The notes under the pieces: model-generated
What the model was told of the DNA's origin: nothing
Databases searched by the model: none
Seen by the model: only the letters and a program-made list of their open reading frames with translations
Shown here: in pieces, positions 1 to 45,000 of the stretch
Position numbering within the stretch: position 1 is the stretch's first letter
Layout of the letters: the number at the start of each line of letters is the position of its first letter
DNA from: Caldilineales bacterium
GTDB lineage: Bacteria > Chloroflexota > Anaerolineae > J102
Assembly: GCA_019695115.1 (NCBI GenBank)
Contig: JAIBAP010000012.1
Coordinates: forward strand, 1-45,000
DNA length: 45,000 nucleotides
Direction of reading: 5' to 3'
Translations under genes and position numbers: made by a program

Positions 1-208
1 TCAGCCTACTTTGATGCCAGGTGTCGACTGCTCGGCCGAGCCGGCGTTTGCGCCCCTGCCTGGATTATGTGAGTTCCGCCTACTTTAACTCATCTCCCTC
101 TCTTCGGGAAACTTTGACGCCCACCCTCTCGTGCACTCGTGCGCAGGCCCATCGAAAGACCCTTGTCCATTGACGCTACGCCATGTTGAAAAGAGAAGAG
201 GGCAAAGG
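1..208. other. left edge, no gene recognised
   Basis: These first 208 bases hold no convincing gene. A GTG at 131 is in frame with the membrane protein that follows and would add 26 residues to it, but those residues are polar, do not look like a membrane protein start and have no good ribosome binding site, so I treat the stretch as upstream region. No clear promoter of two matched hexamers was found here. Confidence 0.5.
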
Positions 209-1252
209 ATGGTCTCGACAAGTAATTGGACCCCGCCCTACCCGCCAAGCTGGTTCGACCGGTTCACGGCCTCCATCGAGCGGCTTCCCGGCCCGGCGTG
301 GGTCTACTATTCAGCGCTGTTTGTAATCCTCTTCGCCGCCGAATCGGCCGCGCAGTGGGTGGCGGGAACGTATCCTGTAGGCTCGTTCAGCCGCCTTCAT
401 TTGCTGGTGACGGCGACGATCATCTACCTGCCGGCCTTCATGCACTATCTGAACCGGGCTGCATCCGCGGCCCTGACCTCGTTTCGGCCGGCGCTGGATG
501 TCAGCGAAGAGGGCTACAAGGACCTGCGCTATCGCCTGACCACCCTCCCCGCGCGCCAGGCGCTGTTCACCAGCCTGGTTGGTTTGGGCATCGCCGTCGT
601 TGCCCTGGTCGGCGACCCAACGATGGCCCCGTTGGGGATTTCATCGGCGTCTGTCTCGATTGCCTTCAATCTCGCGCTCGTCATCATCGCCTGGTTTTGT
701 TGGGCGCTGTTGCCCTATCAGCTTGTACGGCAACTCAATCTGGTCAATACCATCTACACCCGTTTCACGAAGATCCGCTTTTTGCAGCTCAGTCCCCTGT
801 ATTCGCTTTCAGGCTTTACGGCGCGGGCTGCGATCGGCCTGCTGATCGGAATCTATGCCTGGTTCATCGTCTCGCCCGATCTCATCCGCGACCCGGCGGT
901 GCTGGCTGTCTACATCCTGGGCATGACTCTGGCGGCTGCCGCCTTCTTTTTGCCGTTGCTTGGCATTCACCGCCTCCTGCAAGAGGAGAAACATCGGTGG
1001 CTGCTGGACGCTTCATACCGGCTTGAAGCCTGCGTGCTCGAGCTGCACCGGGGAATCGACCAATCCAACCTGACGGCCGTAGGGCAGATCAAGGATGCGA
1101 TCGCGGCTCTGGATACCGAACTCCGCCGCCTGCACGAGACGCCGACCTGGCCCTGGCAGCCTGGCACCCCGCGCACACTGCTGGTGGCCTTGTTCTTGCC
1201 GGTGGGCATTTGGCTGTTGCAGACCTTGGCGGCGCGGTATTTGAGGATGTGA
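209..1252 (+). CDS. hypothetical multi-pass membrane protein
   Basis: A 347-residue integral membrane protein of unknown function. I count about seven hydrophobic segments, near residues 30-50, 65-80, 115-135, 150-175, 200-220, 230-255 and 320-340, with a soluble helical stretch (about residues 255-310) before the last one. The ATG at 209 is chosen because a purine-rich AGGGCAAAGG lies just upstream; a GTG at 131 is the alternative. I do not recognise a family. It is followed by a 135-base gap with a good promoter for the next gene, so it is probably its own transcription unit and may not belong to the catabolic island. Confidence 0.7.
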   Translation: MVSTSNWTPPYPPSWFDRFTASIERLPGPAWVYYSALFVILFAAESAAQWVAGTYPVGSFSRLHLLVTATIIYLPAFMHYLNRAASAALTSFRPALDVSEEGYKDLRYRLTTLPARQALFTSLVGLGIAVVALVGDPTMAPLGISSASVSIAFNLALVIIAWFCWALLPYQLVRQLNLVNTIYTRFTKIRFLQLSPLYSLSGFTARAAIGLLIGIYAWFIVSPDLIRDPAVLAVYILGMTLAAAAFFLPLLGIHRLLQEEKHRWLLDASYRLEACVLELHRGIDQSNLTAVGQIKDAIAALDTELRRLHETPTWPWQPGTPRTLLVALFLPVGIWLLQTLAARYLRM

Positions 1253-1317
1253 ATTTCGTTGCAGTTTTCACCCGCATCCGTGCGTCGCACCTCCCACGCC
1301 GCCGCGCCCCTCCCCAC

Positions 1318-1346
1318 TTGACCCCCTCCCCCCACCAGGCTATCAT
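1318..1346 (+). promoter_or_regulatory. putative sigma-70-type promoter for 1388 operon
   Basis: TTGACC at 1318-1323 and TATCAT at 1341-1346 are separated by exactly 17 bases. Transcription would begin near 1353, leaving a leader of about 35 bases before the ATG at 1388. It would drive the 77-aa gene and the YgeY-like hydrolase. Confidence 0.5.
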
Positions 1347-1387
1347 TCCCACCGACCAGACATCATGTCCATCTCAGGAACGGCCCT

Positions 1388-1621
1388 ATGACCACCGAAA
1401 CCACGAATATCGCTGACCAGGCGCTGCTGGAAACAATCGATCCTGTACAGGCCACGGGTAGTGGCCCGGATGCAGGTGAGCCGGGCAACGATCCGAATGA
1501 ACCACCCTTCCGCCCTGTCCACCTCCCGGAGGGTATTCTAGCTGGATATGATTTCTCCCCAGATGCATTGAAAGAAGCGCGGCGCATCATGTGGCCGGAT
1601 CGATCTGAGAAGTTTGGCTGA
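1388..1621 (+). CDS. hypothetical small protein (77 aa)
   Basis: A 77-residue acidic, probably soluble protein that I do not recognise. The N-terminal half is rich in Thr, Pro, Gly and Asp and looks disordered; the C-terminal third (LKEARRIMWPDR region) could form a helix. Support for a real gene is positional: a promoter with a 17-base spacer lies at 1318-1346, CAGGAACGG sits before the ATG, and the stop is 11 bases before the start of the M20 hydrolase, whose GAGG ribosome site overlaps this stop. It could be a small partner or regulator of the hydrolase, which is inference only. Confidence 0.55.
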   Translation: MTTETTNIADQALLETIDPVQATGSGPDAGEPGNDPNEPPFRPVHLPEGILAGYDFSPDALKEARRIMWPDRSEKFG

Positions 1622-1632
1622 GGCATCGCTCC

Positions 1633-2784
1633 TTGCCCCTCACCCTCCCCCACCTCACCACCTTCCTCCAGGCCCTCGTCCGCGCCCGCTCGCTTTCGGG
1701 TGAGGAAGGGGCCGTCGTCCAGCTTGCCGCCGCCGAGATGCGGTTGCTGGGCTTCGACGACGTCCACATCGACGCCAACGGCAGCCTGATCGGCCTGATC
1801 CAGGGGGCGGGGCCAGGGCCAACCCTGCTGCTCGATGCGCATTGCGACACCGTCGGCGTGGCCCCCGGCGCGCCCTGGCGTCAGGAGCCGTTTGGAGCCG
1901 AGATCGTGGAGGATCGCATGTATGGGCGGGGGACGAGCGACATGAAGGGCGCTTTGGCGGCGATGGTGCATGCGGCGGCGGCGGTCGATCGGGCGAGCCT
2001 GGCCGGGCGGGTGGCCGTCAGCGCCACGGTCATGGAAGAGGTGATGGAGGGTGTCAGCCTGCGGGCGGTGATGGACTACGTCCAGCCAGACTTCGTCGTC
2101 ATCGGCGAGGCCACCGAACTCAACCTCAACCACGGCGGCCGGGGCCGGGCCGAAGTCCAGATCGAAGCCATCGGCAAGCCCGCCCATTCCTCCACCCCCC
2201 ACCTGGGCGAGAACGCCGTCCTCAAGATGCTGCCGGCCATCCAGACCATCGACCGCCTGCCCCTGCCCAGCGACCCCCTGCTCGGCCCCGGCCTCATGGC
2301 CCTCACCGACATCATCTCCGAGCCATACCCTGGCCATTCCGTCGTCCCCAGCCGCTGCCGCGTGACCTACGACCGCCGCCTCCTGACCGATGAAAGCATC
2401 GAGAGCGTCGTGACTGGGCTGAAGGCGCTGCCCGAGATGGCAAACATCCACGTGCGCATCGCCGACGGCGAGCACACCACCTACACCGGCGCCACCCTCA
2501 GCGGCCCCAAATTCTTCCCTGCCTGGAAACTTGAACCCGAACACCCCCTCGTTCAGGCATCCCTGGCGGGGCTGCGCGCGGCCGGCCTGAACCCCGGCCT
2601 TTCGGCCTATCGCTTCTGCACCAACGCCGCCTTCAGCGCCGGCTGGGCGGGCGTCCCCACCGTCGGCTTCGGCCCCTCGGCCGAGGGCCAGGCCCACGTG
2701 GTGGACGAATACATCGAACTCGATCAACTCTTCGCCGCCGCCCGCGGCTACCTCGGCATCATCCAGGCTGTGCTCGGTCGATGA
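1633..2784 (+). CDS. M20 family metallohydrolase, YgeY-like
   Basis: A 383-residue zinc aminoacylase/carboxypeptidase-fold enzyme of the ArgE/DapE/YgeY group, which hydrolyses amide bonds of small molecules in the cytoplasm. The family residues are visible: His70 and Asp72 in DAHCDTV, bridging Asp103 in GRGTSDMKG, the Glu135-Glu136 pair, Glu159 in IGEAT, and the last metal His in QAHVVDEY near residue 355. A dimerisation insert occupies about residues 170-290. The start is a TTG with GAGG nine bases upstream. YgeY is known from purine-degradation and selenium-dependent molybdenum hydroxylase clusters; the SsnA-, YgfM- and XdhD-like genes elsewhere in this window fit that grouping. ArgE- or DapE-type function in amino acid synthesis is the main alternative. 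Confidence 0.85.
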
Positions 2785-2897
2785 GGGGCGCATGACGGTG
2801 GCGGGGATGGACATCGTGCGGCTGGCCTGTCGCTGCGACGCTTCAACCCCTGCCTGGGCCCCGCCTGGGCCGCGGCTGCCTGAGCGGGCTGGGCGTC

Positions 2898-3068
2898 TTG
2901 TTGGTCGCCGGCTGCGGTTGTGGCATGATTGGGGCCGCCCTCGACCGGCTGTTCGGCACACTGGTGCAGACGCCCGCCACAGCCGGCGCGCCCGCCTCGA
3001 CCTCAGGCCCGTTCCTCTCGGCCGGCCTGCTCCTGGTCATCCTCCTCGCCGTCATCGCCTTCCTCTAA
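2898..3068 (+). CDS. possible small membrane protein, perhaps degenerate
   Basis: The frame ending with TAA at 3066-3068 encodes two hydrophobic stretches: [17 protein letters not shown], and a C-terminal segment [13 protein letters not shown]. The part between them (residues of the type [14 protein letters not shown]) is a plausible linker. The frame stays open upstream to 2796 but has no good ATG, and the start at TTG 2898 is a guess. It may be the intact end of a small membrane protein whose beginning has been damaged, or a chance ORF in GC-rich DNA. Confidence 0.22.
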
Positions 3069-3143
3069 AGTCTGACCAGCCCGGCGCCCTCCTGTCGATC
3101 CCTGCCCCGCCCCCTCCGCAAACCCTGACCCCGCCCACCGACC

Positions 3144-3375
3144 CACGGAACACGCAACACGCCTCACGTTTCACGCCTGAGCCTCACGTTTCACGCCTCA
3201 CGCCTCACGTTTCACGCCTCACGCCTCACGTTTCACGCCTCACGTTTCACGCCTCACGTTTCACGCCTCACGTTTCACGCCTCACGCCTCACGTTTCACG
3301 CCTCACGCCTCACGTTTCACGCCTCACGTTTCACGCCTCACGCCTCACGTTTCACGCCTCACGCCTCACTCATCA
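3144..3375. repeat. heptamer tandem repeat array (CACGCCT / CACGTTT)
   Basis: About 30 tandem seven-base units, mostly CACGCCT and CACGTTT (with flanking T), alternating in 7- and 14-base periods. The left end begins with related CACGGAA and CACGCAA units. The array ends about 14 bases before the LLM gene and leaves only the GGAG ribosome site free. Relatives lie at 4424-4681, 7691-7786, 29053-29139 and 30663-30756. Confidence 0.9.
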
Positions 3376-3388
3376 CGGAGCAACCCCC

Positions 3389-4414
<1,026 letters not shown>

Positions 4415-4423
4415 AACTGCAAT

Positions 4424-4681
4424 TCGTGTTCCGGGTTCCGGGTTCCGTGTTGCGTGGTGCGTGGTGCGTGTTCCGTGTTCCGTGGTGCGTGAGGATCGAC
4501 GACGTGATCTCACGCCTCACGTTTCACGCCTCACGCCTCACGTTTCACGCCTCACGCCTCACGTTTCACGCCTCACGCCTCACGTTTCACGCCTCACGCC
4601 TCACGCCTCACGCCTCACGTTTCACGCCTCACGCCTCACGCCTCACGCCTCACGTTTCACGCCTCACACCTCACGTTTCAC
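4424..4681. repeat. inverted heptamer array
   Basis: The left arm (about 4424-4491) is made of CGTG-type heptamers such as CGTGTTC and CGTGGTG; the right arm (about 4509-4681) is made of CACGCCT and CACGTTT units. A short unique spacer with ATCGACGACG separates them. The two arms are roughly complementary in style, so the whole could fold back on itself. Confidence 0.85.
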
Positions 4682-4728
4682 GATCCAGCAAACCAGCCCG
4701 GCGATCAATCGTGCTTCATGAGTGTACG

Positions 4729-4742
4729 TTGTCCACTGAGAG
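4729..4742 (+). promoter_or_regulatory. operator-like site upstream of hcn-type promoter
   Basis: TTGTCCACTGAGAG matches the palindrome TTGTCAACTGACAA found at 17955-17968 in 11 of 14 positions and ends exactly where the -35 hexamer of the next promoter begins. A shared regulator, perhaps one of the XRE-cupin proteins, is an inference. Confidence 0.35.
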
Positions 4743-4771
4743 TTGACGGTTGGCAGGCGGCGTGCTAGGAT
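4743..4771 (+). promoter_or_regulatory. putative sigma-70-type promoter for hcn-type operon
   Basis: TTGACG at 4743-4748 and TAGGAT at 4766-4771 with a 17-base spacer. The start of transcription would be near 4778, giving a leader of about 73 bases to the GTG at 4851. Confidence 0.5.
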
Positions 4772-4850
4772 TTCGGCGCTACCGACTTCCACAACCCTTG
4801 CAGCGCCGGCTGGACATGGCGCGCCGCTCCCGTCCTCCCAGGGCTGTCCC

Positions 4851-5156
4851 GTGCGGATCACTCGCTCCGATGCTTTCCTTCCCCCGCTCGAACGGGGAGA
4901 GCCGATCACCGTCAGCATCGACGGGCGGTCTGTGAGCGCCTTCGCTGGCGAATCGGTGGCGGCGGTGCTGCTGGCCGAGGGCATCCGCAGCTTCCGGCAG
5001 ACGGCGAAGAGGGGCGAGGGGCGGGGCCTGTTCTGCGGCATTGGCATTTGCTACGATTGCCTGGTGACGGTGGACGGAACCGCCAACCTGCGCGCCTGCC
5101 TGACGCCGGTGACGCCCGGCTGCGCTATCGAAACAGGGGCGAGGGGGCAGGCATGA
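4851..5156 (+). CDS. (2Fe-2S)-binding small subunit of HcnABC/sarcosine oxidase-type dehydrogenase
   Basis: A 101-residue ferredoxin-like protein of the HcnA / OoxA / sarcosine oxidase alpha N-terminal type. The [2Fe-2S] ligands are intact: Cys62, Cys67 and Cys70 in FCGIGICYDC, then Cys near 82 in RAC. It starts with a strand motif around ITVSIDGRSVSAFAGE. The reading frame is open further left, but that part is promoter DNA; the GTG at 4851 has AGGG nine bases upstream and the right family length. It overlaps the next gene by ATGA, so the two subunits are translated together. It would shuttle electrons from the FAD subunit (encoded far away at 11912-13066) in a membrane-linked amine dehydrogenase. 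Confidence 0.82.
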   Translation: MRITRSDAFLPPLERGEPITVSIDGRSVSAFAGESVAAVLLAEGIRSFRQTAKRGEGRGLFCGIGICYDCLVTVDGTANLRACLTPVTPGCAIETGARGQA

Positions 5157-6589
5157 CCGAGCGCGTCGATGTGGCCGTGGTGGGCGCGGGGCCGGCGGGA
5201 TTGCAGGCTGCCATCGTCGCCGCCCAGGCCGGGGCGAGGGTGGCCCTGATCGACAGCTATCCCCGGCCGGGCGGCCAGTACTTCAAGCAGCCGCCCGCCG
5301 CCTTTCGGGGTCACGACCGCTGGCGCCAGCAAGCGGCGCTGGACGCGCTGCTTGCGCACTTGGCGCGGCCCAACGCGCAGATTTTCGGCGAAACGTTGGT
5401 TTGGGGCGCGTTTGCAGCCGATGGCGGCGACGGCTGGCTGCTGGCGCTGCACGGCCCTGCCGCCCCCCATCGCCTGCACGCTCAGGCGCTGATCCTGGCC
5501 GCCGGCGCCTACGACCGCCCCATCCCCTTCCCCGGCTGGACGTTGCCCGGTGTGATGGCCGCCGGCGGGGTGCAAACGCTGATCAAGGGCCAGCGCCTGC
5601 TGCCGGGCCGCCGGGTGTTGCTTTCTGGCTCCGGGCCGCTGCAACTGGCCGTGGCCGCCGCCCTGGTGCACGCCGGGGCCGACGTGGTGGCCGTGTTGGA
5701 GGGGTCAGCGCTCGGCTTCTCGGCCCTGAAGCAAGCGCCTGCAGCCTGGGGCCAATGGTCGCGGCTGGCCGAAGGCTGGGGCTATCTGCGCACCCTGCGC
5801 GCGGCCGGCGCGCCCCTGCGTCGCGGCTGGGCGGTGGTGGCGGCGCACGGGCAAGGCGAAGTGCAGGAAGCGGTCATCGCCCGGCTCGACGCCGACTGGC
5901 GGCCCATCCCCGGCACGGCCCAGACCCTGGCCGTCGACACGATCGTGATTGGCTACGGCTTCATTCCCTCGACCGAACTGAGCCGATTGCTCGGCTGCGA
6001 GCATGATTTCGTTCCCGAACAGGGGGGCTACGTCCCCCGCCGCGACGACGAGATGCAGACGACATTGCCGGGCGTGTTTGCCGTGGGCGATGGCGCCGGC
6101 ATCGGCGGGGCCGCGCTGGCGCAGATCGAAGGCCGCATCGCCGGCATCGCCGCCGCCCACCGCCTGGGCTTTGTGAGCGCCGCCGAGGCCGAGCAGATGA
6201 AGGCGGCGCTGCGCCCGCACTGGCAGCGCGAGCGCCGTTTCGCCGCCATGCTCGGCCGGCTGTTCACGCCCGGGCCGGGGCTGTACACCCTCGCCGACGA
6301 CGACACCACCCTCTGCCGCTGCGAAGAGGTGACGGTGGGGCAGGTGCGCGCTGCCGCCGCCGATGGCGTGCAGTCGGTCAACGAGTTGAAAGGCTTGACG
6401 CGGGCCGGCATGGGCAACTGCCAGGGCCGCATCTGCGGCGAGCTGGCCGCGCGGCTGCTGGCCGACGCCGTGGGCGCCGACGCCGCCGACCCAAAACAGA
6501 TCGAGGCGATGGGCCGCTTCACCGTCCGCCCACCCATCCATCCCCTGCCCCTCTCCGTCCTGGCCGCCGCCGCCGAACCCACACCCTGA
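5153..6589 (+). CDS. FAD/NAD(P)-binding middle subunit of HcnABC-type amine dehydrogenase
   Basis: A 478-residue pyridine-nucleotide-disulphide-type flavoprotein of the HcnB / OoxA / sarcosine oxidase alpha family. It has a GAGPAG dinucleotide motif at residues 11-16, a second Rossmann motif (GSGPLQLA) near 163, the FAVGDGAGIGG flavin motif near 305, and a C-terminal BFD-type [2Fe-2S] domain with CRC at about 388-390 and CQGRIC at about 423-428. Such proteins form a heterotrimer with the small Fe-S subunit and a DadA-like FAD subunit and oxidise amines such as glycine, octopine, sarcosine or D-hydroxyproline. The ATG overlaps the previous stop (ATGA). The usual third gene is not next door; a candidate lies at 11912-13066. 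Confidence 0.85.
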   Translation: MTERVDVAVVGAGPAGLQAAIVAAQAGARVALIDSYPRPGGQYFKQPPAAFRGHDRWRQQAALDALLAHLARPNAQIFGETLVWGAFAADGGDGWLLALHGPAAPHRLHAQALILAAGAYDRPIPFPGWTLPGVMAAGGVQTLIKGQRLLPGRRVLLSGSGPLQLAVAAALVHAGADVVAVLEGSALGFSALKQAPAAWGQWSRLAEGWGYLRTLRAAGAPLRRGWAVVAAHGQGEVQEAVIARLDADWRPIPGTAQTLAVDTIVIGYGFIPSTELSRLLGCEHDFVPEQGGYVPRRDDEMQTTLPGVFAVGDGAGIGGAALAQIEGRIAGIAAAHRLGFVSAAEAEQMKAALRPHWQRERRFAAMLGRLFTPGPGLYTLADDDTTLCRCEEVTVGQVRAAAADGVQSVNELKGLTRAGMGNCQGRICGELAARLLADAVGADAADPKQIEAMGRFTVRPPIHPLPLSVLAAAAEPTP

Positions 6590-6629
6590 CTCCCGCCCAT
6601 TTCGCACCCCACCCCACCGAGAAAGCGCC

Positions 6630-7655
6630 ATGACCCCCAAACACCGCACCCTGTTCGTCACCGACCGCGGCCAGCAACAGCAGCAATGGGCGCTGGAAGG
6701 CGCGCCGCCCGACCTGGACATTGTCATGCGCCGCCGCCCGCCCAAAGAGGAGATCATCGCCCTGCTGCCCGAGATGGAGTTCTTCATCTCCGAGCGCTCG
6801 GGCGTGATCGACGCCGATATGATCGCCGCCGGCAGCCAGCTCCGGCTGATCCAGCGCCTGGGCGTGCAGACCTGGGACATCGACCTGGAAGCGGCGCGGG
6901 CCGCCGGCATCCCCGTCTGTTATCTGCCGGTGCAGACCTGCGAGCTGGTGGCCGAGCACGTGGTCATGCAGATCCTGTGCCTGGTCAAGCGCGTGCGCGA
7001 GTTGATGCAGGTCGCCGAGGATGGCGATGATTGGGGTCAGCCCCCCCGCCGCTGCGACGAGGATCATTTTGCCTACAACTGGTCGCACCGCCAGAACATC
7101 GGCGGGCTGGCCGGCAAGAGGGTGGGCATCCTCGGCTTCGGCGAGATCGGCGTCGAACTGGCCCGCCGTCTGCAGCCGTTCGGGTGTACGGTGCTCTATC
7201 AGAAACGCAAGCGCTACCCCGCCCCTGTCGAGGCCGAATTCGGCATCCGCTTTGCCACGCAAGCTGAGATCGCCGCGGCCGCCGATGTGATCGTCGCTCT
7301 GCTGCCGCTCGGCCCTGAAACCGAGCAAAGTCTGAGCACGGCCTTCTTCGCCTCGCTCAAGCCGGGGGCGCTGTTCATCCAATCCGGCGGCAGCGCCACG
7401 GTGGATGAGGAGGCCTTGGCCGCGGCCCTGCGCTCGGGGCAGTTGGGCGGGGCGGCGGTGGATGGCTTCACCTGGGAGCCGGTGCAGCCGCACAATCCGC
7501 TGCTGGCGCTGGCCCGCGACCCCATGTGCAACCTAGTGCTCACGCCCCACGTGGCCGCCGGCGCCATCACCATCACCGGCGCCCTGCGCCAGGGCGATTA
7601 CGTCAACATCGTCGCCGCCCTGAAAGGCGAACCCCTGCGCCATCGTCTGGCATGA
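6630..7655 (+). CDS. D-2-hydroxyacid dehydrogenase homologue lacking catalytic Arg (copy 1)
   Basis: A 341-residue protein of the NAD-dependent D-isomer hydroxyacid dehydrogenase family, with a split substrate domain and the nucleotide motif GILGFGEIG near residues 164-172. The Glu of WEP and the His of TPHVAAG (about residue 307) are present. The Arg that normally binds the substrate carboxylate, in the N-x-x-R-G motif before VDE, is Gly254 here (QSGGSATVDE). It shares with the copy at 30762 an ISER segment and an unusual DEDxFAYNWS insertion, so the two form one subfamily. It follows the amine dehydrogenase subunits by 40 bases. Function in the pathway is probable, but a simple 2-hydroxyacid substrate is doubtful. 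Confidence 0.8.
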   Translation: MTPKHRTLFVTDRGQQQQQWALEGAPPDLDIVMRRRPPKEEIIALLPEMEFFISERSGVIDADMIAAGSQLRLIQRLGVQTWDIDLEAARAAGIPVCYLPVQTCELVAEHVVMQILCLVKRVRELMQVAEDGDDWGQPPRRCDEDHFAYNWSHRQNIGGLAGKRVGILGFGEIGVELARRLQPFGCTVLYQKRKRYPAPVEAEFGIRFATQAEIAAAADVIVALLPLGPETEQSLSTAFFASLKPGALFIQSGGSATVDEEALAAALRSGQLGGAAVDGFTWEPVQPHNPLLALARDPMCNLVLTPHVAAGAITITGALRQGDYVNIVAALKGEPLRHRLA

Positions 7656-7690
7656 GGGTCTTTCGGACGCAACGTAGCGAGACCTGGTTT

Positions 7691-7786
7691 GTGAGGCGTG
7701 AGGCGTGTTGCGTGAGGCGTGAGGCGTGTTGCGTGAGGCGTGAAAATCGCCGCCGCTCTTCACGGAACACGGAACACGGAACACGT
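7691..7786. repeat. inverted heptamer array between convergent genes
   Basis: GTGAGGC/GTGTTGC-type heptamers on the left, a unique spacer AAATCGCCGCCG, then CACGGAA-type heptamers on the right. It separates the hydroxyacid dehydrogenase and the convergent regulator gene and may act as a weak bidirectional terminator, although no T-run follows. Confidence 0.75.
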
Positions 7787-8374
7787 CTACCCCTGCCCAG
7801 GGCGCACGACCGCCGAGATGTACTCGGCCGGCCCACCGTCGATGGCACGGATGCTTTCCATAAAGCGGTTCTCGAAGTAGATCGAATCCCCCACCTCGAG
7901 CTGGTAGGTCTGGCCAGCAACCTGAATCTCGATTTCACCTGCCATGACCACGATGCACTCTTCGGTTGGCTCAGCCAGCGGCTGCTGCATGATGTTCCCG
8001 GCCTCGGGCGGCACCCGCACCAGGAAGAGCACCATCTTGCGGGTGAGTTGCGGCGTCAGGATCTCATACGTGACATTGCTGTCCGGGAAGAACATGTGCC
8101 GCCGCCGATCTCTCGTCACCACCAGATCGCTATCCGAGGAATCGGCCAGCAGTCGGTGCAGCGGCGTGCGCAGCGCCAGCGCAATCCGCCGCGCCGAAGC
8201 CAGCGTGGGATTGGCCAGACCGCGCTCCAGGTTGCTGAGGAAGGTGGTGCTGAGGTCGGTCATCTCGGCCAGTTCGCGCAGGCTGAGGCCCATTTCGGCC
8301 CGACGCTCTTTGATCCGCTCGCCAAACCTGATATTTTCCGCGGAGGGTTCGTCCATGATGTCCAACTTTATCAT
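7787..8374 (-). CDS. XRE-family regulator with C-terminal cupin domain (copy 1)
   Basis: A 195-residue transcription regulator. Residues about 17-70 are a classic XRE/lambda Cro helix-turn-helix (LSLRELAEMTDLSTTFLSNL is the turn and recognition helix), and about 110-190 form a cupin beta-barrel with TEECIVVMAGEIEI and GDSIYF. This class usually binds a small metabolite in the cupin and represses catabolic genes. ATG 8374 or ATG 8356 could be the start; neither has a strong ribosome site. It diverges from the isomerase gene with only about 40 bases between the starts, so it may control that operon and itself. A paralogue lies at 10342-10935. Confidence 0.88.
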   Translation of the reverse strand: MIKLDIMDEPSAENIRFGERIKERRAEMGLSLRELAEMTDLSTTFLSNLERGLANPTLASARRIALALRTPLHRLLADSSDSDLVVTRDRRRHMFFPDSNVTYEILTPQLTRKMVLFLVRVPPEAGNIMQQPLAEPTEECIVVMAGEIEIQVAGQTYQLEVGDSIYFENRFMESIRAIDGGPAEYISAVVRPGQG

Positions 8375-8412
8375 GCCGCTGGCCGCTTGTCATCTTCGCT
8401 GGGGGTGATGTG

Positions 8413-9240
8413 ATGGAATACACCGGTTATCTCGATTTTTGGTTTCGCGACCGGCCCATCGTCGCACGGGTCGAGCCGATGGTCGGGCTGGGGTTCCGGC
8501 GCCTGGATGTGTGGTATTGGCGCGGCCAGCCGATGGCCGACCTGGCCGCCGAATGCCGGCGGCTGGGCGCCGTGCTCAATTCGGCCTTCGACGACGAGAT
8601 GGGTTCGCTGGTCGATCCGGGCGACAACGAACTGACTTACCGCTCCTGGGCCGAGAGCCTGGAGATGGCCGTCCGTTTCGGCGTGCAGCACCTGTTTCTC
8701 TTCTCCAACCAGGTCGATCTGATCGACGGCAAGACCTGGACCCGACGGCTTTCCGCCAACTTCACGCCCGCCCAGCAATACGCCAACGCCCTCCGCCAGA
8801 CCGAGCGCATCCTCAAGCTGGTGGAGCAGACGCCCGTGCAGGTGTGGGTGGAGGCGCTGAACGAGTTCCACATCCAGGGCGGCATCCTGGTGCACAACCA
8901 CGACCTGGCCGCCGATTGGGTGCGGCGCTTCCAGCACCCGCAATTGCGCATGGTCTTCGACTGCTATCACCAGCAGCGCGACTCCGGCAATCTGATCTGG
9001 GGGCTGGAGGCCTACGCCGGGCTGTACGACGCCGTGCACATCGCCGATGTCCCCACCCGCCAGGAGCCGGGCACCGGCGAGATCAACTTCGCCAACATCC
9101 GGCGCAAGCTGGGCAAGTTGGGTTACAATGGCTTCGTCGGTCTGGAATTCTACCCCTCCACCACCGAAGCCGAGGCGCTGGCGAAAGTCAGGGCGGTTTT
9201 TCCTCTGGAATCTCCTCCAGAAGACCCTAAAGGTCTTTGA
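8413..9240 (+). CDS. hydroxypyruvate isomerase-like TIM-barrel protein
   Basis: A 275-residue sugar-phosphate isomerase/epimerase (AP endonuclease 2) fold protein. The catalytic Glu residues are in VWVEALN and in VGLEFYPS, and the [18 protein letters not shown] segment is very close to the Hyi pattern. Hyi interconverts hydroxypyruvate and tartronate semialdehyde; related enzymes act on other short 2-oxo sugars. The ATG at 8413 is preceded by GGGGGTG; a GTG one codon earlier is possible. It leads an operon with an aldolase and DUF2277. With the aldolase it could process a C3 or larger carbon side chain released from the island's substrate (inference). Confidence 0.78.
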
Positions 9241-9254
9241 GACCTTTAGGGTCT
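9222..9254. repeat. perfect 14-bp inverted repeat over a stop codon
   Basis: AGACCCTAAAGGTC at 9222-9235 is matched by GACCTTTAGGGTCT at 9241-9254 around a five-base loop that contains the TGA stop of the isomerase gene. There is no T-run, so it is more likely a small dispersed palindrome or a partial attenuator between isomerase and aldolase than a classical terminator. A related but shorter palindrome lies inside the alcohol dehydrogenase gene. Confidence 0.8.
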
Positions 9255-9280
9255 CTCGTGCTCATCAAGGACCCTTGATC

Positions 9281-10057
9281 ATGACCTCACGCCGACTTCA
9301 CCACATTTTCCGGCCCGATGGCCGGGCGCTGATCGTCGCCTTCGATCACGGCCTCATCGATGGCCCCATCCCCGGCCTGGAGCGCCCCGGCGAGACCCTG
9401 GCCCAGATCGTGGCCGCCGGCGCCGACGCCGTGCTCACCAGCTTTGGCGTGGCCGCCCGCTTCACCCGCGAGCTGGCCCCCGTCGGCCTGATCTTGCGGC
9501 TGGATGGCGGCGGCACCAAGCTGGGGAAGATAGGCCCCGGGGCGCAGTTCCACACCGTCGAGGCCGCCCTGCGCCTGGGCGCCGATGCCGTCGTCGTCTC
9601 GGCCTTCCCTGGCGCCGCGCACGAGGAAGCCACCCTGCACACCCTGGCCGCGGTCATCGATGAGGCCCACGCCTGGGGGCTGCCGGTGATGGCGGAGATG
9701 CAGCCGGGCGGGTTCGACGCCGGGCCAGAGTTCACGACGACCGAGAATGTGGCCCTCTCGGCCCGCGTGGCCGCCGAACTGGGCGCCGATTGGGTCAAGG
9801 CCCCCTACGCGCCCGATTTCGGCCGCGTGGTCGCCGCCTGCTACGCGCCCGTGGTCATGCTGGGCGGCGCCAAGAAGAACAGTGAGCGCACGATGCTGGA
9901 GAACATCAAGCAGGCAGTCGCGGCGGGCGGCGCCGGCGTGGCTATCGGTCGCAACATCTTCCAGGCCGACGACCCCGGCCGCATGACCGCGGCGGTGGCG
10001 GCCATCGTCCACGGCGGTGCCTCGGTAGACGAGGCCATGACCATCCTCTTCGATTGA
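9281..10057 (+). CDS. class I aldolase, DhnA/FbaB/LsrF family
   Basis: A 258-residue (beta/alpha)8 aldolase. DHGLIDGP near residues 22-29 is the family signature, GADWVKAPY carries the likely Schiff-base Lys, and VVMLGGAKK and GVAIGRNIF form the phosphate-binding end. Family members cleave or form fructose-1,6-bisphosphate, ADH precursor or the AI-2 product; all use a lysine imine. The frame is open further left across the isomerase end, but the ATG at 9281 starts the fold. The gene lies 40 bases after the isomerase, behind the hairpin at 9222-9254. Exact substrate is unknown. Confidence 0.82.
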
Positions 10058-10062
10058 ATGCT

Positions 10063-10329
10063 ATGTGCCGGAACATCAAACCCCTCTACAATTTCGCCCC
10101 CCCTGCCACCGAGGACGAGATGCGGGCGGCGGCCTTGCAGTTCGTGCGCAAGATCAGCGGTTTCAACGCGCCCTCGGCGGCCAATCAAGCCGCCTTCGAC
10201 CGCGCCGTGGCCGAGATCAGCGCCGCCGCCTCGGCCCTGCTCGCCGACCTTGTCACCGCCGCCCCGCCGCGCGATCGCGCGGTCGAGGCCGCCAAAGCCA
10301 GGGCGCGGACAGCGCGGCGGTTTGGCTGA
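10063..10329 (+). CDS. DUF2277 family protein
   Basis: An 88-residue protein matching DUF2277 over its whole length: [11 protein letters not shown] start, [19 protein letters not shown], a Phe-Asn/Lys-Pro-Ser region, then [21 protein letters not shown] at the end. No function is known for the family. It begins five bases after the aldolase stop, so it is part of that operon. The ATG at 10063 fits the family start exactly; upstream TTG 10054 is rejected. Confidence 0.85.
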
Positions 10330-10341
10330 TGGCCGGCCGGG

Positions 10342-10935
10342 TCAGAAGGCCGGCGGGGTCATGGCCGAGATGAAACTGGCCTCGCCCTCGCTCGTCACCC
10401 GGATCGCTTCCAGGCTGCGCCCCTCGACATAAATGCTGTCCCCGGCCTGGAGGTGATGCGCCTGACCGCTGACGGTGACGGCGACGCTGCCCTGCACGAC
10501 CAGAATGCACTCTTCGGTGGGAACCATCAACGGCGGCCCCACCAGATTGCCGTCGGCGGCGGTGGCGTGCACCTGGAACAAGACCATTTTGTGATGCAGG
10601 TCGGGCACCATCAGCTCGATGCTGACATGGCCGGGCGTGACCACTGTGCGCCGGCGTTGGCGACGCCGCACCACCGGGTCGCGCTCGTCCGGCCCAGCCA
10701 GCAGGCGGAACAGGGGCGCGCCGAGGGCGTTGGCGATGGCGCGCAGGGTGTCGAGCGTGGGGTTGGCCCGGCCGTGCTCCAGCTTGCTGACGAAGGTGGC
10801 GCTCAGCCCGGTGGCCCTGGCCAGGTCGCGCACCCCCATGCCCAACTCCAGCCGCCGCGCCCGGATGCTGGCGCCCAGGCTTTCGTTCTCGGCCTGGTGG
10901 ATGTCGTCTTCGTGGATCGGTGCGGCGCTGGCCAC
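10342..10935 (-). CDS. XRE-family regulator with C-terminal cupin domain (copy 2)
   Basis: A 197-residue paralogue of the regulator at 7787-8374: acidic N-terminal tail, helix-turn-helix with VRDLARATGLSATFVSKLEH, then a cupin with TEECILVVQGSVAV and GDSIYVEG. The start is taken as GTG 10935, which has GGGGAG six bases upstream and sits three bases from the end of the Mch-type gene. The frame continues far upstream through the Mch gene but that is a shadow. It is the last gene of the minus operon, so it could act as its feedback regulator. The palindrome at the operon promoter is a candidate binding site (inference). Confidence 0.88.
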   Translation of the reverse strand: MASAAPIHEDDIHQAENESLGASIRARRLELGMGVRDLARATGLSATFVSKLEHGRANPTLDTLRAIANALGAPLFRLLAGPDERDPVVRRRQRRRTVVTPGHVSIELMVPDLHHKMVLFQVHATAADGNLVGPPLMVPTEECILVVQGSVAVTVSGQAHHLQAGDSIYVEGRSLEAIRVTSEGEASFISAMTPPAF

Positions 10936-10937
10936 GG

Positions 10938-11915
10938 TCAACTCCCCCCGAAGAACGAGCGCCGGAGCACCTGGCGGTTGATCTGCCCGCCGACGAAGCT
11001 GCGACCGCTCTGCAAGCTGTTGATGATCACCCTGGCGGGAGAATCGATCAGGTCGGGCACGGCAAACCAGTTGCGACCGAAATGGTCGAAAATCTGGGCA
11101 AAGGGCAGGCCCCAGAACTCGCCGGCGTTGACATCGAAGCAGAGCCGGGCGAGCACCGGGGCAATGGCCTCGTCGGGCGCATCGGCATAGAGGACGGTGG
11201 TGGCGCCGTAAAACAGACAGTCGTTCACCCGGCCCATGGCCTCGCCCTCCGTGGCCGCCAGCGGGGCGACAGGGGCGACGCCGAAGCCGTGGCGGACGCT
11301 GTGGATGTCGAAGCCGTGCAGGAAGAGCTTCACCATCACCTGCTCGACCGTGCGCGAGGCCACCTGGATGGCGCCGACCAGACAGGCGGTGGGAGCGAAG
11401 ACGACATAGACCCGGTCGGGCGACACCTGGCAGGCGTCGGCCACGAAGCGGCACAGCTCGTCGTTGGGGATGCGCTGCGTCTGCAACTGCACCACCACCT
11501 TGTCGGCGCCGCGGTCGCTGTAACCGCTGCCCGACCAACGGTCGGCCAGCGCCGCCGCCCGCGCCGGCCCCGACCCGATCTCGGCATACTCGCCCTGGCC
11601 CAACTCCCAGCATCCCGCTTGCGAGGCCACCACCGCGATCACCGGCTGATCGACCCAGACCTGGATCGTGGGCAGCACGAAGGGATCGAGATCGAAGACG
11701 CCGTAATCGGCCTTGCCCAGCCCGCCAAAACCGGCCTCCACGAACACCTGGCCGGCCTTCCAACTGCCGGGACAGGTCAGGCCCATATCCACCAGCATGG
11801 CGCCGCAATCGGCGCGCCAGGCTTTGATCTGCAACTCGTCGGCGCGGGCGATGGCGTCATCGATCATGGCCACGGCGGCCCGGTTGACGCTGTAGGTTTG
11901 CATGTCGAAGGTCAT
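10938..11915 (-). CDS. methenyltetrahydromethanopterin cyclohydrolase (Mch) homologue 1
   Basis: A 325-residue protein aligning end to end with Mch, the enzyme that hydrolyses methenyl-H4MPT to formyl-H4MPT. Seen features: SVNRAAVAMIDDAI at the start, CPGSWKAGQVFVEAGFGGL, GSGPARA at about 115-121, FAPTACLVGAIQVASRTVEQ with Arg188 and Glu191 (the pair matching catalytic Arg183/Glu186 of Archaeoglobus Mch), GFGVAPVAP, GRVNDCLFYGATT and a C-terminal RRSFFGGS. ATG 11915 overlaps the stop of the FAD oxidoreductase gene (ATGA), so translation is coupled to it; ATG 11903 is an alternative. No other H4MPT pathway genes are nearby, so I infer a different cyclic amidine substrate. A diverged second copy is at 18154-19122. 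Confidence 0.85.
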   Translation of the reverse strand: MTFDMQTYSVNRAAVAMIDDAIARADELQIKAWRADCGAMLVDMGLTCPGSWKAGQVFVEAGFGGLGKADYGVFDLDPFVLPTIQVWVDQPVIAVVASQAGCWELGQGEYAEIGSGPARAAALADRWSGSGYSDRGADKVVVQLQTQRIPNDELCRFVADACQVSPDRVYVVFAPTACLVGAIQVASRTVEQVMVKLFLHGFDIHSVRHGFGVAPVAPLAATEGEAMGRVNDCLFYGATTVLYADAPDEAIAPVLARLCFDVNAGEFWGLPFAQIFDHFGRNWFAVPDLIDSPARVIINSLQSGRSFVGGQINRQVLRRSFFGGS

Positions 11916-13066
11916 AGTGGCCTTTGCGGAGTGTGAAAACGGGCGGGGTCGAAGGCGTCGAGCGCCAGCCGCGGGGCGCGGCCCAGGATCATGCCGGCGA
12001 TCAGCTCGGACAGGATGGGCGTGGTGGTGATGGTCAGGTGAAAACAGGCGGCCACGAACAAGTTGTCGAAACCGGGCATCCAGCCGACGGCCGGCTGAGC
12101 GTCGGGCAGGAAGGGGCTTTGCCCTGTCCAGGCCCGCAGCACCCGCACATGGGCCAGCTTGGGCGCCAGACGCAGCAATTCGGCGGCCATGCCGGGCGGC
12201 CCCCAGAGGCTGGTGTGATGGCGCATGCGCTCGCCCATCTCTACCGATTCGGAAATATAGAGCGTGCCCGGCTGCATCTGCAAGACGCCCAACGACACTG
12301 CCCGCGGGGCATGGTGGATCGTCTCGTAGAAATCGGCCATGCCCAGGTGGTGCCGCAACACCGGCGGCAGCGGCTCGGAGACCATGGCCTCGGCGTTGGT
12401 CGAACGCACGGGCAGATGGGCGCCGGCCAGGGCCAACACCTGGCCCGACCAGGCGCCTGCCGCCACCAGCACCGCCCCGGCCGCGTACCGGCCCTGCGGC
12501 GTCCGCACCGCCGTCAGCCGCTGGCCGGCGCGCTCCAGGCCGATCACCGGCTCGTGCGCGGCCAGGGTGGCGCCATGCCGCCGGGCGGCGCGGGCAAAGG
12601 CCCAGCAGTACTTCTGCGGATGCAGATGGCCCTCCAGACACCAGGCCCCGCCCAGATAGTCATCCAGACAGAGCTCGGGTTCGGCCTGGCGCAGGGCGGC
12701 CGGGTCGAGCATGTCGGCGGGCAGGCCCAGCGATTTGAGCTGCGCCACCTGCGCCACCCATTCCTGCCAATGCTCCGGGCGGCGAATGAGCATGATATTC
12801 CCCAGCCGCCGCCAGTCGAAGCCGCAGTCCAGTTCGTCTTCCAATTGTTCCAGGCGGGCCAGACCCAGCATCACCAGCTGCAGATGCAGCCCCGGATGCC
12901 CCTCGGCCACCTGCGCCCGCCCGCCGCAGGCGCCCGATGAACCGCTGCCCAGGCCCCCGGCCTCCAACAGCAGCACGCTGGCGCCCTCGCCAGCCAGATG
13001 ATAGGCAATGGCATTGCCGATGAACCCCCCACCGACGATGACCACATCGTGTGATCGCTCAGCCAT
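11912..13066 (-). CDS. DadA/HcnC-type FAD-dependent oxidoreductase
   Basis: A 384-residue D-amino acid/glycine oxidase-fold flavoprotein. GGGFIGNAIAYHLA at residues 12-25 is the FAD-binding motif, the LLEAGGLGSGSSGA stretch follows, and RAWTGQSPFLPDAQPAVG plus the C-terminal ACFHLTITTTPILSELIA are typical of HcnC/SoxB-type subunits. It probably completes the heterotrimeric dehydrogenase whose other two subunits are at 4851-6589, though those are in a separate operon. It removes hydrogen from an amine C-N bond. Two bases separate it from the upstream ABC ATPase gene and it overlaps the Mch homologue by ATGA. Confidence 0.85.
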   Translation of the reverse strand: MAERSHDVVIVGGGFIGNAIAYHLAGEGASVLLLEAGGLGSGSSGACGGRAQVAEGHPGLHLQLVMLGLARLEQLEDELDCGFDWRRLGNIMLIRRPEHWQEWVAQVAQLKSLGLPADMLDPAALRQAEPELCLDDYLGGAWCLEGHLHPQKYCWAFARAARRHGATLAAHEPVIGLERAGQRLTAVRTPQGRYAAGAVLVAAGAWSGQVLALAGAHLPVRSTNAEAMVSEPLPPVLRHHLGMADFYETIHHAPRAVSLGVLQMQPGTLYISESVEMGERMRHHTSLWGPPGMAAELLRLAPKLAHVRVLRAWTGQSPFLPDAQPAVGWMPGFDNLFVAACFHLTITTTPILSELIAGMILGRAPRLALDAFDPARFHTPQRPL

Positions 13067-13068
13067 GC

Positions 13069-14637
13069 TCAGGCCCCTGCTGCATCTTTCACGCCGGCCA
13101 TCATCAACCCGATCTTCTGCGTGTTCGCCCGGTCGCCCGGGACCTCGCCCACGATCTGCCCCTCGTAGAGCACAGCGATGCGGTCGCTGAGCGCCAACAC
13201 CTCTTCCAGCTCGGTCGAGATCAGGAGGATGGCTGCCCCGCGCGCCCGCTGGCCGAGCAGCGTCGTGTGGATGTACTCGGTAGCGCCCACATCCAACCCG
13301 CGCGTGGGCTGGGCGGCGATGATCACGTCCGGGTCGTGGTCCAACTCGCGGCCGAGCACCACCTTCTGCTGGTTCCCGCCCGAAAGCTCCGCCGTCGTCG
13401 CCGTCAGCGAGCGGGTGCGGATATCGAACATCTTCACCAGGCGGGCGGCGTAGTCGAGGATGGCGCGCGGGCGCAGCACGCCCCGGCGGGTGAACGGCGG
13501 CCGGTTGTAGCGCTTGAGCGCCAGGTTGTCCGCCACCGAAAACTCCAGCACCAGGCCTTCGTTGTGCCGGTCTTCGGGGATGTGGCGCAGCCCGGCCTGG
13601 ATCATTGCCTGCGGCGACTTGCCGGCCATATCGACGCCGCCCAGCCGGATCCGCCCAGCCGCTGGCTGGATCAAACCGGCGATGGCCAGCGCCAACTCCG
13701 ACTGGCCGTTGCCATCCACCCCGGCGATGCCGACGATCTCGCCCCGGGCCACGCGCAGTGACAGATCCCTGATCACCTCGCGGCCTTCTTCGTTGCGAAC
13801 CGTCAGCCCTTCGATGGCGAGCATCTCCTCGCCCCGGGCCGGCGGCGGCTTCTCGAAGCTCATCTTGACCTCGCGGCCCACCATCAGTTGCGCCAGCTCG
13901 TGCGGCGTCGTCTGGCGCACGGAACGCTGACCCACCACCCGGCCATCGCGCAACACCGTCACCCGGTCGCCAGCGGCCATCACCTCGTTCAGCTTGTGGG
14001 TGATGAAGATGATCGACAGCCCGGCGGCGGTCAGGGTGCGCAGGGTGCGGAACAGGTCGGTCGTCTCCTGCGGCGTCAGGACCGCGGTCGGTTCATCGAG
14101 GATGAGCAGGTTGACGCCGCGGAACAGCGCCTTCACGATCTCCACCCGCTGCTGCTCGCCCACGCTGAGGCTGGACACGTGCGCCGCCGCATCGACCTTG
14201 AGACCGTAACGGGCCGAGACCTCCTCCACCTGCTTCTCGATCGCTTTCATGTTCGAGAGCAGCGACGCGCGGGAGAGGAGGGGCCGGGCGCCGAGGATGA
14301 CGTTCTCGGCCACGGTCAGCGGCGGCGCCAGCATGAAGTGTTGGTGCACCATGCCCACGCCCTGGGCGATGGCCTCATGCGGCGAGCGAATGGTCGCCGG
14401 CTTGCCGTCGATCTCGATCTGGCCGCCATCGGCGCGGTAGAGACCGTAGGCGATGTTCATCAGCGTCGTCTTGCCGGCGCCGTTTTCGCCCAACAGACAC
14501 ATCACCTCGCCCGGCATCACCTCCAGCGAGATGTGGTCGTTGGCCTTGAGCGCGTCGAAATGCTTGCTGATGTCCATCAGACGCAGTCGTGGGATGGCCG
14601 AGATGGCGGCCGATAGGGCGGCAGGGTTCGGGGTCAT
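13069..14637 (-). CDS. BMP/nucleoside-type ABC importer, double ATP-binding protein
   Basis: A 522-residue fused ATPase with two ABC domains, as in MglA/RbsA and YufO/NupA. The first has Walker A GENGAGKTT at 50-58, signature LSVGEQQR near 155 and Walker B LLILDEPTAVLT. The second has a degenerate Walker A (GVDGNGQSE), signature LSGGNQQK and a QPTRGLD replacing the usual DEPTRG Walker B. That pattern is normal for the family, with the first site hydrolysing ATP. It overlaps the permease gene by ATGA. The transporter type usually imports nucleosides or simple sugars; the BMP-type binding protein favours a nucleoside-like substrate. Confidence 0.92.
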   Translation of the reverse strand: MTPNPAALSAAISAIPRLRLMDISKHFDALKANDHISLEVMPGEVMCLLGENGAGKTTLMNIAYGLYRADGGQIEIDGKPATIRSPHEAIAQGVGMVHQHFMLAPPLTVAENVILGARPLLSRASLLSNMKAIEKQVEEVSARYGLKVDAAAHVSSLSVGEQQRVEIVKALFRGVNLLILDEPTAVLTPQETTDLFRTLRTLTAAGLSIIFITHKLNEVMAAGDRVTVLRDGRVVGQRSVRQTTPHELAQLMVGREVKMSFEKPPPARGEEMLAIEGLTVRNEEGREVIRDLSLRVARGEIVGIAGVDGNGQSELALAIAGLIQPAAGRIRLGGVDMAGKSPQAMIQAGLRHIPEDRHNEGLVLEFSVADNLALKRYNRPPFTRRGVLRPRAILDYAARLVKMFDIRTRSLTATTAELSGGNQQKVVLGRELDHDPDVIIAAQPTRGLDVGATEYIHTTLLGQRARGAAILLISTELEEVLALSDRIAVLYEGQIVGEVPGDRANTQKIGLMMAGVKDAAGA

Positions 14638-15560
14638 GCCCGCTCCTCGTAGGGGACGCCCAGGGCCTTGGGCTGCACCGATTGCCCGCGCAGCAGGATC
14701 ATGGCCACGAGGGTGGCGAGATAGGGCAGGATCTGCAAAAACTGATAGGCGACCTGCAAATTCTGGACTTGCAGCCGCAACTGCAAGGCATAGGTGAAGC
14801 CAAACAGCAGACAGGCCAGGAAGACGCCAAGCGGTCGCCAGCGCCCGAAGACGACGATGGCCAGGGCGATGAACCCGCGCCCGGCGACCATGTTCTCGAC
14901 GAAGACATTGGCCCAGGCGATGGTGAGATAGGCGCCGCCGACGCCGGCCAGCATGGCGCCGAAAATGGCGGCCCCGTAGCGCAGCCGGAGGACGGAGATG
15001 CCGGCGGTGGCCACGGCCCGCGGGTGTTCTCCGGCCGCGCGGATGGCCAGCCCCAGCATCGTCTTGTTCAGGACCAGGGCGGCGACGAAGGGGAGCACGA
15101 GCGCGGCGTAGACCAGCCAGTTGTGCTGGAACAAAATCGGCCCCAGCAAGGGGATGTCGCCCAGCACGGGGATGCGGGTGGCGGTCAGCGGCTGGATGCG
15201 GGCCGCGGGCACGGCGCCGAAGGCCACGCGGTAGACGAAACTGGAGAGGCCGAGGCCGATCAAATTGATCGCCGTCCCCGTCACAATCTGATTGGCGCGC
15301 AGGCTGACGGTGACGAGGGCAAAGATGGCCCCAAAGATACCTGCCGTCAGCGCCGCCGCCGCCACCGCCAGCGCCACCGATTGCGTGCCATACACGACCA
15401 GGTAGGCCGTGACCGCGCCGATCAGCATGATCCCCTCCAGCCCGATGTTGACCAGGCCGGCGCGTTCGTTGTAGGTCTCGCCGACCGAGGTGTAGATCAG
15501 CGGCGCGGCCATGCGCAGGGTGGTCTGCAAAAGCGATTGCAGGACGAGCAGGATGTCCAT
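14634..15560 (-). CDS. BMP/nucleoside-type ABC importer permease 2 (YufQ-like)
   Basis: A 308-residue inner-membrane permease of the BPD_transp_2 class, with eight to ten hydrophobic segments. NERAGLVNIGLEGIMLIGA near residues 30-48 is the family hallmark, and AIRAAGEHPRAVATAGISV is the cytoplasmic coupling loop that touches the ATPase. The ATG at 15560 is used; the longer frame upstream is a shadow of the first permease. It starts two bases after the first permease ends and overlaps the ATPase start. Confidence 0.9.
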   Translation of the reverse strand: MDILLVLQSLLQTTLRMAAPLIYTSVGETYNERAGLVNIGLEGIMLIGAVTAYLVVYGTQSVALAVAAAALTAGIFGAIFALVTVSLRANQIVTGTAINLIGLGLSSFVYRVAFGAVPAARIQPLTATRIPVLGDIPLLGPILFQHNWLVYAALVLPFVAALVLNKTMLGLAIRAAGEHPRAVATAGISVLRLRYGAAIFGAMLAGVGGAYLTIAWANVFVENMVAGRGFIALAIVVFGRWRPLGVFLACLLFGFTYALQLRLQVQNLQVAYQFLQILPYLATLVAMILLRGQSVQPKALGVPYEERA

Positions 15561-15562
15561 GG

Positions 15563-16657
15563 CTAGCGGCGGCCCAGTTTGTCGCCCAGGAGGCGGAAAG
15601 AAACCAGGAAGAGGATGACCAGGCCCTGGAGGATGTAGATCATGACATCGGGGATGCCGGCGGTCAGCTGCATCATCTGCGAGCCGGAACCGAGGGCGCC
15701 GAACAGCCAGCCGGACAGGATCACGCCCAGCGGGTTGTTGCTGGCCAGCAACGAAACGGCAATGCCCTGAAAGCCATAGCCCGGCGAAATGTTGGCGTAC
15801 AGCCGTTCGGTCACGCCCATCACCTCGACGGCGCCGGCGATGCCGGCGGCGCCGCCGCTGAGGAGCATGGCCAGCACGAACTGGCGGCCGACGTCGATGC
15901 CGGCGTGCCGGGCGGCGGTGGGGTTGAGGCCGACGGCGCGGATGGCGAAGCCCAACGGGGTGCGAAAGAGGCTGAAAGCCAGGACGGCGGCGGCGATGGC
16001 CGCCAGGATGAAGCCCAGGTGGACGCGGGTGGGCGGCCAGATGCGGGGCAGAAGGATGCTGCGGGCCACCAGATCGGTCTGCGGGTTGGCGCGGATGCTC
16101 TCCATCATCGGCCCGGTGATCAGAAAACTGACGAGACCGAGGGCGATGTAGTTGAGCATGATCGTCGTCACCACCTCGTTGAGGCCCAGCCGCACCTTCA
16201 GCCAGCCGGCGATCCCCGCCCAGACGCCGCCGAAGATGAAGCCGACGGCAATCGCCAGCGGGATGGCGACGGCGGGCGGCAAGCTGGCGGCGTTCAGCCC
16301 GAACCAGGCGGCGCCGATGGTCCCCAGATAGAACTGCCCCTCGGCGCCGATGTTCCAGATGCCGGCCCGGAAGGCCACGGCAATGCCCGCTCCGATCAGA
16401 ATCAGCGGCGTGGCGCGCAGAAAGGCCTCGCCGATGTTGCGCGTGTTGCCGAAGACGCCATCCCAGAGGGCGGCGTAGGCCGAGCGCACGTCGTAGCCGG
16501 CCAGCGCCAGGATCAGCGCCCCCACCGCCAATGCCGCCAGGATCGAGAGCACCGGCAGCAACACCCCGCGCCACAGCGCCTGTATCGAGTCGCGGCGGAG
16601 CCGGGGGGCTGCGGCTGGCCTGGCGGCAACGCCGCCGTGGTTGGGGCGATCGGTCAT
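15563..16657 (-). CDS. BMP/nucleoside-type ABC importer permease 1 (YufP-like)
   Basis: A 364-residue inner-membrane permease. A positively charged N-terminus (to about residue 30) leads into a hydrophobic segment; FRAGIWNIGAEGQFYLGTIG near residues 95-115 is the family hallmark, and AIRAVGLNPTAARHAGIDV is the coupling loop. About nine further hydrophobic segments. It is the partner of permease 2 and follows the binding-protein gene by 72 bases. Confidence 0.9.
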   Translation of the reverse strand: MTDRPNHGGVAARPAAAPRLRRDSIQALWRGVLLPVLSILAALAVGALILALAGYDVRSAYAALWDGVFGNTRNIGEAFLRATPLILIGAGIAVAFRAGIWNIGAEGQFYLGTIGAAWFGLNAASLPPAVAIPLAIAVGFIFGGVWAGIAGWLKVRLGLNEVVTTIMLNYIALGLVSFLITGPMMESIRANPQTDLVARSILLPRIWPPTRVHLGFILAAIAAAVLAFSLFRTPLGFAIRAVGLNPTAARHAGIDVGRQFVLAMLLSGGAAGIAGAVEVMGVTERLYANISPGYGFQGIAVSLLASNNPLGVILSGWLFGALGSGSQMMQLTAGIPDVMIYILQGLVILFLVSFRLLGDKLGRR

Positions 16658-16729
16658 CTTCGGGCGCGGACGACCCAGAACGAAGCAGGGGCGACCCCAG
16701 AACGGCCGGGGTCGCCCCTGCGGGGGATG

Positions 16730-17764
16730 TTATTCAGCGCCGGGGACCTTGATCTCGCCGGAACTGATCTTGTCGATGTTGGCCTGCAACTCGGCCTTCG
16801 CCTCATCCGTGAGGACATTGGCGGGCAGGTCGGGGTTGAAGACGATGGGGTAGGCAGCCAGATCGCCCGGATTCTGCAAGCGGAAGGTGATGGAACTGCC
16901 CGGTTCGATCGTCTTTTCCTTGATCGCCTTGATGGCGTTGAAGATCGATGTGGGCACGTCCTGCGCCAGGCTGAACAGCATGTTCTTGGGCGCCTGCGAA
17001 TTGACATCGCCCACGGTGCCGACCGCAAACACCTTGTCGCCGCCTTGCTCGGCCACAGCTTGCCACACGCCCGAACCGGCCAGGTTGGCGTTGGCGCTGA
17101 GGATGTCGGCGCCATTGGCCATGGCTTGCAGCGCCGCTTCTTTGGCCGCGCCGACGTCGTTCTGATCGTTCAGCGTCACCAGGCTGCACTCGTTGCCGGG
17201 AACGCTCTCGAAGCCGGCGATGAAGCCTTCGTTGGGTAGCTTGGTGGCGGGCATCTCCAGCGTGAAGGCGGCGCACTTATGGGTCTTGGACATCTTGCCC
17301 GCCAACATGCCGGCGGCGTACATGATCTGCACATAACCGGGGATGGTGTTGATCCCGGTCAGGTTCGGCCCCACACTGCTGCCGTTGACGATGACGTAGT
17401 AGGTGTTGGGGAACTGCGGCGCCACTTTGGCGGCCGCATCATCATACTGAAAGCCGTGGCCGACCACCACATCGAAGCCCTGGCTGCCGAAGTCGCTGAA
17501 GGCTTTCTCGTAGCCGGCCGGGTCGCCCACTTGCACGTTGGCGATCTCGGCCCCCAATTCTTTCTGAGCGCGCTGCTGGGCGGCGTAGGCCAGCCCGCTC
17601 CAGGAATCGGTGATGGGTGAGGGATGGACCAGGCCAACCTTGAAGGTATCGGCCGCAGGGGCGGGGGTAGCCGCGGGAGCAGGGGCGGCGCACGCGGATA
17701 GGACCAGCGATGCGACCAGCGTCAATGCCAGAATAAACCAGAGATGGCGCTTTGGCGATGTCAT
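16730..17764 (-). CDS. BMP family substrate-binding lipoprotein
   Basis: A 344-residue lipoprotein of the BmpA/PnrA (Med) class. The signal peptide ends in the lipobox LSAC with Cys25, followed by an Ala/Pro linker and VGLVHPSPITDSWSGL. GHGFQYDDAA, PGYVQIMYAAGMLAGKMSKT and the FIAGFESVPG segment fit the two-lobed binding fold. The ATG at 17764 has AGGAGGAAG upstream; a longer frame to 17875 is rejected. PnrA-type members bind purine nucleosides, which fits a heterocyclic substrate for this island, but the ligand cannot be read from sequence. First gene of a seven-gene minus operon under a consensus promoter at 17933-17961. Confidence 0.9.
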   Translation of the reverse strand: MTSPKRHLWFILALTLVASLVLSACAAPAPAATPAPAADTFKVGLVHPSPITDSWSGLAYAAQQRAQKELGAEIANVQVGDPAGYEKAFSDFGSQGFDVVVGHGFQYDDAAAKVAPQFPNTYYVIVNGSSVGPNLTGINTIPGYVQIMYAAGMLAGKMSKTHKCAAFTLEMPATKLPNEGFIAGFESVPGNECSLVTLNDQNDVGAAKEAALQAMANGADILSANANLAGSGVWQAVAEQGGDKVFAVGTVGDVNSQAPKNMLFSLAQDVPTSIFNAIKAIKEKTIEPGSSITFRLQNPGDLAAYPIVFNPDLPANVLTDEAKAELQANIDKISSGEIKVPGAE

Positions 17765-17932
17765 GTTTCTTCCTCCTGAAACGGTTGGAAAGGCGGAACG
17801 ACATTGGTCAGGGATACTGATGCGCTTCTTTGGTGTTGCAGGCAACCTCCTTCTTGTAGCCAGGCCGTGGCCCAAGGATGGCGTCTCGAAAGCGATTTAC
17901 TTCGACAACCTGTCGGCATGAAACCGCGCCCC

Positions 17933-17961
17933 ATTATAGCAAGGCGCCCTACGATTGTCAA
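17933..17961 (-). promoter_or_regulatory. consensus sigma-70-type promoter of bmp operon
   Basis: On the minus strand, TTGACA (17961-17956) and TATAAT (17938-17933) are separated by exactly 17 bases, a perfect match to the consensus. Transcription would start near 17926. Such a strong promoter normally needs repression, and a palindrome covers its -35 box. Confidence 0.7.
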
Positions 17962-17969
17962 CTGACAAT
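17954..17969. promoter_or_regulatory. palindromic operator candidate
   Basis: ATTGTCA-AC-TGACAAT is a perfect seven-base inverted repeat around a two-base centre. It overlaps the -35 box of the bmp promoter, so a bound protein would block transcription. Part of the match is the -35 sequence itself, which weakens the argument. Related sites are at 17992-18005 and 4729-4742. Confidence 0.45.
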
Positions 17970-17991
17970 TTGCGTTGGGGAAGTGCGTAAA

Positions 17992-18005
17992 CTGTGGGTT
18001 GACAA
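17992..18005 (-). promoter_or_regulatory. second operator-like site, over the plus promoter
   Basis: Read on the minus strand this is TTGTCAACCCACAG, 11 of 14 positions identical to TTGTCAACTGACAA. It covers the -35 box of the plus promoter. As in the first site, the -35 consensus contributes to the similarity. Confidence 0.3.
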
Positions 18006-18027
18006 GGAGGGTCTCGTCTGCTATTCT
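17999..18027 (+). promoter_or_regulatory. sigma-70-type promoter of the mch2 operon
   Basis: TTGACA at 17999-18004 and TATTCT at 18022-18027 with a 17-base spacer. Transcription would start near 18034, about 120 bases before the ATG at 18154. Confidence 0.62.
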
Positions 18028-18153
18028 TTGCCCCGATAGGGTTTCGGGCTTGATCCGAGCCGCTTCGCCGTTGCAAGCTCTATACACCCGGCGCTCTCAA
18101 ACACCGCCTGACAAACTGGCTCTGACAGCATTCCCCTCTGGAGACCTCCGACC

Positions 18154-19122
18154 ATGCTAAGCGTCAATCTCGAAGCCATGAAAATCGTGCGCAAGATCCT
18201 CGACTCGCCGGAGGCCCTCGGCGTCGAGGTCTCTCGCTTTGCCAATGGCAGCACCCTGATCGACATGGGTCAGCGGGCGCGAGGGAGCTGGCAGGCCGGC
18301 CGCTATTTCACGCAGGTGACGGTGGGAGGGCTGGGCGAGGTGAGTTTCGAGAGCTTCGCGCTGGGACGGGTGCGGCTGCCGGCCGTGCGTCTGGCGGTGA
18401 ATCGGCCGCTGGAAGCCTGCATGGGCTGTCAGGTGGCAGGCTGGCGGCTGGTCGATGAGCCGGATGCACCGATTCTGGCTGGCCCGGCCCGCACCCTCAA
18501 CACCCCGCCCGATTATCATGTGCAGTTGAGCGGCTACCGCGACCATCATCACGAGGGCGTGGTGACGGTGCAGATGTCGCGGCCTGTGACCGAAGCGATG
18601 GCGGTGGTGATGGCGAGGGCATGCGGCCTGGCCCCGGAAAATCTCTACATCCTGGCCTCGCGGCACGCCTGCCTGGTCTCCACCGTCCAGGTGCCGGCCC
18701 GCGGGATCGAGACGGCCATGCACCGGTTGGCGCTGGAGGGCTTCGACCTGGGCTGCATCCAACAGGCCTGGTGCACCGGCCCCATCCCGCCCCTGGTCGA
18801 GGACGAGTTGCAGTCGATGGGGCGGATCAACGACGCCCTTTACTACGGCAGCGCGGTCTGGCTAACTGTCGATGCGCCGGACGCGCTGCTCGAGACGATC
18901 GTCCCCAAAGTGGTCAGCGAGGTCTCGCCGCTGGCTCGCCGGCCCTTTGCCGACCTGTACCGCGACGCCGGCTATGATTTCCATGCCATCCCGCTCGACG
19001 CTCACACCCCCGCCATCCTCCACCTGACCAACATCAACAGCGGCCGCACTTTTTCGGCCGGTCATTTCGACGACGAAGTATTGCAGAGATCGTTCTTCTC
19101 CGGCAGTATCCAGCCGCACTGA
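18154..19122 (+). CDS. methenyltetrahydromethanopterin cyclohydrolase (Mch) homologue 2
   Basis: A 322-residue Mch-family protein, clearly diverged from the copy at 10938. MLSVNLEAMKIVRKIL at the start, GSWQAGRYFTQVTVGGLGEVS at about 44-64, AGPARTLNTP at about 109-118, ACLVSTVQVPARGIETAMHRL with Arg183 and Glu186 in the same places as the catalytic pair described for Archaeoglobus Mch, GRINDALYYGSAVWLTVD and QRSFFSGS near the end. A His-rich YRDHHHEG insertion at 128-135 and replacement of the usual GVAPIAP by CTGPIPP are odd, so the substrate pocket is probably altered. The ATG has GGAG 11 bases upstream. First gene of a six-gene operon with the E1/E2 dehydrogenase genes. Confidence 0.82.
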   Translation: MLSVNLEAMKIVRKILDSPEALGVEVSRFANGSTLIDMGQRARGSWQAGRYFTQVTVGGLGEVSFESFALGRVRLPAVRLAVNRPLEACMGCQVAGWRLVDEPDAPILAGPARTLNTPPDYHVQLSGYRDHHHEGVVTVQMSRPVTEAMAVVMARACGLAPENLYILASRHACLVSTVQVPARGIETAMHRLALEGFDLGCIQQAWCTGPIPPLVEDELQSMGRINDALYYGSAVWLTVDAPDALLETIVPKVVSEVSPLARRPFADLYRDAGYDFHAIPLDAHTPAILHLTNINSGRTFSAGHFDDEVLQRSFFSGSIQPH

Positions 19123-19132
19123 GGCAAAGGCC

Positions 19133-20106
19133 ATGACGATTGACCCCCAAGTTCTGCTCGATCTCTATCGAGATATGTGGATCGTGCGCTCCTTCGAGTT
19201 CGGCCTGGAGCGCGAGTTCAAGAAGGGCAATGTGCCCGGCATGTTGCACACCGGCGTCGGCCAGGAAGCCGTACAGTCCGCCATCGCCGCCGCTCTGCGC
19301 CACACCGACGCCTTCTTCCCCGACCATCGCTGCCACGGGCTGCTGGTGTTGGCCGGCACGCCGGGCCAGAAGATCATGGCCGAGTTGTTCGGCAAGGCCA
19401 CGGGCGTGTGCAGCGGCAAGGGCGGCTCGCTCCATTCCGCCGACCCGGCCGTGGGCAATTACGGCGACAACGCCGTGGAAGGTTCGATGATGGCGACGGC
19501 GCTGGGTGTGGCCCTGGGCTTCCAGATGCAGGGCCGCGATGATCTGGCGGCGGTGATCGTCGGCGACGGCACTTCGGGCCGCGGCGAATGGCACGAGAGC
19601 CTGAATCTGGCCGCCACCTGGAAGCTGCCGGTGCTGTATTGCTGCGTCAACAACGGCTATGCCATCTCCACCGCCGTCGGCAAAAGCCACGCCACCGCCG
19701 ATCTGTACGAGTTCGCCGCCGCCTACAAGATGCCATCGGTGCAAGTGGATGGCAATGATGTGGTCGCCGCCTACGAGATCACGCAGCGGGCAGTCGAGCA
19801 CATTCGCGCCGGCGGCGGGCCGTATTTCGTGGAATACAAGACCTGGCGCTGGCAGGGCATCTTCAGCGGCGAGTTCCGCCCACCGGAAGAGGTGCGCTAT
19901 TGGAAGGAAGAACATGAGCCGATCAAAGTGGCGCGCGAGCGCATCCTGACGGCCGGCATCGCCGGCGAGAGCCAACTCGACCAGATCAAAGCCGAGGTGG
20001 AGGCGGAGGTGGAGGGGTGGATCGCCTTCGCCCTGGCCAGCCCGCCACCCGATCCGGCCAAAGCCACCGCCAATGTCTACGTAGGCTGGGAAGTGGAGGG
20101 ACGCAA

Positions 20107-20110
<4 letters not shown>
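19133..20110 (+). CDS. thiamine-diphosphate dehydrogenase E1 alpha subunit (AcoA/PdhA-like)
   Basis: A 325-residue E1 alpha subunit of a 2-oxoacid or acetoin dehydrogenase complex. The ThDP motif is visible as GDGTSGRGEWHESLN about residue 143 followed by CVNNGYAIS near 171. GKGGSLHSAD is typical of the family. It decarboxylates a 2-oxoacid (or splits acetoin) with its beta partner and passes the acyl group to a lipoyl arm. It starts 10 bases after Mch homologue 2 and overlaps E1 beta by ATGA. A named substrate cannot be given; the low-specificity layout fits acetoin-type or a novel alpha-keto substrate. Confidence 0.88.
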
Positions 20111-21084
<974 letters not shown>

Positions 21085-21098
21085 CGGCAGGCGGCAGG

Positions 21099-21124
21099 CT
21101 TGTCCTGAGTGGAACGAAGGATCG
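21099..21124. repeat. short dispersed-type palindromic sequence
   Basis: CTTGTCCTGAGTGGAACGAAGGATCG between E1 beta and the lipoyl gene, written here in two parts as CTTGTCCTGAGTG and GAACGAAGGATCG. It has TCCT and AGGA arms and resembles a small intergenic repeat common in several bacterial genomes. Only one copy is in this window, so its status is uncertain. Confidence 0.3.
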
Positions 21125-21173
21125 CACGTGGTAGGGCTTGCTATAGACTGCAAACTCATGGAGGAATGAAGAC

Positions 21174-21416
21174 ATGGCTATCGAGGTCATTTTGCCCAAA
21201 TGGGGCCTGACGATGGAAGTAGGAACGTTGCGCGAGTGGCGCAAGAGCGAGGGCGACCGCGTGGAGGCGGGCGAGGTGATCGCGGAGGTGGAGACCGAGA
21301 AGATCACGAACGAACTGGAAGCGCCGGTCGGCGGTGTGATCGGCAAAATCCTGGTGGAAGCCGGAACCGAGGAGGTGGAGGTGGGGACGGTTTTGTGTCT
21401 GATCGAAGAAGGCTAA
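21174..21416 (+). CDS. free-standing lipoyl-domain protein
   Basis: An 80-residue biotinyl/lipoyl domain with nothing else attached. The lipoyl-Lys is Lys43 in VETEKITNE; the flanking LPKWGLTMEVGTLREW and GGVIGKILVEAG are the two halves of the hammerhead fold. In most complexes this domain is the N-terminal part of E2; here it is a separate polypeptide, like a GcvH-style carrier. AATGAAGACATG start with GGAGG upstream. The E2 catalytic protein begins four bases later. It would carry the acyl or reducing group between E1, E2 and an E3 not encoded here. Confidence 0.88.
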   Translation: MAIEVILPKWGLTMEVGTLREWRKSEGDRVEAGEVIAEVETEKITNELEAPVGGVIGKILVEAGTEEVEVGTVLCLIEEG

Positions 21417-21420
21417 GCCC

Positions 21421-22114
<694 letters not shown>

Positions 22115-22116
<2 letters not shown>

Positions 22117-22184
22117 TGGACGATAGACGATGGACGATGGATCGTCTCTCCACCTGCCACCTGCCACCTGCCACCTGCGACCTG
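22115..22184. repeat. two heptamer runs (GATGGAC and CCACCTG)
   Basis: Four GATGGAC-type heptamers at 22115-22142, overlapping the E2 stop, and five CCACCTG-type heptamers at 22150-22184. GACGAT-GG-ATCGTC forms a small perfect hairpin at their junction. Same seven-base period as the CACG arrays but different unit. Confidence 0.7.
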
Positions 22185-22192
22185 CCCCCCCC

Positions 22193-23575
22193 ATGCTCTC
22201 TGCCAACTTCCTTCTCACTCACGGCCTGATCGTCACGCAAGACGCCGCCCGCACTGTCATCGCCGACGGCGCCATCGCCATTGCCGGGGAGCGCATCGCC
22301 GCGGTGGGGCCAACAGCAGAACTGGTGGGGCAGTTCCAGGCGGGCGAGGTGGTCGATTTGGGCGGGGATGCCGTCTTCCCCGGCCTGATCGATGTCCACA
22401 CCCACCTTTTCCAGACCGCCAGCAAGGGCTTGGGCGAGGCGTGGCCGGTGCATGAGTGGGTGGGCGAGGTGACGGCCCCGATCGCCGCCCACATCCGCCC
22501 GGAGGAGACGTATCTGGTCTGTCTGACCGGCTGCCTGGAGCACATCCACAGCGGCGTGACCTCGCTGATCGATATGAGCTACGCCGCCACGAGCTATGAA
22601 TTGCACGAGGCCAACATCCAGGCCATGCTCGATAGCGGCCTGCGGGCGCGCTACAGCAGCATCATCGCCGATTATGGCGAGTTCAACATCCCGGCCATCC
22701 TCCTCAAGCCGATCGACCGTTTTCTGCAGGAGTACCGGCGCTTGCTGGCGCAGTTTCCGCCCGGCGACCGCATGGCTGTTTGGCCGGCCATCGGCGCGCC
22801 GTGGGTGGCCACCGATGAGGCGATGATCCGGGCGCGGGCCTTCAGCCGCGAGGTGGGCGCGCCCATGATCATGCATCTGAACGAGAACGGGGTGGATAAC
22901 GAACTGATCCGCCGGCGGTGCGGCAAGGATGCCATTGCCTGGCTGGACGAGATCGATTTTCTCGGCCCCGACTTTCTTGCCATCCACTGCGTGCGCATGA
23001 GCGAGGACGAAATCCGGGTGCTGGCCGAGCGGGGGGTGATGGTGGCCTACAACCCGGCCAGCAACATGTACCTGGGTTCCGGGATTGCGCCGATGGTGAA
23101 GATGGCCGGCGCCGGCATCACGGTCGGGCTGGGCGTGGATGGCGCCGGCAGCAACAATTCGCAGGATATGATCGAGACGCTGAAGCTGGCGGCGCTGCTG
23201 CAAAAAGTCGGGGCGCAGGATGCCTCGGTCATCGACGCGCAGACCGTCTTGGATTGGGCGACGCTGGGCGGGGCCAGGATTCTGGGGATGGAGGACCAGA
23301 TCGGTTCGCTGGAAGCCGGCAAGAAAGCCGACCTGTTCGTGCTCTCGCGCAATTCAGCCAAGATCGTGCCCGCGCACGACCCCGTGACCACGTTGGTCTA
23401 TTCGGCAGGCGAGGAGAATGTGACCATGACCATCGCCGATGGCCGCGTGCTGATGCGCGACCGCGTCATCCAGCATCTCGATGAAGCGGACATTCTGCGC
23501 CGCACCCAAACCGCGGCCCTGGCCCTGGCCGCTCGCTCCGGCGCCAACCGCCGTTTGCGCCGCTTCTGGCGGTAG
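22193..23575 (+). CDS. SsnA/TrzN-type amidohydrolase (copy 1)
   Basis: A 460-residue metal-dependent hydrolase of the amidohydrolase superfamily (cytosine/guanine/SAH deaminase, AtzB/TrzN, SsnA). Metal and catalytic residues: His69 and His71 in DVHTHLFQ, His228 and Glu231 in MHLNENG, His265 in IHCVRM, Asp316 in GVDGAGSNN. A beta-sandwich domain frames the barrel at both ends (about 1-60 and 400-440). Members usually deaminate or dechlorinate a nitrogen heterocycle such as guanine, 8-oxoguanine or pterin. The ATG at 22193 is chosen; a frame open to 22130 crosses the repeats. Last gene of the mch2 operon. The HLNEN motif instead of HVAET, seen in copy 2, suggests a different substrate. Confidence 0.85.
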   Translation: MLSANFLLTHGLIVTQDAARTVIADGAIAIAGERIAAVGPTAELVGQFQAGEVVDLGGDAVFPGLIDVHTHLFQTASKGLGEAWPVHEWVGEVTAPIAAHIRPEETYLVCLTGCLEHIHSGVTSLIDMSYAATSYELHEANIQAMLDSGLRARYSSIIADYGEFNIPAILLKPIDRFLQEYRRLLAQFPPGDRMAVWPAIGAPWVATDEAMIRARAFSREVGAPMIMHLNENGVDNELIRRRCGKDAIAWLDEIDFLGPDFLAIHCVRMSEDEIRVLAERGVMVAYNPASNMYLGSGIAPMVKMAGAGITVGLGVDGAGSNNSQDMIETLKLAALLQKVGAQDASVIDAQTVLDWATLGGARILGMEDQIGSLEAGKKADLFVLSRNSAKIVPAHDPVTTLVYSAGEENVTMTIADGRVLMRDRVIQHLDEADILRRTQTAALALAARSGANRRLRRFWR

Positions 23576-23629
23576 GACACGGATCGAACGGATGGACACG
23601 GATTTTTGTTTTTTCATGGAGGCAAAAAA

Positions 23630-24031
23630 ATGAAACACGAAGAAATCACGGAAAAGATTATTCACGCATTCTATCGGGTGTACAATACGCTTGGTTATGG
23701 TTTTCTGGAGAAAGTGTACGAGAATGCAATGGCTATCGAATTGAGAAAGATGGGGTTGAAGGTGGTGCAGCAGGCCAGGATTGTCGTCTACTATGAAGGC
23801 GAGGAGGTCGGGGATCACAATGCCGATCTGCTGGTCGAGGACTTGGTCATCGTCGAGCTGAAAGCAGCGCGTGTCTTGGAGGATAGTCACGAAGCGCAGC
23901 TGCTCAATTACTTGAAGGCAACCACGATCGAGGTGGGTCTGTTGCTCAATTTCGGCCCGAAACCTCAGTTCAGACGTAAGGTCTATGACAACGAACTCAA
24001 AGGCGATCTGAGTTGGACCCGCCCCCGGTAG
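23630..24031 (+). CDS. GxxExxY family protein
   Basis: A 133-residue protein with the name-giving motif as GFLEKVY in YGFLEKVYENAM. NADLLVEDLVIVELKAAR carries the Asp, Glu and Lys arrangement of a PD-(D/E)XK-like fold, so a nuclease relation is possible but unproven. The ATG at 23630 follows GGAGG. Its composition is lower in GC than its neighbours, and it is bracketed by copies of the GGACACGGAT repeat at 23576 and from 24049, a pairing seen for this family in other genomes. It looks like a small repeat-associated insertion placed between the mch2 operon and an SDR. Confidence 0.85.
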   Translation: MKHEEITEKIIHAFYRVYNTLGYGFLEKVYENAMAIELRKMGLKVVQQARIVVYYEGEEVGDHNADLLVEDLVIVELKAARVLEDSHEAQLLNYLKATTIEVGLLLNFGPKPQFRRKVYDNELKGDLSWTRPR

Positions 24032-24951
24032 GACACGGAAGGCTTGGGACACAGATTGAACGGATGGACACGGATTCTTTTTTGTTTGGTTTGGACACGG
24101 ATTGAACGGATGAACACGGATTTTATCTTAAGAAACGATCCGTGTTCATCTGTGTTCATCCGTGTCCAAAGACAAGCAATTTCTGGGACACGGATTGAAC
24201 GGATGAACACGGATTTTATCTTAAAAACGATCCGTGTGCATCTGTGTTCATCCGTGTCCAAAGACATGCAATTTCTGGGACACGGATCGAACGGATGAAC
24301 ACGGATTTTATCTTAAAGAATGACCCGTGTGCATCTGTGTTCATCCGTGTCCAAAGACATGCAATTTCTGGGACACGGATTGAACGGATGGACACGGATT
24401 TTATCTTAAAGAATGACCCGTGTGCATCTGTGTTCATCCGTGTCCAAAGACATGCAATTTCTGGGACACGGATTGAACGGATGGACACGGATTTTATCTT
24501 AAAGAATGATCCGTGTGCATCTGTGTTCATCCGTGTCAAATAACATGCATTTCTGGGACACGGATTGAACGGATGGACACGGATTTTATCTTAAAAACGA
24601 TCCGTGTGCATCTGTGTTCATCCGTGTCCAAAGACATGCAATTTCTGGGACACGGATTGAACGGATGAACACGGATTTTATCCTAAAGAATGATCCGTGT
24701 TCATCTGTGTTCATCCGTGTCCAAAGACATGCAATTTCTGGGACACGGATTGAACGGATGAACACGGATTTTATCCTAAAAAATGATCCGTGTTCATCTG
24801 TGTTCATCCGTGTCCCAAAACAAGCAGCTTCTTGGACACGGATTGTTTTCTTTGCTTTGGACACGGATTGAACGGATGAACACGGATTTTATCTCAAAAA
24901 ATGATCCGTGTTCATCTGTGTTCATCCGTGTCCAAAAACGTGAGGAAGCTT
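24032..24951. other. 920-base gap filled by repeat array
   Basis: No gene is supported. Almost the whole gap is the 92/93-base repeat array described at 24049-24938. Short ORFs here on both strands are products of the repeats, with the same peptide phrases (VHPCSSV, SIRVPEIACLW) returning each unit. Confidence 0.8.
24049..24938. repeat. 92/93-base tandem array of GGACACGGAT palindromic units
   Basis: About nine copies; GGGACACGG occurs at 24185, 24277, 24370, 24463, 24555, 24647 and 24740, spaced 92 or 93 bases, with variant first and last units. Each unit holds GGACACGGATTGAACGG on one side and CCGTTCATCCGTGTCC-like bases on the other, joined by a TTTTATCTTAAA AT-rich middle, so each can fold into a long imperfect hairpin. 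A partial unit also lies at 23576-23608. Spacers are not unique sequences, so this is not CRISPR. Confidence 0.9.
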
Positions 24952-25725
24952 ATGCAACGTTTCATCGGTAGTGTCGTCGTCATCACCGGCGCGGCGCGCG
25001 GGATTGGCCAAGCCATGGCCCTGCGCCTGGCCCAGGAAGGGGCGCGGGTGGCCGTGCTCGACCTGGCCGACCTCAGCCAGACGGCGGCGCTGTGCCGCCA
25101 GGCCGGGGCGGAGGTCATCGCCCGGACGCTGGATGTGTCGCGTCGCGCCGACATCCTGGCCGCGGTGGAGGCGATTCTGGCCGCGTGGGGCCGGCTCGAT
25201 GTGTGGGTGAACAATGCCGGCGTCTTCGATGACACGCCGCTGGCCGAGCTGAGCGAGGATCGCTGGCAGCAGGTCATCGACGTGAACACCAAAGCCATGT
25301 TCCTCTGCTGCCAGGCCGTGGCGCCCACGATGCTGGCGCAGGGCCGGGGCCGCATCGTCAACCTCTCCTCGATGGCGGCCAAAGTTGCCTTCCCCAATGA
25401 AGTCGCCTACTGTTCCTCCAAGGCGGCGGTGCTGGGCCTGACCCGCGCCCTGGCCGTCGAACTCGGCCCGCACGGCATCACCGTCAACGCCATCTGCCCC
25501 GGCCCCATCGACACCGACATGCTGACCCACACCTACCAGCGCCTGGCCGACCAGAACGGCGTCACCCTGGCCGACTGGCGCGCCCGCATCCTCGAGACCA
25601 TCCCCGTCGGCCGCTACGGCCGCCCCGCCGATGTTGCTGCTCTGGCCGCCTTCCTGGCCTCGGACGACGCCTCCTTCATCAACGGCCAGGCCATCAACAT
25701 CGATGGCGGCATGGTGTTCTATTGA
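24952..25725 (+). CDS. short-chain dehydrogenase/reductase (SDR 1)
   Basis: A 257-residue classical SDR. TGAARGIG near residues 10-17 binds NAD(P), NNAG is present, and the catalytic Ser and Tyr-Lys are in VNLSSMAAK and YCSSK. LNAICPGPIDTDM and a C-terminal GQAININGG-type end (QAINIDGG) fit. The start ATG has GAGGA five bases upstream and lies 14 bases after the repeat array, so the repeats appear to have displaced the usual upstream region. Substrate unknown; oxidation of a secondary alcohol in the island's pathway is plausible. Confidence 0.87.
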   Translation: MQRFIGSVVVITGAARGIGQAMALRLAQEGARVAVLDLADLSQTAALCRQAGAEVIARTLDVSRRADILAAVEAILAAWGRLDVWVNNAGVFDDTPLAELSEDRWQQVIDVNTKAMFLCCQAVAPTMLAQGRGRIVNLSSMAAKVAFPNEVAYCSSKAAVLGLTRALAVELGPHGITVNAICPGPIDTDMLTHTYQRLADQNGVTLADWRARILETIPVGRYGRPADVAALAAFLASDDASFINGQAINIDGGMVFY

Positions 25726-25746
25726 ATGTCCTCGCGGCTCGCGAAT

Positions 25747-26001
25747 TCAGGCAAAAAAACGGTCGTACTCAGCATGGGTGCCGATCCAGAACCAAAGCAG
25801 GCCATCAACACGCTCAACTGCCAACGCCCGATACTGCTTACCGATTCGCACTGACCAGTACTTTCCCACTCTTTTGAAGCGTAAAGAGGGATGCTGAGGA
25901 TTTGACTTCAGAAGACCATAGTTCTTGCCGGCAAGCTCCTGAACGGTTTCGGGTAACCGTTCATAGGCTTGCCAGAAGGATGGACTTGTGAAGTGTCTCA
26001 T
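25747..26001 (-). CDS. RelE/ParE-family toxin
   Basis: An 84-residue type II toxin of the RelE/ParE fold. The C-terminal pattern LRFKRVGKYWSVRIGKQYRA followed by WFWIGTHAEYDRFF fits the family, which cleaves mRNA on the ribosome or inhibits gyrase. It overlaps its antitoxin by ATGA, the usual arrangement. It is convergent with SDR 1 and unrelated to the metabolic genes. Confidence 0.78.
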   Translation of the reverse strand: MRHFTSPSFWQAYERLPETVQELAGKNYGLLKSNPQHPSLRFKRVGKYWSVRIGKQYRALAVERVDGLLWFWIGTHAEYDRFFA

Positions 26002-26198
26002 AGCTCTCGATAGTTACCTGCCTCGAAGTCGGCAATCGCCCGTGCTGCAAGCTGATCGAGTTTACCGCTCTTTGCATCTTCCTCGAACTGTCGATCCCAT
26101 AATTCAGCATCGAACATCTCGAACCACCTGCGAAAACGCGACAAATCCACCCGCGACAACTGAGCAACTTCGCGTTCGATTTCCTGGATGGTTAACAT
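25998..26198 (-). CDS. antitoxin of RelE-type pair
   Basis: A 66-residue acidic helical protein beginning MLTIQEIEREVAQLSR, with FRRWFEMFDAELWDRQFE, typical of short antitoxins paired with this toxin type. A frame open to 26279 exists, but the ATG at 26198 starts the conserved part. It is the first gene of the two-gene module and the stop overlaps the toxin start. Confidence 0.75.
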   Translation of the reverse strand: MLTIQEIEREVAQLSRVDLSRFRRWFEMFDAELWDRQFEEDAKSGKLDQLAARAIADFEAGNYREL

Positions 26199-26400
26199 GA
26201 TTGTGCCTCTGCAATGATGGCTGATGATGATCTCAGATAAGTGTTGCCCTGTAAGATGTGACGCACTTCGTGAGAGCACCCCATTCGGGGTTCAGAATCA
26301 TGTCGGCGCTGAGGTCGCCCGCAGTGCGTTGCACCAAAACTTGGTTTCAGCCTGATCATATTCATTCATCGTTGTTCCGTCAACCACCCCCTATGTCCTT

Positions 26401-27567
26401 ATGTCCTTCACCTACCACCTCCCCACCAAAATCATCTTCGGCCAACCCGCCCTCGAGGCCCTGCGCGCAGAATTGGCGGCGCTGCAAGCCGAACGGGTGC
26501 TGTTGGTCAGCGACGCCGGCCTGGCCCGGATCGGGCTGGTCGAGCAGTTTCGCGCCGGGCTGAGCGATGACGGCCGTCAGGTCGGCGCCTTTGCCGACAT
26601 CGGCACCAATCCCACTACAGCCGAGGTGACGGCAGGCCTGGCGCAAGCGCAAGACCTGAACAGCCAGGCGATCGTGGCCCTGGGCGGGGGCAGCGCCATC
26701 GACGTGGCCAAGGCCATTGCCATGCTGATGGCGAACGGCGGCAGCTACGCCGACTACCAGTGGGGCGGGAAGGCGATCAGCCAACGCAGTCTGCCGCTGC
26801 TGGCCACACCCACCACCGCCGGCACCGGCAGCGAAGTGACCAAAGTGGCGGTGATCGTCGATCCCGAACGACCGTTCAAGAAAGGCGTGCTCAACCCGCT
26901 CATGTTTCCCCACGCCGCCATCATCGACCCTGAACTGACGCGCTCGTTGCCGCTGCTGCTCACCGCCGCCACCGGTATGGATGCCTTCAGCCATGCCCTC
27001 GAGTCGTACACCGGCCGCCGCGCCAACCCGTACACCGACCAATTCGCCCTCGCCGCCCTGGAGACGATCGGGTGGGCGTTGCCCCGCGCCGTGACCGACG
27101 GCAACGACATGCAGGCGCGCGAGGCGATGATGTTGGCGGCGGTATGGGCGGGCACGGCCATGGATCACGCCGGGCTTGGCTTGATCCACTCACTCTCTGG
27201 CCCGCTCACCGGCGCCCTGCACCTGCACCACGGCCTGGCGAACGCCATCCTCCTGCCCCATGTCCTCCGCTTCAACCTCCCCGCCATCCCGCCCGACCGC
27301 CGTCGCCGCCTGAACACCATCACCGGTCTGGCAGCCGACGCCCCCGGCGAAACTCTGGTCGATCACCTGGTCGGGTTCCTCCGCGGGCTGGGCCTGACCG
27401 CACGGCTGGATGAAGTCTCGGACCTTTCAGGTCTGAGCGACTTTTCAGGTCTTGCCGCCGACACCCTGCGCATGGCGATGACACCGAACAACCCGCGCAC
27501 CGTCACCGCCGGCGATGTGGAAACCATCCTCGCCCAACTCACAGCCGCATCACCCGACAGCCTATGA
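26401..27567 (+). CDS. iron-containing alcohol dehydrogenase
   Basis: A 388-residue group III (Fe) alcohol dehydrogenase. GGGSAID near 98-104 binds the nucleotide, TPTTAGTGSEVT is a family signature, and the metal ligands are likely Asp and His in GMDAFSHALE and the His residues in LIHSLSGPL and LHLHHGLAN. It oxidises a primary or secondary alcohol with NAD. It overlaps the aldehyde dehydrogenase gene by ATGA, so alcohol to acid is the obvious two-step role. Near residues 341-351 the sequence DLSGLSDFSGL is encoded by two copies of a small palindrome, which looks like an in-frame repeat insertion. The 200-base upstream gap has no clear promoter. Confidence 0.88.
   Translation: MSFTYHLPTKIIFGQPALEALRAELAALQAERVLLVSDAGLARIGLVEQFRAGLSDDGRQVGAFADIGTNPTTAEVTAGLAQAQDLNSQAIVALGGGSAIDVAKAIAMLMANGGSYADYQWGGKAISQRSLPLLATPTTAGTGSEVTKVAVIVDPERPFKKGVLNPLMFPHAAIIDPELTRSLPLLLTAATGMDAFSHALESYTGRRANPYTDQFALAALETIGWALPRAVTDGNDMQAREAMMLAAVWAGTAMDHAGLGLIHSLSGPLTGALHLHHGLANAILLPHVLRFNLPAIPPDRRRRLNTITGLAADAPGETLVDHLVGFLRGLGLTARLDEVSDLSGLSDFSGLAADTLRMAMTPNNPRTVTAGDVETILAQLTAASPDSL
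27421..27451. repeat. palindromic repeat inside alcohol dehydrogenase gene
   Basis: GACCTTTCAGGTC (27421-27433) and GACTTTTCAGGTC (27439-27451) are 18 bases apart, keeping frame. Each is a GACCT-TTC-AGGTC type palindrome, related in style to the hairpin at 9222-9254. Confidence 0.65.
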
Positions 27568-29063
27568 ATCCCCAACCCCTTTCCGCCTCGACCACTCGCT
27601 TCCTTGCCCAATCACCGTTCAAGCTGCTGATCGGCGGCGAATGGACGCCCGCCGCCGCTGACGAGACCTACACCAGCATCAACCCCTCCGATGGTTCGGC
27701 CCTGGCTCACCTGGCCTCGGCCGGCGTGGCCGATGTCGAACGAGCGGTGCAGGCCGCGCGGCGCGCCTTCGAGGGCGGCTGGGCCGACATGCTCCCGCGC
27801 GAGCGCGAGCGATTGCTGCGGCGCTGGGCCGACCTCATCGCCGCCCACGCCGACGAACTGGCCGAGATCGAATCGTTGGACAACGGCAAGCCCATCCGCC
27901 ACACGCGGGCCATCGATGGTCGCGTGGCCGCCAACCTGCTCTATCATTTTGCCGGCTGGCCCAGCAAGATGACCGGCTACACCGCCCCGGTCTCGATCCC
28001 CAACCATTTCGTCTACACCCGCCGCGAGCCGCTCGGCGTCGCCGCCATCATCATCCCCTGGAACTACCCGCTCATCCACGGCATGCAAAAGGTGTCCCCG
28101 GCCCTGGCCTGCGGCAACACTGTCATCCTCAAACCGGCGCAACTGGCCTCGTTGCCGTTGCTGCGCCTGGGCGAGCTGGCCCTGGAGGCCGGGCTGCCGC
28201 CGGGCGTGTTCAACATCATCACCGGCCGAGGTTCGCTCATCGGCCAGGCATTGGCGGCGCATCCGGGCGTGAACAAAATCCAGGTCACAGGTTCGACGGC
28301 GGTGGGGCGCAGTGTGATCCAGGCTTCGGCCGGCAATCTCAAGCGGCTGGCGCTGGAACTGGGCAGCAAAGCCCCGAACATCATCTTCGCCGACGCCGAC
28401 CTGGATGCCGCCATCGCCGGCGGCTTCCGGGCGGGTTTCGGCAACAGCGGCCAGAGCTGCGTGGCCGGGGCGCGGCTGTTCGTGCAGCGTCCGGTCTTCG
28501 ACCAGGTGTTGGATGGCCTGCTGGCGCGCATCCGGGCGGCCCAGATCGGCCACGCCCTCGACCCGGCCACCGAGCTTGGCCCCATCGTCGATCAAGTCCA
28601 GACCGAAACGATCCTGCGCTACATCCAGAGCGGCGTCGATGAGGGCGCCACACTGGTTTGCGGCGGCAAGCGTATGACCGAGGGCGAGTTCGGTCGCGGC
28701 TTCTACATCGAGCCGACGGTCTTCATCGATGTGCGCGATGACATGCTGATTTCCCGCGACGAGATCTTCGGACCGGTGCTGCCGGTCTACGCCTTCGAGG
28801 GCGAGGCCGAGGTCATCGCCCGCGCCAACGACACCGAGTACGGTCTGGCGGCGGGCGTATGGACGCGGGACGTGGGTCGGGCGCACCGCGTGGCGGCGGG
28901 GATCAAGTCGGGTGCGGTCTGGGTCAACACCTACGATATGTTCGACGGCGCCTCGCCTTTCGGTGGCTTCAAGGGCAGCGGCTATGGTCGCGACAACGGC
29001 CTGGAGGTGCTGGAAGCGTATACGGAGGTGAAGGCGGTGTGGATCAGGACGAGTGAGGCGTGA
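27564..29063 (+). CDS. aldehyde dehydrogenase (NAD-dependent)
   Basis: A 499-residue aldehyde dehydrogenase of the ALDH superfamily. IIPWNYPL is the cofactor region, ELGSKAPNII carries the general base Glu, and GNSGQSCVAGARL carries the nucleophile Cys. GSTAVGR, EIFGPVLPV and the C-terminal PFGGFKGSGYGRDNG are also standard. It oxidises an aldehyde to an acid, probably the product of the neighbouring Fe-alcohol dehydrogenase, with which it overlaps by four bases. Betaine-aldehyde or phenylacetaldehyde dehydrogenase-like subgroups are possible; the substrate is not clear. Confidence 0.92.
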   Translation: MNPQPLSASTTRFLAQSPFKLLIGGEWTPAAADETYTSINPSDGSALAHLASAGVADVERAVQAARRAFEGGWADMLPRERERLLRRWADLIAAHADELAEIESLDNGKPIRHTRAIDGRVAANLLYHFAGWPSKMTGYTAPVSIPNHFVYTRREPLGVAAIIIPWNYPLIHGMQKVSPALACGNTVILKPAQLASLPLLRLGELALEAGLPPGVFNIITGRGSLIGQALAAHPGVNKIQVTGSTAVGRSVIQASAGNLKRLALELGSKAPNIIFADADLDAAIAGGFRAGFGNSGQSCVAGARLFVQRPVFDQVLDGLLARIRAAQIGHALDPATELGPIVDQVQTETILRYIQSGVDEGATLVCGGKRMTEGEFGRGFYIEPTVFIDVRDDMLISRDEIFGPVLPVYAFEGEAEVIARANDTEYGLAAGVWTRDVGRAHRVAAGIKSGAVWVNTYDMFDGASPFGGFKGSGYGRDNGLEVLEAYTEVKAVWIRTSEA

Positions 29064-29139
29064 AACGTGAAGCGTGATGCGTGAGAAACGGCGGCAATTT
29101 TCACGCATCACGCATCACTCCTCACTCCTCACGTTTCAG
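29053..29139. repeat. inverted heptamer array after aldehyde dehydrogenase
   Basis: GTGAGGC, GTGAAAC, GTGAAGC and GTGATGC heptamers overlap the stop codon, then AAACGGCGGCAATTT, then CACGCAT and CACTCCT heptamers. GTGATGCGTGA and TCACGCATCAC form an 11-bp perfect stem. Probable dispersed element; a termination role is possible. Confidence 0.75.
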
Positions 29140-29191
29140 TACCGAGTTTCATTTCTCTGGCTAAGCCATCCATCCTCTGCGACTTTCAATC

Positions 29192-29974
29192 ATGTCAAAC
29201 TACCAACGCTTCTCCGATCAGGTCGTCATCGTTACCGGCGCCTCGCAGGGCATCGGCCAGGCGACGGCCGTGGCTTTTGCCCGCGAGGGCGCGCACGTCA
29301 TCGTCAATTACTATGCCAGCGAGGAGAGGGCGCGGGAGACGCTCGCCGCCATCGAGCAGGAAGGCGGGCGGGGGACGCTGGTGCGGGCGGATGTCGGCGA
29401 CCTGGCCGGCTGCGAGCAACTGGTCGAGGCCGCCGAAGCGGCCGGGCCGGTGAAGGTTCTGGTCAACAACGCCGCCGGTTTCAGCCGCGCCCATTTCCTG
29501 GATGTCCCCATCGAGGAATTCGACCGCGTGTGGCGCATCAATGTACGCGGGGTGTACTACCTCAGCCAACTGGCGGCCCGGCGCATGGCCGAGCGCGGGC
29601 AGGGCAGCATCATCCATGTCAGTTCCATCCTCGCCCGGCTGGCCGTGCCCACCCGCTCGGCCTACTGCGCCAGCAAAGGCGCGGTCGAGGCCCTCACCCG
29701 GGCCATGGCCCTCGACCTGGCCCCGCACGGCATCCGGGTCAACGCCGTCTCGCCCGGCCTGATCGAGACCCAGGCCATGCTGGCCGGTTTCCCCAGCCAG
29801 GAAATGCTCGATGAAGTGCGCCGCCACATCCCCTCCCGGCGCTTTGGCGCCCCCGAGGAGATGGCCGCTGCCATCCTCTTCCTTGCCTCCGACCAGGCTT
29901 CCTACATCAACGGCATCGTCTTGCCGGTAGACAGCGCCCTCGGCGCCCGCGAAGCCGGGCCGGTGCGAAAGTGA
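29192..29974 (+). CDS. short-chain dehydrogenase/reductase (SDR 2)
   Basis: A 260-residue classical SDR with TGASQGIG near residues 15-22, NNAAG, catalytic Ser in IHVSSILAR and Tyr-Lys in YCASK, and NAVSPGLIET. FabG-like in layout. NADP preference is suggested by the long beta2 loop after VNYYASEE. It lies between the alcohol/aldehyde dehydrogenase pair and the cyclodeaminase-type gene, in the same direction. Likely oxidises or reduces a pathway intermediate; FabG function in fatty acid synthesis is unlikely given the context. Confidence 0.88.
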   Translation: MSNYQRFSDQVVIVTGASQGIGQATAVAFAREGAHVIVNYYASEERARETLAAIEQEGGRGTLVRADVGDLAGCEQLVEAAEAAGPVKVLVNNAAGFSRAHFLDVPIEEFDRVWRINVRGVYYLSQLAARRMAERGQGSIIHVSSILARLAVPTRSAYCASKGAVEALTRAMALDLAPHGIRVNAVSPGLIETQAMLAGFPSQEMLDEVRRHIPSRRFGAPEEMAAAILFLASDQASYINGIVLPVDSALGAREAGPVRK

Positions 29975-30014
29975 GATCCAGCCCGGCCACTCCTCTCCAA
30001 AACCGGCGGGGAGA

Positions 30015-30023
30015 TGGTATGAT
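30015..30023 (+). promoter_or_regulatory. extended -10 promoter candidate
   Basis: TG-G-TATGAT (TG at 30015-30016, TATGAT at 30018-30023) is an extended -10 element without a good -35. Transcription would start near 30030 before the cyclodeaminase-type gene at 30077. Confidence 0.35.
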
Positions 30024-30076
30024 TGCTCCCCCCACCATCTCTTTGTTCTTCCCTTCGCACCTCCCCCTGCCCACAC

Positions 30077-30658
30077 ATGTCCGCTTCCAAGCCGATCACC
30101 GAACTGACCGCTCGTGAGAGTGCCGCCCACATCAGCAGCCGCCACCATGCCATGGCCGGGGCGACGATTGCCCTCTCGGCTGCCGCCGCCTGCGCCCTCG
30201 GCGAAGCCTGCATCGGCATCAGCCGCCGGCATCATGACGACAACGAACAGGTGCTGGCCGGGCCGGTCGCCGAGCGGCTGGCCGCCATCCGCCGCCGCCT
30301 GCTGGCCCTGGCCGATGAAGATGGCGAGGCCATCACCGTCTTCGTGGCCCTGCGCGAGGCCGGGAACGAACTGGAAGGCCAGGACCGGCTTTGCCAGCTG
30401 CCCCTGGAGATGGGCCGGCTGGCGGGCGAGGCGGGGGCGCTCTTGCAGGAGTTTCGCCCGCTCGTGCGCGTCGTCCAGGATGACCTGGAGATGGCCTTTA
30501 CCCTGCTGACGGGCGCCGCCCGCGCCGCCGCCCTCCTGCTCGATTCCAACCTGCGTCTCTGGCCCGACCCTGCCCTCCTCGCCTTGCACGAGCCAAACCT
30601 GGCCAACCTGCGCGCCCACCTCCAGACCCTGCACCCCGCCGCCCGCATTCGTCCCTAA
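30077..30658 (+). CDS. cyclodeaminase/cyclohydrolase family protein (FTCD_C/FchA type)
   Basis: A 193-residue all-helical protein of the formiminotransferase-cyclodeaminase C-terminal / FchA family, whose known members turn formimino- or methenyl-tetrahydrofolate adducts over. Seen: ITELTARESAAHISSRHHA followed by an Ala/Gly-rich helix (the usual APGGGS turn is AMAGAT here), LLALADEDGEAITVF at about 78-92, QLPLEMGRLAG, and a final AARAAALLLDSNLRLW helix. The ATG at 30077 gives the family length. The altered glycine turn hints at a changed ligand. A folate-type or related cyclic amidine substrate is likely; this is the third cyclohydrolase-type gene in the island after the two Mch homologues. 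Confidence 0.75.
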   Translation: MSASKPITELTARESAAHISSRHHAMAGATIALSAAAACALGEACIGISRRHHDDNEQVLAGPVAERLAAIRRRLLALADEDGEAITVFVALREAGNELEGQDRLCQLPLEMGRLAGEAGALLQEFRPLVRVVQDDLEMAFTLLTGAARAAALLLDSNLRLWPDPALLALHEPNLANLRAHLQTLHPAARIRP

Positions 30659-30662
30659 GACC

Positions 30663-30756
30663 TGTTTCGTACTCCGTATTGCGTATTCATCGACAATAGC
30701 GCCATTCTACACGCCCCACGCCCCACGCAACACGGAACACGCAACACGCAACACAC
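30663..30756. repeat. inverted heptamer array upstream of hydroxyacid dehydrogenase
   Basis: CGTACTC and CGTATTG/CGTATTC heptamers, a spacer ATCGACAATAGCGCC, then CACGCCC, CACGCAA and CACGGAA units running up to the next gene. Same architecture as the other heptamer elements, with a different left unit. Confidence 0.7.
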
Positions 30757-30761
30757 ACACC

Positions 30762-31781
30762 ATGTCCCTCTACAAAACCATCTTCACCACCGAACGCGGC
30801 CACCGCCACCAGCAGGCCGCGCTCGAAGCCGCCCCCGCCTCGCTGGACATTACCATGCTGCGTCAGCCCGACCGCGCCACCCTTGCTGCGGCCCTGGCCG
30901 AGGCCGATTTCCTCATCTCCGAGCGCGTCGGCGCCGTCGATGCCGACCTGATCCGGGCGGCGCCCAGGCTCAAGCTCATCCTCCGGCTCGGCTCGCTCAC
31001 CTATGACATCGACGCCGAAGCCGCCAGAGCGGCCGGCGTCGCCGTCTGCCGCTGGCCGGTGGGCAGCGTGATCCGCGTGGCCGAGCACATGGTCATGCAG
31101 CTGCTGGCCCTGAGTAAGAAACTGCGCGAGACCGAGGCCATCGCCCTCGAAGCCAGCGACCGCTGGGGCGAGAGCAAACGCACGGACGAGGACACCTTCG
31201 CCTACAACTGGTCGGAACGTTCGAGCGTGGAAGGGATCTGGCAGCAGACCATTGGCATCCTCGGCTTTGGCGAGATCGGGGCCGAACTGGCCCGCCGCTT
31301 GCACGGGTGGGATGTGACCCTGCTCTACACCAAGCGCCGCCGCCTTCCCCCGGCCGTGGAGACGGAATTTGGCCTAAGCTATGTGGACGAGGACACACTG
31401 TTTCGCCAGAGCGACGCCATCGCCAACCTGCTGCCCTATTTCCCTGGCACCGACCTGGCCATCGGCGCCGGGCATTTTGCCCGCATGAAGGACGGCGCCT
31501 ATTTCGTCAGTTGCGGCAGCGGCAGTGTGGTCGATGAAGCGGCGCTGGCTGAGGCCGTGCGGTCGGGCAAGCTGGGCGGCGCCGCCCTGGACACCTTCGA
31601 GTGGGAGCCGATCAAGCCCGACAACCCCCTCATCGCCCTGGCCAAAGCTGGTCACAACCTGCTTCTGACCCCACACATTGCCGCCGGCGCCACCGCCGCC
31701 GCCTCGCGCGAGCGGATGGGCGACTTCACCAACCTCGTCAACTTCATCGAAGGCAAGCCCCTGCGCTACCGCGTCGCTTGA
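30762..31781 (+). CDS. D-2-hydroxyacid dehydrogenase homologue lacking catalytic Arg (copy 2)
   Basis: A 339-residue paralogue of the protein at 6630-7655. IGILGFGEIGAEL near 162-174 binds NAD. WEP Glu and TPHIAAG His are kept, but the carboxylate-binding Arg is Ser253 (SCGSGSVVDE). The DEDTFAYNWSER insertion and ISERVGAV segment are shared with copy 1 and not with copy 3 at 33930, which keeps Arg. Both unusual copies probably act on one class of substrate without a free alpha-carboxylate. It precedes an SsnA-type amidohydrolase by 16 bases. Confidence 0.8.
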   Translation: MSLYKTIFTTERGHRHQQAALEAAPASLDITMLRQPDRATLAAALAEADFLISERVGAVDADLIRAAPRLKLILRLGSLTYDIDAEAARAAGVAVCRWPVGSVIRVAEHMVMQLLALSKKLRETEAIALEASDRWGESKRTDEDTFAYNWSERSSVEGIWQQTIGILGFGEIGAELARRLHGWDVTLLYTKRRRLPPAVETEFGLSYVDEDTLFRQSDAIANLLPYFPGTDLAIGAGHFARMKDGAYFVSCGSGSVVDEAALAEAVRSGKLGGAALDTFEWEPIKPDNPLIALAKAGHNLLLTPHIAAGATAAASRERMGDFTNLVNFIEGKPLRYRVA

Positions 31782-31797
31782 CTCCTCTGTCATACCC

Positions 31798-33153
31798 ATG
31801 TCCACCCTCCTGATCGAAAACGGCGCCATCCTCACCCTCGATGACGCCCAACACCTCCTCAACCCCGGCTACCTCCTGATCGAAGACGACCGCATTGCAG
31901 CGATGGGCCAGGGCGACGCGCCCGCCAGCCTGCGCCGGGCCGACGCCATCATCGACGCCCGCCTCATGGCCGTCATGCCCGGCATGGTCAACGCCCACAC
32001 CCACCTCTTCCAGACCTTCATCCGCGGCCTGGCCGACGACAAACCCCTGCTGGAATGGTTGAAAGCCGCCATCTGGCCGGTGGCGCAGGCCCTGACCGCC
32101 GAAGAAGCCTATGTGGCGGCGCTGGTGGGGCTGGTGGAAAACCTCCGGGGTGGGGCCACCGCCGTCATCGACCACCAATACATCCACACCGAACCGGGCA
32201 ACGATGACGGCGTCTGCCAGGCGGCCGAGGAAGTGGGCATCCGCTTCCTGCTCGCGCGCGGCTGGGCCGACGTGGACTACCACCCCACCCTGATGGAGAC
32301 GCCCGACCGCATCGTGGCCGAGACCGAGCGCCTGCGCCAGACCTGGCACGGCCGCGACGGCGGACGCATTCGCGTCGAGTTCGGACCGCTCATCCCCTGG
32401 GGCTGCACCGACGAGACCATGCTGCGCACCCAACGCATTTCGGATGGTTGGCAGGCGGGCACGCACATCCACGTGGCCGAGACACAGACCGAGGTGGCCA
32501 TCAACCTGGACAAGCGGGGCAATCGCCACATCGAATGGCTGGCCGAACTGGGCGTTCTGGGGCCAGGGATGCAGCTGGTACACAGTGTTTGGCTCAGCGA
32601 CCACGAAATCGACCTCATCGCCCAGTCTGGCGCGGTCGTCGTGCACTGCCCGGTCAGCAACATGTACCTGGCCTCAGGCGTGGCCCGCGTGCCTGAAATG
32701 CGCTCCCGCGGCATCACCATCGCCCTGGCCTCGGACGGCCCTGGCAGCAACAACAGCCAGGACATGCTGGAAACCCTCAAGACCACCGCCCTGCTGCACA
32801 AAGTGAGCACTCTCAACGCCCAGATCCTGCTGCCCGAAGATGTGCTATGGATGGCCTGCCGGGGCGGCGCCGTCGCCTTCGGCCAACCCCACCTGATCGG
32901 CTCGCTCGAAGTCGGCAAAAAGGCCGACGTCGTCCTCATCGACCTCGACACCCCCCTGGCCATGCCCGTCCACCGCCTCCCCTCGGCCCTGGTCTACAAT
33001 GCCTGCGCTCGCGACACCGACACCGTCATCGTCGATGGCCGGGTGCTCATGCGCCACAAGCAGATCACCGTCCTCGACGAAAAAGCCCTCCTCGCCCGCG
33101 CCCGCCGCGCCTGCCAGAATCTATTCGAGCGCGCCGGCGTACGCGTGGCATAG
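31798..33153 (+). CDS. SsnA/TrzN-type amidohydrolase (copy 2)
   Basis: A 451-residue amidohydrolase, the canonical-looking partner of copy 1. His67 and His69 in NAHTHLFQTF, His225 and Glu228 in HVAET, His262 in VHSVWLS and Asp313 in ASDGPGSNN. The HVAETQTE motif is typical of TrzN/AtzB and SsnA-type or 8-oxoguanine deaminase enzymes, which deaminate nitrogen heterocycles. Beta-sandwich ends frame the barrel. ATG 31798 is used. SsnA is a regular part of selenium-dependent molybdenum hydroxylase clusters, matching the XdhD-like gene downstream. Gene order hydroxyacid dehydrogenase, amidohydrolase, pteridine reductase-type SDR suggests one operon. Confidence 0.88.
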   Translation: MSTLLIENGAILTLDDAQHLLNPGYLLIEDDRIAAMGQGDAPASLRRADAIIDARLMAVMPGMVNAHTHLFQTFIRGLADDKPLLEWLKAAIWPVAQALTAEEAYVAALVGLVENLRGGATAVIDHQYIHTEPGNDDGVCQAAEEVGIRFLLARGWADVDYHPTLMETPDRIVAETERLRQTWHGRDGGRIRVEFGPLIPWGCTDETMLRTQRISDGWQAGTHIHVAETQTEVAINLDKRGNRHIEWLAELGVLGPGMQLVHSVWLSDHEIDLIAQSGAVVVHCPVSNMYLASGVARVPEMRSRGITIALASDGPGSNNSQDMLETLKTTALLHKVSTLNAQILLPEDVLWMACRGGAVAFGQPHLIGSLEVGKKADVVLIDLDTPLAMPVHRLPSALVYNACARDTDTVIVDGRVLMRHKQITVLDEKALLARARRACQNLFERAGVRVA

Positions 33154-33180
33154 GCATCTCCCCACTACTGTTCACTCCTC

Positions 33181-33930
33181 ATGAATCCAAGCGGCAAAAC
33201 AGCACTCATCACCGGCGGCGCCATCCGCGTGGGCAAAGCGATCACGCTGGGCCTGGCCAGAGCCGGGGCTAACGTAGTCATCAACTACAACGCTTCGGCC
33301 CAGGCCGCCGAAGAAACCGCCGCCGAAGCGCGCGGCCTGGGCGTGCAGGCGCTCGCCATCCGCGCCGACATCGCCGACCATCGCCAGGTGGAGGCCATGG
33401 TCCGGGCGGCCGAAACCCAACTCGGCGGCGTCGATGTTTTGATCAACAGCGCCTCGCTGTTCCAAGAGACGCCCTTCCCCACCAGCGACCACAGCGCCTG
33501 GCATCGCGTCACCGGCATCGGCATCGACGGCCCCTACTATTGCGCCAATGCCGTAGCGCCGGGGATGTTGGCCAAAGGCGCCGGCGTGATCGTCAACATT
33601 GTCGATCTATCCGGCTGGGAACCGTGGCCGCATTTCGCCGCCCACAGCGTCAGCAAGGCGGCACTGATGGCGCTCACTCGGCAGATGGCGCTGGAACTGG
33701 GGCCGGCCGTGCGCGCCAACGCCGTCGCCCCCGGCCCTGTCCTCCCCCCGCCCGACTACACCCCGGAGGCGATCGAGCACGTACGCGCAGGCACCCTGCT
33801 GGAACGCTGGGGCAGTCCGGAGGATGTGGTCGAAGCCGTGCTCTTTTTCGTGCGCGCGGACTATGTCACCGGCGATGTCCTCTTCGTCGACGCCGGTGAG
33901 CGTTTCGGACACCGCAAGCATTACCCGTGA
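33181..33930 (+). CDS. pteridine reductase-type SDR (SDR 3)
   Basis: A 249-residue SDR of the PTR1/FolM-like group rather than classical SDR. The cofactor motif is TGGAIRVG (residues 11-18), i.e. TG-x3-R-x-G with Arg16 in place of the second glycine pattern, as in pteridine reductases. The usual catalytic Ser is Asp142 in NIVDLSG, also as in PTR1. The catalytic Tyr position is His155 (HSVSK, Lys159), which is unusual. LINSAS, NAVAPGPVLPPP follow. These enzymes reduce dihydro- or oxidised pterins with NADPH. With the Mch, Mer-like and FTCD_C homologues it supports a pteridine-related pathway, but the Tyr to His change leaves activity open. Ends in overlap with the next gene. Confidence 0.78.
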   Translation: MNPSGKTALITGGAIRVGKAITLGLARAGANVVINYNASAQAAEETAAEARGLGVQALAIRADIADHRQVEAMVRAAETQLGGVDVLINSASLFQETPFPTSDHSAWHRVTGIGIDGPYYCANAVAPGMLAKGAGVIVNIVDLSGWEPWPHFAAHSVSKAALMALTRQMALELGPAVRANAVAPGPVLPPPDYTPEAIEHVRAGTLLERWGSPEDVVEAVLFFVRADYVTGDVLFVDAGERFGHRKHYP

Positions 33931-34940
33931 TGGCTCGCCCCGTCGTCGCCGTCGCTGTCGGCCATCGTCACTACGCCCGCCTTTTTAGCGATGCAGCATG
34001 GGCGGCGTTGGCTGCTTTCGCCGAGATCATCCACCATCCTGGCGATGATCCGGCCGCCAAACCCGACCTGCTGGCCCTGCTCCCGCCCGCCCACGCCTGC
34101 CTGACCAGCTGGGATGTGGCCCCGCTCGACGCCGATGTGCTGGCGGCCGCGCCCCACCTGCGGGCCATGGCCCACATGGGCGGCAGCGTCCAGCGTTTCG
34201 TGTCCGAGGCCGTGTGGCAGCGCCGGCTGCACGTCACCAGCGCCGCGCCGGCCCTGGCCCGCGACGTGGCCGAGACCACGGTCGGGCTGATGATCGTCGG
34301 CCTGAAGCGGGTCTGGCCGCTGGGCGAGTTCGTGCGGCAGGGCGGCTGGCGCCCACCTGTGACCGATCCCCGGCGCTGGCCGGCGCGCGAACTGCACCGC
34401 AAGCAAGTGGGGATCGTCGCCGCCAGCAACGTCGGCCGGCATGTCATCGAGTTGCTCAAGCCCTTCGGTCCCTCCATCCTGCTCTACGACCCCTTCCTCT
34501 CGTCCGCACAGGCGGCGGCGTTGGGAGCCGAGAGAGTCGAATTGGACGAACTCTGCCAGCGGGCCGATGTGGTCTCGTTGCACGCCCCGGCCAAGCCTGC
34601 CACCCATCATCTGCTGGATGCCCGCCGCCTGGCCCTGATCAAAGATGACGCCCTCCTGATCAACACCGCCCGCGGCTCGCTGATCGACGAGGCCGCCCTG
34701 ATCGCCGAACTGAGCCGGGGCCGCTTCTTCGCCTTCCTCGATGTCACCGACCCCGAACCGCCCGCCGCCGACAGCCCCTTGCGCACCCTGCCCAACGTCG
34801 TCGTCCTCCCCCACATCACCGGCTGCATCGAGGATTGCACGCCTTTGGGTGATTTGGCCGTGGAGGAATTGCGGCGGTTCTTTGCTGGTGAACCGGCGAT
34901 CTACCCCATCCAGCCGGAGATGTTCGCGCGCATTTCCTGA
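33930..34940 (+). CDS. D-2-hydroxyacid dehydrogenase (conventional, copy 3)
   Basis: A 336-residue NAD-dependent D-isomer hydroxyacid dehydrogenase with the full catalytic set: Arg248 in NTARGSLIDE, Glu in VTDPEPP and His in LPHITG. The nucleotide motif is degenerate (VGIVAASNVGRH rather than GxGxxG), so cofactor binding may differ. The start ATG shares a base with the previous stop (TGATG). It contrasts with copies 1 and 2, which lack the Arg, so the island carries two functional types. Confidence 0.85.
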   Translation: MARPVVAVAVGHRHYARLFSDAAWAALAAFAEIIHHPGDDPAAKPDLLALLPPAHACLTSWDVAPLDADVLAAAPHLRAMAHMGGSVQRFVSEAVWQRRLHVTSAAPALARDVAETTVGLMIVGLKRVWPLGEFVRQGGWRPPVTDPRRWPARELHRKQVGIVAASNVGRHVIELLKPFGPSILLYDPFLSSAQAAALGAERVELDELCQRADVVSLHAPAKPATHHLLDARRLALIKDDALLINTARGSLIDEAALIAELSRGRFFAFLDVTDPEPPAADSPLRTLPNVVVLPHITGCIEDCTPLGDLAVEELRRFFAGEPAIYPIQPEMFARIS

Positions 34941-35054
34941 TCCGCCCATCCCAGTAATCCGCCCACCCTCCCCATCCGCCCATCCCAGTAATCCGCCCAC
35001 CCTCCCAATCCGCCCATCCCAGTAATCCGCCCACCCTCCCAATCCGCCCACCTC
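34941..35054. repeat. 34-base tandem repeat, about 3.3 copies
   Basis: Units of 34 bases containing ATCCGCCCATCCCAGTAATCC and CGCCCACCCTCCC start at 34940, 34974 and 35008, with a partial fourth. Strongly C-rich on this strand. It fills the gap before the molybdenum enzyme FAD-subunit gene. Confidence 0.85.
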
Positions 35055-35094
35055 CATTCGCGCGCCTTTCCTGACCCAGCCTGACCTCCTGTCG

Positions 35095-35123
35095 TTGACG
35101 CTCCGGCCTTTCCCGGCTATGAT
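35095..35123 (+). promoter_or_regulatory. putative sigma-70-type promoter of FAD-subunit gene
   Basis: TTGACG at 35095-35100 and TATGAT at 35118-35123 with a 17-base spacer. Transcription would start near 35130, leaving a very short leader that still contains AAAGGAG at 35133-35139 before the ATG at 35146. Confidence 0.6.
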
Positions 35124-35145
35124 GCCCCCCTCAAAGGAGTTTGCC

Positions 35146-35886
35146 ATGACCCTGATCCAAGCCTATCACCGCCCCCACACCCTGGACGAAGCCCTGCAAT
35201 TGCTGGCCAGGCCGGGACTGAAAACGGCCGTTCTGGCCGGCGGCGCCTATCTCAACGCCCATGCCGATGGCGTAGACGAAGTCGTCGACCTGCAATCGCT
35301 GCCGCTGACAGGCGCGGCCCGCGAGGGCGACCAACTCACCCTGGGCGCCATGACAACCATCCAGACGGTCGTGGATGCCGCCGGCGCGCCGGCCCTCCTG
35401 CGCGAGATGGCGCACCGCGAGGGGCCGAACACCTTCCGCAACCAGGGCACGGTGGGCGGGGCCATCGTCTGTGCCGACCCCGAAAGCGAATTCGTGGCGG
35501 CGCTGCTGGTGTTGGAGGCCACGCTGACCATCGTCACCCCGGCCGGCGACCGCACCCTGCCGCTGGCCGCATTCCTGGCCGATGCGCCCGCCGCCCTCGA
35601 TGGCGGCATCCTCACCTGGGTGGCGCTGGCAACGGGTGGCGTGACCGCCTCCGAGCGTGTGGCCCGCACCCCGGCCGACAAGCCCATCGTGGCAGCCGTG
35701 GCCCGGAAGACGCCGGATGGCCGGGTCTTGCTGGCGCTGTGCGGGGTGGCCGCCACCCCCATCCTCGTCGCCCCCGACCAGCTTTCTGCGCTCGGCCCGC
35801 CCGCCGACTTCCGCGGCAGCAGCGAATACCGGCGAGAGATGGCGATACTGCTGGCCGGCCGAGTCCTGAGTCGCCTGGATTCGTAG
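35146..35886 (+). CDS. molybdenum hydroxylase FAD-binding subunit (CoxM/YgfM-like)
   Basis: A 246-residue FAD subunit of a xanthine dehydrogenase-family enzyme. [15 protein letters not shown] binds the flavin pyrophosphate, [20 protein letters not shown] is the hallmark second FAD motif. Its length and lack of a long C-terminal part resemble YgfM from the XdhD/SsnA cluster rather than full CoxM. The ATG with AAAGGAG is chosen over an open frame from 35095. Its natural partner, the Mo subunit at 37430, is separated by a methyltransferase and a toxin-antitoxin pair. It passes electrons from the Mo centre to NAD or another acceptor. Confidence 0.87.
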
Positions 35887-35890
35887 TCGT

Positions 35891-36706
35891 ATGCAGGGCG
35901 AGTTGTTCACCGAAGCGGTCGCAACGCCTCATCGCTGTGTCTTCAGAAACGATGCAGCCGGCGTCTGGCTTTATCAGGCCGATTGCCTCGAATTCATGGA
36001 GCACCTGGCCGAACGACAGCCCGATGGCGTCTTCGATCTGATCTTCGCCGACCCGCCCTACTTCCTCTCCAACGGTGGCATGACCTGCCAGGCTGGCAAA
36101 ATCGCCCGCGTAGACAAAGGCGACTGGGACAAGTCGAGCGGCCCCGAGGCCAATCACACCTTCAACATCGCCTGGCTCTCCCTCTGCCAGCGATTGCTCA
36201 AGCCCGACGGCGCCATCTGGGTCTCCGGCACCCATCACATCATTCACTCCGTCGGCTATGCTATGCAACAGTTGGGGATGAAGCTCCTCAACGACATCAC
36301 CTGGGAGAAGCCGAACCCGCCGCCCAACCTGTCGTGCCGCTATTTCACCCACTCCACCGAAACCCTGCTTTGGGCGGCCAAGAACGACAAATCCAAACAC
36401 CGCTTCAATTACGAAGCCATGCGCAAGCTCAACGGCGACCGGCAAATGAAATCGGTGTGGACCTTCACGGCTCCGAACGGCGACGAAAAAGTGTTCGGCA
36501 AACATCCCACACAAAAGCCGGTGGCCTTGTTGGAAAGGATCATCCTGGCTTGCACCAGCGAGGGCGACCTGATCCTCGACCCCTTTGCCGGTAGCTCGAC
36601 CACCGGTGTTGCCGCCGTGCGCCTGGGCCGCCGCTTCATCGGGCTGGAGTTGGATGCCGATTATCTCGATCTCTCGACAAAGCGATTGGCCGAGGCATTG
36701 GCATAG
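35891..36706 (+). CDS. DNA adenine methyltransferase (DpnA/MboIIB-like, beta class)
   Basis: A 271-residue DNA N6-adenine or N4-cytosine methyltransferase. DPPY at residues 54-57 is the catalytic motif, and the SAM-binding FAG motif [11 protein letters not shown] at 229-239 comes after it, so the order is beta class. [15 protein letters not shown] resembles DpnA-type GATC enzymes. [14 protein letters not shown] is also standard. No restriction enzyme gene is in the window, so it is a solitary methylase or part of a broken system. It begins five bases after the FAD-subunit stop, inside what should be one enzyme operon. Confidence 0.87.
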
Positions 36707-36783
36707 GAGCAAGGCCAGCAGAACGGAGCTGGCGTGCAAGCGTATTCAACCTTCCCCAGCCTCATTAACCAAGAGAACGTACA

Positions 36784-37014
36784 ATGAACAAGCTCGATCG
36801 TATCACCTTTGATCCCAATGTGATGGGTGGAAAACCCTGCATCCGGGGCATGCGCGTGACCGTGGGGACAATCGTGGGCCTGGTTGCCGCCGGTTATTCG
36901 ACTCAGGAAGTAGTAGAGGCCTATCCATACTTACAGGTAGAGGACATCCACCAGGCTCTCAGCTACGCTGCCTGGCGGGCTGAAGAAGTCGAACTCCCAC
37001 TGGTGTTGGCATGA
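36784..37014 (+). CDS. DUF433 family antitoxin
   Basis: A 76-residue protein of the DUF433 family, with FDPNVMGGKPCIRGMRVTVG and a DNA-binding-like VVEAYPYLQVEDIHQALSYAA. DUF433 proteins are normally paired with DUF5615 PIN-like toxins as here. It overlaps the toxin gene by ATGA. Confidence 0.85.
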   Translation: MNKLDRITFDPNVMGGKPCIRGMRVTVGTIVGLVAAGYSTQEVVEAYPYLQVEDIHQALSYAAWRAEEVELPLVLA

Positions 37015-37385
37015 AGTTGCTCATCGACATGAACCTCTCGCCCGATTGGATTGAGACTTTCAGGCAGCAGGGGTGGCAGGCCGTCCACTGGTCAGTCGTC
37101 GGTGACCCAAAAGCGCCCGATGGAGTCATCATGTCATGGGCGCGGCAAAACGGCTATATCGTCTTCACGCATGATCTGGATTTTGGTGCGCTATTGGCAG
37201 CAACTGGCGCGTTAGGACCGAGCGTCGTTCAGATCCGCGTTCAAGATGTCATGCCTCATCATCTCGGCGACACTCTGGTTCAGGTACTACAGCGGCATGA
37301 GGCTACACTTGCACAGGGGGCGCTCATATCAGTCGATGCTACCCGTTCAAGAATACACATTCTGCCGCTCAGGCGCAATCCATAG
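37011..37385 (+). CDS. DUF5615 PIN-like toxin
   Basis: A 124-residue PIN-domain-like protein. MKLLIDMNLSP starts the fold with an acidic residue, GYIVFTHDLDFGALLA carries the second acidic pair, and SVVQIRVQD the third strand. It is probably an RNase toxin of a VapC-like type, neutralised by the DUF433 protein. The pair sits between two subunits of one molybdenum enzyme and looks like an insertion. Confidence 0.85.
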   Translation: MKLLIDMNLSPDWIETFRQQGWQAVHWSVVGDPKAPDGVIMSWARQNGYIVFTHDLDFGALLAATGALGPSVVQIRVQDVMPHHLGDTLVQVLQRHEATLAQGALISVDATRSRIHILPLRRNP

Positions 37386-37429
37386 CGCCTTTCTTCCGAT
37401 CCCTAATCTCCCCCCACGGAGTTGAAACG

Positions 37430-40400
37430 ATGCAAATCAACCTCACCATCAACGGCGTTCCCACGACCCTCTCTTGTCTGCCCCACGAAAATCTGCGGCG
37501 CGTCTTGCGGCGCGAGGGCTATTTCAGCGTCCGCTATGGCTCCGACACCGGCGAGACCGGCGCCGCCGCCATCCTGCTCGATGGCAAACTGGTCAGCGCC
37601 GATGTGGTGCTGGCCGCTCAGACCGATGGTCATGTCATCGAGACCGTCGAAGGTTTGTCGCAGGGTCTCAAGCTCCACCCCATCCAGGAAGCCTTCATGC
37701 GCACGGGCGCCATCCAGTCGGGCTACTCGACTCCGGCCATGGTGCTGGCGGCCAAAGCCCTGCTGGCAACGAACCCGAACCCGACCGAAGCCGAGGTGCG
37801 CGACGCCCTTTCCGGCATCCTCGATCGCGAGACGGGCTATGTCAAGCCGGTGCAGGCCGTTCTCGAGGCGGCGGCGATCATGCGTGGGGAGGAGCCAACC
37901 CTGATCGAGCCGAATGTGCTGACGCCGATCGTGCTGCCGGGCGGGGGGGATGACTGGGACACAGGCGGAGAGGGAGGGACGAGGGGAGATCAAACGCCGG
38001 AGTTTCCCGGCGGTGGGGTGGCGCTCGACGCCCGCCGTCGCACCCTGCCCAAATTCGTCGTTGCCCCGCAGGCCCAGGAACTGAAGGTCGTGGGCAAGCC
38101 GGAAGTCAAGGTCGACGCCCTCAAGCTTGTCAAGGGCAACCCGGCCTTCGTCGATGACATCGAATTGCGCGGGCTGCTGCACGCCAGACTGCTCACCAGC
38201 CCGCACGCCCATGCCCGCATCCTCGATATCGACGACAGCGAGGCCCGCGCCCTGCCCGGCGTCCATGCCGTCATCCACTACAAAAACGTGCCCCGCGTAC
38301 GCTATGCCTCCGGCGGCCAGTCCTATCCCAACCCCAAGCCCTGGGATCAGGTGAGTTTTGACAACAAAGTGCGGCATGTGGGCGACCGGGTGGCGGCAGT
38401 GGCAGCCGAAACGCCGGAGATCGCCGCGGAAGCAATCAAACGCATCCGCGTGCGGTATGAAGTGTTGCCGGCGGTGTTCGATGAAAACGAGGCGATCAAG
38501 GAAGGCGCGCCGGTCATCCACGATGAGCCGGATATGGAGGGCGCTTACGACGCCGGGCGCAACCTCACGCACCACATCCACGCCCAGGTGGGCAATGTCG
38601 AAGCCAGCTTTGCCCAGGCCGACTACATCTTCGAGCACAACTATCGCGTCCATCAGGTGCAGCAAGTGCCCATCGAGCCGCACATCGTCATCGGTTATTG
38701 GGATGCCGACGAACGTCTGGTGCTGCGCAGCTCGACTCAGGTGCCGTTCCACGCCCGGCGCATGGTGGCCCCCCTGCTGGGGCTGCCGGTCAAGCGCATC
38801 CGCGTGATCAAACCCCGCATCGGCGGCGGCTTTGGCGCCAAACAGGAGATGTTGATCGAGGACATCGTTGGCCATCTCGTCATTGCCAGCGGCAAGCCGG
38901 TGAAACTGGAATTGAACCGGGCCGAGGAATTCATGTCCTCGCGCTCGCGCCATCCCCAGAGCATCCACTACAAGACCGGCGTCAACCGCGATGGCAAGCT
39001 GGTGGCCATGAAGATGACGGTGATCGGCAACACTGGCGCCTACGCCACCCACGCCCTCACCGTGCAAACCGTAACCGGGATGCGCGGCCTGAGCACCTAC
39101 AACTGCCCCAACAAGGAATTCGATTGCCTGGTGGCCTACACGAACATACCGATTCCGGGCGCCTACCGCGGTTATGGCGCGCCCCAGGCGCTGTTCGCCC
39201 TCGAAAGCCACATGGAGGAAATCGCCGAGGCGCTGGGGCTGGATGTGATCGAGTTCAAGCGACTGAACTGGGTGAAGGTGGGCGACCCACTCGACATCGC
39301 CCCGCAGCTGGGCGAAGGCGAGGCCGACGTCAGCAGCCTACCCATCGTCCAGACCAGCGGCCTGAGCGAGTGCATCGCCCAGGGGATGCGGGCCATCGGT
39401 TGGGAGCGTCGCGACGACCCGGCCTGGAAAGCGCCCGCCGACCGGCCCCACATCCGTCGCGGCATCGGCATGGCCGTGTGTATGCACGGCTCCGCCATCC
39501 CCGGCCTGGACATGGGCGCGGCCAGCATCAAGATCAACGACGACGGCAGCTTCAACGTTCTGGTTGGCGCCACCGATCTGGGCACCGGCTCTGACACCGT
39601 GCTGGCGCAGATCGCCGCCGAAGTGTTGGGCGTGTCGCTGGAAGACATCATCATTTACTCCTCCGACACCGACTTCACACCCTTCGACACCGGCGCCTAC
39701 GCTTCCAGCACCACCTATATCTCGGGCACGGCGGTGAAGCGCGCCGCCGAAGAACTGCGCCAACAAATCAAAGAGCGGGTGGGGCTGATGTTGCGTCTGC
39801 CCGACTGGAGCAATGTAGTCTTGCGCGACCGCCTGGCCTGGGCCCCTGATGGCCGCTACGTCACCCTGCAACAGGTGGCGCTGCATTCGCTGCATCAGGA
39901 CCAGCAGCGGCAGCTGATGGCCACTGCCTCGTATGTCTCGCCCGATTCGCCGCCCCCGTTCGGCGGGCAGTTTGCCGAGGTCGAGGTGGACATCGAAACC
40001 GGCCAGGTGACGGTGACGAAGCTGGCGATGGCTGTCGATTGCGGCGTAGCCATCAACCCGATCACCGCCAGCGGCCAGGTGGAGGGTGGGATGACGCAGG
40101 CCTTGGGCTACGCCCACTGCGAAGAAATGGTCTACGACGAGAGCGGTCGCATGGTCAACCCCGCCATCGGCCCCTACAAGATCTACCGCGCCGACGAGAT
40201 GCCCGAGATCGATGTCACCCTGGTGCAGACGCTGGAACCCACCGGGCCGTTCGGGGCCAAAGCCGTGGCCGAAATCCCCAAGGATGGCATTGCCCCGGCC
40301 ATCGCCAACGCCATCTACAACGCTACCTCCGGTAGCGCCGCTCCCTCCGGTAGCGCCGCCGCCGGAGGGAGCGCCGCCACGGGCTTACGTCTCCGTCGTC

Positions 40401-40447
40401 TTCCCTTCACCCCAGAGCGGGTATGGCGGGCGTTACATCAGCGATAG
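37430..40447 (+). CDS. XdhD-like molybdenum hydroxylase with cysteine-free Fe-S domain
   Basis: A 1005-residue xanthine dehydrogenase-family protein. The N-terminal ferredoxin-like half (residues 1-155) aligns with two [2Fe-2S] domains but all eight ligand positions are changed: Ser38, Thr43, Ala46, Ala57, Ser97, Ser100, Asp132 and Glu134. So it cannot hold those clusters. The Mo part (about 210-1005) is intact: VGDRVAAVAAETPE, RIGGGFGAKQ, GAYRGYGAPQ, TDLGTGSDT and the catalytic Glu in KAVAEIPKDG. From memory E. coli XdhD (YgfN) also has degenerate Fe-S domains, so this is the best family match, typically with YgfM and SsnA. Electron flow must go to another protein. Near residues 966-984 an in-frame repeat insertion (SGSAAPSGSAAAGGSAA) interrupts the C-terminal end. 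GGAG precedes the ATG. Confidence 0.88.
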   Translation: MQINLTINGVPTTLSCLPHENLRRVLRREGYFSVRYGSDTGETGAAAILLDGKLVSADVVLAAQTDGHVIETVEGLSQGLKLHPIQEAFMRTGAIQSGYSTPAMVLAAKALLATNPNPTEAEVRDALSGILDRETGYVKPVQAVLEAAAIMRGEEPTLIEPNVLTPIVLPGGGDDWDTGGEGGTRGDQTPEFPGGGVALDARRRTLPKFVVAPQAQELKVVGKPEVKVDALKLVKGNPAFVDDIELRGLLHARLLTSPHAHARILDIDDSEARALPGVHAVIHYKNVPRVRYASGGQSYPNPKPWDQVSFDNKVRHVGDRVAAVAAETPEIAAEAIKRIRVRYEVLPAVFDENEAIKEGAPVIHDEPDMEGAYDAGRNLTHHIHAQVGNVEASFAQADYIFEHNYRVHQVQQVPIEPHIVIGYWDADERLVLRSSTQVPFHARRMVAPLLGLPVKRIRVIKPRIGGGFGAKQEMLIEDIVGHLVIASGKPVKLELNRAEEFMSSRSRHPQSIHYKTGVNRDGKLVAMKMTVIGNTGAYATHALTVQTVTGMRGLSTYNCPNKEFDCLVAYTNIPIPGAYRGYGAPQALFALESHMEEIAEALGLDVIEFKRLNWVKVGDPLDIAPQLGEGEADVSSLPIVQTSGLSECIAQGMRAIGWERRDDPAWKAPADRPHIRRGIGMAVCMHGSAIPGLDMGAASIKINDDGSFNVLVGATDLGTGSDTVLAQIAAEVLGVSLEDIIIYSSDTDFTPFDTGAYASSTTYISGTAVKRAAEELRQQIKERVGLMLRLPDWSNVVLRDRLAWAPDGRYVTLQQVALHSLHQDQQRQLMATASYVSPDSPPPFGGQFAEVEVDIETGQVTVTKLAMAVDCGVAINPITASGQVEGGMTQALGYAHCEEMVYDESGRMVNPAIGPYKIYRADEMPEIDVTLVQTLEPTGPFGAKAVAEIPKDGIAPAIANAIYNATSGSAAPSGSAAAGGSAATGLRLRRLPFTPERVWRALHQR
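40321..40380. repeat. nested palindromic insertion in the XdhD-like gene
   Basis: CGCTACC-TCC-GGTAGCG at 40321-40337 and CGCTCCCTCCGG / CCGGAGGGAGCG at 40339-40350 and 40362-40373 form two stem-loops; TCCGGTAGCGCCG also occurs twice. It keeps the frame and adds about 17 Ser/Gly/Ala residues just before the final LRRLPFTPERVW. Confidence 0.7.
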
Positions 40448-40461
40448 GATGGCCCAGCGCC

Positions 40462-41235
40462 CTACCCGGCTTCTCGCACCTCGCGGATGAACTCCGGCGA
40501 CTGCAACCGGCGCTCGATGATCAGGCGAATGTAGTCAGCCAGCAGTTTCTCGATCTGCCGCATCCGCCCCGGCGTCAATTCCAGTTGGGCGACACTCTCA
40601 TAGGGCTGCGCTTGCAGAAAGCGCAACACCTTCAGCGCGCCCACATCCAGGGCCTCGGTTCCCGGCTGACCTTCGCCGTGTCGTGGGCACAGCATCCCCC
40701 CTCGGGCGGCGCTGAAATAGTTCGTCACCGGCGCCAGCGTCTCGCCGCATTGCACACAGGCAAAAAGCTGGGGCTGGTAGCCGCTCAGCCGCAGCAATGC
40801 CAGATCGAACCAGCGCGCGGTCAGGCCCAGGGGGCCGCTGCCTTCCAGATGGCGCAATCCCGTCAGGGCCAAATCGAAGACTTCGGGATGGCTATCGTCT
40901 TCCTGGGTGAAGGCGTCGATCAACTCGACCAGATAGTAACCATACGCCGCTCGGTCCAAATCCTCTCGCAATCCCCGAAAACCGTAAACCGTTTCGGCCT
41001 GGGTGATCAAATCCCACGAGCGGCTGCGCGCCACCAATAGATCGACGTGCGTAAACGGCTCCAGATGCCCGGCCTTACGGCTGGCCGGTTTGCGCACCCC
41101 GCGCGCCAACAAGGTCAGCTTACCCATGCCCGGCGTATACACCGTCACCACCCGGTCAGCCTCACCCTGGTCGCGCCGTTTCAGCACCAGCGCCCGCGTT
41201 CGATAGACGCGCTCATTCGCCCGATCCGCTCTCAT
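40462..41235 (-). CDS. recO: DNA repair protein RecO
   Basis: A 257-residue RecO. The N-terminal OB fold has RTRALVLKRRDQGEADRVVTVYTPGMGKLTLLARGVRKP; the C-terminal part has a zinc-type CVQC and CPRH. RecO binds SSB and loads RecA at gaps together with RecR. It overlaps cdd by ATGA on the upstream side. Housekeeping gene that marks the right edge of the catabolic island. Confidence 0.95.
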   Translation of the reverse strand: MRADRANERVYRTRALVLKRRDQGEADRVVTVYTPGMGKLTLLARGVRKPASRKAGHLEPFTHVDLLVARSRSWDLITQAETVYGFRGLREDLDRAAYGYYLVELIDAFTQEDDSHPEVFDLALTGLRHLEGSGPLGLTARWFDLALLRLSGYQPQLFACVQCGETLAPVTNYFSAARGGMLCPRHGEGQPGTEALDVGALKVLRFLQAQPYESVAQLELTPGRMRQIEKLLADYIRLIIERRLQSPEFIREVREAG

Positions 41236-41639
41236 CGCTCGTCTTCCTGGGCGGGCAACTGCGCGGCCCCGAAAGAATCGGGCAGTAGCTCCGCCACCGA
41301 AGTCATCCGCACCAACCCAAACTCATCCAGGATGAAGACCGGCATCTCTGGCCCGAACTCGTGCATCACCTGCCGGCAACTCCCGCACGGGCTGCCACCG
41401 TTCGAGGTCGCCACCGCCAGGGCGCGGAACGATCTCCGGCCACTGCTGATGGCGTTGAACATGGCCACCCTTTCGGCGCAACACGTCAACGGATAGACGG
41501 CGTTCTCGATGTTGCAACCGGTGAAGACCTCGCCATCCTCACACAACACCGCCGCCCCGACCTGATAGCGCGAATAGGGCGTATAGGCCCTCGAACGTGC
41601 GGCCTGCGCCGCGGCGGCCAACGCCGCCACATCAATCAT
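41232..41639 (-). CDS. cdd: cytidine deaminase
   Basis: A 135-residue cytidine deaminase, the short tetrameric type. Zn ligands and catalytic Glu: TGCNIENAVYPLTCCAERVA and PCGSCRQ. The start ATG 41639 fits the family length and GGCGGAAC upstream; ATG 41651 is the alternative. It overlaps both neighbours, so recO, cdd and the CNNM gene form one operon. It salvages cytidine to uridine. Confidence 0.93.
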   Translation of the reverse strand: MIDVAALAAAAQAARSRAYTPYSRYQVGAAVLCEDGEVFTGCNIENAVYPLTCCAERVAMFNAISSGRRSFRALAVATSNGGSPCGSCRQVMHEFGPEMPVFILDEFGLVRMTSVAELLPDSFGAAQLPAQEDER

Positions 41640-42927
41640 CTGTTCCGCCATTGCTTGTTGTCTCTGCCTCCTCGCTGGTGTTATTGACAACGAGTCGCAC
41701 CTGATCGATGCGATTGTCCGTCACCGACAGCACCTCCAGATTAGCCCCACCCAACTGCAGCACATCACCCACGCCAGGGACCCGCTGCAAGTGCGAATAG
41801 ATGACGCCCGCCAGGGTATAACTCTCGTCCTCATCCGTGATTTCCAGGTTCAACTCGCGATTCAGATCATCGAGATTAACCCGGCCGCTGACCAGGAAGA
41901 CGCCAGCTCCTGCCGGCTGGATGAGCGGCGGCTCGCGATCATACTCATCCTGAATATCACCCACGATCTCCTCCAGCAGATCTTCGATGGTGACGATGCC
42001 GGCCGTCCCCCCATATTCATCGACCACCACCGCCAGATGCGTCTTGCGGTGCTGCAAATCGCCGAGCAAATCGTTCACCATGGCCGATTCGGGCACGAAA
42101 TAGGGCTTTCGCATCACTTCGCGCAACGAGAATGTGGCTTTGCCCTCGCGAATATGTGTCAGCAGATCCTTGGCATAGAGGACGCCCACGATTTTGTCCA
42201 ACGTGTCTTCGTGGACGGGGATGCGCGAGTGCCCCGAAGTAACGCACACATCCAGCGCCTCGGCCAACGTGACTGAGGCCTCCACCCCCACCACTGCCAC
42301 ACGCGGCACCATCACCTCGGCCACGGTTCGCTCACTGAAGCGAAAGATGCTGTTGATCAACTCGCGTTCTTCGGCCTCGATGAACTGCTCTTCTTCACCG
42401 ACGTTGAGCAGCAAGCGCAAACCGTCCTCGGTCAGAAAAATATCCCGGCCCGGGCTGCCTTGATCCAGGCCCGCGCGATGGGCCAGACGCATCAACCCCC
42501 AGGTGATGGGCGCCACCAACGCCAGTGACCACTCCACGGGGCGCGCCAATCGCAACGCGACAGCGGTTGGATACTGGACAGCCAACACCCGCGCCGCAAC
42601 CTGAACCAACAAGAGCAACAACCCGGTCAGGAGCAGCGCTATCGCCAGGAACCAAGCCGAACGATGAAGCCACAGCGCCAACCATGTCACACTCGCCGCC
42701 GCCATCGCCACACTAACCGTCCGCCAAACCAGCAGGCCGGCTACGAAACGCCCGGTATCCTTCACAACCTGCTCGATTCGCAACGCCGCCGGTCTGCCTT
42801 CCGCGGTCAGCTGGCGCAGATTGCCACGACTCATCGCTGCGATCGACACCTCTGCCAAAGCGACAAACGCCGTCAGAACAAGAGCAAGCGCCAAGATGCC
42901 CAGGTCAAGCGACAAAGCGAGATTCAT
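41632..42927 (-). CDS. CNNM/HlyC-CorC family transporter with CBS pair
   Basis: A 431-residue membrane protein. Residues 1-160 are a DUF21/CNNM transmembrane domain with three or four hydrophobic segments, then SIFRFSERTVAEVMVPRVAVVGV leads to two CBS domains (about 200-320), and the C-terminal CorC/HlyC domain has YTLAGVIYSHLQRVPGVGD. These proteins act as Mg2+ or other cation transporters or regulators. ATG 42927 is used; the longer frame to 43050 has a cysteine-rich, unlikely start. A promoter with a 17-base spacer is at 43022-43050. Confidence 0.92.
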   Translation of the reverse strand: MNLALSLDLGILALALVLTAFVALAEVSIAAMSRGNLRQLTAEGRPAALRIEQVVKDTGRFVAGLLVWRTVSVAMAAASVTWLALWLHRSAWFLAIALLLTGLLLLLVQVAARVLAVQYPTAVALRLARPVEWSLALVAPITWGLMRLAHRAGLDQGSPGRDIFLTEDGLRLLLNVGEEEQFIEAEERELINSIFRFSERTVAEVMVPRVAVVGVEASVTLAEALDVCVTSGHSRIPVHEDTLDKIVGVLYAKDLLTHIREGKATFSLREVMRKPYFVPESAMVNDLLGDLQHRKTHLAVVVDEYGGTAGIVTIEDLLEEIVGDIQDEYDREPPLIQPAGAGVFLVSGRVNLDDLNRELNLEITDEDESYTLAGVIYSHLQRVPGVGDVLQLGGANLEVLSVTDNRIDQVRLVVNNTSEEAETTSNGGTDD

Positions 42928-43021
42928 AGCAACGATTCTTCCGGTCTCCGGCGGAAAGCCACATGATCCACCCGCGGCCACAAGCTGGCTTTCGCAGCCC
43001 AGCCGCAGCAGGACACCGCAA

Positions 43022-43050
43022 ACCATACCATATCCTGCGCAAACACACAA
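43022..43050 (-). promoter_or_regulatory. putative promoter of the CNNM-cdd-recO operon
   Basis: On the minus strand TTGTGT (43050-43045) and TATGGT (43027-43022) with a 17-base spacer. It would start transcription near 43015, about 90 bases before the ATG at 42927. It lies just beyond the 5S rRNA end. Confidence 0.4.
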
Positions 43051-43073
43051 CCGGCCCCCAAAATGAAAAAGCT

Positions 43074-43193
43074 CCCCTGGCGATGACCTACTCTTGCAGG
43101 GGGCTACCCCCCAACTACCATCGGCGCTAAAGAGCTTAACGACCGGGTTCGGAATGGGACCGGGTGTGACCTCTTTGCTTCAATCACCAAGAG
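43074..43193 (-). rRNA. rrf: 5S ribosomal RNA
   Basis: The minus strand carries a 5S sequence: CACACCCGGTCCCATTCCGA, then AACCCGGTCGTTAAGC and the GATGGTAGT region. Ends are set by the terminal helix, CTCTTGGTGA at the 5' side pairing with TCGCCAGGGG at the 3' side. A T-run on the minus strand follows the 3' end (43070-43060), a possible terminator. It lies about 100 bases downstream of the 23S gene and no tRNA is in between. Confidence 0.9.
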
Positions 43194-43296
43194 AGCTTTT
43201 TACCAATGTAAAAGGTGCAGCCGCGGCGCTGAGCGCCTGCTGGCGCCCTAACAACTGGATAGGATACATTTCTCTTCCATCATCATTTCTCGAGTA

Positions 43297-45000
<1,704 letters not shown>

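What the first reader, a model, noticed from the sequence alone, without database searches (positions are those of the whole stretch)
1388..40447. Island combining C1-pterin enzyme homologues with a YgeY/SsnA/YgfM/XdhD module
Seen: two Mch homologues, one FTCD_C-type protein, one Mer-like LLM protein and one pteridine-reductase-type SDR, in one 39-kb island with a YgeY-like hydrolase, two SsnA-type amidohydrolases, an XdhD-like and a YgfM-like subunit, an HcnABC-type dehydrogenase, a nucleoside-type importer and a lipoyl dehydrogenase. Known: YgeY, SsnA, YgfM and XdhD belong to purine/selenium-dependent hydroxylase clusters; Mch and FTCD_C open or form cyclic amidines on pterin cofactors. Inference: a heterocycle (pteridine-, folate- or purine-like) is taken up and its ring opened by repurposed cyclohydrolases. 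I know of no described pathway with this set.
Basis: partly seen in the sequence, partly recalled or inferred. Interest (0 to 1): 0.88.

Follow-up and report, generated by a model that had tools for sequence, protein, structure and literature searches.

The report
Mch-like enzymes in catabolic gene islands
Two enzymes of a family known from methane-making microbes sit, in a bacterium that seems to lack the usual pathway for them, inside a large catabolic gene island whose core recurs in several bacterial phyla, which suggests an undescribed way of taking up and breaking open a purine- or pterin-like ring compound.

Summary
The 39-kb island of a Chloroflexota genome has two genuine Mch (PF02289) genes, a Mer-like LLM, a YgeY-type hydrolase, XdhD- and YgfM-like subunits, an HcnABC-type dehydrogenase, a BMP/PnrA-type ABC importer, an FTCD_C-like protein and a PTR-like SDR. 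The "lipoyl dehydrogenase" is a TPP-dependent E1ab plus lipoyl domain plus E2. The "SsnA" proteins fall below the SsnA cut-off. The genome shows no Ftr and no beta-RFAP synthase, so these Mch are not the usual C1 enzymes. On a tree, canonical Mch form one clade; Mch2 lies in another (Chloroflexota, Actinomycetota) that is mostly beside E1/E2 and SDR genes, as are two further clades (Bacillota; Bacillota with a spirochaete). A congener keeps all blocks, on three contigs; most of the family has no Mch. Two genomes from the family of a Clostridial carrier repeat much of the set. Best reading: import and reductive/hydrolytic catabolism of a purine- or pterin-like heterocycle, laid out like the known reductive urate pathway, in which Mch paralogues hydrolyse a cyclic N-CH=N ring and E1/E2 oxidises the resulting skeleton to an acyl-CoA. 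Ring-opening and substrate are inferred, not shown. I found no description in the papers searched.

The parts
1633..2784 (+). YgeY-type M20 hydrolase (block A); frame open from 1609, start codon unsure
   Evidence: NCBIfam PRK13004 396 bits, cut-off 321; TIGR03526 267, cut-off 321.5; 65% to G001 C121
3389..4414 (+). Mer-like LLM (F420-type) oxidoreductase (block A)
   Evidence: 89% to G001 C121, 84% L064, 76% G225
4749..5156 (+). HcnA-like [2Fe-2S] protein (block B)
   Evidence: Fer2_4 93 bits
5153..6589 (+). HcnB-like FAD subunit (Pyr_redox_2 + BFD/SO_alpha_A3) (block B)
6630..7655 (+). D-2-hydroxyacid dehydrogenase 1 (block B)
7790..8374 (-). XRE-cupin regulator (block B)
   Evidence: HTH_3 + Cupin_2; relatives in the G001, G365, L064, L066, L076 and L081 loci
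8410..9240 (+). AP_endonuc_2-type sugar isomerase (block B)
   Evidence: 90% to G001, 70% to L082
9233..10057 (+). DeoC/LacD-type aldolase (block B)
   Evidence: 88% to G001
10938..11903 (-). Mch1, non-canonical Mch homologue (block B); ATG at 11903
   Evidence: PF02289 294 bits; start read; R183/E186 kept
11912..13066 (-). HcnC-like DAO FAD dehydrogenase (block B)
13069..14637 (-). ABC importer ATPase, two ABC domains (block B)
14634..15569 (-). ABC importer permease (block B)
   Evidence: BPD_transp_2; nearest NCBIfam is a B6 ABC permease, below cut-off
15563..16657 (-). ABC importer permease (block B)
   Evidence: BPD_transp_2
16730..17875 (-). BMP/PnrA-type solute-binding protein (block B)
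   Evidence: Bmp 101 bits
18154..19122 (+). Mch2, non-canonical Mch homologue of the E1/E2-linked clade; 10 bp before E1alpha
19133..20110 (+). E1 alpha of a 2-oxo-acid-dehydrogenase-type complex (block A)
20107..21084 (+). E1 beta (block A)
   Evidence: PRK09212 344 bits, cut-off 321; 89% to G001 C121
21174..21413 (+). stand-alone lipoyl domain (block A)
   Evidence: Biotin_lipoyl 66 bits
21421..22116 (+). E2 catalytic domain (block A)
   Evidence: 2-oxoacid_dh 213 bits
22130..23575 (+). SsnA/DadD-like amidohydrolase 1 (block A)
   Evidence: 183 bits against the SsnA cut-off 455; 75% to G001 C121, 58% to L082
24901..25725 (+). SDR1 (block A)
   Evidence: 77% to G001 C121
26401..27567 (+). iron-containing alcohol dehydrogenase (block A)
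   Evidence: 68% to G001 C121; 40% to G603
27564..29063 (+). aldehyde dehydrogenase (block A)
   Evidence: 72% to G001 C121; 38% to G603
29192..29974 (+). SDR2 (block A), nearest of the three window SDRs to an SDR in the L064, L066 and L067 Mch loci
   Evidence: 55-66% identity; 81% to G001 C121
30023..30658 (+). FTCD_C-like protein (block C)
   Evidence: 40 bits, cut-off 24.5; 59% to G001 C29
30762..31781 (+). D-2-hydroxyacid dehydrogenase 2 (block C)
31804..33153 (+). SsnA/DadD-like amidohydrolase 2 (block C)
   Evidence: 240 bits against the SsnA cut-off 455; 82% to G001 C29
33181..33930 (+). pteridine-reductase-like SDR3 (block C)
   Evidence: 77% to G001 C29; 62% to L082
33927..34940 (+). 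D-2-hydroxyacid dehydrogenase 3 (block C)
35095..35886 (+). YgfM-like FAD subunit (block C)
   Evidence: 58% to G001 C29
37430..40447 (+). XdhD-like Mo/Fe-S hydroxylase subunit (block C)
   Evidence: 80% to G001 C29, 78% to L064

Best explanation
The island encodes import and catabolism of a bicyclic nitrogen heterocycle of the purine/pterin kind, probably carrying a sugar or polyol part. Inferred steps: the BMP-type ABC importer takes it up; HcnABC and the aldolase/isomerase/2-hydroxyacid-dehydrogenase set deal with an amine and a polyol part; XdhD-YgfM changes the oxidation state of the ring; the Mer-like LLM (F420), or in Clostridia other reductases (RibD_C-like, dihydroorotate-dehydrogenase-like), removes aromaticity; SsnA/DadD-like amidohydrolases deaminate or open the pyrimidine part; the Mch paralogues hydrolyse a non-aromatic N-CH=N (cyclic amidine) ring to an N-formyl amine, the chemistry that true Mch does on methenyl-H4MPT; YgeY removes an N-acyl or ureido group; SDR, alcohol and aldehyde dehydrogenases and the E1-lipoyl-E2 complex oxidise the remaining carbon skeleton to an acyl-CoA. 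I favour a reduced purine, because purines have an N-CH=N ring carbon and pterins do not unless a C1 bridge is attached. Shown: families, conservation, absence of two C1-pathway markers, clade structure, retained residues. Inferred: every reaction and the substrate.
For: Only 2 Mch, no Ftr, no beta-RFAP synthase in the own genome. Canonical Mch (14 rows) lie on one side of a 100/100 branch; Mch2 groups with E1/E2-linked Mch, 99/98, 13 rows. R183 in 31 of 31 and E186 in 30 of 31 non-canonical rows; the E186 column is where solved 4gvr (Q) differs from 4gvq (E). An E1 or E2 gene within 7 kb of 22 of 31 non-canonical and 0 of 11 canonical Mch copies (18 of 25 and 0 of 10 sources); an SDR near 21 of 31 and 1 of 11; SsnA-like near 6 of 31 and 0 of 11; XdhD near 2 of 31 and 0 of 11. 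All three blocks kept in G001. G603 repeats importer + HcnB/DAO + XdhD + SsnA-like + 3 Mch + E1/E2/E3 + LplA; G582 has a YgeY-like M20, a DHO_dh-family protein and two SsnA-like genes beside Mch, E1/E2 and XdhD. L071 has a Xan_ur_permease in the locus. The published reductive urate pathway uses XdhD, SsnA and YgeY, and its authors note a putative F420/luciferase-type reductase in Chloroflexota clusters (PMC12507026, passages and discussion read).
Against: No substrate or activity is known. The amidohydrolases and XdhD are below the SsnA and XdhD model cut-offs. The genome has no diaminopropionate ammonia-lyase over cut-off, and no hydantoinase- or carbamoyltransferase-type gene was recognised in the window, so the urate pathway's ending is not there. 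In G001 the blocks are apart, so A, B and C may serve different substrates; Mch1 and its clade (L079, L081, G001, with G225 outside) have no E1/E2 within 7 kb. Within the own family (20 genomes with the own one) only G000 and G001 have Mch, so the trait is patchy. Mer-like LLM, Mch, FTCD_C-like and PTR-like SDR all come from pterin-enzyme families, and in some relatives Ftr-type genes lie beside SsnA-like and importer genes, which fits a C1-carrier reading as well. No E3 or LplA was seen in the window.
Confidence: 0.45

Rival explanations
1. Pterin catabolism: the substrate is a tetrahydropterin-like compound (biopterin, neopterin, folate or methanopterin remnant); Mch, Mer-like LLM and PTR-like SDR were recruited because they already bind pterins, the amidohydrolases deaminate the 2-amino group, and E1/E2 cleaves the alpha-hydroxyketone side chain or C6-C7 unit.
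For: Several proteins belong to pterin-enzyme families; a RibD_C (pyrimidine-reductase-type) protein in L074, with a relative in L071; E1 resembles pyruvate/2-oxo-acid E1.
Against: A plain pterin has no N-CH=N carbon for Mch chemistry; SDR3 and the LLM are below the pteridine-reductase and Mer cut-offs; the four core SDRs scanned (L065, L066, L071, L072) have no pteridine-reductase model among the 25 best matches shown.
Confidence: 0.25
2. Alternative C1-carrier pathway: the Mch paralogues and Mer-like LLM act on a C1-bearing tetrahydropterin (H4F or a modified cofactor) and oxidise or reduce a C1 unit released by the catabolic enzymes; the FTCD_C-like protein would feed in formimino groups.
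For: R183/E186 kept; LLM directly abuts Mch in G225; Ftr with SsnA-like, DAO and importer genes in G408; in G582 genes resembling neighbours of canonical Mch/Ftr, and an Ftr-type gene, follow the Mch/E1/E2 cluster; Ftr in 4 of 26 genomes tested: G408, G410, G416 and the canonical control G025.
Against: No Ftr or beta-RFAP synthase in the own genome; Ftr absent in 22 of 26 genomes tested; residue swaps against canonical Mch, E140 to Q in 18 of 18 and 4 of 4 rows of the two window clades compared, F105 to A, F280 to H or D (9 other non-canonical rows were not in that comparison); G416 has, besides its paralogue, a second Mch in a C1-type cluster with Ftr.
Confidence: 0.15
3. Composite of unrelated catabolic operons: an importer/opine-like block, a TPP-dehydrogenase block and a xanthine-dehydrogenase-like block lie side by side by chance in this genome.
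For: In G001 the blocks lie on three contigs; mobile-looking inserts break the window.
Against: Across-block links recur elsewhere: L064 joins XdhD-YgfM-LLM-YgeY with E1/E2-Mch-SDR, L082 and G603 join the importer type with Mch and E1/E2, and in the window Mch2 is 10 bp before E1alpha.
Confidence: 0.12

Closest known systems
Reductive uric acid degradation pathway of E. coli and C. difficile (XdhD-YgfM, YgfK/UacX, SsnA, HyuA, YgeW/UacY, YgeY, YgeX; PMC12507026)
   Same: XdhD/YgfM-like subunits, a YgeY-type hydrolase, SsnA-related amidohydrolases, a candidate F420-type LLM reductase (noted by its authors for Chloroflexota SsnA clusters)
   Different: SsnA-like and XdhD below model cut-offs; no YgeX over cut-off in the genome; adds two Mch, E1/E2, HcnABC, BMP importer, SDRs
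H4MPT-linked C1 pathways (Mch, Ftr, Fhc of methylotrophs; Mch and Mer of methanogens; roles recalled)
   Same: Mch family membership and R183/E186; a Mer-like LLM
   Different: no Ftr, no beta-RFAP synthase, separate Mch clades, catabolic neighbourhood
AcoABC / PDH-type 2-oxo-acid dehydrogenase complexes
   Same: E1alpha, E1beta, lipoyl domain, E2; E3-type flavoprotein and LplA in Clostridial relatives
   Different: 10 bp behind an Mch gene; E2 and lipoyl domain are split genes in the window
HcnABC / opine-oxidase-type amine dehydrogenases (name recalled)
   Same: 2Fe-2S, FAD/BFD and DAO subunits
   Different: lies around Mch1 and an importer; substrate unknown

Membership tests
Mch (PF02289) | match over curated cut-off, full length | tested here: met
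   294 and 295 bits against 25, profile 1-311; Mch2 also over TIGR03120; Mch1 not scanned there (one search failed)
Canonical C1 Mch | falls with the archaeal and C1-operon Mch on the tree | tested here: not met
   both lie outside a 100/100 group of 14 rows labelled canonical
H4MPT C1 pathway | Ftr and H4MPT biosynthesis in the genome | tested here: not met
   Ftr 0 of 1, TIGR00144 0 of 1; Fae, Fhc, MtdB not searched
Reductive urate pathway | SsnA over the TIGR03314 cut-off in the cluster | tested here: not met
   183 and 240 against 455.5 bits; the one SsnA over cut-off in G000 is on another contig, C65, where I saw no other urate-pathway gene except an LLM (gene names there read from sequence, not scanned)
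Reductive urate pathway | diaminopropionate ammonia-lyase YgeX | tested here: not met
   none over cut-off in G000; 2 of 14 genomes have one
Reductive urate pathway | YgeY hydrolase | tested here: inconclusive
   PRK13004 396 against 321 bits (over), TIGR03526 267 against 321.5 (under)
Reductive urate pathway | XdhD-YgfM over model cut-offs | tested here: not met
   704 of 1102 and 82 of 241.5 bits
Mer | match over the Mer equivalog cut-off | tested here: not met
   161 of 276 and 159 of 349 bits
2-oxo-acid dehydrogenase complex | E1, lipoyl-E2 and E3 | tested here: inconclusive
   E1alpha, E1beta, lipoyl, E2 present; no E3 recognised in the window; E3-type gene in L071, L072, L074, G603 (only L074 scanned)
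Cyclic-amidine hydrolase on a catabolic heterocycle | activity | not testable with these tools
   needs enzyme assay

The most novel reading that the evidence does not exclude
A widespread, undescribed pathway for a purine- or pterin-like heterocycle in which several paralogous clades of Mch serve as cyclic-amidine hydrolases that strip ring carbons as formyl groups, tied to a dedicated TPP-lipoyl complex; Mch would then be a general N-CH=N ring-opening fold from which, or to which, the methanogenic C1 enzyme evolved.
Probability: 0.3. Interest if true: 0.87.

Novelty: new variant of a known kind. Interest (0 to 1): 0.7.

Why it matters
Mch is commonly read as a marker of methanogenesis and H4MPT-linked C1 metabolism; here it marks something else, so annotations that infer C1 metabolism from Mch can be wrong. 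If the reading is right, it adds a reaction class to the Mch family and a heterocycle pathway in Chloroflexota, Actinomycetota and Bacillota (with one partial spirochaete locus) that can be tested with single enzymes.

Tried and rejected
Ordinary C1 metabolism: rejected as the main reading because Ftr and beta-RFAP synthase are absent from the own genome. Straight urate pathway: rejected because the SsnA and XdhD cut-offs are missed and YgeX is missing. A YgeX role for the PALP protein beside L073, L075 and L077 was dropped: the one scanned (L077) is TrpB, 584 against 392 bits. Thiamine, flavin and creatinine-type substrates were considered from memory only and not tested. The G000 C65 SsnA locus was read for a urate cluster and does not look like one (my reading of sequence starts, not scanned). 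Papers: six answered searches that could have shown a description listed none; a search for the Mch structure paper gave nothing useful. All cover only the held open-access library.

Limits of the tallies. The Mch rows were reached by similarity to window Mch1/Mch2 or by the PF02289 family, so they lean towards Mch2-like copies. L062 (= G368) and L080 (= G001) were dropped as duplicates; G365 (partial Mch at a contig end), G140 and the short G146 copy are not in the counts. A first tally gave 23 of 31 because the window Mch1 frame was taken too long; with the true start gives 22 of 31. Several rows sit on short contigs, so a missing neighbour there says little. In one search the E1/E2 and canonical labels were given by me beforehand from neighbourhoods and scores; Ftr near Mch was shown by search for G025 only among the labelled canonical rows. 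ORFs in loci were chosen by a greedy script, so some starts are wrong and labels there are BLAST clusters unless a scan is cited. Structure prediction and fold search were not used.


Full report
WHAT IS THERE. The window is bases 1-45000 of a 104-kb contig (C12) of a 6.0-Mb genome rated 100% complete, 2.3% contaminated. G+C is 65%. Genes were assigned with Pfam and NCBIfam. Two are Mch (PF02289), full length. Around them lie an HcnABC-type dehydrogenase, a BMP/PnrA-type ABC importer, a YgeY-type M20 hydrolase, a Mer-like LLM, E1alpha-E1beta-lipoyl-E2, two SsnA/DadD-like amidohydrolases, three SDRs, an Fe-ADH, an aldehyde dehydrogenase, three D-2-hydroxyacid dehydrogenases, a DeoC/LacD-type aldolase, an AP_endonuc_2 isomerase, a weak FTCD_C match, and YgfM- and XdhD-like subunits. 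At 40462 the island meets RecO.

The 'lipoyl dehydrogenase' is not an E3: it is E1/E2 with a split lipoyl domain. The amidohydrolases are not SsnA by NCBI's cut-off (183 and 240 against 455 bits). The XdhD, YgfM, Mer and pteridine-reductase labels are likewise family-level, below cut-off. The YgeY label holds for one of two models.

THE MCH COPIES ARE NOT C1 ENZYMES OF THE USUAL PATHWAY. The genome has these two Mch only, no Ftr and no beta-RFAP synthase; the control genomes that rang were archaea, as expected. On a tree of 45 Mch (IQ-TREE, LG+C20+F+G4 by PMSF, root for drawing only) the 14 rows labelled canonical, two of them archaeal sequences of solved structures, lie together (100/100). 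Mch2 lies in a 13-row group (99/98) of Chloroflexota and Actinomycetota rows, 12 of them labelled E1/E2-linked; a separate 100/100 group holds six Bacillota rows, and another 100/100 group two Bacillota rows and one spirochaete. How these groups branch from each other is not resolved (8 of 42 inner branches open). Mch1 lies with G001, L081 and L079 (100/99), G225 outside that (99/94). R183 is kept in 31 of 31 and E186 in 30 of 31 non-canonical rows (L082 has D), against 13 of 13 and 12 of 13 canonical rows. The E186 column is where the solved chains 4gvq and 4gvr differ, E to Q; that these residues are catalytic is recalled (the structure paper is not held). Canonical rows (13) differ from 18 rows of the E1/E2-linked kind and 4 of the Mch1 kind at 105 (F to A), 140 (E to Q), 225 and 280, so the pocket may have changed; where these residues sit was not examined, and 9 other non-canonical rows were not in that comparison.

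DISTRIBUTION. In the own family only G000 and G001 of 20 genomes have an Mch; a second congener, G002 (79% complete), has none. In the class 22 of 396 genomes match Mch2: 5 non-canonical (G000, G001, G225, G365, G368; G365 by identity only), 11 canonical on the tree, 6 not placed (G042, G050, G052, G092, G093, G140). So the trait is rare and patchy.

CONSERVATION IN THE CONGENER. In the G001 stretches read, the island genes have counterparts of 58-90% identity (not the first gene, the PDDEXK, methylase, DUF5615, RecO and CNNM genes), in three places: block B on C158 (HcnAB to Mch1, DAO, importer, Mch2), block A on C121 (YgeY, LLM, E1a, E1b, lipoyl, E2, SsnA-like 1, SDR1, Fe-ADH, ALDH, SDR2 in the window's order, behind an XRE-cupin paralogue) and block C on C29 (a second permease/permease/ATPase set, then FTCD_C, 2HADH2, SsnA-like 2, SDR3, 2HADH3, DeoC, YgfM, XdhD). 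In the window block B sits between LLM and E1a of block A. L064, another Chloroflexota, reads XdhD-YgfM-LLM-YgeY-XRE-E1a-E1b-lipoyl-E2-Mch-LLM-SDR, then transporter genes, an SsnA-like gene and a DAO. G365 and G368 hold parts of the same.

OTHER PHYLA. A scan of the species genomes returned 24 loci, one of them G001, labelled Chloroflexota (or Anaerolineales/Anaerolinea/Caldilineaceae), Acidimicrobiia and other Actinomycetota, Clostridia and other Bacillota, and a Spirochaetaceae (L076, E2 and Mch only, contig edge). Within 7 kb (duplicates L062 and L080 dropped) an E1 or E2 gene lies near 22 of 31 non-canonical copies and 0 of 11 canonical; an SDR near 21 of 31 and 1 of 11; SsnA-like near 6 of 31 and 0 of 11; XdhD near 2 of 31 and 0 of 11. 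Nine of 31 lack E1/E2 nearby (L075, L078, L079, L081, L084, G225, both G001 copies, window Mch1). Of 299 genomes drawn from the family of L071's genome, itself included, 3 have a match. One, G603, carries in about 44 kb: XdhD x2, SDRs, DeoC-like, HcnB x2, DAO x2, Mch x3, E1a/E1b x2, E2 x2, E3, SsnA-like, Fe-ADH and ALDH homologues (40 and 38% to the window's), an ABC-permease-BMP importer of the window's type, and LplA, but no LLM, YgeY or YgfM (labels by BLAST to loci already named). G582 has HcnA/HcnB, E1/E2, SsnA-like x2, Mch x2 (one very divergent, 102 bits to PF02289), ABC and permease genes, XdhD x2, a YgeY-like M20, a DHO_dh-family protein and another amidohydrolase. L071 has a Xan_ur_permease and, like L074, a RibD_C-type protein (L074 scanned).

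REDUCTANT SWAP. CofD over cut-off is in 7 of 14 genomes: of six with an LLM at the locus (G000, G001, G365, G399, G402, G225) five have it, G225 does not; G368 and G416 also have it; of six of the Clostridial set (G406, G408, G409, G412, G603, G582) none has it over cut-off. This fits an F420 step in Chloroflexota and Actinomycetota replaced by another reductase in Clostridia.

HOW IT PROBABLY WORKS. The published reductive urate pathway reduces urate with XdhD, removes aromaticity with YgfK or UacX, opens rings with SsnA and HyuA, and ends with YgeW/UacY, YgeY and YgeX (PMC12507026; outline, passages and discussion read). Its authors note a putative F420/luciferase-type dehydrogenase in Chloroflexota SsnA clusters. 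The island has the same logic but other ring-openers and another ending. A dearomatised purine without an 8-oxo group would hold a cyclic N-CH=N group, which an Mch-like enzyme could open, giving an N-formyl amine; amine dehydrogenases (HcnABC, DAO) could then give a 2-oxo acid for E1/E2. This chain is inference. Ftr beside SsnA-like and importer genes in G408, and an Ftr-type gene with Fhc-like genes behind the G582 cluster (the Fhc labels rest on likeness to genes beside canonical Mch, and the one scanned is only Amidohydro_3), would suit removal of a formyl group, but equally a C1-carrier reading.

LITERATURE. Searches for Mch with pterin or purine catabolism, with acetoin dehydrogenase, for urate genes and for pterin degradation listed no paper describing such a system; apart from PMC12507026 only listings and abstract starts were seen. 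Most subscription papers are not in the library.

VERDICT. A real, conserved and apparently undescribed catabolic system; chemistry and substrate open.

Noticed in passing
window 35891-37385: A DNA methylase and a DUF5615 gene lie between YgfM and XdhD, which are adjacent in G001, G365 and L064: an insertion in this genome.
   Followed up: partly
window 23606-24845: A PDDEXK_3 gene and a 93-bp tandem array of about 8 copies lie between SsnA-like 1 and SDR1, whose counterparts overlap in G001.
   Followed up: partly
window 3151-3377, 4425-4675, 7691-7785: Intergenic arrays built on 7-bp units (CACGCCT-like); the one at 4425-4675 lies at the border of blocks A and B.
   Followed up: no
window 25750-26291 (-): Two short open frames on the minus strand look like a RelE/ParE-type toxin and its antitoxin (read from the translation; not scanned).
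   Followed up: no
L072 1211-1945, L073 12045-12764, G603 43303-44013 (joined L119-L121): A 237-245-aa protein beside a divergent Mch clade; the L072 one matches only the N-terminal part of the Mch profile (31 bits), the others are its BLAST relatives: a second, shortened Mch-like family.
   Followed up: partly
L124 (G408 C191), L126 (G408 C10): Ftr-type genes in a Clostridial genome lie in clusters with SsnA-like amidohydrolase and with DAO or ABC-importer genes (the L124 Ftr scanned).
   Followed up: partly
L082 7933-9855 and 15939-17855; L052 (G225) 11196-13184 and 14157-15872: Paired aldehyde:ferredoxin oxidoreductase-type genes flank or follow Mch in two Chloroflexota loci, with an OTC-type carbamoyltransferase (one AOR and one OTC of L082 scanned).
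   Followed up: partly
L084 9995-10954: A named strain, Pseudoflavonifractor gallinarum DSM 107456, carries a lone divergent Mch after what looks like a GntR-type regulator (not scanned), with no E1/E2 within 7 kb.
   Followed up: no

Follow-up and report, generated by a model that had tools for sequence, protein, structure and literature searches.

The described enzyme to which the proteins considered here are most readily compared is methenyl-H4MPT cyclohydrolase (Mch; EC 3.5.4.27; PF02289, TIGR03120; structures 1QLM, 4FIO and 4GVQ-4GVS), which acts on methenyl-H4MPT by hydrolysing a cyclic amidine (N-CH=N). This is, to our knowledge, the only reaction of the Mch fold, and it belongs to C1 metabolism; genome surveys take mch genes as a sign of H4MPT-linked C1 metabolism. 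The Mch/Mer homologues HVO_2573 and HVO_1937 of haloarchaea are proposed to use tetrahydrofolate (PMC8305020). In the reductive uric-acid clusters of Chloroflexota, the reductase has been assigned to the F420-type luciferase family (PMC12507026).

We analysed a window of 45,000 nucleotides from a Caldilineales bacterium (Chloroflexota), in which two Mch-like genes lie in divergent operons, as originally described, with Mch1 on the minus strand and Mch2 on the plus strand (Table 1). Both proteins match the Pfam MCH model (PF02289) over its full length (296 bits for Mch1 and 295 bits for Mch2; cut-off 25) and exceed the equivalog cut-off of 229 of NCBIfam TIGR03120 (263 and 249 bits), so a chance match is excluded. 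In fold searches they are 29-36% identical to solved Mch structures, and structure prediction recovers the Mch fold in both copies, with a TM-score of about 0.9 against 1QLM and 4GVQ. Identity between Mch1 and Mch2 is 32%. The original prediction held that both keep the catalytic Arg/Glu pair and differ in their pocket loops, and this is borne out: R188/E191 of Mch1 and R183/E186 of Mch2 align with R183/E186 of the Archaeoglobus fulgidus enzyme, and the contrast of GFGVAPVAP with CTGPIPP is real. The supposed ‘HHH insertion’ in Mch2, however, is none: the segment GYRDHHHEG aligns with 1QLM and 4GVQ without a gap, which makes HHH a substitution.

Table 1. Features of the analysed window
Feature	Position	Strand	Remarks
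YgeY-family M20 hydrolase	1633..2784	+	396 bits, cut-off 321
Mer-like luciferase-family (F420-type) oxidoreductase	3389..4414	+	
HcnB/SoxA-like NAD(P)/2Fe-2S protein	5048..6589	+	
HTH_3-cupin regulator	10342..10938	-	adjoins Mch1
Mch1	10938..11915	-	Mch-like, 325 aa (P0003), clade I; final metabolic gene of minus-strand operon
DAO-family FAD amine oxidase/dehydrogenase	11912..13066	-	glycine/sarcosine oxidase-like
ABC ATPase of BMP/nucleoside-type importer	13069..14637	-	putative B6-like importer
Importer permease (BPD_transp_2)	14634..15563	-	
Importer permease (BPD_transp_2)	15563..16657	-	
BMP/PnrA-like substrate-binding protein	16730..17875	-	
Palindrome TTGTCAACTGACAA	17955..17968		in divergent promoter region
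Mch2	18154..19122	+	Mch-like, 322 aa (P0002), clade II; opens plus-strand operon
2-oxoacid dehydrogenase E1 alpha	19133..20110	+	
2-oxoacid dehydrogenase E1 beta	20107..21084	+	
Lipoyl domain protein	21174..21416	+	stand-alone, 80 aa
E2 catalytic domain	21421..22116	+	without lipoyl domain
ATZ/TRZ-type amidohydrolase	22130..23575	+	
Second ATZ/SsnA-like amidohydrolase	31798..33153	+	
FAD_binding_5 (YgfM-like) subunit of Mo hydroxylase	35095..35886	+	
XDH/XdhD-type Mo hydroxylase	37430..40447	+	fused 2Fe-2S and Mo domains

In a phylogeny of the family, bona fide Mch sequences form a single clade (support 100/99), and Mch1 and Mch2 both fall outside it, apart from the known methylotroph and archaeal enzymes. 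They lie in two separate, supported and anciently diverged clades with orthologues of each in other genomes, which rules out a recent local duplication. All 51 non-canonical sequences retain R183 and have E or D at position 186, and they share a signature in which E140 is replaced by Q (49/51) and F280 by H or D (48/51), whereas E140 and F280 are invariant among the 18 canonical sequences.

The genome (6.0 Mb, listed as 100% complete) contains these two Mch genes only. Genome-wide gene presence was tested one family at a time, and searches for beta-RFAP synthase, Ftr and Fae found none of them; nor did the tested genomes of Clostridioides difficile, Clostridium sp. and Halanaerobiales contain any of the three. 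As positive controls, three genomes of the same class that encode canonical Mch have beta-RFAP synthase and Ftr. No fmd, ftr or H4MPT-synthesis gene was found among the scanned proteins of the window, in agreement with the original prediction. As a marker of F420 we used a model of F420 ligase, having dropped CofD (PF01933), whose model, as the hit in the E. coli control shows, also picks up a paralogue of wide distribution. F420 ligase is present in the host genome. The original interpretation is partly supported: the two diverged, full-length paralogues, each in its own clade, were rightly set apart from the H4MPT pathway, and we take both to belong to a branch of the family with a role elsewhere.

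What had been seen as an oddity of this locus is real, but it is not local, being one instance of a branch common to two phyla. The branch spans Chloroflexota and Bacillota (C. difficile, Pseudoflavonifractor and Halanaerobiales), with up to five copies per genome. We compared the neighbourhoods of 43 Mch-like and 12 canonical loci, with counts made by tblastn because a simple ORF caller mis-chose the strand of some genes (e.g. at loci L040 and L066). Fhc/Ftr genes occur at none of the 43 Mch-like loci, as against 8-10 of the 12 canonical ones (10/12 for FhcC and Ftr). Conversely, E1 alpha (17/43) and BMP (14/43) are never found at canonical loci (0/12 each). Recurring neighbours are SDR proteins, E1/E2, BMP-type ABC transporters, SsnA/ATZ-type amidohydrolases, Mo hydroxylases and a Mer-like or RibD-like reductase. 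These vary by locus, and no non-Mch gene is present at more than 17 of the 43 loci, partly because contigs are short; SDR, FGGY kinase, HTH-cupin and amidohydrolase genes are common types that show no significant difference between Mch-like and canonical loci. A DAO-family gene lies near Mch-like genes at 6/43 loci, and a similar HTH-cupin regulator beside them at 8/43. Two genomes (G308 and G311) have an Mch within an Fhc cluster plus Mch-like copies, certain of which are in catabolic settings. In C. difficile the order is NCS2 permease, XDH, SDR, Mch, E1a, E1b, E2, amidohydrolase, RibD_C and E3, where NCS2, RibD_C and E3 were identified by inspection. Among open-access papers we found no earlier description of the branch or the cassette, and this Mch-like side branch is apparently undescribed.

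Within the window itself, the start of Mch1 overlaps the stop of the DAO gene by 4 bp, and the HcnB/SoxA-like protein is a possible partner of the DAO protein. The palindrome TTGTCAACTGACAA between the operons is a candidate operator; the sole exact occurrence of TTGTCANNTGACAA in the genome is at this position, and the palindrome was not found at the same-genus locus. The Mer-like gene had not been remarked upon originally. Another genome of the branch (G217) encodes a protein 75% identical to its product, in a gene that overlaps the Mch stop, although the F420 ligase model has no match there.

The original prediction proposed two successive ring-opening or ring-closing steps, of which ring opening fits the catabolic context best. 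We consider it plausible, with a little less than even confidence, that Mch1 and Mch2 are cyclic-amidine hydrolases that each open, in a single step, one ring of a purine- or pterin-like compound after its import and reduction. The imported compound would first be reduced, by a Mer-like F420-type enzyme in Chloroflexota or a RibD/DHFR-like enzyme in Clostridia. Mch1 and Mch2 would then each hydrolyse a cyclic amidine and so open the ring, while conditioning or opening of the other ring would fall to the Mo hydroxylase and SsnA/ATZ-type amidohydrolases. Through DAO/SDR enzymes a keto compound would arise, which E1/E2/E3 would convert to an acyl-CoA. The two copies could serve different ring-opening steps or related substrates, each enzyme acting independently. 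More tentatively, ring-opening hydrolases of this kind may make up the whole two-phylum branch and serve a reductive route, so far undescribed, by which purine- or pterin-like compounds are degraded in gut Clostridia including C. difficile and in Chloroflexota, with a 2-oxoacid dehydrogenase at its end. The best reading is that the proposed pathway is related to the reductive urate pathway of 2025. We also considered a pterin rather than a purine as the substrate class: pterins or aminopyrimidines are the ligands of Mch, Mer, DHPS-fold and RibD relatives, but the two classes are not separable here.

The main rival explanation is that these enzymes have moved to tetrahydrofolate or a simple tetrahydropterin and handle formyl/methenyl units, the C1 units being released by N-demethylating or glycine-type oxidases (DAO/SoxA-like) during catabolism. 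The DAO gene preceding Mch1, the Mer-like neighbours, DHPS-fold pterin-methyltransferase-like genes beside Mch-like genes at four loci (identified by inspection) and the haloarchaeal homologues predicted to act on tetrahydrofolate (PMC8305020) all point this way. However, FolD is present in the host genome and in 15 of the 16 others tested, so that methenyl-THF cyclohydrolase activity is already covered, although redundancy does not exclude a role. Nor would a C1-carrier function account for the purine-type transporters, the amidohydrolases, the Mo hydroxylases and as many as five paralogues in one genome, and we judge it to be unlikely. We find it rather improbable that Mch1 catalyses one of the steps of the reductive uric-acid pathway already published, in a Chloroflexota variant acting, for example, on purines without the 8-oxo group, and that Mch2 belongs to a second pathway. 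A variant with XdhD, an F420-type reductase, SsnA, HyuA and YgeY has been described in this phylum (PMC12507026), and the window contains YgeY above its cut-off together with SsnA-like, XdhD-like, YgfM-like and luciferase-family genes. The same gene types stand beside Mch1 orthologues, namely YgeY, SsnA-like and hydantoinase genes adjoining one (L116) and D-hydantoinase, Mer-like reductase and XDH genes near another (L040). However, the SsnA-like and XdhD-like proteins of the window score below their respective model cut-offs, the only strong D-hydantoinase of the genome sits on another contig, and the genome has no YgeX (best match 53 bits, cut-off 532), which sets it apart from the urate pathway in its published form. 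Moreover, known urate chemistry requires no amidine hydrolase, and C. difficile has its YgeX genes and the Mch cassette on different contigs.

A single heteromeric enzyme formed by Mch1 and Mch2, which had also been suggested, is very unlikely. The same-genus genome retains both copies, several other genomes have at least two, and at two loci in Pseudoflavonifractor a full-length copy is accompanied by a divergent Mch-like ORF that is short; but the copies belong to separate ancient clades and to operons of opposite direction, and only one Mch gene, a member of this branch, is present in each of four examined genomes (G217, G298, G300 and G301). Least probable is that both are ordinary methenyl-H4MPT cyclohydrolases. 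They pass the TIGR03120 cut-off and share the predicted fold, but we discarded a canonical role on the missing genes, the tree and the neighbourhoods described above.

Current NCBI and Pfam models name both window proteins Mch, with scores above their cut-offs, so that gut Clostridia and Chloroflexota, in which this branch co-occurs with genes for the import and breakdown of nitrogen-ring compounds, can be credited with C1 metabolism in error. If the ring-opening role is true, a route of anaerobic heterocycle degradation exists in cultured gut bacteria.

Compared with known systems, the window copies share the whole-length fold and the Arg183/Glu186 pair with Mch, but they stand outside the H4MPT clade, carry the branch signature at positions 140 and 280, and lie in catabolic operons of a host without marker H4MPT or methanofuran genes. 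The luciferase-family protein resembles Mer, the F420-dependent methylene-H4MPT reductase, in that the solved structures with the best scores against it are Mer without exception (E 1e-33 to 1e-26), but at 159 bits it stays far short of the Mer equivalog cut-off of 276. As in the haloarchaea, Mch and Mer homologues occur without methanopterin; there, however, they form one central C1 pair, whereas here the genes are often multi-copy and found in catabolic cassettes, with FolD present. The reductive uric-acid cluster (XdhD-YgfK/UacX/F420-type reductase-SsnA-HyuA-YgeW/UacY-YgeY-YgeX; PMC12507026) has counterparts in the window in an XdhD-like Mo hydroxylase, a luciferase-family reductase, an SsnA-like amidohydrolase and YgeY, and near Mch1 orthologues in a hydantoinase. 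In contrast to that cluster, the genome has no YgeX, the SsnA-like proteins score below the SsnA cut-off, and the window adds Mch-like enzymes and E1/E2.

Both Mch-like proteins of the window, Mch1 and Mch2, match the Pfam MCH family across the whole model in a profile search and pass the NCBI equivalog cut-off for methenyl-H4MPT cyclohydrolase; they share 32% identity. All PDB matches of their predicted structures (mean pLDDT 92 and 90, respectively) at E <0.001 are Mch structures, with TM-scores of ~0.9. The original prediction had correctly placed, in both copies, the Arg/Glu pair corresponding to catalytic R183 and E186 of Archaeoglobus fulgidus Mch, while the 'HHH' that it described as an insertion in copy 2 is a substitution.

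Coordinates of features in the window
Feature	Position	Strand	Remark
Mer-like luciferase-family protein	3389-4414		wider window
Mch1	10938-11915	minus	from translation
14-bp palindrome	17955-17968		between divergent operons
Mch2	18154-19122	plus	from translation
E2 in two genes	21174-22116		80-aa lipoyl, 231-aa catalytic
PDDEXK_3 family protein	23606-24031
FTCD_C family protein	30023-30658		orphan
N6/N4 DNA methylase	35891-36706
DUF5615/PIN-like protein	37011-37385

In a scan of named genomes, relatives came from Chloroflexota MAGs, Pseudoflavonifractor, Clostridium sp., Clostridioides difficile, Peptococcaceae and Halanaerobiales, with one to about five Mch-like copies per genome. Mch1 and Mch2 both have counterparts in a same-genus genome (G199; 86% and 81% identity), where importer and DAO genes adjoin Mch1; the other close relatives of Mch1 are in Anaerolineales and further Chloroflexi MAGs. 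Trees built from 53 and 71 sequences, in which the root position is not fixed and the non-canonical sequences may form one clade or a grade, place both window copies outside the single clade (100/99) of archaeal and Fhc-linked bacterial (canonical) Mch, which agrees with the proposal that they are diverged paralogues. The clade of Mch1 is from Chloroflexota; that of Mch2 also contains other Chloroflexota and a single Halanaerobiales copy; a further clade unites C. difficile with other Clostridia.

R183 is kept in 51/51 non-canonical sequences, and position 186 is E in 46 and D in 5. E140 and F280, invariant in the 18 canonical sequences, are replaced by Q in 49/51 and by H or D in 48/51, respectively. 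Two canonical-clade proteins (L020 of G112, L015 of G034) appear to carry Ala at the Glu186 position, one being the second copy of G112. At two loci of a Pseudoflavonifractor genome (G299; L099:9194-10860, L098:8117-9791), a full-length Mch-like gene overlaps with a second, short and divergent Mch-like ORF (231 aa in L099) in which the Arg/Glu region seems to be missing; the two are possibly a catalytic/non-catalytic pair.

The source assembly (5.99 Mb, listed as 100% complete) contains exactly two Mch genes and, extending to the genome the absence of H4MPT genes first noticed in the window, no beta-RFAP synthase, Ftr or Fae. As positive controls, beta-RFAP synthase and Ftr were detected in 3/3 same-class genomes with canonical Mch, and Fae in the one tried. 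Mch1 and Mch2 may involve a C1-tetrahydropterin, as proposed for haloarchaeal Mch (PMC8305020). The genome encodes FolD, which would make a simple tetrahydrofolate role redundant, though still compatible; F420 ligase is also present.

We used tblastn to compare the neighbours at 43 non-canonical loci, from 25 genome labels, with those at 12 canonical loci. FhcA, Ftr, FhcC and ATP-grasp genes occur at 8, 10, 10 and 11 of the canonical loci, respectively, and none of the non-canonical ones. Conversely, E1 alpha (17/43 versus 0/12, p 0.011) and BMP genes (14/43 versus 0/12, p 0.025) are confined to non-canonical loci, although these p-values are only a guide, since the loci are related by descent and about twenty families were compared, uncorrected. 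E1 beta (16/43), permeases (15/43) and E2 (13/43) are likewise found at 0/12 canonical loci. SDR (17/43 versus 2/12), amidohydrolase (17/43 versus 1/12), Mer-like (8/43 versus 0/12), Mo hydroxylase (7/43 versus 0/12), RibD_C and DAO genes (each 6/43 versus 0/12) point in the same direction but are singly not significant. Both types can coexist: genome G308 has a canonical Mch inside an Fhc cluster plus four Mch-like copies at other positions, and G311 has an Fhc-linked Mch and an Mch-like copy on the same contig. In C. difficile, the genes run from an NCS2-type permease and XDH subunits through SDR, Mch, E1 alpha, E1 beta, E2 and an amidohydrolase to a RibD_C-like reductase and E3; in two Halanaerobiales and two Clostridia genomes, a pair of Mch-like genes is placed around the E1/E2 genes. 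By inspection, aldehyde:ferredoxin oxidoreductase-like genes occur near Mch-like genes in Chloroflexota and Clostridia (L050, L102, L111, L114), and DHPS-fold pterin-methyltransferase-like genes at L051, L052, L053 and L100.

In the window, a minus-strand operon transcribed from ~17.9 kb encodes a BMP binding protein, two permeases, an ABC ATPase, a DAO-family flavoprotein, Mch1 (its start and the DAO stop overlapping by 4 bp) and an HTH-cupin regulator. The plus-strand operon encodes Mch2, E1 alpha, E1 beta, a stand-alone lipoyl domain, an E2 catalytic domain and an amidohydrolase; the lipoyl protein clusters with those of L040, L056, L057 and L104. The palindrome in the promoter region between them, TTGTCAACTGACAA (TTGTCA-AC-TGACAA), is the single exact occurrence of TTGTCANNTGACAA in the 6 Mb genome; because we did not find it in the same-genus locus, an operator role is only a guess. 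The wider window also encodes a YgeY-family hydrolase, a second SsnA/ATZ-like amidohydrolase, an XdhD-like Mo hydroxylase and a YgfM-like subunit. Short repeats of 7-codon units (~3150-3388) directly 5′ of the Mer-like gene merge with its frame, so that the mechanically called ORF begins 597 bp too early. SDR and 2-hydroxyacid dehydrogenase genes flank the FTCD_C gene. The PDDEXK_3, methylase and DUF5615/PIN-like genes interrupt the catabolic region, the latter two separating the Mo-hydroxylase FAD subunit from the catalytic subunit.

In known Mch, water attacks the amidinium carbon of methenyl-H4MPT to give N5-formyl-H4MPT. That Mch1 and Mch2 retain the Arg/Glu pair speaks for a reaction of the same class. 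The substrate could be a reduced pterin or a purine lacking an 8-oxo group, in either of which reduction would expose a cyclic formamidine; hydantoinases would not be expected to cleave this group, but an Mch-type enzyme could. The DAO and E1/E2 proteins could then offer a route via a keto acid. The reductive urate pathway relies on a Mo hydroxylase, a reductase and SsnA for preparing and cutting the purine; its Chloroflexota clusters include a luciferase-family F420-type reductase (PMC12507026). The pathway proposed here would end differently, since a search of the source genome found no YgeX. Mch-like genes accompany the same kinds of enzyme as in the urate pathway: at L116, Mch1 orthologues adjoin YgeY, SsnA-like and hydantoinase genes; at L040, D-hydantoinase, Mer-like and XDH genes are close to a relative from clade I, the clade of Mch1.
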